DNA of 33,737 nt from positions 1 to 33,737 of the forward strand of contig JAFQGF010000044.1 in the NCBI GenBank assembly GCA_017415555.1, given 5' to 3'. Positions within the stretch are counted from its first letter, which is position 1. Each line of letters starts with the position of its first letter. Shown here piece by piece: positions 1 through 33,737 of this stretch. This DNA comes from Akkermansia sp. Its GTDB lineage: Bacteria > Verrucomicrobiota > Verrucomicrobiia > Verrucomicrobiales > Akkermansiaceae. The notes under the pieces are model-generated. The model did not search any database, was not told the DNA's origin, and was given only the letters and a program-made list of their open reading frames with translations. Position numbers and translations under genes: made by a program.

Positions 1-139
1 ACAGGGTATCCGGCGAGGAGAGATAAAAGAGTTGCGGCAGGAACATTAGTTCCGGGACCAATCACACGCCGAGAAACCGCCGTATGCCATAAAAGGCACG
101 TACGGTGGTGTGTGAGGGGGCGAAAGCCCCCTACACGAT
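1..139 (+). mobile_element. Group II intron, 3' end (domains V and VI)
   Basis: Seen in sequence: positions 77-108 fold as a domain V hairpin. The lower stem 77-84 pairs with 101-108, a two-base bulge (C99 G100) follows, and the upper stem 85-88 pairs with 95-98. It contains the typical CCGTAT and GTACGG blocks, with CGC at the catalytic-triad position (78-80). Directly after it, 112-136 forms domain VI: a GC stem closed by a GAAA tetraloop (122-125), with A133 bulged as the branch-point adenosine. The intron then ends in the usual GAT at 137-139, six bases after the branch point. The reverse transcriptase/maturase gene, if present, lies upstream of the window; no reading frame in 1-76 can be assigned to its C-terminus. 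Whether the intron is full-length or mobile cannot be judged here. Confidence 0.85.
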
Positions 140-557
140 TCAGCGCTTTATGCAAAATAATCGGCACTTATGCGACATTTGAGATACGCCCCTTTTAGGG
201 TACGCATATCCGCCCTCTTTTTGACTGCGTAATGCTCACGTTTCCCGGCATGGTCTCAGTGACGCAAAATGACGGAATGATAGTAGAATCGATTCAAATC
301 CCCTATGCCCCGCTAGCACTCCGCCGGGAGAAAATCGGCTCCAAAAGGCCAAAAAGCCTACTTGTCTCGTCGAAGCTTTAGCAGAGACGGAAGCATGTCT
401 AAGCCTCTTTTTCTAAGCACGAAAGCCTTTTAGGGGTTCTAAAGATGGCTTGAATCTACAATCTGTGATTCTGTGAGCTTCCGTCTTCGCCCAAGGCTGC
501 GCCTTGACAGGCTGCATGCGATGGGCAAATCGGGGCTCAATAGAGCCACCTGCTTGC
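140..557. other. Intergenic region behind the intron, no supported gene
   Basis: No convincing coding region is seen in these 418 bases. They hold a tRNA-like fragment (291-315) and several short hairpins: AAGGC/GCCTT at 493-505 and GGCTC/GAGCC at 534-547. The octamer-level inverted pair GACGGAAGC (near 384) and GCTTCCGTC (478-486) brackets the middle. The hairpins downstream of the minus-strand membrane protein may help end its transcript, but none has a clear U-run. The region looks like decayed intergenic sequence next to a mobile intron. Confidence 0.5.
291..315 (+). other. tRNA or tmRNA 3'-end-like fragment
   Basis: The bases GATTCAAATC followed by CCCTATGCCCCGCTA resemble a T-loop (TTCAAAT), the 3' strand of a T-stem, and an acceptor strand. 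The matching 5' T-stem strand and the rest of a tRNA are absent, so this is not a functional tRNA. It could be a displaced 3' end left by site-specific integration (an att site), or chance. This is inference with weak support. Confidence 0.2.
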
Positions 558-992
558 TCATTTCGCGCAATTGCGCGTTTTCTGTCTGGAACGCCCATTT
601 GCTTTAATGCCGGGCTTTTTTCTTCTTTTCTCTAAATCATCCATCGCCCATTTCTGCTGTAACTTTTTCAGCAATATCATAATGCCCGAATGGCAGATAA
701 AAGCAAAAAGCAGGGCAAGGTAACACAGGGGATGATAGGGGCGACCATATTTGTTTCTTATCGTGACATCTCCATCCTGCGGGAACAGGTTCAGAATGGG
801 ATAAATCACCATGACCAGCCCCGCCACCAGAAGGATATCCCAGAAGCCAAAATGGAATGTTTTGCTTTGACGGCTTGGTGTGAAGGAGGAGTCCTTACTG
901 ACGAGAAAAAGAACCGAAAGCAGAATTAACAACAGTCCGACCACGCTGAGAGTAATCAGACGGTCTGATATACTGACATTTGCGAGAATCAT
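558..992 (-). CDS. Small three-helix membrane protein, unknown function
   Basis: A 144-residue protein with three hydrophobic segments at about residues 12-31, 50-69 and 88-108, followed by a strongly basic tail (109-144, many Lys/Arg) that should stay in the cytoplasm by the positive-inside rule. No family is recognised. The start is supported by a promoter whose -10 box (TAACTT, 999-1004) ends exactly 6 nt before the ATG, the same spacing as at four other genes in the window, which implies a leaderless mRNA. It stands alone between the intron remnant and a divergent gene. The last codons overlap a 61-codon ORF in another frame that has no independent support. Coding status is likely, not certain. 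Confidence 0.6.
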   Translation of the reverse strand: MILANVSISDRLITLSVVGLLLILLSVLFLVSKDSSFTPSRQSKTFHFGFWDILLVAGLVMVIYPILNLFPQDGDVTIRNKYGRPYHPLCYLALLFAFICHSGIMILLKKLQQKWAMDDLEKRRKKPGIKANGRSRQKTRNCAK

Positions 993-998
993 GTGAGG

Positions 999-1027
999 AA
1001 GTTAGTTGCGAGAATTGAGGGTGAAAA
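999..1027 (-). promoter_or_regulatory. Promoter of the 558-992 membrane protein
   Basis: Reading the minus strand: -35 TTTTCA (1022-1027), 17-nt spacer, -10 TAACTT (999-1004), then 6 nt to the ATG. The -35 is only a 4/6 match. The position relative to the start agrees with the leaderless pattern of the window. Confidence 0.45.
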
Positions 1028-1381
1028 TGTAGAACTATTGCCGCCGCTGAGGATAGAGCAGCGTAGTTCCCGTAGAATCTGTCAGGCAGCAAATCCTCCC
1101 TACCGCCGCAAGGCACAGGGCTGTGGTGGCAAGGATTCTATGGATGATGCTCATGACTTGGTGTGTATCTGTTACGGGGCATTATATCAATTCCCGCCCC
1201 TCTGTACAAGCGTGGATGGCATTGTGTTGCGCGTTTCCTGCATTTTTGGTGCGGATGGCGCAAATAACAGAGCTTCGGCTTCGAGTTCGGGTTTGCGCCC
1301 TCCTTTCTGCGCCGAGACGGGCAAAAGCCAAGGATTCGCTCGAAGTGGAGCTCAATTTGCAGCTCAAAATTTCCTAAAATA
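1028..1381. other. Intergenic, no supported gene
   Basis: An 84-codon plus-strand ORF (GTG at 1123) and overlapping minus-strand ORFs exist, but none has a promoter or ribosome site in place and none resembles a known family. Nothing else is seen in this stretch. Confidence 0.4.
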
Positions 1382-1410
1382 TTTACATTCTCAATGAAAT
1401 ATGCTAGAAT
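1382..1410 (+). promoter_or_regulatory. Promoter of the 1451-2302 membrane protein
   Basis: -35 TTTACA (1382-1387), 17-nt spacer, -10 TAGAAT (1405-1410) preceded by an extended TGC. Predicted transcription start near 1417, giving a leader of about 34 nt, longer than at most neighbours. The leader contains ATG AAC GTG TAT GAG TAA from 1441, a five-codon ORF whose stop overlaps the beginning of the real gene. Confidence 0.7.
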
Positions 1411-1450
1411 TCCTGCGTAGCCAGCACACACCTGAAACGAATGAACGTGT

Positions 1451-2302
1451 ATGAGTAATTTTCGCCGCCTTTACTGCCTTGGATATATCCTGATGCTTCT
1501 GGGACTTGCTGCTCTTTACTTTCTGCCGGCCCCGGAAATGGAATACACACCGGAGGAACATTTGCGCAAATTGGATGCTTGGTTGGGGAGCAGTTATGGC
1601 CGCACCGAGCTCGATGCCGCACCATGGAAACAGGATGGCGATGATTTCCGCGGAGTGATTTTCACTTTCCGTGATTCAGCAGAGGAGCTGGACGAATTGA
1701 AGCGCCGTCATAATCTTAAAGAGGGTCGCGTCATCCCCGGTCTGCCGTCCGGCTGGCAGGAACAAATTGACACCACTCGCCCCATCTACACCGCCCCTCC
1801 GAGAGTGCTGATTAATTGGCATCTGTCAGATTGGGGCTATGACACTCGGGATTTCATTCTGGCAAGCCTGAAAGAGGGCCGTAGCCTACTGGCTCTGCGC
1901 TATAAGGAGACCCTACATCTCAAGGGGCGTACCACCTTTGCCGCTTGTTATGAAGTACCTGATTACGAGGGGAATTTACTGCCCTTCTGGTATATGGCAC
2001 TAGGCATCATCGGCCTCATAGCCTTCAGCCTGCTGGTACCGCTGGGGGGCCTGCTGCTGTTCCCGAATTTCAGATTGAAGCAAAAAGGCTCCGTGCTCAA
2101 GTGGTTTGGCATGGCTACCATCTTTCCGCTTGTCACCATCGTGCCCTTCTTCATACCCAACGTGGCGACAGACACCGATATTATCTCAACCCTTATTCTG
2201 CCGGTTCAGCTGGCAGGCGCCGCCGTCCTCTACGTGATTGTCGTAGTCATCCAAGGCCGCAGGAGCAAATCAGCACGCGCTACGGCATATATCAAACAGT
2301 AA
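1451..2302 (+). CDS. Membrane protein of unknown function with extracytoplasmic domain
   Basis: A 283-residue protein. A hydrophobic N-terminal segment (residues 7-25) is followed by a soluble domain of about 150 residues (27-176), likely outside the cytoplasmic membrane. Three membrane helices follow at about 178-204, 218-236 and 244-267, and a short basic tail ends the protein. No family motif is recognised. The topology, one N-terminal anchor plus a C-terminal helical bundle with a large loop, is common in Verrucomicrobiota and Planctomycetota hypothetical proteins (inference). It has its own promoter and a hairpin after the stop, so it looks monocistronic. The start follows the only in-frame ATG downstream of the promoter. 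Confidence 0.75.
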   Translation: MSNFRRLYCLGYILMLLGLAALYFLPAPEMEYTPEEHLRKLDAWLGSSYGRTELDAAPWKQDGDDFRGVIFTFRDSAEELDELKRRHNLKEGRVIPGLPSGWQEQIDTTRPIYTAPPRVLINWHLSDWGYDTRDFILASLKEGRSLLALRYKETLHLKGRTTFAACYEVPDYEGNLLPFWYMALGIIGLIAFSLLVPLGGLLLFPNFRLKQKGSVLKWFGMATIFPLVTIVPFFIPNVATDTDIISTLILPVQLAGAAVLYVIVVVIQGRRSKSARATAYIKQ

Positions 2303-2318
2303 ATGCCTGGACCATATG

Positions 2319-2338
2319 GGCGGGACGTTGTTCCCGCC
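2319..2338 (+). terminator. Hairpin after the 1451-2302 gene
   Basis: A 7-bp GC-rich stem, GGCGGGA (2319-2325) pairing with TCCCGCC (2332-2338), loop CGTTGT, 17 bases after the stop codon. It is followed by T-containing but not uniform sequence, so termination is plausible rather than certain. Confidence 0.5.
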
Positions 2339-2370
2339 TCTGAGAAAGCTGTATTTCATTTTCCATGACC

Positions 2371-2389
2371 TCTTACAAGCGATGTAAGA
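2371..2389 (-). terminator. Second hairpin in the convergent intergenic region
   Basis: TCTTACA (2371-2377) pairs with TGTAAGA (2383-2389) around a 5-nt loop. It lies downstream of the minus-strand alkaline phosphatase gene. There is no clear U-run, so its role is uncertain. Confidence 0.3.
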
Positions 2390-2423
2390 CTCTCCCAAAT
2401 TGAGGAGGTTGTTTCGCAAAAGG

Positions 2424-3503
2424 TTATTTATAAGGAAGAACCCTGTTTTCCAACATATAACAGGTCAAGGCTTCAGGCCTGCTGCGCGTCGGACTGTTAT
2501 CCTGTACCCCGGCAAAAAACGCAGCACCACAGCCTGCCGCATACACAGGAACCGCAACGCCACTGTGCAGGAAAGTACTGAAGTGCCCCTCAACCTTACC
2601 TTTAGCTTTATCCCCGCCCTGAATGCTTAATCCACCAGTCTGGTGATCTGCTGTTACTAACAGGAGTGTGTCGTTCCGCTTCTGCATCCACCGCAGCACC
2701 ACCCCTACAGCCTGGTCGAAATCCAGCGTTTCGTGCACAGTTTCATCCAAATCATTCACATGCGCAGACATATTGATTTTAGAGCCTTCCACCATCAGGA
2801 AGAAGCCGTCCTTATCCTGCTCCAGCAGCTTCAACGCCTGCTCCACGCGCTGCGGCAACCAATCACCGCGCTTACTGGCAGGGGCACAGTCCCCCGGGGC
2901 GGCTAATTCACACAAGCTGCACTCTTTTTTCAATTTTTCGCGTTGCTCTGGCGTAAAATTATCGGAGCCGCCACCGGCTACCACGTCAAAACCTGCCTCA
3001 GTCAGCGCAGCGGCAATGGCATCTGTGTTCTTACGGCTCTTCACATGTGCATAAAATGCCGCCGGAGTGGCATCTGTGACAGCCTTGGTTACCACCACCC
3101 CCGTTGCCTTACCAGCCTGTCGCATTTGCTCGGCCAGCGATTGTATCGGCTTTCCCTCAGCGTCCACTCCAACCTGCCCATTCAGTGTCTTATGTCCGCA
3201 GGCAATTGCGGTGCCGCCGGCTGCAGAATCGGTGATGGTATGGCTGGCCGAGGTGGTTATAGAAAAGCCCGTTACCGGCAGCGTTGTCAGATTCAGCTGC
3301 CCCTTGTTGCACAGCCAGGCCGCCCATACATGCTCCGCTCCCATCCCATCACCAATCATCAATATCACATTGCGAGCCCTCCCACTCGCTGGCTCTGGAG
3401 CTTCTGCTATCGTCTCGTGCGTGCATGTGTGGATGTAGGTCTGGGTGCCGCAGGACACCAGGCAACTCCCCATCAGACCCATTAAGAATACCAACTTTTT
3501 CAT
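2424..3503 (-). CDS. Alkaline phosphatase family lipoprotein
   Basis: A 359-residue protein of the PhoA-type alkaline phosphatase family, hydrolysing phosphate monoesters outside the cytoplasm. The N-terminus is a lipoprotein signal with lipobox LVSC (Cys18). Family motifs run in order: metal-binding D52 in MIGDGMG; the nucleophile Ser93 in TDSAAGGTA; the conserved TKAVTDATPAAF block at 139-150; E239 in MVEGSK; D286 and H287 in TADHQTGG; and H313 near the C-terminus. It is shorter than E. coli PhoA (about 450-470 residues) and has no crown insertion. Odd point: the residue aligned with the PhoA zinc ligand D327 is Asn244 (SKIN), whereas H248, matching H331, is kept. Single gene with its own promoter; the -10 box ends 6 nt before the ATG. 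Confidence 0.9.
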   Translation of the reverse strand: MKKLVFLMGLMGSCLVSCGTQTYIHTCTHETIAEAPEPASGRARNVILMIGDGMGAEHVWAAWLCNKGQLNLTTLPVTGFSITTSASHTITDSAAGGTAIACGHKTLNGQVGVDAEGKPIQSLAEQMRQAGKATGVVVTKAVTDATPAAFYAHVKSRKNTDAIAAALTEAGFDVVAGGGSDNFTPEQREKLKKECSLCELAAPGDCAPASKRGDWLPQRVEQALKLLEQDKDGFFLMVEGSKINMSAHVNDLDETVHETLDFDQAVGVVLRWMQKRNDTLLLVTADHQTGGLSIQGGDKAKGKVEGHFSTFLHSGVAVPVYAAGCGAAFFAGVQDNSPTRSRPEALTCYMLENRVLPYK

Positions 3504-3509
3504 GCTTGC

Positions 3510-3539
3510 AGTCTAGCATAATAACACATGCCCTGGCAA
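3510..3539 (-). promoter_or_regulatory. Promoter of the alkaline phosphatase gene
   Basis: On the minus strand: -35 TTGCCA (3534-3539), 18-nt spacer ending in TGC, -10 TAGACT (3510-3515). The -10 ends 6 nt before the ATG, so transcription should begin at or next to the start codon. No Pho-box-like direct repeat was noticed. Confidence 0.7.
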
Positions 3540-3580
3540 GGTAAAAAAAGCCGCTGTCAGGTTAAGATGCTTTGCCCGGA

Positions 3581-3912
3581 GGCTCGCGGGCGAGCCTAAT
3601 TCAAGAGCCTCGCCGCATGGCGAGGCGGCATATAATAGCCACGGTGTGGAGTGAGCAACGCGAACGAAACCCGTGGGTATAGCGCAAAAAACAAACCGAA
3701 CCCCACCGGATGGTGGGGTGGCATAAAGCGATGCAATACTCTGATTCATCGCTTTCTGTCACCCCGTTTCACGGGGCTCAAATTATTTTCCATCTTCTAG
3801 CAGGGGCGGGGCTCACTATCGTTCGCTTGCCCCTGCCTGAGTTCTTTCGCCCCCTGACGGGGGCTTCTGTTTTTGGCTCGCCTAGAGGCTCGCAACATTT
3901 CGCCAAATTTCC
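3581..3912. repeat. Hairpin-rich intergenic repeat, copy A
   Basis: A run of perfect small hairpins: GGCTCGC/GCGAGCC (3581-3596), CCTCGCC/GGCGAGG and CCCCACC/GGTGGGG. A 9-bp stem AAAGCGATG/CATCGCTTT, CCCCG/CGGGG and GCAGGGGC/GCCCCTGC follow. The part 3726-3870 matches 5226-5371 with only about ten differences, including one-base indels. The left part is not shared with the other copy. No ORF of interest lies inside. It fills the divergent side of the alkaline phosphatase promoter and the downstream side of the DUF1963-like gene. Confidence 0.8.
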
Positions 3913-3938
3913 GTTTATCGATAAAACGGAGTTTTTTT
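3910..3938 (+). terminator. Intrinsic terminator-like hairpin at the end of repeat copy A
   Basis: TCCGTTT pairs with AAACGGA around a short loop (3910-3930) and is followed by seven T residues (3932-3938) on the plus strand. No plus-strand gene lies just upstream, so it may insulate the following gene or end transcripts from the repeat. Confidence 0.5.
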
Positions 3939-3955
3939 GAGATTCCCTATTTTGT

Positions 3956-3977
3956 ATTCTGCGCGGAGAGGCAGAAT
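3956..3977 (-). terminator. Hairpin after the DUF1963-like gene
   Basis: ATTCTGC (3956-3962) pairs with GCAGAAT (3971-3977), 8-nt loop, starting 16 nt after the minus-strand stop codon. It lacks a U-run. Confidence 0.35.
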
Positions 3978-3993
3978 GTTTTGTGATTAGTCG

Positions 3994-4989
3994 TCAGTAG
4001 CAGTCAGATGTGACAAGCCAGTCATTTTTCTCTGCATTGTAGAAGAAATAGTAAATCCCGGCATCGCCAATATCCAGGTCCGCTGCACTGTCCCAGGTGA
4101 TTTGCAGAACAAAGGGATAGTCATCCGGTTCGCTGCCATCTTGAATGAAGGTAGGGTAGCCGCCAATTTTGTGAGTTTCGTAGGTGGCATGCAATGCGGG
4201 ATTCGTGAAGTGACCAGCAGGGAAGTCTTTCATGTCGCGTGTCTCGCAGGCGGTATCGCAGATGCGCTCCTCGTATTCGATGTGGTGCTTATCTTCCAGC
4301 TCAATAATCTTATCCCAAATTTCGTCACCGCCGCCGCTGCAGCGGCCGAAGGGCATATCATGTGCCACAGGTTCCGGGGTGAGGAGGCAGGTTTTCCATA
4401 TACCGGAGACATAATTGCAGGGCTCCAGCCCCTCCAGGGTAGGGTAGGTGCGGATGACGCAGCCCAGCTGCGGCATTTTTTCCGGATCTTCTGCCCAAGA
4501 TTCTTCGTGGGCAAAAATAGTGATGAGTGCTACCTGCCGGAGCGCCTCGGGCACGCCAGGCAAATTCGGCACAAACAGGGTGGCCAGCGGTTCCAGTCGC
4601 TTACCCGCGGCATCGACAGGCCATTCCTCACCGGGCTTCTGCCAGGTGACGCGGCCAAGGCAGCTGACATGTCCTGTCGGCAATTCGGCGGCCGGGGAGC
4701 TGCGCAGAATGACGGCAGGCTTCTGCAAGGTCCGGCGAATGGCGTCTATCTGGGGTTGCAACTCTATTGTTCCTGCAGCGGGCGCATCTGGTGCCGATGC
4801 TTTGCGCTTGTAGATATACCAGCACACAGAAACGGCCAGCACAATGCTCAGAAAATAGGCAAGTGCCAGCCCGATGTTGTCCCCCACTTTTTCTTTCAGC
4901 CCGAGTAGTCGGGAAAGGCCTTTCGAGATGAGAAATGACCATCCGAGGACAACGAAGATGTGGTAGAGAGCGGAGCTGAGCAGTTTCAT
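3994..4989 (-). CDS. Membrane-anchored DUF1963 (YwqG-like) protein
   Basis: A 331-residue protein with two membrane segments (about 5-22 and 38-60), a basic linker, and a large soluble domain (about 90-331). The C-terminal part has the DUF1963/YwqG look: HKIGGYPTFIQ (273-283), a VLQI strand and a glycine-aspartate turn before a YYFFY strand. Several cysteines (C177, C191, C201, C217, C244, C248) could pair if the domain is outside the cytoplasm. The function of the family is unknown. An upstream in-frame GTG at 5004 exists, but it lies beside the -10 box. The -10 (TATATT) ends exactly 6 nt before the ATG at 4989, so that ATG is chosen. The gene stands alone between the two repeat copies. Confidence 0.75.
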   Translation of the reverse strand: MKLLSSALYHIFVVLGWSFLISKGLSRLLGLKEKVGDNIGLALAYFLSIVLAVSVCWYIYKRKASAPDAPAAGTIELQPQIDAIRRTLQKPAVILRSSPAAELPTGHVSCLGRVTWQKPGEEWPVDAAGKRLEPLATLFVPNLPGVPEALRQVALITIFAHEESWAEDPEKMPQLGCVIRTYPTLEGLEPCNYVSGIWKTCLLTPEPVAHDMPFGRCSGGGDEIWDKIIELEDKHHIEYEERICDTACETRDMKDFPAGHFTNPALHATYETHKIGGYPTFIQDGSEPDDYPFVLQITWDSAADLDIGDAGIYYFFYNAEKNDWLVTSDCY

Positions 4990-4995
4990 GGCTTC

Positions 4996-5024
4996 AATAT
5001 ACACCTGCTATATGTTGTTTGCAA
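4996..5024 (-). promoter_or_regulatory. Promoter of the DUF1963-like gene
   Basis: On the minus strand: -35 TTGCAA (5019-5024), 17-nt spacer, -10 TATATT (4996-5001), 6 nt to the ATG. This predicts a leaderless mRNA and rules against the GTG at 5004 as start. Confidence 0.7.
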
Positions 5025-5076
5025 GCTGAAAAGCGCGTGGCCGAAGTAGATTTGAGTTCCGTGTGCCCCTCCCGAG

Positions 5077-5408
5077 AAATTGGAAGTTGGGCGGGCGAGC
5101 ATAGCGAGCGGAATGTAAGAGCCCGGAGGGCGAAAGAACTAAGGCAGGTGGTGGAGCGGCGGAGCCGCGGAACCCCTGCAATGCAGAAAAAAGATATCTG
5201 AGCCCAGGGAACCTGCGGCGAAAGAAAGCGTTGCAATACTTTGATTCATAGCTTTCTGTCACCCCGTTTCACGGGGCTCAAAATTATTTTCCATCTCTAG
5301 CAGGGGCGGCGCTCACTATCGTTCGCTTGCCCCTGCCTGAGTTCTTTCGCCCCCCTGGCGGGGGCTCCTGATTTCCGCTCGCTTCGCTCGCCCGCCAACT
5401 TTCAATTT
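5077..5408. repeat. Palindromic intergenic element with terminal inverted repeats, copy B
   Basis: The left end (5077-5113) and right end (5373-5408) are inverted copies of each other with only a few mismatches and one indel. The core is GGCGGGCGAGC plus AGCGAGCGGAA. A second inverted pair lies inside: the GGGCGAAAGAACT block near 5129 against AGTTCTTTCGCCC near 5340. The centre has AGAAAGC/GCTTTCT. Positions 5226-5371 match copy A (3726-3870) at roughly 93 percent. There is no coding capacity. It resembles a miniature inverted-repeat element or an extended REP-like structure. No clear target-site duplication was seen. Confidence 0.8.
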
Positions 5409-5488
5409 ACAGAGCTAATGGTGCCAATGCATATTCTGCCGGCAAATCAGAAACAGCCCCTCGTTCTCCGGCCTCGATGTGAATTGAC

Positions 5489-5517
5489 TTGTATTTTGCT
5501 ATGTACAATGGTATATT
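5489..5517 (+). promoter_or_regulatory. Promoter of the 52-codon membrane microprotein
   Basis: -35 TTGTAT (5489-5494), 17-nt spacer, -10 TATATT (5512-5517), then GAGGTT and the GTG start. The 6-nt offset matches other leaderless genes here. An overlapping alternative is TTGACT (5484-5489) with TACAAT (5504-5509), but its 14-nt spacer is too short. Confidence 0.6.
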
Positions 5518-5523
5518 GAGGTT

Positions 5524-5682
5524 GTGGTAACGTGTATACTCGTTGTGCTGTATGTGGGCATCATGCTGTTTCTGGGCGTTCATGAGGAATGGCTGGAGCG
5601 TGGGAACCCGTATTTCTGGCTGGGCTGGGGATTGGCTGCAGCAGGCGTGATAAGCGCGCTGGCTCTGATAGTGTTGCTCTAG
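5524..5682 (+). CDS. 52-residue two-helix membrane microprotein
   Basis: A small gene starting with GTG and ending in TAG. The product has a hydrophobic helix (residues 1-19, ending LYVGIMLFLGV) and a short polar hairpin (HEEWLERGNPY, 20-30). A second hydrophobic helix (31-52) begins FWLGWGLAAAG and runs to the C-terminus. It is too short for usual ORF cut-offs. Support comes from the coding-like hydrophobic pattern, a promoter with the same 6-nt offset to the start as neighbouring genes, and a strong hairpin terminator 45 bases after the stop. No family is recognised. It lies convergent to rplS. A longer reading from further upstream in the same frame would lack a good start. Confidence 0.55.
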   Translation: MVTCILVVLYVGIMLFLGVHEEWLERGNPYFWLGWGLAAAGVISALALIVLL

Positions 5683-5727
5683 AACCGGCTCGTTTTTTGT
5701 TTAACGGCGCAATGTCGGGGAATGCAG

Positions 5728-5758
5728 AAAGCTCAGTTCCCGGGGGAAACTGAGCTTT
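5728..5758. terminator. Bidirectional intrinsic terminator between the microprotein gene and rplS
   Basis: An 11-bp perfect stem, AAAGCTCAGTT (5728-5738) with AACTGAGCTTT (5748-5758), 9-nt loop. On the plus strand it runs into TTTTA, on the minus strand into TTTCTG. It serves two converging genes. Confidence 0.8.
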
Positions 5759-5799
5759 TACCTATGAAAACTAACCTGTAGAAAGAAGATTAGGCCGGA

Positions 5800-6144
5800 T
5801 TAGCGGATGGTCTTCACGGTGACAGCCTCCTTACCCACGCGGTCACGCAGGTAGTTGAGCTTAGCGCGACGCACTTTACCGCGGGTCACAACCTCAATCT
5901 TGGCAATCTTGGGAGTGTGGATGGGGAAGGAGCGCTCTACGCCCTCGCCGTAGGAAATCTTACGAACGGTGAAAGCCTCGTTCACGCCGGCACCACGCTT
6001 GCCGATCACAATGCCCTGGAAAATCTGCACGCGTTCCTTACCGCCTTCAATCACGCGGCAGTGAACCTTTACAGTGTCACCTACGTTGAAGGGAGTCACG
6101 TCGTCCTTCAGCTGCTCTTTTTCGATGGTATCGAGAATGTTCAT
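5800..6144 (-). CDS. rplS: 50S ribosomal protein L19
   Basis: A 114-residue protein with the full L19 sequence pattern: [20 protein letters not shown] (19-38), [12 protein letters not shown] (40-51), [18 protein letters not shown] (59-76), and the basic C-terminal [14 protein letters not shown] stretch. L19 sits at the interface of the two ribosomal subunits. It usually follows trmD in an rpsP-rimM-trmD-rplS cluster; here it is transcribed alone from its own promoter. It is the one gene in the window with a strong Shine-Dalgarno site: AAGGAG (6152-6157), 7 nt before the ATG. Confidence 0.97.
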
Positions 6145-6151
6145 CCTTGTT

Positions 6152-6157
6152 CTCCTT
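6152..6157 (-). promoter_or_regulatory. Strong Shine-Dalgarno site of rplS
   Basis: AAGGAG on the minus strand with 7 nt spacing to the ATG. It stands out because other genes in the window have no such motif. Confidence 0.85.
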
Positions 6158-6205
6158 GTGTGCTTATAAATGTTTCAGGAGCCTCTCGGCTCTGGCGGTT
6201 GCGAG

Positions 6206-6234
6206 AGTCTACACTATTTTTGTCTTCTTGGCAA
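6206..6234 (-). promoter_or_regulatory. Promoter of rplS
   Basis: On the minus strand: -35 TTGCCA (6229-6234), 17-nt spacer, -10 TAGACT (6206-6211). The predicted start near 6199 gives a leader of about 55 nt. That leader holds a small GAGCC/GGCTC hairpin (6180-6193) and the Shine-Dalgarno site, and could be a site of translational control. Confidence 0.7.
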
Positions 6235-6264
6235 TCCAAATTTGTGCAGATGGCGCATTTTTTT

Positions 6265-6687
6265 TTATTTTTCTTGATTGTTGGGCTTTTCGGGGGAGGA
6301 AATGAGGAGGTCTGCGAGGCGATTTCGCTCATCTTCCGTATATGGTGCGGGGGTGACGAGGTCGGCTGTGCGGCGGGCGCTGATGCTTTTGAGTACGGCG
6401 CATACTCCCTGAGGGCCGCTGATGGTGAATTGCCAGTGCAGTGTGCTGTTGCCGATATGCTGTAGTTCTGCTGCTACGGTATATTCGTCCCAGAAATGCA
6501 GGGGCGCCCGGTAATCTGCCTCAATATGGACGCGCGGGTAAGCGTAGTTATCCGGGCGGAATCCGCGGGCATTGAGGGCGTAGAGTTCGGCTTCTTCCAT
6601 GTAACGGAAGTAGTTGGCAAAGTGGACGATGCCGGCAGCATCTGTGGCGTGCATGGGCACGCGGCCTTTGTGTATGAAGGAAGGCAT
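6265..6687 (-). CDS. Acyl-CoA thioesterase, YbgC/4HBT hotdog family
   Basis: A 140-residue single hotdog-domain protein. The N-terminal motif MHATDAAGIVHFANYFRYME (12-31) matches the 4-hydroxybenzoyl-CoA thioesterase/YbgC signature, with D16 as likely catalytic acid and H22 and Y26 conserved. The long helix is followed by the ADYRAPLHFWDEY strand (57-69). YbgC-type enzymes hydrolyse acyl-CoA thioesters in the cytoplasm and in many bacteria associate with the Tol-Pal system; no tol genes are nearby here. It begins 44 nt after the stop of the preceding minus-strand membrane protein gene and has no clear promoter of its own, so the two are probably one operon. The exact substrate is unknown. Confidence 0.85.
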   Translation of the reverse strand: MPSFIHKGRVPMHATDAAGIVHFANYFRYMEEAELYALNARGFRPDNYAYPRVHIEADYRAPLHFWDEYTVAAELQHIGNSTLHWQFTISGPQGVCAVLKSISARRTADLVTPAPYTEDERNRLADLLISSPEKPNNQEK

Positions 6688-6731
6688 TGTGAGTTACGAA
6701 TTACGAGTTACGGAGCTCTGTGGCGGAGGGG

Positions 6732-7853
6732 TTAATAGTAATAGCCGCGGGAGGATGCTGTGCCGAAGCGGCGGCGTATGTCGTCTGCCTTGGCGTTCCA
6801 GCCGGCATCCTGCACTTCTGCAATGTTGATGGTGTCGCCGGTTTCATTGGTGCGGATGTAGAGCACGGCCATTCGGCGGCCATCCGTGACGGTGAGGAAG
6901 CGGGTGCGGCTGTCGAAGATGTCGTCTACAGAAGCCACGGAGACGTCGCTTTCATCTCTCAGTTCGTTGCGGTAGGCCGTTGGCACAGACTGGAGGCGGA
7001 GCCATTGTTCTGCCTGGGCTTTGCTTTTGCCGGCCAGGGCTTCTGTGTCGGAAATATGCTTCATAACACGGTAGGCGGCATGCACGGCGGGGAAGGTGGC
7101 GCGGCGCGTGCCGTCCGGGGCCTTGCTGTATTGGTACATGGTGCGAAGGTCTCGTTGCAATGCTTCCTGCTCGGAGGGTTGGGGGTAGCACCAGAACCAG
7201 AGGGTGATGAGGATGATGAGGGTGGCCCAGCCGGCGTTCTGCCAGTTGCTCAGGCGCTGCAGGCGGCGCAGGATGGCGCGGAATCCGCTCAGGCGTTCGT
7301 GGTCGGCATCTCCGAAGAGGAAGTTGGGTTTTGCTTTCTGTGGGTTTGCCAGAATTTCCTGTACGGTGAGTGCTTTTGAAGGGTCGAGGACCGAGGCGTC
7401 CACGTTGTTGATGTCGCATTCATCGTCCGGCTCCGGCGGGTAAAGAAAACGCAGCACAACCAGGCGGGAGAACATAGTGAGCCCCAGCACGCAGACCATG
7501 TAGAGCATGCCCTGTGCGAGTTTGCCGTCCTCGTATTCAAAGGTTGGGTGTACGAGTTCAGGGCAGGTGGCAGTGAGCACAGGCCAGGCGATGATGGCTG
7601 TTCCCATGATAATCAGCAGTGAGCTGAACCACACCAGATTGCGCCGTGGGCCGGCCACGCTCACCAGCTCCATGAAGAGGAAGGGTGCCAGCCACATCAC
7701 CGGCTTAAAGTCATAGTAGGTGATACCCTGTACATAGTCCAGTGCAGGGTTGGCAGGCATGATGCTGTCCGGATACGAAAAGACATAGAGCAGGGCTGCC
7801 GCACCAGCCGTACACAGTATCAGACGCAGCGCGATGGAGACGAACCTGAGCAT
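6732..7853 (-). CDS. Multi-span membrane protein of unknown function
   Basis: A 373-residue protein with hydrophobic segments at about residues 5-26, 51-67, 73-93, 112-134 and 205-222. An acidic cytoplasmic-looking loop lies at 138-200, and a soluble C-terminal domain (about 225-373) ends in RRFGTASSRGYYY. No family is recognised. It is first in a likely two-gene operon with the YbgC-like thioesterase. Start choice is firm: TTGACA and TAGAAT with an 18-nt spacer sit just upstream and the -10 ends 6 nt before the ATG. Confidence 0.75.
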   Translation of the reverse strand: MLRFVSIALRLILCTAGAAALLYVFSYPDSIMPANPALDYVQGITYYDFKPVMWLAPFLFMELVSVAGPRRNLVWFSSLLIIMGTAIIAWPVLTATCPELVHPTFEYEDGKLAQGMLYMVCVLGLTMFSRLVVLRFLYPPEPDDECDINNVDASVLDPSKALTVQEILANPQKAKPNFLFGDADHERLSGFRAILRRLQRLSNWQNAGWATLIILITLWFWCYPQPSEQEALQRDLRTMYQYSKAPDGTRRATFPAVHAAYRVMKHISDTEALAGKSKAQAEQWLRLQSVPTAYRNELRDESDVSVASVDDIFDSRTRFLTVTDGRRMAVLYIRTNETGDTINIAEVQDAGWNAKADDIRRRFGTASSRGYYY

Positions 7854-7859
7854 GCCTTT

Positions 7860-7889
7860 ATTCTACGGCACGCCACCGCGCACTGTCAA
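7860..7889 (-). promoter_or_regulatory. Consensus promoter of the 6732-7853 gene
   Basis: On the minus strand: perfect -35 TTGACA (7884-7889), 18-nt spacer, -10 TAGAAT (7860-7865), then AAAGGC and ATG. The clearest leaderless promoter in the window. Confidence 0.85.
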
Positions 7890-7928
7890 GCGTGCGTTTC
7901 GTCACAAATGTGTTACAGATTTTCCTTG

Positions 7929-9005
7929 TTACTCATTCTCCCGCCCGTCGCCAAGCAGAAGGTGCAGGTGGCGCAGCTCTCCTGCACCGTGGGTGGTGGC
8001 AATGTGCAGCAGGCGCTCCTCTACGTCCGGGGGTGGGGGCATGCAGGCAGCAGGCAAATCTGCGGTGAGCAGCTCCAGGGCGCAGGCATTGTGCAGAGCC
8101 ATGGTAGTCTCAATGAAGCACATGCGGGTGGGCTCTTCCAGGATGAAGTTGAGCGGTTTCTTGTTGTTGAGTACGCGGTGGGGCGGAATCTTGGTGCCGA
8201 ACTCATCATCGATGCCCATGTTGGCCAGCAAAACGGGGGAAGCGATGAGGGCCGGGGCATCCAGCCTGTTGTGCAGAGCATTGATGCGACCTGTGGCGGT
8301 TACAACACACCAGGCATGCAGTACGGTGTCGTTGAGGTCTTCGCGGTCGTTCACGTTAACGAATCCCACGTCTCCCGGCAGTTCGCCGACTTTGTCCTCT
8401 ACATCTGCCACCATGACGTGCATGCCATGTTTGCGGGCATAGTGCACAATGCCGCGTCCTACCTTGCCATAGCCCACGACCAGCAGGCGTCGGCCTTCCA
8501 GGTCATTGTATTCCAGTTTTTTCAGAGCCCGGAAGAAGCTTTCGCCGGTGCCGAGCGTTGTTTCCACGCGCTTGATGCGGCCGGCATCTGCCACAATAAC
8601 GGGGCGGCGTGCTCGTTCGTACACGGGGACACCGGAGCGCGTGAGCTCTGCATAACCCAGAGTGGGGGTATAGCGGACGCACTGGGCGGCGCAATCCAGT
8701 ACGATGTCAAAGTTATCCTGCCCGTTCTCTGCTGTATGGATACCGAACTCCGGCAGGAGTGCCACGATAGCGGGGTCGCAGGGCATGCTGGTTTTGCGGG
8801 GTACATACACAGTAGCTCCGGCAGCCAGCAGAGCCATGAACTTGCCGAGCGTATTGCGGAAGATGGGGCTGGCATCCAGCACGCGCAATCCTTCCAGCGG
8901 TGTGGTAGCGGCCCACTCATCCGCCTGGCGAAGCAGGGTGGGCCATTCCTCGGGTGGGTAGAATCCCTGCAGATACTCTTTGATGCGTTGTGCGTTTGCG
9001 TTCAT
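7929..9005 (-). CDS. Adenosylhomocysteinase-like NAD-binding protein
   Basis: A 358-residue protein resembling S-adenosylhomocysteine hydrolase. A Rossmann motif GYGKVGRG (178-185) lies in LLVVGYGKVGRGIVHYARK; VVTATGR (234-240) and LANMGIDDEFG (260-270) match the family's VTATG and NIGHFDNEID blocks, and E148 (VETTLGTGE) aligns with the family's EETT. Unusual: true hydrolases have about 430-490 residues and carry the NVNDSVTKSKFDN active-site segment with catalytic Lys and Asp. Here the stretch between E148 and the Rossmann fold is too short and that segment is missing. It may be a divergent or non-catalytic paralogue. The start at 9005 is taken because the promoter lies inside a longer upstream reading frame. 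Confidence 0.7.
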   Translation of the reverse strand: MNANAQRIKEYLQGFYPPEEWPTLLRQADEWAATTPLEGLRVLDASPIFRNTLGKFMALLAAGATVYVPRKTSMPCDPAIVALLPEFGIHTAENGQDNFDIVLDCAAQCVRYTPTLGYAELTRSGVPVYERARRPVIVADAGRIKRVETTLGTGESFFRALKKLEYNDLEGRRLLVVGYGKVGRGIVHYARKHGMHVMVADVEDKVGELPGDVGFVNVNDREDLNDTVLHAWCVVTATGRINALHNRLDAPALIASPVLLANMGIDDEFGTKIPPHRVLNNKKPLNFILEEPTRMCFIETTMALHNACALELLTADLPAACMPPPPDVEERLLHIATTHGAGELRHLHLLLGDGRENE

Positions 9006-9016
9006 TCCTGTGCCAG

Positions 9017-9045
9017 ATTCTAAGCCCCGAGTCCGGAAAATGCAA
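9017..9045 (-). promoter_or_regulatory. Promoter of the adenosylhomocysteinase-like gene
   Basis: On the minus strand: -35 TTGCAT (9040-9045), 17-nt spacer, -10 TAGAAT (9017-9022), 11 nt to the ATG, so a leader of only about 4 nt. Confidence 0.75.
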
Positions 9046-9106
9046 GCATATAGTGTAGAAATGTCCACTAAATGGGGGAAAAGCGGGGGCGAGCGGCAGA
9101 TTCTTG

Positions 9107-9134
9107 TTGCATGCGGGCGCGTGCTGTGTTAAAT
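9107..9134 (+). promoter_or_regulatory. Promoter of the HIT gene
   Basis: -35 TTGCAT (9107-9112), 16-nt spacer, -10 TTAAAT (9129-9134), 11 nt to the ATG at 9146. It supports 9146 rather than the in-frame codon at 9104 as the start. Confidence 0.55.
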
Positions 9135-9145
9135 ATGTGGGTGCA

Positions 9146-9490
9146 ATGGAAAAAACACTCTTCCAGAAAATAGCGGATAAGGAGATACCCTCGGCCATGG
9201 TGTATGAGGACGAGCTCTGTGTGGCTTTCAGGGATATTACTCCCGTGGCTCCTGTGCATGTGTTGCTGGTGCCGCGCAAGCCTATTCCCAGCGTAGCAGC
9301 TGCTACGGTGGAGGATGCCGCCCTGCTGGGGCACCTCATGCTCAAAGTTGGTGAGATTGCCCGGGCTGAAGGACTGACCGAGGGCGGGTTCCGCACCGTG
9401 CTCAACACCGGAGCCGATGCCGGGCAGACCGTGCCGCACCTGCATATTCACATCATCGGTGGGCGTTCTCTTCAGTGGCCTCCCGGTTAG
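9146..9490 (+). CDS. HIT-family nucleotide hydrolase (HINT type)
   Basis: A 114-residue histidine-triad protein. The active-site motif VPHLHIHIIGGR (96-107) carries H98, H100 and H102, the last two in the catalytic triad region. The preceding strands (MVYEDELCVAFRDITPVAPVHVLLVPRK) are typical of HINT/PKCI proteins, and N87 is conserved. Such cytoplasmic enzymes split purine nucleoside phosphoramidates and adenylates, including aminoacyl-AMP. Length is normal for the family. It is followed 56 nt later by the GH31 gene on the same strand; a functional link is not evident. Confidence 0.93.
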   Translation: MEKTLFQKIADKEIPSAMVYEDELCVAFRDITPVAPVHVLLVPRKPIPSVAAATVEDAALLGHLMLKVGEIARAEGLTEGGFRTVLNTGADAGQTVPHLHIHIIGGRSLQWPPG

Positions 9491-9546
9491 TCTGCAAATG
9501 CTCAGATTGCGGGTTGCCAGTTGCTTGTTGATTACAATGTAGCTGC

Positions 9547-11907
9547 ATGAAATCCTTCATCCGTCATTACGAGTGGGTAGATAGCTACACGCTCGAAATA
9601 GAGTTTCCCACAAATCGGCTCCGGCTTTACTTCCTGGAGCCCGGGGTAGTGCGGTGCCGTTATGTGTCGCACCCGGTTTTTGAAAACATACCCAGCTACG
9701 GTATTGCGCCGGAGTATGCGCCGGCATGTCTGCAGCCGGAGGAGGTGGAGAAGGCGGATAGCTACGAGTTGTACACCCCGCGCTTGGTGGTACGGGTACG
9801 CAAGGAGGATGGCGGTTTGGAGTTTCTGGAGCGAGCCGGGGGGCGTATGCTGTGTGCGGATGCCGAGGGGATGGGACACCGCCTGGAGGAGCGCACCGGG
9901 GATGAGCTGGTGTGGGTTCTGAAGCACATGCCGGAGGAGGCTCACTTTTTTGCGCTGGGGGATAAACCCTGCGCGCTCAATATGCGTGGACGTCGTTTCG
10001 AAATGTGGGGGGCAGACCACTACAAGTTCCACCCGGAGAGCGACCCGCTTTACAAGAGCATACCCTTCTTTCTCTGCCTGAACCGCGGGCTGCATTACGG
10101 CATTTTCTTCGATAACACCATGCGCTCCTACTTCGATTTTGGTAAGGAGCGCTCAGACCGTCTGTTGTTCGGGGCAGATGGCGGGGTGATGGATTACTAC
10201 TTCATCTGTGGCGAGGATGCCATGGACACCGTACAGACCTACACCCGTATGACGGGATTGCCGCCCATGCCTCCGCTCTGGGCTCTGGGATACCACCAGA
10301 GCAAGTGGAGTTATTACCCGGAGAAAAATGTGGCGGAGCTCGCGGCTGAGCTGCGCTCCCGCCGCCTGCCCTGCGATGCTATTCATCTGGATATCCACCA
10401 CATGAAGGACTACCAGGCGCTTACTTGGGATCGTACCCGATTCCCGGACCCGCCGGGTATGATATCCCGCCTCGGTGAGCAGGGATTCAAGGTGGTGACC
10501 ATTATCAACCCCGGTATTAAGGTGAACCCGGATAACTATGTGTGGCGCAGTGGATTTGAGCACAATGTGTTCTGCCGCCGACACGATGGCGCCTTGTTGT
10601 CCGGCGAGGTGTGGCCGGGCACTTGTACTTTCCCCGACTTTACCTCACCCGTCACGCGGCAATGGTGGGCCGACCTGTTCCGCCGCCAGATTGCCGAGTA
10701 TGGCGTGCGCGGGGTGTGGACCGATATGAACGAGCCGTCCATCTTCCCGGATCGTACCTTCCCGTCTGATACCCGGCACAACTATGATGGTTTCTATTGC
10801 TCTCATCTGAAGGCGCACAACATCTACGGCCAGTGCATGGCGCGTGCCACGCGGCAGGGGCTGGAGAAGTACGCTCCTGAGCGGCGTCCCTTTGTGTTGT
10901 CGCGTGCGGGGTTTGCCGGTTTGCAGCGCTGGGCTGCCACCTGGACGGGGGATAATGATGCGGACTGGGAGAATCTGAAGATGGCGAACCTGATGGTGCA
11001 GCGCCTGTCTGCCAGCGGTATATCTTTCTGCGGGGCAGATACCGGGGGCTTTCTGGGGCACCCCACGCCGGAGCTTTTCTGCCGCTGGATGCAGATGGCC
11101 GCCTTCCACGTATTTTTCCGCAATCATAACAACGGCGAGTATGGCGGGCAGGAGCCCTGGTGCTTCGGCCCCGTAGTGGAGGAGCTGGTGCGCCGCTCGC
11201 TGGAGCACCGCTATCGTCTGTTGCCGTATTTCTACACCCAGTTCTACAAATACAGTCGCCGCGGCACGCCCATCATCCGCTCGCTGGCGCTGATGTACCC
11301 GGAAAATCCGGACACCTACTGGCGCAGCAGCGAGTTTTTTGTGGGAGATGCTCTGTATGTGGTGCCGGTGCACCACCCGGGTGAGACCGGGCGCTTCATG
11401 TACCTGCCGCCGGGACGCTGGTATTCGTACTGGACGGATGAACAGGCTCCGGATACGTCCACGGAGGCCTGGGTGCCTACGCCGCTTTCTCATATCCCGG
11501 TCTATGTGCGTGGCGGGTGCGTTGTGCCGCGCTGGCCGGTGCAGCAGTATGTGGGCGAGCTGGAGAATCCGCCTGTTACACTGGATTTGTGGTGGGCGCC
11601 GGAAGTTCATCAGCTCAGCGAACTCTACGAGGATGAGGGGGATGGCTATGGCTACCGCCGTGGGCGTTATATGTTGCACCGTTTTGAGTATCGAGCCCAG
11701 CTGCGTTCCTTTGCCCTCAGTCACCAGGTGAACCTGCATGCCGAACAGCAGCACCGTAGCTTTGAGTTTGCTCTGCATTCTCTGCCCCGTACGGCGTCTC
11801 CCCAGGCTATGGTGGATGGTGTGGAGGTGCCGGGCTCGTTTGATGCTTCCCATGTATTCCGGACTGAGCTGCCGCTGAATTTCTCCGAACTCAAAATTTC
11901 TTTCTGA
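9547..11907 (+). CDS. GH31 alpha-glucosidase family enzyme
   Basis: A 786-residue glycoside hydrolase family 31 protein without a signal peptide, so probably cytoplasmic. The N-terminal beta-sandwich (1-230) leads to the (beta/alpha)8 domain with LWALGYHQSKWSYY (244-257). The nucleophile D393 lies in GVWTDMNEPS, the acid/base D469 in TWTGDNDADW, and FFRNHN follows further on; C-terminal beta domains complete the fold. GH31 enzymes release glucose or xylose from alpha-linked ends of oligosaccharides; the substrate cannot be fixed from sequence alone. A TACAAT -10-like box (9533-9538) lies 8 nt before the ATG, with no well-spaced -35. The histidine kinase gene begins 4 nt after the stop, so the two are probably co-transcribed. 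Confidence 0.93.
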   Translation: MKSFIRHYEWVDSYTLEIEFPTNRLRLYFLEPGVVRCRYVSHPVFENIPSYGIAPEYAPACLQPEEVEKADSYELYTPRLVVRVRKEDGGLEFLERAGGRMLCADAEGMGHRLEERTGDELVWVLKHMPEEAHFFALGDKPCALNMRGRRFEMWGADHYKFHPESDPLYKSIPFFLCLNRGLHYGIFFDNTMRSYFDFGKERSDRLLFGADGGVMDYYFICGEDAMDTVQTYTRMTGLPPMPPLWALGYHQSKWSYYPEKNVAELAAELRSRRLPCDAIHLDIHHMKDYQALTWDRTRFPDPPGMISRLGEQGFKVVTIINPGIKVNPDNYVWRSGFEHNVFCRRHDGALLSGEVWPGTCTFPDFTSPVTRQWWADLFRRQIAEYGVRGVWTDMNEPSIFPDRTFPSDTRHNYDGFYCSHLKAHNIYGQCMARATRQGLEKYAPERRPFVLSRAGFAGLQRWAATWTGDNDADWENLKMANLMVQRLSASGISFCGADTGGFLGHPTPELFCRWMQMAAFHVFFRNHNNGEYGGQEPWCFGPVVEELVRRSLEHRYRLLPYFYTQFYKYSRRGTPIIRSLALMYPENPDTYWRSSEFFVGDALYVVPVHHPGETGRFMYLPPGRWYSYWTDEQAPDTSTEAWVPTPLSHIPVYVRGGCVVPRWPVQQYVGELENPPVTLDLWWAPEVHQLSELYEDEGDGYGYRRGRYMLHRFEYRAQLRSFALSHQVNLHAEQQHRSFEFALHSLPRTASPQAMVDGVEVPGSFDASHVFRTELPLNFSELKISF

Positions 11908-11910
11908 CCC

Positions 11911-13053
11911 ATGGCAATCAAACGCGATACACTGGATAAGATACTCAGCCGCCTAGAGCACCTGAGCACGGAGGAACTGCGGCAGTTGTTTATGCGTCTT
12001 GCCTCCGAGAAAGGCTTGCTGCAGGAGGTGTTCGATGCCCTGCGCGATGGCCTTATTCTCTTCGATGCAGCGGGCTGTGCCTGTTTTGCTAACAAAGCGG
12101 CCTGCGCCATTTACAACAGACCGCTCAATGAGTTGCTGCGTGTGTCTTTCGAACGCCTTGTGGGCGGCACCTGTACCTGGCAGGAGGTGTGCAGCAGTGG
12201 TATTGCCATCACCCGCGACCTGCATGTGAACTACCCCGCAGAGCGGCACTACAATTTCCTGATAAGTCCCGTGGCAGAAGGCTCCGAGTATCTGCTGCTC
12301 ATCCGGGATGATACAGAAAGCCTGGCCAGGGGCGAGGAAGATGCGGAGGCCGAGCAGTTTAACCTCGTTACCTACATGGCCGGAGCCGTTGCTCACGAAA
12401 TTGGTAATCCGCTGAATTCCCTGGGGCTGAATCTGCAGCTCATGCAACGCAAGCTGGCCAAATTGGGGAAAGAGGCTCAGGATAAACTGACGCCGTTGCT
12501 GGAGAGTGCCCTGGGGGAAACTCGTCGGTTGGATACACTGCTGCGGCAGTTTCTTCAATCGGTGCGTCCCGGGCACATGAAGCGCGAGGTCGTGCGCCTT
12601 AATGATGTGGTGGAGCATGTGCTGGAGGTGCTGGAGCCGGAGATGGCTCCCCGGGGTATCAGCATCCAGCTGGCGCTGAGCCGGGACCTGCCTGAGCTGG
12701 AGGCCGATGGCGGCCAGCTCTTCCAGGCTATGTATAACCTTATCCGGAATGCCTACCAATCTATCCCCGGCAATGAGGGAGGAGTGTATATTCAGACGGA
12801 TTATAATGATACGGATGTACGCATCATCATAGGTGACAATGGTTCCGGTATTTCTCACGAGGTGATGGGTAACATGTACGAACCCTTCCGCACCACTCGT
12901 AAAAAGGGCAATGGCCTCGGCCTGCTGATTGTGCGCCACATTATCAAGGAACATGGCGGCACGCTTTCTCTGGCCTCCAAAGAGGGAATAGGCACCAAGG
13001 TGACGATTACGATACCTCGCGCAGACCGCGTGGTGCGCCTGCTTCCATCGTAA
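11911..13053 (+). CDS. Soluble PAS-type sensor histidine kinase (orphan)
   Basis: A 380-residue kinase with no membrane segment. A helical N-terminus (1-40) is followed by a PAS-like sensor (about 41-135, starting VFDALRDGLILFDAAG). The dimerisation domain carries H162 in AVAHEIGNPLNSL and the ATPase domain has the N-box FQAMYNLIRNAYQS (271-284), the G1 box IGDNGSGIS (307-315) and the G2 box GNGLGLLIV (333-341). The AHEIGNPL form is typical of NtrB/AtoS-like kinases that partner sigma-54 activators. No response regulator gene is adjacent. It starts 4 nt after the GH31 stop, suggesting joint expression. It should sense a cytoplasmic signal through the PAS domain (inference). Confidence 0.9.
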   Translation: MAIKRDTLDKILSRLEHLSTEELRQLFMRLASEKGLLQEVFDALRDGLILFDAAGCACFANKAACAIYNRPLNELLRVSFERLVGGTCTWQEVCSSGIAITRDLHVNYPAERHYNFLISPVAEGSEYLLLIRDDTESLARGEEDAEAEQFNLVTYMAGAVAHEIGNPLNSLGLNLQLMQRKLAKLGKEAQDKLTPLLESALGETRRLDTLLRQFLQSVRPGHMKREVVRLNDVVEHVLEVLEPEMAPRGISIQLALSRDLPELEADGGQLFQAMYNLIRNAYQSIPGNEGGVYIQTDYNDTDVRIIIGDNGSGISHEVMGNMYEPFRTTRKKGNGLGLLIVRHIIKEHGGTLSLASKEGIGTKVTITIPRADRVVRLLPS

Positions 13054-13071
13054 GGCATTGTTTTAAAGAAG

Positions 13072-13099
13072 TTGATTTTTTCTGATTTTCTGTTATATT
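13072..13099 (+). promoter_or_regulatory. Promoter of the YeiH-like exporter gene
   Basis: -35 TTGATT (13072-13077), 16-nt spacer ending in TGT, -10 TATATT (13094-13099). Predicted leader about 6 nt before the ATG at 13113. Confidence 0.65.
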
Positions 13100-13112
13100 A
13101 CTCAGGCGATAT

Positions 13113-14177
13113 ATGAGTGATAAAACAAAAGCTGCTTTTTGGTCCGGTGTTTTACTGATTGTGTTGTTTGCCTGTACGGCCTCACTGATTGCCGGGTTTG
13201 AGTGGGTGCAGGCAGCTCGCTTAAGTCCGCTGATTGTGGGTATTATTCTGGGGATGGTGTATGCCAATACGCTGCGAAGTCAGGTTCCGTCCGGCTGGGC
13301 TCCCGGTATTAACTTCTGTACCAAGCAGGTTTTGCGAACGGGTATTGTGCTGTATGGCTTTCAGATTACTCTGAATGATGTAATGGCTGTGGGTTTGCCG
13401 GCCATTATTGTAGATGTTATTGTGGTTTGTTTTACCCTGTTGCTGGGGATTGGGCTGGGCAAGTTGCTGAACATGGATTCACAGACCGCCCTGCTGACAT
13501 CAGTCGGGAGTTCTATTTGCGGTGCTGCTGCTGTGCTGGGGGCGGAGTCTGTGGTAAAGGGCGAGGCCTACAAAACGGCCGTGGCCGTGTCTACTGTGGT
13601 GATATTCGGTACGCTTTCCATGTTCCTGTACCCCATTTTGTACCGTCTGGGAGTATTTGATATGGATGTGCAGCAAATGGGCATTTATACGGGGGCAACT
13701 CTGCATGAAGTGGCTCATGTGTACGGTGCCGGCGAAGCGATGGATGGCATGCTGGGCGCCGATGCCGGGGCTGTGGCCGACGCGATTAAGCGCCCCGCAG
13801 TCATTGTGAAAATGATGCGCGTTATTCTTCTGGCGCCTGTGCTTATTGTTCTGGCCGGTGTGCTTTCGCAGCGCAGGCATGGGGCAGAAGCTGTCCGCAG
13901 TCGTATTACGATACCATTATTTCCGTTTCTCTTTCTGGCCGTTATCGGGTTGAATTCTCTGGAGCTGTTGCCGCTGTGGGCGGTGGATTTTATACGTTCG
14001 CTCTCTACCTTTATGCTGACGATGGCGATGACGGCTCTGGGGGTTGAAACGGGTATTGAGAAATTCCGCAAAGCCGGGGTAAAACCGTTTTTGTTAGCCC
14101 TATTCCTGTTTATCTGGTTGATATTTGGTGGCTATTGGCTGGTGAAGGGGATAAGTGCCATTTGTTCTCCGGGTTGA
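13113..14177 (+). CDS. YeiH/UPF0324 family putative sulfate exporter
   Basis: A 354-residue polytopic membrane protein with about ten hydrophobic segments. Family marks include LSPLIVGIILGMVYAN (38-53), LRTGIVLYGFQITLNDV (73-89), SVGSSICGAAAVLG with AES (131-147) and GATLHEVAHVYGAG. It matches the YeiH (UPF0324, putative sulfate exporter) family in length and order. The transported substrate is not proven for the family; sulfate/sulfite export is the usual proposal. It has its own near-leaderless promoter. The neighbours downstream encode a small anchored protein and an SsuABC-type importer, which fits a sulfur theme (inference). Confidence 0.88.
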   Translation: MSDKTKAAFWSGVLLIVLFACTASLIAGFEWVQAARLSPLIVGIILGMVYANTLRSQVPSGWAPGINFCTKQVLRTGIVLYGFQITLNDVMAVGLPAIIVDVIVVCFTLLLGIGLGKLLNMDSQTALLTSVGSSICGAAAVLGAESVVKGEAYKTAVAVSTVVIFGTLSMFLYPILYRLGVFDMDVQQMGIYTGATLHEVAHVYGAGEAMDGMLGADAGAVADAIKRPAVIVKMMRVILLAPVLIVLAGVLSQRRHGAEAVRSRITIPLFPFLFLAVIGLNSLELLPLWAVDFIRSLSTFMLTMAMTALGVETGIEKFRKAGVKPFLLALFLFIWLIFGGYWLVKGISAICSPG

Positions 14178-14341
14178 TAAGATGGTGATAAATGCTCCCA
14201 TAAAAGGTCATTCTGTGCCTTATTCACCATAGAATGGCGTTTACGAGAGTTAAGCTTGCTTTTCTGCTGTTTTTTTGTTACCATCTTTCTCGTCGGATAT
14301 TGGCTTGTTAATGATGTAATGTATTTATAGACAAATGTGTT
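14178..14341 (+). other. Intergenic region with nested inverted repeats
   Basis: AAGATGGT (14179-14186) can pair with ACCATCTT (14280-14287), and inside it CATTCT (14209-14214) with AGAATG (14231-14236). A T7 run follows at about 14270. It could be a terminator for the exporter gene or a structured leader. A weak promoter for the next gene may lie at TTGTTA (14305-14310) and TATAGA (14326-14331). Confidence 0.35.
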
Positions 14342-14767
14342 ATGTTTAATGCGCGTGTCATTGTCGGAGTCCTGTTGTTTGTCGGCCTGCTGTGTATGGT
14401 GTTTATCCCGGATTGGTTTGAAGACCCCGTCAAGCTTGCTCCGGGAGAGTGGAAAGGTACCCCAAACGGGATGCTGGGCGAGGTGGATGAAAGCCAGGTG
14501 CGATGGAGTGTTGGCGGGCACCGGGGGCGTTTTGTTTACAACTGGGTACAGACGGAGAATGAACCCTACCGGGTGCAGTTCCGGCGCGGCAACCGCGTAT
14601 TCGAGGCCGAGGTGGAGTTTAATGGACGCGACGAAGCTGTGGTGCATCCTCTCATTTTTGACGAACTTCCGGAGCTGGCTCAGGACTACATCCGCAGCCG
14701 CAATAAAGCCATGAATCGCCCGGAAAATGAGATGATTTTTGTTTTTCACCGTATAAAAAGGAAATAA
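14342..14767 (+). CDS. Membrane-anchored small protein, unknown function
   Basis: A 141-residue protein with one N-terminal hydrophobic segment (6-22, signal anchor or uncleaved signal) and a soluble domain rich in beta-strand-like sequence (VRWSVGGHRGRFVYNW, EAEVEFNGRDEAVVH). The tail is basic. No family is recognised. It lies between the YeiH-like exporter and the ABC importer on the same strand, but the importer has its own promoter, so membership in that operon is not shown. Confidence 0.65.
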   Translation: MFNARVIVGVLLFVGLLCMVFIPDWFEDPVKLAPGEWKGTPNGMLGEVDESQVRWSVGGHRGRFVYNWVQTENEPYRVQFRRGNRVFEAEVEFNGRDEAVVHPLIFDELPELAQDYIRSRNKAMNRPENEMIFVFHRIKRK

Positions 14768-14791
14768 GGTGCAGTGTGGCGGCATTGTAGC

Positions 14792-14820
14792 TTGACGTAG
14801 GGTGGGAGGTTTGCTAGGAT
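14792..14820 (+). promoter_or_regulatory. Promoter of the ABC importer operon
   Basis: -35 TTGACG (14792-14797), 17-nt spacer ending in TGC, -10 TAGGAT (14815-14820), 8 nt to the ATG at 14829. Transcription is predicted to begin one or two bases before the start codon. Confidence 0.8.
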
Positions 14821-14828
14821 AGTGGGCT

Positions 14829-15815
14829 ATGAAGAGAAGCCTCTCATGCCTGATAATGGTAGCGGCCATGCTGCTGATTCTTTGCGGGTGCAACCGCGAA
14901 GAGGAGGGGAGTACCGTTATTCGCATGGGTGGCTTTCCTAATGTAACCCATGTGCAGGCTCTGGTGGCCCGCAATATGACGCGCAATGGTAATGGCTGGT
15001 TCGAGCGCTACTTGCCCGGGTACACTGTGGAGTGGTACACCTACAATGCCGGTCCCACCGCCATGGAAGCGATTTTCGGCCGCACTGTTGATTTAACCTA
15101 TGTAGGCCCCAGCCCGGCGCTGAATGCGTACGCTGTATCCGCCGGGCGAGAGGTGCGCCTGCTGGCCGGTGCGGTGAATGGCGGAGCTGCTCTCATGGTG
15201 GCTCCAGGGAGCGGAATCGAGAAACCGGCGGATTTCAAAGGGCGCAGCATTGCTACGCCGCAGCTGGGGAATACGCAGGATGTATCCTGCCGCGCCTGGC
15301 TGGGGAGAAATGGATTGCGCTGTACGCTGGAGGGGGCAGGGGATTGCCGTGTGAGCCCCACGCCCAATGCTATGCAATTGCAGCTTATGAAGCAGGGGGA
15401 TATCTCTGCATGCTGGACCGTGGAGCCTTGGGTATCCCGCCTGGAGAAAATGGCCGGAGCCCGTGTGCTCGTGCAGGAACCGGATGTGGTGACCACTGTG
15501 CTTGCCGGTCGCGTAGGCTGGTTGCGCCGCCACCCCAAGGAGGCTGCGGCTATTCTGCAAGCTCATAAGGATTTGACCCGCTGGATACAGGAGCACCCTG
15601 AGGAGGCTCAGGCTCATGTGGTGGCCGAGCTCACGGAGCTGACGCAGGCCCCCTTTGACCCTGAGTTAGTGCGAGCAGCATGGCAGCGCCTGAAGCTTAC
15701 CACAGAGGTGGACATCTCCGGCTTGCGGCAGTTTGTGGAGGATGCACAGAGCTGTGGCCTGCTGGACCATGTGCCCGATCCGAATGGAATGCTCTATACC
15801 CCCGCAGAGGAATAA
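14829..15815 (+). CDS. ABC transporter substrate-binding lipoprotein (SsuA/TauA/NMT1-like)
   Basis: A 328-residue periplasmic binding protein of the aliphatic sulfonate/nitrate/taurine family. The N-terminal lipoprotein signal ends in lipobox LCGC (Cys21), so the protein is membrane-tethered. Typical blocks: IRMGGFPNVTHVQALVA (31-47), GRTVDLTYVGPSPALNAYA near 84-102, PADFKGRSIATPQLGNTQD, and MKQGDISACWTVEPWVSRL. The VGPSP stretch is the position of the VG.GP substrate-binding loop. Eight bases separate its stop from the ATPase start. The ligand is not determinable; sulfonates, taurine, nitrate, or pyrimidine thiamin precursors are the candidates in this family. Confidence 0.9.
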   Translation: MKRSLSCLIMVAAMLLILCGCNREEEGSTVIRMGGFPNVTHVQALVARNMTRNGNGWFERYLPGYTVEWYTYNAGPTAMEAIFGRTVDLTYVGPSPALNAYAVSAGREVRLLAGAVNGGAALMVAPGSGIEKPADFKGRSIATPQLGNTQDVSCRAWLGRNGLRCTLEGAGDCRVSPTPNAMQLQLMKQGDISACWTVEPWVSRLEKMAGARVLVQEPDVVTTVLAGRVGWLRRHPKEAAAILQAHKDLTRWIQEHPEEAQAHVVAELTELTQAPFDPELVRAAWQRLKLTTEVDISGLRQFVEDAQSCGLLDHVPDPNGMLYTPAEE

Positions 15816-15822
15816 GTTTTTT

Positions 15823-16629
15823 ATGAAAAAGTTAGAACAGGAAATTCACGCGTACCCTACGGCAAAGCTCAGCGTGGAGCATGTGTGCAAGGATTTTAAG
15901 ACCAAGGCGGGCATTGTGCGTGCGCTGGACAATGTGTCGCTTACCATCAACGAGGGCGAGTTCGTGTGTTTCGTGGGGCCCAGTGGTTGCGGTAAGTCCA
16001 CACTGCTCAATATCATTGCCGGTCTGGAGAAGCCGGATAGTGGATTGGCGCTCATTGATGGTGTGCCGATTACCGGCCCGGGGCGAGACCGTATGGTAAT
16101 GTTTCAGGAGCACGCTCTCTTCCCCTGGCTGGACGTGATAGGTAACGTGATGTTCGGGCTGAAGCAGAAGCCCAATCTCAACGATAAGGAGCGACTGGAG
16201 GTAGCCAAGTATTATCTTTTCCTGGTGAAGATGGATAAGTTCGCTCATTCCAGCATTCATGAACTCTCCGGCGGTATGCGCCAGCGCGTGGCTCTGGCTC
16301 GTTCTCTGGCCCCCAATCCCAAGATTCTGCTGATGGATGAGCCGTTTTCTGCTCTGGACGCCATGACGCGCGAGCGCCTGTATGGCGATATTCAGGATAT
16401 ATGGGAAAAGCGCAGAAAAACCATTGTGTTTGTGACGCATAACGTTCGTGAGGCCGTATGCCTCGGGAGCCGGGTTGTTCTCTTTTCGCCGCATCCCGGC
16501 CGTGTGAGGGAGCAGTTCCCCGTTCAGCTGGCGCGTCCCCGCAATATCAACGACCACGACCTGGCCGATCTTTCTCAGCAGATAACCTCGGCTCTTAAAG
16601 GATACCAGAATGCTGCCGAATCCGATTAA
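15823..16629 (+). CDS. ABC transporter ATP-binding protein (SsuB/TauB-like)
   Basis: A 268-residue ATPase. Walker A GPSGCGKST (52-60), Q-loop in MVMFQEHALFPWLDV, signature LSGGMRQRVALARS, Walker B ILLMDEPFSALDA and switch histidine in FVTHNVREAV are all present. MDEPFSALD and HALFPW are characteristic of the nitrate/sulfonate/taurine importer subgroup. It energises import with the lipoprotein and permease encoded on either side. The ATG at 15823 is chosen because an upstream in-frame start would overlap the preceding gene by about 80 bases. Confidence 0.95.
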   Translation: MKKLEQEIHAYPTAKLSVEHVCKDFKTKAGIVRALDNVSLTINEGEFVCFVGPSGCGKSTLLNIIAGLEKPDSGLALIDGVPITGPGRDRMVMFQEHALFPWLDVIGNVMFGLKQKPNLNDKERLEVAKYYLFLVKMDKFAHSSIHELSGGMRQRVALARSLAPNPKILLMDEPFSALDAMTRERLYGDIQDIWEKRRKTIVFVTHNVREAVCLGSRVVLFSPHPGRVREQFPVQLARPRNINDHDLADLSQQITSALKGYQNAAESD

Positions 16630-16649
16630 CCTTCAGAGACCTCACAAAG

Positions 16650-17447
16650 ATGAAACCTGTGCTGAATACAACACTCTTCTTCCTGCTGCTCGTTGCCGTG
16701 TGGGCGGCGCTAACCGGGGATCTGCTGCGCTGGGGCATCGGCCCGGAGGAGCCGCTGTGGTCTCCCTATGTGCTGCCGCCGCCTTCCGTGGTGGGGCAGT
16801 ACCTGTGGGATAACACGGTGAATGGCAAGATTCCGCTCTCCATGCTGATTACCCTGCGCCGCCTGCTTATTGGCTATGCCATTGGCCTGGTGCTGGGTGT
16901 GCCGCTGGGTATGCTGGCCGCTCGTTTCCGCTGCGTCAGCGATACACTGGGGGTGCTGGCACTGGGGCTGCAGGCACTGCCGAGCGTGTGCTGGGTGCCT
17001 CTGGCCTGCATCTGGTTTGGTCAGACGGAAGCTGCGTTGCTTTTTGTTGTGATTATGGGCACGCTGTGGAGTGTGCTGCTCTCCACCCAGAACGGCATGA
17101 AGAGTGTGCCTCCCATATACGCCCGCGCTGCGCGCACCATGGGTTCCTCGCCCTTCCATACGCTTGTTTGCGTCACTCTGCCGGCCTCTGCTCCCTTCGT
17201 GGTGAGTGGTATGAAGCAGGGGTGGGCCTTTGCCTGGCGCTCTCTCATGGCGGCGGAGATTTACGTGGCTGTGGTATCCGGTTTTGGCATTGGGCAGTAT
17301 CTGCACTATGGCCGAGAGCTGCAGCGTATGTACCAGGTTATTGGTATCATGTTCATTATCATACTGGTGGGGCTTCTGGCGGACAAGATTCTCTTCTCCC
17401 CGGCAGAACGTTGGCTGCACCATCGCTGGGGAACGGATAAGGAGTAA
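16650..17447 (+). CDS. ABC transporter permease (SsuC/TauC-like)
   Basis: A 265-residue inner-membrane permease with about six to seven hydrophobic segments. The EAA-type loop that docks on the ATPase lies at YARAARTMGSSPFHTLVCVT, followed by LPASAPFVVSGMKQGWAFAW, a pattern shared by sulfonate and taurine permeases. It begins 20 nt after the ATPase stop and lies 23 nt before the FAD oxidase gene, forming a four-gene operon. Confidence 0.93.
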   Translation: MKPVLNTTLFFLLLVAVWAALTGDLLRWGIGPEEPLWSPYVLPPPSVVGQYLWDNTVNGKIPLSMLITLRRLLIGYAIGLVLGVPLGMLAARFRCVSDTLGVLALGLQALPSVCWVPLACIWFGQTEAALLFVVIMGTLWSVLLSTQNGMKSVPPIYARAARTMGSSPFHTLVCVTLPASAPFVVSGMKQGWAFAWRSLMAAEIYVAVVSGFGIGQYLHYGRELQRMYQVIGIMFIIILVGLLADKILFSPAERWLHHRWGTDKE

Positions 17448-17470
17448 TTTGCAAATTAGGATTGCGTGTT

Positions 17471-18847
17471 ATGCCAAGTTGGGTGGAGGAATTGAAGCGT
17501 GTGTTGGGGGGCTGCGTGAGTACGGAGCCCGATGTGTTGGCCTCGCATGCTGGGGATAAGTGGCATGCCTCTGCTCTGCCGGAGGCTGTGGTGCTGGCAA
17601 CTGAGACGCAGCAGGTGGCAGCAGCCATGCGTTTTGCCGCAGAGCATGGCATACCGGTCACTCCGCGCGGAGCCGGGGTTGGCTATGTGGGAGGTTGTGT
17701 GCCGGTGAAGGGCGGGCTTGTTATTTCCGTGGCCAACATGCGCCGTATTTTGGAGGTGAACCCCGCCGATGGAGTGGCCGTGGTGCAGGCCGGAGTGCTG
17801 ACGGCAGATTTGCAGAATGCCTGTGCCGAGCTGGGCTGGTTTTACCCGCCGGACCCCGCTTCCCGCAAGGAATCCAGCATCGGCGGTAATATTGCGACGA
17901 ATGCCGGCGGTCCCCGTTGCCTGAAGTACGGCGTCACTCGTGCCTATGTGCTGGGGCTGGAGGTCGTTCTGCCGGATGGCCGCGTGCTTACCTGCGGCGG
18001 CCGCACCCACAAAAACAAGCAGGGATTTGATTTGGTGGGGCTTTTCTGTGGCAGTGAAGGGATGCTGGGTATTGTGACGCAGGCTACCCTGCGCATTATC
18101 CCCGCTCCGCCCGCCAGAGCTGCCTTGCATGCCGGTTTCCCCCGTTTTGCCCTGGCCGCCCAAGCGGTACAGAATGTGTTGCAGGGCGGGCATCTGCCGG
18201 CCGCTATAGAAATTACCGATGCTTTCACGCTGAGAGCCGCGCGCAATCACCTTGGCCCCGGCGTATTGCCGGAGGATGCCCAGGGGCATATTATCATTGA
18301 AATTGATGGCCAGGCAGATGCCGTGGCTACCGAGCTGGAGTCCATTGCCGCTATTTTGCGTACCACCGGAGCCACGGAAGTGGTGACCGCTCGTACCGAG
18401 GCCGCCGTGGAGGATATCTGGCAACTGCGGCGGGAATTCTCCTATAGTCTCAAAGCGACGGGGCTTACCAAGCTGAATGAGGATGTGGTGATTCCGCGTT
18501 CTCAGCTGGTAGCTCTGGTGGATTTCTGTGCTTCCATGGAGCAGGAAACCGGCATACCGGTGGCTTGTTTCGGGCATTCGGGAGATGGTAACATCCACAC
18601 CAATATCATGGTGCTCAAGGACGCCGAAGGAAAAGATATCCGAGAGCCGGCGGATGCTCTTGTGAACCGTCTTTTCGACTGGGTGCTCGCTCATGGCGGC
18701 AGTATTACCGGCGAGCACGGTATTGGTATCGCCAAGTCGCCCTGGTTCCCGCAGGCCATTGGCGCTGTCGCCTTCGACCTCCACCGCACTATCAAAGCCG
18801 CACTCGACCCGCAGGGTATCCTCAACCCCGGCAAGATGGGACTGTGA
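17471..18847 (+). CDS. GlcD-like FAD-binding 2-hydroxyacid oxidase
   Basis: A 458-residue flavoenzyme of the GlcD/D-lactate dehydrogenase (VAO) family. The PP-type FAD domain has PRGAGVGYVGGCVPVKGGL and DPASRKESSIGGNIATNAGG; the C-terminal domain has CFGHSGDGNIHTN and HGGSITGEHGIGIAK, which carry the substrate-site histidines. Such enzymes oxidise glycolate, D-lactate or related 2-hydroxyacids and pass electrons to quinone or a partner. No GlcE/GlcF partners are adjacent. The ATG at 17471 is preferred over TTG at 17462; AGGA lies 10 nt upstream. As last gene of the ABC importer operon, it may act on the imported compound or its product (inference). Confidence 0.9.
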   Translation: MPSWVEELKRVLGGCVSTEPDVLASHAGDKWHASALPEAVVLATETQQVAAAMRFAAEHGIPVTPRGAGVGYVGGCVPVKGGLVISVANMRRILEVNPADGVAVVQAGVLTADLQNACAELGWFYPPDPASRKESSIGGNIATNAGGPRCLKYGVTRAYVLGLEVVLPDGRVLTCGGRTHKNKQGFDLVGLFCGSEGMLGIVTQATLRIIPAPPARAALHAGFPRFALAAQAVQNVLQGGHLPAAIEITDAFTLRAARNHLGPGVLPEDAQGHIIIEIDGQADAVATELESIAAILRTTGATEVVTARTEAAVEDIWQLRREFSYSLKATGLTKLNEDVVIPRSQLVALVDFCASMEQETGIPVACFGHSGDGNIHTNIMVLKDAEGKDIREPADALVNRLFDWVLAHGGSITGEHGIGIAKSPWFPQAIGAVAFDLHRTIKAALDPQGILNPGKMGL

Positions 18848-18865
18848 GTCCGGGCTATGCGCGCC

Positions 18866-18904
18866 TTCCGCTGCCTTGTCCATTTTGTGCCAGAGGCAGC
18901 GGAA
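18866..18904. terminator. Convergent hairpin terminator
   Basis: A perfect 10-bp stem, TTCCGCTGCC (18866-18875) with GGCAGCGGAA (18895-18904), 19-nt loop, between the oppositely oriented stops at 18847 and 18929. It can act for both genes, although no long U-run follows. Confidence 0.55.
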
Positions 18905-18928
18905 ATACCACCTCATCCATGCGGCGGC

Positions 18929-20038
18929 TTATGGGGTGCTTCTGATGCTTTGCCCGTTTTCCGGGGCGAGGAAGCGCTCCGGTGGGATGTTGGCTGCCGT
19001 AAGGGCACATGCAAGGTCGGAGAGTGTTTCGTCATAGCCTTCGTTGGCGAGTTGCCAGGTGCCGAAGTGGCAGGCGATGGCTTGCCCGGCCTGTAGTTGG
19101 ATGAATGCCTCCACGGCATCGGCCGGGTTGGTGTGATTCTTGCGTATCCACTCCGGTTTGTATTGGCCAATAGGCAGCAGAGCCACGGTGGGAGCTCCCA
19201 GACGTCGGCGGATTTCGGGAAACCAGTTGCAGCGCGCAGTGTCGCCGGCAAAGTAGATGTGGGGGCCATTCTCCACCAGAAGTGAGAATCCACACCAGAG
19301 GGAGCGGTTGGCACTGGCTTCGTCCCGGTAGCGTTTGCTCCAGTGCAGGGCAGGGGTGAGGACGATGCGCAACTGTGGGCTTACCTGTACGCTTTCCCAC
19401 CAGTCTTTTTCTTCGCAGCGTGGCTCGGCTGCCAGATGGTAGGCCAGCAGGCTGCGAAGTCCGAGCGGAACGATGAAAAGGGGATTGTCTCGTGTATAAA
19501 GGCGCTGCAGCGTGGGGACATCAAAGTGGTCGTAATGGTCGTGCGAGAGCAGGCAGACGTCTATTTTCGGCAATTCATCCCAGGGGATGCCCACGGGGCG
19601 CTTTCGCTCCGGGCCGAGGGGGACGGGGCTGGTGTAGTCACTCCAAATAGGGTCGGTGAGGATGTTGAGCCCGGCGCAGCGGATGAGCATGGTGGAGTGA
19701 TTGACCATGGTGATTTCCCAGGCGGTGCCGATGACCTCCGGTGCCAGTTGCGGGGTAAATTTGTTTTGGTCTACAGTTGGGTAATGCCCCTTACTGCCGC
19801 GCTCGCTGAGCCAGCGAACGGCTGCAGAGGTGCTGTAGTCGAGGCTGACGGTGGGGTTGAAGAAGCGTGTGCCATCGAAGTGGTCTGTAACGGGGCCGTG
19901 CCATTCGCCGGGGCGGCAGAGTGTATGGGCCAGCAGGCGGTCGACGCCCCAGCCGGCAGTGGTGAGACCGGCTATGCCGCCTGCGAGGAATTTCAGGAAT
20001 CGGCGGCGGCTGCAGGTGGTGGGGGATGATTTTTTCAT
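18929..20038 (-). CDS. Tat-exported metallo-beta-lactamase-fold hydrolase
   Basis: A 369-residue protein with a twin-arginine signal (SRRRFLKFLAGGIAGL, 10-25). Zinc-site motifs: LSHDHYDHFD (164-173), H232 in LHWSKR, D266 in FAGDTA and H324 in ACHFGTW. The order and the HW.KR and GDT blocks match the UlaG/NAPE-PLD-like branch of the superfamily, which includes phosphodiesterases and lactonases. It should act folded in the periplasm with bound metal. The gene starts 57 nt after nuoN, behind a strong terminator; no good promoter is seen in the gap, so read-through from the nuo operon is possible. The substrate is unknown. Confidence 0.88.
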   Translation of the reverse strand: MKKSSPTTCSRRRFLKFLAGGIAGLTTAGWGVDRLLAHTLCRPGEWHGPVTDHFDGTRFFNPTVSLDYSTSAAVRWLSERGSKGHYPTVDQNKFTPQLAPEVIGTAWEITMVNHSTMLIRCAGLNILTDPIWSDYTSPVPLGPERKRPVGIPWDELPKIDVCLLSHDHYDHFDVPTLQRLYTRDNPLFIVPLGLRSLLAYHLAAEPRCEEKDWWESVQVSPQLRIVLTPALHWSKRYRDEASANRSLWCGFSLLVENGPHIYFAGDTARCNWFPEIRRRLGAPTVALLPIGQYKPEWIRKNHTNPADAVEAFIQLQAGQAIACHFGTWQLANEGYDETLSDLACALTAANIPPERFLAPENGQSIRSTP

Positions 20039-20051
20039 GAGTGAGTCGGAA

Positions 20052-20082
20052 TCAAAAAGCCCGACCCTTTCGGGCCGGGCTT
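20052..20082 (-). terminator. Intrinsic terminator of the nuo operon
   Basis: On the minus strand an 11-bp stem with one mismatch (20057-20067 against 20072-20082) is closed by a GAAA loop and runs straight into a T5 run. It begins 13 nt after the nuoN stop. Confidence 0.9.
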
Positions 20083-20095
20083 GTCGGGGAAAGCA

Positions 20096-21556
20096 TCAGT
20101 TCTGTATGAAGAGGAGCGGGTATGTACCCAGCAGGATGATGGCAAGAGCACACCCGGTCAGCACTCCGGCGGTAACCGCAGGTACCTGCAGGGGCTTGTC
20201 GCCGTCCATGGGCTTCTCCCAGTACATCTCGCGCAGTACCTTGAAGTAGTAGTAGAACCCGGCCGCCGCGCCCACTACCATCACGAACAGTAGCCAGAGC
20301 AGGCCGCTGTGGTACTGCATGGCATCGATGAGCGTGTAGAAGGAGTCGAACTTGGCCATGAAGCCGTAGGTCAGCGGTACGCCGGCCAGAGAGGCAAAGG
20401 CAACTGTGATGAGGAAGGCCGTGCGGGGATTTGTCTTGCCCAGACCACGGAAGGCGGAGATTTCTTCGCTGCCGCGCTGGGTGCGAACCATGGCGATGGC
20501 GAAGAAGGCTGCCACCGTAGCCAGCATGTAAGCTGCGAGGTAGTCTGTCACGCACTCCACAATGTAGTTGGCACCGAGGTTGGTGAAGAATACGATAATG
20601 AACCCGGCTTGTCCGATGGAGGAGTAGCCAAGGAGGCGCTTGGCGTTGTTCTGGCAGATGGCACCGAGGTTACCGATGAGCAGGGTGGCAGCTGCCACGA
20701 CAGAGATGGCCGTGACAATGACGCCCACCTTGTCGGGGTGAACAGTAGCCAGACGGCTGAAGGGCTCCAGCATGGCGACCAGAACGGCAAAGCCTGCTGC
20801 CTTGGAGGCAACTGCCAGGAAGGCACTTACCGGGGTGGGAGAACCCTGGTAGACGTCCGGAATCCATATTTGCATGGGGGCTGCACCGGCCTTGAAGAAG
20901 GCTCCCAGCAGCAGAAGTCCTACGGCCAGGAAGAAGCCGGTCTGCAGCTCAGGCATGGGGCAGGTGAACAGGCTGTGCACCAGACCGGCACTCAGCATGA
21001 AGGAGCCGGTGGTGCCGTAGTACCAGGCGGCGCCGAACACCATCAAACCCGTGCTGAGAGCACCCAGAACGAGGTACTTGACACCGGCCTCGATGGAGCC
21101 CTGATTGCGGCGGAAGTAACCGGCCATCACATAGGAGGACAGGGTGACTACCTCCAGGCTGACGAAGAGCATGATGATATCACGGGCCTCGGCCAGGCAG
21201 CAGATGCCGGCGCAGGCTACCAGCAGCAGGCAGTAGAGCTCACTGGTGCCCTCTGTCACACCGGAGCCGCCAACGGACTCGCAGGTCACTTTCTGATAGT
21301 CGTAGGCCAGCAGGAGAACCAGGGAGGTGGCAATACAGGCAATCATGCCGAAGGTACTGCTGTAGCCGAACTCCGGAACGTAGAGGAAGTAACCGGCAAT
21401 GATTGCACCGGCTGCGCCCACAATGGTATAGGCTCGCTTGGGAATCTGCGGCAGGAAGGTGTCTGCCAGCAGAATGATTACGGCCAGACCCACCAGAGCA
21501 AACTCCGGTGCGAACTGTCCCCAGGTGTAGATGGCTGAAACAATTTCGTTATTCAT
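20096..21556 (-). CDS. nuoN: NADH-quinone oxidoreductase subunit N
   Basis: A 486-residue antiporter-like membrane subunit of complex I, one of three proton-translocating subunits. Many hydrophobic helices are present. Family marks: the conserved glutamate in IMLFVSLEVVTLSSYVMAG, the lysine in AFFKAGAAPMQIWIPDVYQG and SPTPVSAFLA, and the lysine in NAKRLLGYSSIGQAGF. GVPLTYGFMAKF sits in the C-terminal part. Length is normal. It is the last gene of the operon, 24 nt after nuoM and followed by the terminator. No Shine-Dalgarno sequence precedes the ATG. Confidence 0.97.
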   Translation of the reverse strand: MNNEIVSAIYTWGQFAPEFALVGLAVIILLADTFLPQIPKRAYTIVGAAGAIIAGYFLYVPEFGYSSTFGMIACIATSLVLLLAYDYQKVTCESVGGSGVTEGTSELYCLLLVACAGICCLAEARDIIMLFVSLEVVTLSSYVMAGYFRRNQGSIEAGVKYLVLGALSTGLMVFGAAWYYGTTGSFMLSAGLVHSLFTCPMPELQTGFFLAVGLLLLGAFFKAGAAPMQIWIPDVYQGSPTPVSAFLAVASKAAGFAVLVAMLEPFSRLATVHPDKVGVIVTAISVVAAATLLIGNLGAICQNNAKRLLGYSSIGQAGFIIVFFTNLGANYIVECVTDYLAAYMLATVAAFFAIAMVRTQRGSEEISAFRGLGKTNPRTAFLITVAFASLAGVPLTYGFMAKFDSFYTLIDAMQYHSGLLWLLFVMVVGAAAGFYYYFKVLREMYWEKPMDGDKPLQVPAVTAGVLTGCALAIILLGTYPLLFIQN

Positions 21557-21580
21557 GGTATTTCAGTGGTGGGGATGGGT

Positions 21581-23170
21581 TCAGAAGATAATGAAGGGCG
21601 CAACGCCGAAGAGAACGATGAAGAACGCCAAGAAGGCGGCAGCCCATATGTCGGCGCAGCTCAGACCGGTGGCTCGCTCGGAAGCAAGCCCTACGTTACC
21701 CTCGAAGACACGGCGGAAGGCACGCAGCATGTAGATGGCGCTGATGACCAGGCCCCACAGAGCAAACACGGTGGCAAGCTGAACCGGGCCCAGCCCCCCA
21801 AACCACCCGGAGATGGTGTTGAGGGCGCCGGTAATGGCACCAAAAATCCAGCCGAAGACCGGCCCGATAAGCCAGATGGAGGACATCCAGCCCTCAAACC
21901 AGCCGTAGATGCTGCTGAGGATGTCGCAGCCCTGAGCTGCTGTGGCAGCACCCGGTTGCCAACCGCTGAAGCAGGAGACAAATACGGTGAACTCGCCGGC
22001 AAAGTTGGCCAGCAGAGGCAGGCCGATGCTGGCCAGTCCGGCCAGGCCGAACAGGAAGCCGAGCATGGGCAGCTTGCGACCCAGGCCACCCATGGAGTCC
22101 AGCTCCAGTGTGCGTGTCTGGCTCTCAATCTGACCGGTCAGCAGGAAGAGCAGAGCGATGGTGAGTCCATGCGCCAGCATCAGCATGGCGGCTCCCTTGT
22201 GGGCAAGCTCGTTGCCCGCTCCGGAGGCTACGAAGGCGGCAAATGCCAGGAAGATGTAGCCCATGTGCATAACGGAGGAGTTGCCGAGCATGTCGTCCAG
22301 TCGTGTCTGAGCCACGGTGACATAGCCTACCCACAGCACGTTACCCAGCAGCAGGACGAGCAGCAGGTTGTTCCAGCAGCCGAAGAAGTCCTTGCAGACC
22401 GGCCCCATGGCCCAGGCCAGGGTGAAGAGCCCGTACAGACCAAACTTCTTGAGCACGCCCGCATGCAGCATGGCAATGGGGGTGGGGGCACTGGCATAGG
22501 CCGGAGCAGCCCAGGAGTGGAACGGGAAGAGGGACACCAGCGTGCCGAAGCCGGCAAGCAGCAGCCCGGGAACCAGTACAGAGGTGGGCACCACTCCCTG
22601 GGCAATGGCTAAGCGAATCCCGCTGAAGGTGTAGGCTCGCAGCTCGCTGCACAGCATCAGCAGCCCGGCCAGCAGTACCATGGAGGCAAGGCCGAGGTAG
22701 ACCGTAGCCGTCCAGGCCACGGTGCGGCGGTTGCCGCGGCCGTAGAGGCCAATCATCACGAAGGTCGGGATGAGAGCCAGCTCATGGAAGGCGTAGAAGG
22801 AGATAATGTTGTCGGAGATGAATGCACCGGTGGCACCCGTGGAGAGCATGAGCGCGGATATTGCCCAGCTGCGCTCTGCATCCTTGTTGGGGGCCTTCAT
22901 GCCGAGAACGGCGGCAAAGGTCACCAGGACGGACAGCAGCAGCATGATGGGGCTCAGCGGCGTCTCCAGAGAGAGCCACAGCTCACTGTTGCCAACCGTG
23001 GACCAGCAGTCAATGCAGGGATTGGCACAGAAGGTGGTGTGAATGAAGGCACAGACACCCAGAATCAGTGTGAATGTGGCGCTTACCAGTGCCGTGGCAC
23101 GGCCCGGCGCCTTGAGCAGCCCGATAAGAGCGGCTGCAATCACAGGTACGATAATAAGCCAGATAAGCAT
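21581..23170 (-). CDS. nuoM: NADH-quinone oxidoreductase subunit M
   Basis: A 529-residue antiporter-like subunit of complex I. E130 in FYAFHELALIPTF corresponds to the essential glutamate of helix 5, and K242 in HAGVLKKFGLYG to the pumping lysine. The SLFPFHSWAAPAYASAPTPIA block precedes it. An extra-long hydrophilic/aromatic loop near residues 420-475, rich in Trp and Gly, separates late helices. It begins 15 nt after nuoL. It translocates protons in the membrane arm together with NuoL and NuoN. No Shine-Dalgarno motif is seen. Confidence 0.96.
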   Translation of the reverse strand: MLIWLIIVPVIAAALIGLLKAPGRATALVSATFTLILGVCAFIHTTFCANPCIDCWSTVGNSELWLSLETPLSPIMLLLSVLVTFAAVLGMKAPNKDAERSWAISALMLSTGATGAFISDNIISFYAFHELALIPTFVMIGLYGRGNRRTVAWTATVYLGLASMVLLAGLLMLCSELRAYTFSGIRLAIAQGVVPTSVLVPGLLLAGFGTLVSLFPFHSWAAPAYASAPTPIAMLHAGVLKKFGLYGLFTLAWAMGPVCKDFFGCWNNLLLVLLLGNVLWVGYVTVAQTRLDDMLGNSSVMHMGYIFLAFAAFVASGAGNELAHKGAAMLMLAHGLTIALLFLLTGQIESQTRTLELDSMGGLGRKLPMLGFLFGLAGLASIGLPLLANFAGEFTVFVSCFSGWQPGAATAAQGCDILSSIYGWFEGWMSSIWLIGPVFGWIFGAITGALNTISGWFGGLGPVQLATVFALWGLVISAIYMLRAFRRVFEGNVGLASERATGLSCADIWAAAFLAFFIVLFGVAPFIIF

Positions 23171-23185
23171 AAGGGTATTTTCGTG

Positions 23186-25039
23186 TTAGTGGGTGAAAGA
23201 GAAGGAGACGATGAGGAAAAGGAAGAGCAGAGCACCAAGTGCCGCAACTACAGAGTAGCGGCGCAGAATTCCGCCCTGGAACCAGGTGAGGAGCTTGCCG
23301 AAGCGTCCGGTGAGCCAGCCGGCACCCTGCGTGCAGATGCCGTGCAGGATGGCGTTGTCGAACAGCTCAATGGCACGAGCCAGATTGCCCTGCAGGAAGC
23401 CGATGAGCCCCTTGTCGTACACGTCATCAATGTAGAGTCGCTTGCGGAGCGCTGTGGAAAGGGCATTGCCGGCAAGCGGGTCCTGACGGCGCTTGCCAAG
23501 ACCATAAACGGCCCAGGCCAGCAGAAGGCCGATGACCAGAGACCCCATGCTCACATAGAAGGGCAGCCCCAGTGCAAAACCATGGGCGTGGAAGCCTTCG
23601 TAGGGTACCAGCCCATCGGCCACAAAACCGTAGCCGGAGATGATGGCCATGATGCTCAGAATGAGCAGCGGCAGCAGCATCGTGGGGCCTGCTTCCCTGG
23701 CCTCTGCCGCACCGTGGGCGCGCGCCTCACCAAGGAAGGCAACCAGGCACAGACGAGCCATGTAGAAGGTTGTGAGGGCTGCCACGGCGGCACCCACCCA
23801 GAAGAAGACCGGGTTCTTGGTCAGAGCGGCATCCAGAATAGCCTCTTTGGAGAAGAAACCGGAGAAGCCGGGGATGGCGATGAGGGCGCAGGTGCCCATG
23901 AGGAAGCAGATAACGGTAAGCGGCATACGCTTGCTCAGACCGCCCATCTTCCAGATGTCCTGCTCGTGGTGGCAGCGCACGATGATGGCACCGGCACCCA
24001 GGAAGAGCAGAGCCTTGAACCAGGCGTGCGTGTAGAGGTGGAACATGGCTGCCTCGCCGGCCAGCAGACCAACGGCCATGACCATGTAACCCAGCTGGGA
24101 CAGGGTGGAGTAGGCCAGCACGCGCTTAATGTCGTCCTGCTGTACAGCCATGAGGGCTGCCAGTACGGCAGTGATGGCACCAACTGTGGCGATGACGGTA
24201 CATGCCGTGTCCGTGAATGCGGCCTCGCCCATGCTGACCTGAAGGCGTACCAGCATGTATACACCGGCAGCAACCATGGTGGCGGCGTGGATGAGAGCAG
24301 AAACCGGAGTGGGACCCTCCATGGCGTCCGGCAGCCACACATGCAGCGGGAACTGAGCGGATTTACCCACAGCACCGCAGAAGAGGCAGATGATGGTGGC
24401 CGACAGCACGGCAGGAGCAATGGCAGCGGCCTTGCCTCCCATCTCGCCGAAGGAGAGGGTGCCGAACACTGCCAGCGTGAGCAGGATGCCGATGAGGAAG
24501 CCGAAGTCGCCCACGCGGTTGGTGATGAAGGCCTTTTTGGCGGCATCGGCCGCGCTGGCTTTGTCGAACCAGTGCCCAATGAGCAGGTAGGAGGAGAAGC
24601 CCACCATTTCCCAGCCGATGAAGGTCATGGCCAGGTTATCTGCCAGCACAATCATTGTCATGCTGAACATGAAGATACTCAGGCCGGCGAAGTAGCGGCT
24701 GTGATTGGAGGTGTCACCCTTCATGTAGCCGAGCGAGAAAATGTGCACCAGCAGGCCGATGCCCGTTACAACAAGCATCATGCGCATGGCCAGCGGATCC
24801 ATCAGCAGCCCCACGGAGAGGGAGGGCATGCCTTCGGCCATGATGGGCATCCAGGTGTAGGTTGTGGGGGTGCCGGTCTGCCATCCCATGAGGTAGGCCA
24901 CGCACATGGCAAAGGTAGCCATGGCGGAGAGGATGGAGAGCGTGGCGGCCATGCAGGCGCACTTCTTAAAGCACAGCCAGTTGATGGCGGAAACAACCAG
25001 CGGCAACAGCAGGAATAACCAGGGAAGATTCTGAATCAT
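23186..25039 (-). CDS. nuoL: NADH-quinone oxidoreductase subunit L
   Basis: A 617-residue subunit at the distal end of the membrane arm. E144 in FIGWEMVGFSSYLLIGHWF is the conserved glutamate. The block FPLHVWLPDAMEGPTPVSAL with IHAATMVAAGVYM is diagnostic for NuoL, and the lysine in DDIKRVLAYSTLSQLG is present. The C-terminal region, with the lateral amphipathic helix and final anchor (ILRRYSVVAALGALLFLFLI), is complete. It begins 18 nt after nuoK. Confidence 0.97.
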   Translation of the reverse strand: MIQNLPWLFLLLPLVVSAINWLCFKKCACMAATLSILSAMATFAMCVAYLMGWQTGTPTTYTWMPIMAEGMPSLSVGLLMDPLAMRMMLVVTGIGLLVHIFSLGYMKGDTSNHSRYFAGLSIFMFSMTMIVLADNLAMTFIGWEMVGFSSYLLIGHWFDKASAADAAKKAFITNRVGDFGFLIGILLTLAVFGTLSFGEMGGKAAAIAPAVLSATIICLFCGAVGKSAQFPLHVWLPDAMEGPTPVSALIHAATMVAAGVYMLVRLQVSMGEAAFTDTACTVIATVGAITAVLAALMAVQQDDIKRVLAYSTLSQLGYMVMAVGLLAGEAAMFHLYTHAWFKALLFLGAGAIIVRCHHEQDIWKMGGLSKRMPLTVICFLMGTCALIAIPGFSGFFSKEAILDAALTKNPVFFWVGAAVAALTTFYMARLCLVAFLGEARAHGAAEAREAGPTMLLPLLILSIMAIISGYGFVADGLVPYEGFHAHGFALGLPFYVSMGSLVIGLLLAWAVYGLGKRRQDPLAGNALSTALRKRLYIDDVYDKGLIGFLQGNLARAIELFDNAILHGICTQGAGWLTGRFGKLLTWFQGGILRRYSVVAALGALLFLFLIVSFSFTH

Positions 25040-25057
25040 AATCGGTGAGCCGAGGGG

Positions 25058-25381
25058 TTAGTCTTCTTTGAGTGTGTTGAGTGCTGCGCTGGATACCGTG
25101 CGGCGAGCGCGGAACATGGCAACGATGAGAGCCAGACCGATGGCGACTTCCGCCGCCGCGATGGCTACGACAAACAGGGCAAGTACCTGCGCATCATACA
25201 CCGGCAGCCCATTCACGCCGTTGGCGCGAGAGAAGGCTACCAGAGAGAGGTTGGCGGCACTGAGCATCATCTCCAGGCACATGAAGACCACGATGATGTT
25301 TTTGCGAATCAGTACGCCGGCAAGACCTATGGAGAACATCAGGCCGGACAGTATGAGATAGTGTGCTAAAGGAATATCCAT
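25058..25381 (-). CDS. nuoK: NADH-quinone oxidoreductase subunit K
   Basis: A 107-residue protein with three membrane helices. E37 in FMCLEMMLSAANLSLVAF and E78 in IAAAEVAIGLALIV correspond to the two conserved glutamates of the proton path in NuoK (E36 and E72 in E. coli). Length is near the family norm of about 100, with a short polar tail. It begins 15 nt after nuoJ. Confidence 0.97.
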   Translation of the reverse strand: MDIPLAHYLILSGLMFSIGLAGVLIRKNIIVVFMCLEMMLSAANLSLVAFSRANGVNGLPVYDAQVLALFVVAIAAAEVAIGLALIVAMFRARRTVSSAALNTLKED

Positions 25382-25396
25382 TGTGGTGTACCGGGG

Positions 25397-26086
25397 TTAA
25401 TCTTTGCGAATCTTGCGGCTCAGAGCAACGGCACCCACTGTGCCGGCCAGCAGCGCAAAGCTGAGAATGACGAAGGCGATGTTATACCGGGAGAAGAGCT
25501 TCTGCCCCAGCAGTTTCACGTCAGGAATGTCGGTGGCTTTTGCGGCCTCTTCGTTGCTGATGGCGGGGTTGAGCTCTTTGGCCGCCGCAGCAGGGTTGAG
25601 CGCGGGCAGGGCACCACCGAAATTGCTGACGGCGGGCTGTTCGGAGGCTTCCTGCTTGCCGATGCAGAGTTCACCCATGGAATCCCAGGCCTTGCAGAGC
25701 GGGTTGTTCCATTCCGTGGCTCCGGGCAGCTTAATGGCAGCAATGAATACCATGGCGGCAAAGACGCCGGAAACTAAGGCTCCGGGAGCCATACGCACCA
25801 GGTTACGGAAGACGGTGAAGCTGTTGTCCTCCTCCTCGGTCTTAATGTCGAGCATCATGACGACAAAGAGGAAGAGTACCAGAATGGCACCGGCGTACAC
25901 GATAATCTGCACAATACCCAGGAACTGTGCACCCAGACCGAACAGAATTGCGGCCGTCGCGGCAAAGCACAGTGCCATATTCATGGCAGAGGTGACGGGG
26001 TTGTTCGCAAAGATGACCGCACAGGCACAGATGAGTGCCATGGCAGCAAATGCGTAGAAGAGTATAGAGGAAATGGCGAAATCCAT
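25397..26086 (-). CDS. nuoJ: NADH-quinone oxidoreductase subunit J
   Basis: A 229-residue membrane subunit. The core motif IVQIIVYAGAILVLFLFVVMML matches NuoJ helix 3, which takes part in the coupling path near the quinone site. After four helices, an Ala/Pro/Asn-rich hydrophilic loop (about residues 120-195) precedes the last helix (about 203-222). This loop makes it longer than E. coli NuoJ (184). It begins 9 nt after nuoI. Confidence 0.94.
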   Translation of the reverse strand: MDFAISSILFYAFAAMALICACAVIFANNPVTSAMNMALCFAATAAILFGLGAQFLGIVQIIVYAGAILVLFLFVVMMLDIKTEEEDNSFTVFRNLVRMAPGALVSGVFAAMVFIAAIKLPGATEWNNPLCKAWDSMGELCIGKQEASEQPAVSNFGGALPALNPAAAAKELNPAISNEEAAKATDIPDVKLLGQKLFSRYNIAFVILSFALLAGTVGAVALSRKIRKD

Positions 26087-26095
26087 AATCGTGAT

Positions 26096-26662
26096 TTATT
26101 TGTATTGATTCCACTTGTTGACGAGTCCCTTGCGGGTACCGCCGAGCTTGTAGAGCGTGGCTTTGTTGCGCACGGCCTGCTTGCGGTCGGTCACGGTGAT
26201 GAGGTACTCCTTGGAGAGGAAGATGGCCTGCTCGGGGCAGACTTCCTGGCACATACCGCAGTAGATGCAGCGCAGCATGTCGATTTCGAACTCAGCCGGA
26301 GCTTTTTCCTGCTTCTGGCAGGCAGCCTCGGGAGACACGGCTCCGGGGGTAATCTTAATGGCACGTGCCGGGCAGATGAACTCGCAGAGCTGGCAGCTCA
26401 CGCAGCGTTCGCGTCCGTCCTCACCGCGCACCAGTGTGGGAGCGCCGCGGTAGTATTCCGGCAGTTGGGAATCCCAGCGCTGCTCGGGGAAGGGCATACA
26501 GGCGCCCACGCCCTTGCCGTTGAAGTCCTTTTTGCTGCGGCTCTTGCCCACAAGGGCGAGCACGAGGTGCTTCAGAGTGATGGCGAGACCCTTCACCAAC
26601 TCAACGATGTAAATCTTGTCGAGCACGGAGAACTTGGGTCGCTTTACAGGTGTATATGACAT
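26096..26662 (-). CDS. nuoI: NADH-quinone oxidoreductase subunit I (2[4Fe-4S])
   Basis: A 188-residue ferredoxin-like subunit carrying clusters N6a and N6b. The two motifs are CVSCQLCEFICP (C87, C90, C93, C97) and CIYCGMCQEVCP (C132, C135, C138, C142). The amphipathic N-terminus (ELVKGLAITLKHLV) rests on the membrane. It passes electrons from the peripheral arm to N2. A stretch of about 25 residues before the first motif (FNGKGVGACMPFPEQRW) and a 12-residue insert between motifs are somewhat longer than in E. coli. It begins 19 nt after nuoH. Confidence 0.97.
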   Translation of the reverse strand: MSYTPVKRPKFSVLDKIYIVELVKGLAITLKHLVLALVGKSRSKKDFNGKGVGACMPFPEQRWDSQLPEYYRGAPTLVRGEDGRERCVSCQLCEFICPARAIKITPGAVSPEAACQKQEKAPAEFEIDMLRCIYCGMCQEVCPEQAIFLSKEYLITVTDRKQAVRNKATLYKLGGTRKGLVNKWNQYK

Positions 26663-26681
26663 AGCGTGAAATTCTCAGGTG

Positions 26682-27953
26682 TTACTTTACGAAATAGAGT
26701 ATAGCTGCCGTCAGGAAGATGTTGGCTACGGCAAGCTCCAGGAATACCAGCCAGCCCAGTTTCATCACCTGGTCCCAGCGGAAGCGCGGAAGCGTCCAGC
26801 GCACCCATACGAAGAAGAAGATGAAAGCGACAAGCTTAATGAGGAACATGATGAACTGGCAGCACACAGCCAGCCAGCTGCTTACCGAGTGCAGCGCTTC
26901 GTCTGCTCCGAAACCGATGGACCAGCCACCCAGGAACAGGGTGACTACCAGCGCTGAGCCGATGACCATGGCTGCGTATTCACCCATGAAGAAGGAGGCA
27001 AACTTCATGGAGGAGTACTCGGAGTGGTAACCACCGACAAGGTCGGTTTCGCACTCGGCCATATCAAAGGGGGTACGATTGGCCTCGGCAAAGACGCAGG
27101 TCACGAAGATGATGAAGCTGAGAGCCAGCGGAGCCATCAGTGCCCAGCGCTGCCAGCTGAGTCCCTCACCCCACAGGGGCAGAAGTGTCCAGCCGTTGTC
27201 GGCCTGGTACTGCACGATGTCCTGCATGTTCAGGGTGCTGAACACCATGAGCAGCGGGATGATGGAAAGCCCCATGGCCACCTCGTAGGAGATAAGCTGT
27301 GCCGTGGCACGCAGACCTCCCAGGAAGGGATATTTGGAGTTGGAGGACCAACCGGCCAGGGTGAGACCGTAGACGGACAGACCGGAGACGGCGAAAATCC
27401 ACAGCGGGCCGATGCCGATGTTGGCCACCACCATGTTGATGACGCCGAATTCTGTTGCAACGCTGGAGGCAAAAGGAATAACGGCAGCTGCTACCATGGG
27501 CGGCCCCAGCACAAGCATGGGGGCAATGGTGAAGTACACCTTGCGCACATAGCTGGGGGTGAGCTCCTGCTTAAGGAAGAGCTTGCCACCGTCCAAGCAG
27601 GGCTGCATGAGACCGAATGTGGGGATTTCGCGGTCCAGGCGCAGCCAGGTGCAGAGCTTGGCAATCCAGCAGGTTTCGGGTATGCCGAAGAAGTGCAGCC
27701 ATTCCTTGAGGGGCTGTTTCTCCTTGCTGCCGAAGCGCTGGAAGAGCTGCAGCGGGATGCCGGCGCGGTTGGGGCCGGGGCGGTCCTGAATCCAGCCGGC
27801 CACGCGGCGCTCAATCCACACGGAGAGCACCACGAATGCCAGAATCACGGCAAACATGAGCACCAGCTTCACAATCGTTGTAATCAGGTAGAACCAGATT
27901 TCGTTGCTCAGCAGGTCCACGCACCAGTTCCAGATGGTATCGAATAAGGACAT
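26682..27953 (-). CDS. nuoH: NADH-quinone oxidoreductase subunit H, with insertion
   Basis: A 423-residue membrane subunit forming the quinone chamber with NuoB and NuoD. Family blocks: WIERRVAGWIQDRPGPNRAG (46-65), QPCLDGGKLFLKQELTP, GWSSNSKYPFLGGLRATAQ with ISYEVAMG, and FAEANRTPFDMAECETDLVGG. NuoH is usually near 325 residues. Here about 48 extra residues (66-113, LQLFQRFGSKEKQ onward, Trp-rich) sit in the first cytoplasmic loop, between RPGPNRAG and LMQPCLDGG where most homologues have only about five. A longer loop also precedes WQRWALMAPL. It begins 25 nt after nuoG. Confidence 0.95.
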   Translation of the reverse strand: MSLFDTIWNWCVDLLSNEIWFYLITTIVKLVLMFAVILAFVVLSVWIERRVAGWIQDRPGPNRAGIPLQLFQRFGSKEKQPLKEWLHFFGIPETCWIAKLCTWLRLDREIPTFGLMQPCLDGGKLFLKQELTPSYVRKVYFTIAPMLVLGPPMVAAAVIPFASSVATEFGVINMVVANIGIGPLWIFAVSGLSVYGLTLAGWSSNSKYPFLGGLRATAQLISYEVAMGLSIIPLLMVFSTLNMQDIVQYQADNGWTLLPLWGEGLSWQRWALMAPLALSFIIFVTCVFAEANRTPFDMAECETDLVGGYHSEYSSMKFASFFMGEYAAMVIGSALVVTLFLGGWSIGFGADEALHSVSSWLAVCCQFIMFLIKLVAFIFFFVWVRWTLPRFRWDQVMKLGWLVFLELAVANIFLTAAILYFVK

Positions 27954-27978
27954 GATGTGTTAATGTGCAGGTGTTAAA

Positions 27979-29709
27979 TTATTTCTTGCCTTTCTCTCGC
28001 TCGATGAGCGGGATGGTGACGCCGGTGTCCATAATGACGATACCACCGTTGCCGATGCTTCCCCAGGTGAGCCCCTTAAGCGGCTCGAACTCCTGGGCCA
28101 TTTCTTCCAGAATAATCATGGGGCTGGGGCAGGCAATCACACGCGGGCAATCGCAGCCCAGCATTTCGGTGAGCTGGCGCAGTATATCCCAGTCCGGGCG
28201 GGACTCGCCCTGGGGCTCGATGGCCTTGTTGAGGCGCTGGATGCGACCGGCAACATTAATCATCGTGCCGTACTTCTCTGCGAAGGTCACGCTGGGCAGC
28301 ACAACATCGGCTACCTTGGTGGTGGCGTTTTCGCTGTGGCTCATGGCGAGGATGTAGTCGAGAGCCTCGAGGTCTTCGGCTTCGAGACCGGCCTCTTCGG
28401 TCACGTCTTCACCCAGGGCGATGAGGAAGCGGATGCTGTTGTTCTTGATGCCGCGACGGATGGCGGGCAGCCCACTGCCGTTCTTGCCAAGGATGAGCTT
28501 GGCACCATTGGTGTTGGGGTTGCGGTCATCGCTCACCAGCAGGCCATCGTTCTCGCCCTTGCGCGGCACGATGTCTATCTTGGTGACGCCGAGCTGGCGT
28601 GCCAGAGCACGCACCATGTAGAGTTCCTCGTTGGTCATGCGGGCGGAGCAGATGATGGCTGTCTCCGTGGGGGCGCAGGAGTGCAGCTGCTCTACCACCA
28701 TGTTGAGGGTGGCATCCCAGGTGCTGGGGCGCTGCGGTGCACCGTGGTCGGTCTTGACCATGGGGGTGAGGATACGCTCGGGGGCGTTGATGTACTTGTA
28801 GTTGAGGCGGTGGCTGTCGGGCATCCAGCAGCTGTTCACCTCGTCATTCTGGCGCGGGGTGATACGGTAGACCTGCTGCTCGCGGGTCCAGATGTTGATG
28901 TTGGTGCCGGTGCCGCAGTTCACGTCGATGGTGGGTGTGCTCTTGAGGAACCACACACGCATCTTGAAGCGGAAATCCTTGCTGGTCATAGCACCCACGG
29001 GGCAGATATCCACCACGTTCATGGAGTAATTGCTGTCCAGGCTGGTGCCGGGATAGCAGGCAATGGCGTTGTGTGTGCCACGGCCTACAACCCCCAGTAC
29101 TTCCTCGCCCACAATCTCTTTCATGAAGCGTACGCAGCGGCGGCAGAGCACGCAGCGCTCCTGGTCCAGGTTGACGCGCGGACCGATGGAAAGGTTCTTG
29201 CCCTTCTTGGTCTTGGATTCGGTGAAGCGGTGAGTGCCGCTGCCATAATCGGTGGTGTACTCCTGCAATTTGCACTCGCCGGCCTGGTCGCAAATGGGGC
29301 AATCCAGCGGGTGATTGGTGAGCAGGAATTCCAGCACGCCGCGGCGGGCCTCGCTGGTCAGTTTGCTGTCAGTGCGGATGCCCATGTTCTCTGCCACGGT
29401 GTTGGCGCAGGCAATGACGGCACGCGGCATCCACTGGATGGGTTGGTAACCATCCTCACCATAGGTCGGGGTGGCACCGGGAGCCAGGCGTGGGGGCATG
29501 CCCTGTTCCACCAAGCACATGCGGCAGGAACCGGCTACGGAAAGCTTGGGGTGGTAGCAGAAGCAGGGTACGTGTACACCCACAGAGTTACAGGCATCTG
29601 CAATGCGGGTTCCCTTGGGGAAGCGGTACCACTTACCGTTAATCTGGACGTTCACCTTGCCCTCGGCAGCGGCGGCATCCTTCGGCAGTATTGTAGGATT
29701 ATTGCTCAT
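27979..29709 (-). CDS. nuoG: NADH-quinone oxidoreductase subunit G
   Basis: A 576-residue iron-sulfur subunit of the peripheral arm. Ligands seen: the [2Fe-2S] cluster N1b by C51, C62, C65 and C101; N4 or its equivalent by H133, C137, C140 and C146; and another [4Fe-4S] cluster by C186, C189, C192 and C236. The C-terminal part is a reduced molybdopterin-oxidoreductase-like domain. The extra N7 cluster of E. coli and Thermus is absent: the region SKDFRF to NSCWMPD keeps only isolated cysteines. It is much shorter than E. coli NuoG (about 900), closer to minimal bacterial forms. It begins 14 nt after nuoF. Confidence 0.95.
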   Translation of the reverse strand: MSNNPTILPKDAAAAEGKVNVQINGKWYRFPKGTRIADACNSVGVHVPCFCYHPKLSVAGSCRMCLVEQGMPPRLAPGATPTYGEDGYQPIQWMPRAVIACANTVAENMGIRTDSKLTSEARRGVLEFLLTNHPLDCPICDQAGECKLQEYTTDYGSGTHRFTESKTKKGKNLSIGPRVNLDQERCVLCRRCVRFMKEIVGEEVLGVVGRGTHNAIACYPGTSLDSNYSMNVVDICPVGAMTSKDFRFKMRVWFLKSTPTIDVNCGTGTNINIWTREQQVYRITPRQNDEVNSCWMPDSHRLNYKYINAPERILTPMVKTDHGAPQRPSTWDATLNMVVEQLHSCAPTETAIICSARMTNEELYMVRALARQLGVTKIDIVPRKGENDGLLVSDDRNPNTNGAKLILGKNGSGLPAIRRGIKNNSIRFLIALGEDVTEEAGLEAEDLEALDYILAMSHSENATTKVADVVLPSVTFAEKYGTMINVAGRIQRLNKAIEPQGESRPDWDILRQLTEMLGCDCPRVIACPSPMIILEEMAQEFEPLKGLTWGSIGNGGIVIMDTGVTIPLIEREKGKK

Positions 29710-29723
29710 TCTTTTAAAAGTGA

Positions 29724-31133
29724 TTAGTCTTCTCGGGTCAGGAACTTGCGAGCCTCGGCGGTCTCGGCAGAGTGCGGCTTGAGGGCGTTGATGGGCTTGG
29801 TGAGTGCCAGGAACTCCTCACGGAACTTGGTGGTGAATGCCTGGGTGGGCCAGGAGCAGGCCTCGCCGAAGGCGCAGACGGTGCGACCACAGATGTTGTC
29901 TGCCACAGACTTAAGCAAATCCACATCCTCCGGGGCACCCTTGCCCTCGCAAATGCGGGTGGAAAGCTTGTACATCCACGGGTTACCCTCGCGGCAGGGG
30001 GAGCACTGGCCGCAGGATTCCCAGGCAAAGAAGCGGTTGAGGTTGTTGAGCACCTTGGGCATGCTGCGGGTATCGTCCATGACAATGACGCCGCCGGAGC
30101 CACTCATGGAACCGAACTTGGCAATGCTGTCCAGATCCATCGGTACGTCAAAGATTGTCATCTCGCGCACGGTGCCGTCCGGGTTGCGGTCTTTGAGAAT
30201 CTCATCGCAGCGCATCACCTTGGCAGAAGCACCACCGGGGATGATGGCTTTGAACTTGCGTCCAATGCGGGGGCCGCCGCAGATGTCGTACAGCAGTTCA
30301 CCATAGGTGATGGAACCGGAGATAATCTCGTACACGCCCGGGCGCTTCACGTCGCCGGATACGCCGATGATGCGTGTGCCGGGGCTGCGCTGGGCACCCT
30401 CGGCAGCATAGGCCTCGCCGCCCATCATCATTACCTGGCGCACCTGGCAGAGGGACTCCACGTTGTTCACGATGGTGGGGCAGCCGTACAGACCAATGGC
30501 AGCAGGGAAGAAGGGGGGCTTAATGCGGGGATAGGGCCGCACACCCTCGATGGAGTTGATGAGGCCGGTTTCCTCACCGCAGATGTAGGCACCGGCACCG
30601 CGGTGCAGCACAATCTTCAGGTCGAAGCCGCTGCCCTGAATGTTCTTGCCCAGGAAGTTCTTCTCCTCGGCCTCCTGCAGGGCATTCTGCATGATGCGGG
30701 CTGCCTCCGGGAACTCCTCGCGCATGTAGATAACAGCGTAGTGCGCCTGCACAGCGTAGCAGGCAATAATCATGCCTTCGATGAGCTGGTGCGGATCCTG
30801 GTGCACGATAAAGCGGTCCTTGAAGGTGCCGGGCTCGGATTCGTCGCAGTTACATACGAGGTAGACGGGCTTGGTGTTGCCCTTGGGAATGAAGGTCCAC
30901 TTTACGCCGGTGGGGAAACCTGCACCGCCACGACCACGCAGGCCGCTCTTCTTCACTTCGTTAGTGATGTCGGCCGGCTCCATTTTGAGGCACTTCTTGA
31001 GTGTCTGGTAGCCGCCGTCCTTCATGAAGCACTTGATGGACGGGTCGTACCCCTCGCGATCAATGTTCCGGAAGATGCGGCGCGTTTCCCGCGGATGCGG
31101 TTCCTTGCCGGGTTTGTAAGTGATTTCGCTCAT
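29724..31133 (-). CDS. nuoF: NADH-quinone oxidoreductase subunit F (NADH/FMN site)
   Basis: A 469-residue protein that oxidises NADH. The FMN loop SGLRGRGGAGFPTGVKW (63-79), the NADH-binding motif GAGAYICGEETGLINSIEG (179-197) and the N3 [4Fe-4S] ligands C374, C377, C380 (ESCGQCSPCREG) and C420 are all present. The C-terminal tail beyond C420 is about 50 residues. It pairs with NuoE and NuoG. It begins 21 nt after nuoE; no Shine-Dalgarno motif is seen. Confidence 0.97.
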   Translation of the reverse strand: MSEITYKPGKEPHPRETRRIFRNIDREGYDPSIKCFMKDGGYQTLKKCLKMEPADITNEVKKSGLRGRGGAGFPTGVKWTFIPKGNTKPVYLVCNCDESEPGTFKDRFIVHQDPHQLIEGMIIACYAVQAHYAVIYMREEFPEAARIMQNALQEAEEKNFLGKNIQGSGFDLKIVLHRGAGAYICGEETGLINSIEGVRPYPRIKPPFFPAAIGLYGCPTIVNNVESLCQVRQVMMMGGEAYAAEGAQRSPGTRIIGVSGDVKRPGVYEIISGSITYGELLYDICGGPRIGRKFKAIIPGGASAKVMRCDEILKDRNPDGTVREMTIFDVPMDLDSIAKFGSMSGSGGVIVMDDTRSMPKVLNNLNRFFAWESCGQCSPCREGNPWMYKLSTRICEGKGAPEDVDLLKSVADNICGRTVCAFGEACSWPTQAFTTKFREEFLALTKPINALKPHSAETAEARKFLTRED

Positions 31134-31154
31134 GATTCGCTATAAGGAAGGGGG

Positions 31155-31916
31155 TTACTTCTTCTTGGGAGCTGCTTTTTTGGCAGGAGCCTTTTTTGCT
31201 GCGGTTTTTTTAGCGACCGGTTCTTCTGCCGTGGGCTCGGTGGCCTCGGCAGCTTCGGCTGCAGCGGCGGCTCTGGCTTCGCGGCGGGCAGCGGCTGCTT
31301 CCTTCTTGGCGGCTGCGGCCTCTTTGCGTTCTGCTGCAAGCTCCTTCTTGCAGGCAGCCATGATGTCGTCAATCTTGCCGCGGGTTACCTGTGAGTGCAG
31401 GACGTCGTTCACCATGACATTGGGGCCGAAGCCGCAGTTGGCCAGGCACTCCACGGCTTCCAGACTCCACAGACCATCCGGGCTCACCACCATGGGCTCT
31501 TCGTCGGTCATTTCGGCCGGGTCCACACCCATCTTGCTGCAGATGTAGGGCAGCAGCTCCTCGCCACCGGAAAGGGCACAGGCGATGGTGCGGCATACAC
31601 GGAAATGGAACTTGCCGGGGCACTTGCGGTGGATGCCGGGGTAGAATGTGACGATGCCGGCCACATGGATGGCTGTGCTCTTGCACATTTCCGCAATCCA
31701 GGGCATAGCCTCGGGGCAGACGTAGCCGAACTCTTCCTGGATGTGGTGAATGATGGGCAGTACGGCGGACTGCTCCTTGCCTTCAGGGTAGAGTGCCACG
31801 AGCTCCTGAGCCTTGGCTACAAGCTCGGGTGTTACCTCGAACTTCGGGAAGAACTTCTCACCGGGGGAGGAAACGGGGGCCGCAATGGCGTCTATCGCGT
31901 TCGTTGTTTCGGACAT
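31155..31916 (-). CDS. nuoE: NADH-quinone oxidoreductase subunit E with Ala/Lys-rich tail
   Basis: A 253-residue protein. Residues 25-190 are a normal thioredoxin-fold NuoE with the N1a [2Fe-2S] ligands C108 and C113 (CRTIAC) and C157 and C161 (CLANC), plus the helical part ALYPEGKEQSAVLPIIHHIQ. The extra tail (about 190-253) is low complexity: first Ala/Glu/Lys/Arg helix-like repeats (KKEAAAARREARAAAAAEAA), then AEEPVAKK and a histone H1-like end of AKK and PAKK units. Usual NuoE is about 160-180 residues. The ATG at 31916 is preferred to an upstream codon that would overlap nuoD. The tail may be a DNA, membrane or subunit contact (inference). Confidence 0.94.
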   Translation of the reverse strand: MSETTNAIDAIAAPVSSPGEKFFPKFEVTPELVAKAQELVALYPEGKEQSAVLPIIHHIQEEFGYVCPEAMPWIAEMCKSTAIHVAGIVTFYPGIHRKCPGKFHFRVCRTIACALSGGEELLPYICSKMGVDPAEMTDEEPMVVSPDGLWSLEAVECLANCGFGPNVMVNDVLHSQVTRGKIDDIMAACKKELAAERKEAAAAKKEAAAARREARAAAAAEAAEATEPTAEEPVAKKTAAKKAPAKKAAPKKK

Positions 31917-31944
31917 GGTATAAGTTTTGCTCTGTTTTGAAAAT

Positions 31945-33189
31945 TTAGCGGTCGCATTCGCCCTGCACGAAGTCGAAGGAGCCGAGGATGGCACCAACAT
32001 CGCTCACCAAGTGTCCCGGCAGCAGTTCGGGAAGGATGGAAAGTGTGCAGTAGGAGGGGCTGCGCATCTTCAGGCGGTTGGCAATGCCTCCACCCTGAGA
32101 GTCCAGGAAGAAGCCCAGTTCGCCCTTCGGGTTTTCTGCAGCAAAGTACACCTGACCGGCGGGGGCGTTCACACATTCCGTGCTTACCATGAACTGGCGG
32201 ATGAGCTCCTCGATGTTCTGCATGGCGTCCTTCTTGTTGGGCAGGATGCCCTTGTCGAGCTGCACACAGATGGGGCCGCCCGGCATCTTTGCCAGTACCT
32301 GGCGGATGATGCGTACAGACTGGCGAATTTCTTCCATGCGTACCTGGAAGCGTGCGTAGCAGTCCCCCTCGTAGGCAACAGGTACGTCGAACTCGTACTT
32401 CTCGTAACCCAGGTAGGGATTCGTCTTGCGCAGGTCGCGCTGCACGCCGCTGGCGCGCAGGTTGTTGCCCGTCATGCCGCAGTTGAGGGCCATCTCGCGG
32501 CTGATGACGCCCACGCCGACCAGACGGTCGATGAAAATCTTGTTGTGCAGCAGCAGTTTCTCCATTTCGTCAACTGTGCGCAGCGCGCTGTCGCAGAACT
32601 CGAGAATCGACTTCTCAATGCCCTTGGGCAGGTCGCGCGTCATGCCGCCTATGCGGGTGTAGCTGGAGGTGAAGCGGGCACCGCAAATCTGCTCGTACAG
32701 GTTGTGCACCTTTTCCTTTTCCTCGAACGCATAGAGGAAGGCTGTCATGGCACCGGTGTCCATGGCGTACACGCCCGTGCCCAGGAAGCAGGAGGAAATG
32801 CGGGAAAGCTCACAGCAGAGCACGCGGATGGCCTGGCCTCGCTCCGGCAGTTCCCAGCCCAGCAGTTTTTCCACCGCGCAGGCGTAGGCTATGTTGTTGC
32901 TCATCGGTGCCAGGTAGTCGAAGCGGTCTGTATAGGCCACATACTGGTTGTAGTGGCAGTTTTCCGCTATCTTTTCCATGCCGCGGTGCAGGTAGCCAAT
33001 CACAGGATCGCAGGACACAATCACCTCACCATCAATTACCAGCTTCAGGCGCAGTACGCCGTGAGTCGCAGGGTGCGACGGCCCTACATTCAGCGTCATC
33101 AGCTCACCCTGGTCTTCGGCATCATTCTTCAGATAATCCGATGCTGCGCGCATAGCATCAGGCACTTGTAAAATTTTGGTCGTGTTCAT
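31945..33189 (-). CDS. nuoD: NADH-quinone oxidoreductase subunit D
   Basis: A 414-residue 49-kDa-type subunit that forms the quinone-binding cavity. Motifs: LNVGPSHPATHGVLRL, the quinone-site HGV loop; IGYLHRGMEK; YTDRFDYLAPM; and the C-terminal SILPELLPGHLVSDVGAILGSFDFVQGECDR with the conserved DVGAILGS and D-x-x-x-G-E-C-D-R end. There is no fused NuoC domain. The start is uncertain: ATG at 33189 is used; ATG at 33222 would fit a near-leaderless mRNA, and the GTG at 33243 lies against the -10 box and is excluded. It is the first gene of the operon; nuoA, nuoB and nuoC are not upstream. Confidence 0.96.
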   Translation of the reverse strand: MNTTKILQVPDAMRAASDYLKNDAEDQGELMTLNVGPSHPATHGVLRLKLVIDGEVIVSCDPVIGYLHRGMEKIAENCHYNQYVAYTDRFDYLAPMSNNIAYACAVEKLLGWELPERGQAIRVLCCELSRISSCFLGTGVYAMDTGAMTAFLYAFEEKEKVHNLYEQICGARFTSSYTRIGGMTRDLPKGIEKSILEFCDSALRTVDEMEKLLLHNKIFIDRLVGVGVISREMALNCGMTGNNLRASGVQRDLRKTNPYLGYEKYEFDVPVAYEGDCYARFQVRMEEIRQSVRIIRQVLAKMPGGPICVQLDKGILPNKKDAMQNIEELIRQFMVSTECVNAPAGQVYFAAENPKGELGFFLDSQGGGIANRLKMRSPSYCTLSILPELLPGHLVSDVGAILGSFDFVQGECDR

Positions 33190-33234
33190 AATCTCGAGAT
33201 TTATGGCCACCTCAGGCCACATTGGTGCCCAGAT

Positions 33235-33263
33235 ATTAAACACCCTTTTCCCCCGAATTTCAA
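33235..33263 (-). promoter_or_regulatory. Promoter of the nuo operon
   Basis: On the minus strand: -35 TTGAAA (33258-33263), 17-nt spacer, -10 TTTAAT (33235-33240). Predicted start near 33228. A hairpin TGGCC/GGCCA (33203-33218) lies between this point and the ATG at 33189. Confidence 0.65.
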
Positions 33264-33432
33264 GCCTAAAGTGTAAGCCCTCCCTATTATTTGCTTCTTT
33301 TTTCGGGAGTTAGAGAAGGCTAATCCTTCGCGCAGCCTTTCTTCTCCCCTCATTCTCTCCTCCCTGCGGGGCTTTTGAATTCCGCCCGTCTTCGGCCCGC
33401 AATCACCTACTTCGCCAAATTGTCCTTTTCCT
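33264..33432. other. Intergenic region with possible degenerate repeat
   Basis: No gene is seen. Positions about 33358-33430 have the same layout as the end of repeat copy A: a CCCTGCGGGG-type hairpin, a GCCCGTCTTCGGCCCGC stretch, then CTTCGCCAAATT, compared with TTTCGCCAAATT at about 3898-3909. This may be a third, decayed copy. Confidence 0.35.
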
Positions 33433-33460
33433 AATTATGCCAACACGTGTTGGAATAATT
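33433..33460. repeat. 28-bp palindrome, operator-like
   Basis: The 14-bp centre CCAACACGTGTTGG (33440-33453) is a perfect palindrome. It is flanked by AATTAT on the left and ATAATT on the right, which are also inverted, with a single mismatched pair. It lies between the nuo promoter and the terminator of the right-edge gene. It looks like a binding site for a dimeric regulator; the regulator is unknown. Confidence 0.7.
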
Positions 33461-33520
33461 AAAATTTGGAACGAGGGTGCTGTTGTTGTAATTAATTAAA
33501 CGGATGTAACCAATTTATGG

Positions 33521-33552
33521 TAAAAAAGAAATAATAGCGAGCCTGCTGCTCG
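33521..33552 (-). terminator. Intrinsic terminator of the right-edge gene
   Basis: On the minus strand a perfect CGAGC/GCTCG stem (33538-33552) with a 5-nt loop is followed by a T-rich run (33521-33537). It lies 45 nt after the stop of the partial gene. Confidence 0.65.
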
Positions 33553-33596
33553 GGATATGAGTTTTTGCCGGCTATCTAATTGTTCCGGTGCGTAAA

Positions 33597-33737
33597 TTAT
33601 TGCTCCGGCAATAAAACATGATTGTTCGAGGCATAGCGAACACTAGCTTTGCGAAAGAAGTTTTTCACTTTCTCCGGATTGCTTTTTGTTTCTTCCATGT
33701 GCTCGACAATTTGCATGCGAAGCTCCTCTTTATTAGC
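33597..33737 (-). CDS. C-terminal end of an unrecognised protein (partial)
   Basis: Only the last 46 residues lie in the window; the gene continues beyond the right edge. The visible part is helical and charged (ANKEELRMQIVEHMEETK, then NPEKVKNFFRKASVRYA) and ends in VLLPEQ. No family is recognised. A terminator-like hairpin follows, so it ends its transcript before the nuo promoter. It does not resemble NuoC, NuoB or NuoA. Confidence 0.7.
   Translation of the reverse strand, partial: ANKEELRMQIVEHMEETKSNPEKVKNFFRKASVRYASNNHVLLPEQ

Follow-up and report, generated by a model that had tools for sequence, protein, structure and literature searches.

Promoter placement close to start codons predicts frequent leaderless translation in an Akkermansia genome

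Introduction

In teaching, leaderless initiation is commonly linked to Actinobacteria, Deinococcus and archaea. On a leaderless mRNA, the 5'-terminal AUG is bound by the ribosome, or by a 30S subunit that already carries the initiator tRNA. One promoter-based description of the phenomenon concerns the TA-led genes of Actinobacteria and Deinococcus-Thermus, in which a TA-like signal precedes the start by about 10 bp, as TAnnnT in GC-rich groups (Zheng et al. 2011, PMC3160421). Verrucomicrobia are unnamed in the main text of that paper, and a word search of the accessible text of a review on leaderless translation (PMC9031893) found neither Akkermansia nor Verrucomicrobia.

Among the closest described systems is Akkermansia muciniphila, for which the accessible sections of a Cappable-seq study (BMC Genomics 2016, PMC4782308) report that 10% of 886 high-confidence starts are leaderless, at annotated gene starts, and that a -35, a TATAAT-type box and a pyrimidine-purine (YR) initiator occur in all species analysed. 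Akkermansia also figures, in the accessible part of a second paper, among Shine-Dalgarno-scarce bacteria with intact CCUCC (PLoS One 2024, PMC10783764). Among the matches listed, a further literature search returned nothing on Akkermansia beyond these two papers.

Here we consider a stretch of 33,737 nucleotides from an Akkermansia sp. assembly (GCA_017415555.1, contig JAFQGF010000044.1; hereafter the window), along with the wider genome from which it comes and its relatives.

Results

Near-start promoters in the window

The original prediction held that five genes, with starts at 992, 3503, 4989, 5524 and 7853, have a -10 box ending precisely 6 nt ahead of the start codon, and all five boxes are where they were said to be. 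The accompanying claim of a -35 element 17-18 nt further up stands for four of them. On the minus strand, TAGACT (3510..3515) precedes the ATG at 3503 of an alkaline phosphatase family gene (2424-3503, Pfam PF00245) and is paired with TTGCCA (3534..3539, spacer 18); TATATT (4996..5001) precedes the ATG at 4989 of a DUF1963 gene (3994-4989) and is paired with TTGCAA (5019..5024, spacer 17); and TAGAAT (7860..7865), paired with TTGACA (7884..7889, spacer 18), precedes the ATG at 7853 of a gene without a Pfam family match (6732-7853). On the plus strand, TATATT (5512..5517) and TTGTAT (5489..5494, spacer 17) lie before the GTG at 5524 of a gene for a 52-aa hydrophobic protein (5524-5682). The exception is 992, where a doubtful -10-like TAACTT (999..1004, minus strand) sits 6 nt before the ATG but lacks a good -35. 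The best candidate, TTTCAC at spacer 16, gives a pair score of 3.9, short of the 8.04 that marks the 90% point of shuffled sequence, so this promoter is not convincing; the ORF itself (558-992, minus strand) is passed over by the gene caller.

Longer offsets proposed for 14829 (8 nt), 9005 (11 nt) and 13113 (13 nt) were likewise recovered, each before an ATG: TAGGAT (14815..14820) with TTGACG (14792..14797, spacer 17) on the plus strand, upstream of an NMT1-like substrate-binding protein gene (14829-15815); TAGAAT (9017..9022) with TTGCAT (9040..9045, spacer 17) on the minus strand, upstream of an SAH-hydrolase-like NAD-binding gene (7929-9005); and TATATT (13094..13099) with TTGATT (13072..13077, spacer 16) on the plus strand, upstream of a PF03601 gene (13113-14177). 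At the HIT-family gene on the plus strand (9146-9490), a -10-like TTAAAT (9129..9134), with TTGCAT at 9107..9112, does end 11 nt before the ATG at 9146 as proposed, but the top choice of the promoter model is TAAATA, which ends at 10 nt and scores 8.7. For all 8 window genes that have a near-start promoter, it is the best site within 80 nt. An Rfam search of the window at gathering scores found no family.

Two preferred distances across the genome

To place these genes in context we plotted promoter distance for 645 genes in 945 kb of the same Akkermansia genome, which is 79% complete, with gene starts taken from a custom calling script. TANNNT alone is found at 6 nt in 37 of the 645 genes and at 9 nt in 32, against 7.6 per offset; when boxes have to be paired (TTG-16..19-TANNNT), 23 genes remain at 6 nt and 21 at 9 nt, against 0.99 per offset at 40-110. 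The commonest spacer among pairs is 17. With a binomial p of 8e-24 for the 6-nt excess, repeated pairs do exceed chance, as had been claimed, and the distance plot has a sharp peak at 6 nt, of the kind named beforehand as support. What does not survive intact is the notion of one fixed offset: peaks fall at 6 nt (partly 7) and again at 9 nt, so that the distribution is bimodal. Promoters of the housekeeping type (TTGaca, about 17 nt, TAnnnT) thus favour certain distances from the start: 6 nt, more rarely 7, and also 9 nt.

Of the 645 genes, 80 have a pair whose end lies 5-13 nt ahead of the start, compared with 17, 13 and 15 genes in equal-width control windows at 14-22, 40-48 and 60-68 nt. 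When the last 60 nt were shuffled 100 times, such genes averaged 7.1 and never exceeded 18. Internal ATGs, taken as a control, show no 6- or 9-nt peak.

The gene-calling script brings biases of its own. In-frame TAA or TAG pushes its starts toward offsets of 6 and 9 nt; as a full account of the peaks this bias was rejected, since stop-free TAYNNT boxes keep them (16 at 6 nt and 13 at 9 nt, against 0.96). A sharp dip at 7 nt proved to be partly a gene-caller artefact: the 7-nt class is under-called because the -10 box plus G often forms an in-frame ATG. Also rejected was the idea that 9-nt genes start one codon earlier at a hidden GTG or TTG, with NTG at -3 in 0 of 32 sequences.

Lead genes, but hardly ever operon-internal genes, carry near-start promoters

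A promoter model trained on other genomes (with a training set that was already 40% near-start sites, 49/124) and then applied here detects promoters in 167 of 398 first-in-unit genes. Half of these (84/167) end no more than 13 nt from the start codon, a proportion that is true of detectable promoters alone because only 167 of the 398 lead genes have one; 61 of the 167 lie at least 28 nt upstream. Under a stricter cut, 62 of 118 first-type sites fall within 13 nt. Near-start promoters amount to 85 of all 645 genes (about 13%), and to a single gene among 247 in operon-internal position. The same pipeline applied to E. coli K-12 places 1 of 18 sites near the start and shows no peak at 6 or 9 nt, although this control is weakened because the model finds few sites there (18 in 150 lead genes). 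Searched against the genome itself (79% complete), a sigma region 1.2 model found no match and sigma region 2 three matches.

The base before the expected first nucleotide

In 6-nt genes, C stands at -1 in 36 of 44 cases (82%), as opposed to 465 of 1126 (41%) elsewhere (p 9e-8), which fits a transcription start on the A of ATG; 41 of the 44 have a YR step with +1 on the start codon. The 9-nt genes fit +1 at -3 instead: C occupies position -4 in 22 of 39 cases (against 328/1126, p 6e-4), and position -3 is a purine in 32 (against 700/1126, p 0.011). This second promoter class therefore likely has a 3-nt leader, which would be new here.

Shine-Dalgarno motifs are at chance level

Shine-Dalgarno motifs do not rise above chance in the studied genome, whether upstream of near-promoter genes (4/85, and 4/85 in the control window) or of operon-internal genes (7/246 against 11). 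E. coli K-12, put through the same pipeline, has the motif in 61 of 215 genes against 4. Relatives do show some signal: 6 of 35 operon-internal genes against 1 in G004 and 12 of 101 lead genes against 4 in G015, both of the same genus, and 5 of 28 far-promoter genes against 0 in pooled relatives. The 16S-end sequence GGATCACCTCCTTT, with the anti-Shine-Dalgarno core, is present in three same-genus genomes (G004, G015 and G017).

Conservation in relatives

The short range between promoter and start is kept in relatives. For 7853, the offset is 6 nt in all four close named relatives (L061-L064); of 16 distinct loci from less close members of the genus, 12 have the box at 6-10 nt, the start used in L086-L089 not aligning with that of the window. 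For 3503, seven same-genus loci can be aligned up to residues 1-4, and five of these have the box at 6-9 nt; the box of 4989 lies at 7, 8 and 9 nt in L124-L126, L127 and L128 being unaligned at the start. The aligned start of 5524 is an ATG or GTG in all 8 loci, which come from 6 other genomes, and three of them (L211, L212, L213) place a box exactly 6 nt away. Of the 12 named relatives of 9005, 11 have the box at 7-11 nt; all 12 loci belong to Akkermansia sp. (8) or Akkermansiaceae (4) MAGs at no more than 85% identity, from a search that reaches close relatives only. All seven named relatives found for 9146 retain tgttaaat, and all three found for 14829 keep 8 nt. Two relatives were found for 13113, one with TANNNT at 11 nt and the other with none near. 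The 992 ORF has a relative in 1 of 58 other same-genus genomes, there too with TAACTT 6 nt away.

Across five orthologue pairs of the same geometry, the -35 and -10 are 97% identical, the spacer 60% and the upstream region 63%. Where both orthologues have a near-start promoter (n=43, a set that leans on loci around window genes), the exact offset is kept in 15 pairs and differs by 1-4 nt in the remaining 28. The two peaks reappear in pooled stretches from 15 other same-genus genomes, with 9 genes at 6 nt and 13 at 9 nt over a background of 0.39, and more weakly in G052 (6 and 4 genes, background 0.30). In G004 the peak at 6 nt (6 genes) has no partner at 9 nt (1 gene), and G015 lacks both (0 at 6 nt, 1 at 9 nt). 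Beyond the genus, a small sample of 52 genes from eight genomes in seven other families yielded one near promoter and one Shine-Dalgarno gene.

Discussion

A promoter that ends within 13 nt of the start codon implies a message that likely begins at, or within a few bases of, the first codon. With 84 of 167 detectable lead-gene promoters so placed, we consider it highly probable that many messages would have their first base on the A of AUG or no more than about seven bases from it, with predicted leaderless translation that would need no Shine-Dalgarno contact. At an offset of 6-7 nt, RNA polymerase would start on the A of AUG and leave no leader; at 9 nt, it would start on the purine at -3 and leave a leader of 3 nt, R-N-Y-AUG. 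A ribosome or 30S with initiator tRNA in place would then take up the 5'-terminal AUG. Since leadered and operon-internal genes are also without motifs above chance, initiation in this genome would in general be independent of Shine-Dalgarno contacts, with leaderless genes as one of its branches, although the anti-Shine-Dalgarno core is still present in three same-genus genomes. The heavy use of leaderless initiation that the original prediction had proposed thus gains support, at the level of sequence, from the distance plot, the initiator base, the missing Shine-Dalgarno motifs and conservation in relatives.

Why two distances? One answer, compatible with leaderless initiation and somewhat favoured by us, is that the peaks reflect a pyrimidine-purine start rule acting on a general R-N-Y-ATG context, with no separate 3-nt-leader class. 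Among genes without near promoters, YR frequencies for leaders of 0, 1, 2 and 3 nt are 0.71, 0.12, 0.17 and 0.35, so that 0 and 3 rank first, as observed. The fit is imperfect: leader 3 is about twice as common as expected (37 against 19 after background), leaders 4-7 reach about half of expectation or less, and a chi-square over the first four leader lengths gives a modest p of 0.018. A bolder proposal, which we hold only tentatively and think rather unlikely, is that the messages of lead genes have two fixed sizes, with no leader or with exactly one codon (R-N-Y) before AUG, the latter a new, separately selected ribosome-entry class, in a Shine-Dalgarno-free system whose promoter doubles as ribosome signal in this Akkermansia clade.

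An improbable reading accepts the promoters and their place next to the start codon, but has most transcription begin slightly further upstream, or makes these promoters secondary ones, so that the working messages would have short or ordinary leaders. Start-hugging promoters are here predicted from sequence, leaders of some 3-7 nt would follow from the 9-nt and the 10-13-nt class, and distant sites, as noted, make up 61 of 167; against this, the C at -1 of the 6-nt class agrees with transcription from the A of ATG, no site within 80 nt outscores the near one in the 8 window genes that have it, and in A. muciniphila the starts measured lie at annotated start codons, according to the accessible sections of that study (PMC4782308). 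Chance or annotation artefact, through AT-rich hexamers and in-frame TAA/TAG upstream of called starts, is very improbable as a general account even though TAR boxes are raised at in-frame offsets and a caller artefact exists at 7 nt: AT-richness was rejected on the shuffles, the flat internal-ATG control and the E. coli control, and the -35 paired at about 17 nt with the -10, the TAYNNT peaks and orthologue conservation argue the same way. For single genes such as 992 the artefact reading may still apply.

In such an Akkermansia, gene callers and expression tools should score the near-start -10 box and not a ribosome-binding site. Moreover, a Verrucomicrobiota genus with the anti-Shine-Dalgarno core in three genomes, in which the studied genome has no motifs above chance and sets its promoters against the start, would suit asking how ribosomes pick leaderless starts.

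Comparison with known systems

Leaderless starts are not new to the genus, and the hint of novelty in the original prediction holds in degree only, because the trait is already recorded for A. muciniphila (10%, in the accessible sections of PMC4782308); what is apparently new is its heavier use in this clade. The Cappable-seq set comes from the same genus, with RNA measured there and sequence here. Near-start promoters precede 84 of 398 lead genes here, compared with 15 of 194 in G052, a 2.65-Mb one-contig member of the genus (species identity with A. muciniphila is not implied). Actinobacteria and Deinococcus-Thermus keep many Shine-Dalgarno genes, whereas the motif is at chance level in this genome. 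With the TA-led genes, as described in the accessible text of Zheng et al. (2011, PMC3160421), it shares TAnnnT near the start, and the sequence-level features by which such genes are recognised are found here: TAnnnT above background, a -35 at normal spacing, Shine-Dalgarno motifs at chance and, in the 6-nt class, a YR initiator. Finally, the intact CCUCC reported for Akkermansia (PMC10783764) has its counterpart in the GGATCACCTCCTTT sequence of G004, G015 and G017; in its accessible part, that paper draws no connection between Akkermansia and either promoter position or leaderless mRNA.

Promoters next to start codons across the genome

The genome holding the window comprises 2.02 Mb in 65 contigs, one of them the window, and is 79% complete. 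We regard it as an Akkermansia-like member of the Verrucomicrobiota because all 12 named loci that a protein search relates to the product of 7929-9005 are MAGs, eight of Akkermansia sp. and four of Akkermansiaceae. Six of their titles mention water buffalo, sheep, goat or roe deer; judging from these names, its habitat is perhaps the ruminant gut.

According to the original prediction, the distance between promoter and start codon should peak sharply just upstream of genes throughout the genome. We plotted this offset (nucleotides from the end of the -10 box to the start codon) for genes found by a purpose-written caller that uses codon statistics alone and is blind to upstream sequence. The window and 60 further stretches of the genome (945,079 bases) yielded 649 genes, 645 of them with 150 nt upstream, and paired boxes do peak at 6 nt, with another peak at 9 nt. 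Boxes of the form TANNNT end at offsets 6, 9 and 8 in 37, 32 and 22 genes, respectively, the background farther upstream being 7.6 for each offset; when a TTG -35 at 16-19 nt is required, the counts are 23, 21 and 9 vs 0.99. Overall, 80 genes have paired boxes at 5-13 nt, compared to 17, 13 and 15 in equally wide windows at 14-22, 40-48 and 60-68 nt, and to a mean of 7.1 (maximum 18) over 100 rounds of dinucleotide shuffling of the 60 nt nearest the start. Internal ATGs (n=4899) show no excess at 6 or 9 nt (32 and 30 vs a background of 32.7), only a ripple in step with the codon frame at 4, 7 and 10 nt.

A promoter model trained on 124 sites from other genomes of the genus (49 near starts), and then applied to this genome, places 167 sites before the 398 genes that come first in their transcription unit: 84 at up to 13 nt, 22 at 14-27 nt and 61 at 28-110 nt. 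The 247 operon-internal genes have four sites, one of them near the start. At a stricter cut, 62 of 118 sites before first genes lie within 13 nt. With identical caller and model, E. coli K-12 (250 kb, 215 genes) has one near site among 18 and no peak at 6 or 9 nt, a comparison in which the model has lower sensitivity (18 sites among 150 lead genes); its Shine-Dalgarno peak is present as expected (61/215 genes vs 4).

Systematic biases can shape such peaks. Wherever genes are defined by ORFs, an in-frame TAA or TAG within the -10 box inflates the counts at 6 and 9 nt; in addition, a G after a box whose last bases are AT creates a false in-frame ATG that masks the 7-nt class. Stop-free boxes (TAYNNT) still give paired counts of 16 at 6 nt, 1 at 7, 4 at 8, 13 at 9 and 1 at 10 vs 0.96. 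When any in-frame ATG between the 5' end of the ORF and a point 120 nt beyond the called start is permitted, the 7-nt class rises to 36, next to 56 at 6, 16 at 8 and 43 at 9.

Near-start promoters in the window and their conservation

The -10 boxes exactly 6 nt ahead of the genes starting at 992, 3503, 4989, 5524 and 7853 are indeed there, and those before 14829, 9005 and 13113 are as originally described. The -35 claimed for all five 6-nt boxes is proper at 3503, 4989, 5524 and 7853 and not at 992, where the promoter pair scores 3.9, less than 8.04, the 90% point for shuffled sequence. At 9146 the expected TTAAAT is present at 11 nt, although the box is weaker and the model picks TAAATA at 10 nt (score 8.7). 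If near is taken to mean a model score of at least 8 within 16 nt of the start, eight of the 30 listed genes have a near promoter (3503, 4989, 5524, 7853, 9005, 9146, 13113 and 14829), and by the same measure the 15 listed from 15823 onward have none. These include a minus-strand run (18929-33153) that holds complex I genes; four of its five proteins submitted to Pfam are complex I subunits. The long open frames opposite this run are probably shadows of codon bias.

For gene 7853, the offset is 6 in all four close named relatives, one further named locus (L066) being without a box. Among 16 distinct distant loci (two duplicates and two non-aligning loci excluded, and the starts of L086-L089 not aligned to that in the window), 12 have a box at 6-10 nt, two at 13-14 nt and two none. 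Relatives keep a box at 7-11 nt for gene 9005 (11/12), at 8 nt for 14829 (3/3), at 7, 8 and 9 nt for 4989 (three with aligned start; two others unaligned) and at 6-9 nt for 3503 (5/7 of those aligned to residues 1-4; the start is unplaceable in most others). The TTAAAT core of 9146 recurs in 7/7. Gene 13113 has two relatives, one with a TANNNT at 11 nt and one with no such box close by, which says little either way. The 6-nt offset of gene 5524 is exact in 3/8 loci, one of which also has the GTG start.

We also sampled orthologues, where 118 of 180 pairs, covering 37 genes of this genome, had equal alignment starts. With near again meaning a score of at least 8, a near-promoter orthologue exists for 7/11 near-promoter genes vs 2/26 others (p = 9e-4), in a sample that leans to window genes. 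Where both members are near (43 pairs), 15 have identical offsets and 28 differ by 1-4 nt. Five pairs of the same geometry share 97% identity in the boxes, 60% in the spacer and 63% upstream.

Gene 5524 (5524-5682, plus strand) encodes a small hydrophobic protein of 52 aa with a GTG start, matched in seven of 59 genomes of the genus, this one included. An intergenic repeat of ~160 bp occurs at 3720-3880 and 5225-5381 (92% alike), and 13 of the other 60 stretches contain it again, in full or in part; several of these copies lie at contig ends, so the repeat probably breaks the assembly.

Predicted transcription starts and ribosome binding

Where would these promoters start transcription? We pooled 1275 genes from this genome, 15 relatives and the same-genus genomes G052 and G004, omitting a third, G015. 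C immediately precedes ATG in 36/44 six-nucleotide genes vs 465/1126 without a near promoter (p = 9e-8), which is the pattern of a pyrimidine-purine start with its predicted +1 on the A of ATG. Nine-nucleotide genes favour C at -4 (22/39 vs 328/1126, p = 6e-4) and a purine at -3 (32/39 vs 700/1126, p = 0.011), with C at -1 at background level (15/39). By the position of these initiator bases, the six-nucleotide class would be leaderless, its message beginning on the A of AUG, and the nine-nucleotide class would have a leader of three nucleotides.

Genes without a near promoter in the pooled sample also show an R-N-Y-ATG context (62% have a purine at -3 and 72% a pyrimidine at -1). Since operon-internal genes share it (61% and 72%), promoters by themselves do not account for it. 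Applying the pyrimidine-purine rule to this general context ranks leaders of 0 and 3 nt first. The 3-nt class is about twice as large as so predicted, and leaders of 4-7 nt reach about half of their prediction or less (p = 0.018, first four). A separate 3-nt-leader class beyond initiator choice is possible.

We compared Shine-Dalgarno 5-mers at 4-12 nt from the start with a control window. In this genome their frequency matches that of the control before near-promoter genes (4/85 vs 4), far-promoter genes (5/76 vs 3), operon-internal genes (7/246 vs 11) or lead genes without a near promoter (10/314 vs 9). Elsewhere in the genus the motif is kept in part: it exceeds control at far promoters of pooled relatives (5/28 vs 0), in operon-internal genes of G004 (6/35 vs 1) and in lead genes of G015 (12/101 vs 4), and not in lead genes of G052 (7/179 vs 15). 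A 14-base 16S-end pattern with CCTCC was found in 11 of 30 genomes searched, among them G004, G015 and a further same-genus genome, G017; it was unmatched in this and 15 other same-genus genomes, where the 16S is perhaps not assembled. All 30 contain bS21. In this genome, where Shine-Dalgarno motifs stand at chance, rplS (5800-6144, minus strand) is an exception: an AAGGAG-type motif, kept in 8/8 named relatives found, precedes its start, and its promoter lies 61 nt upstream.

Spread within the genus and comparison with known systems

Near promoters precede 84/398 lead genes (21%) in this genome and 32/150 in stretches of 15 pooled same-genus genomes, compared to 15/194 (8%) in G052 (p = 2e-5 against this genome), 7/91 (8%) in G004 and 3/104 (3%) in G015. 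The pooled relatives show both peaks, and so, weakly, does G052; in G004 there is a peak at 6 nt only, and in G015 neither. The trait is therefore variable inside the genus, and the initiation habit seems to shift within it. Beyond the genus our sample comprises just 52 genes from eight genomes of seven other families, with one near promoter and one Shine-Dalgarno gene, numbers too small for a verdict.

Among the papers listed in searches on leaderless initiation in Akkermansia or Verrucomicrobia and on Cappable-seq of A. muciniphila, none but three address the matter, judging by title and abstract start. In mouse cecum, Cappable-seq assigned 10% of the starts of A. muciniphila (886 positions) to annotated gene starts (PMC4782308), the main text of Zheng 2011 (PMC3160421) leaves Verrucomicrobia unmentioned, and Akkermansia is listed elsewhere as Shine-Dalgarno-scarce with CCUCC intact (PMC10783764). 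Leaderless initiation is a known kind and the genus is already recorded in a methods paper; what we add is a stronger degree in the clade of this genome and a likely class with three-nucleotide leaders.
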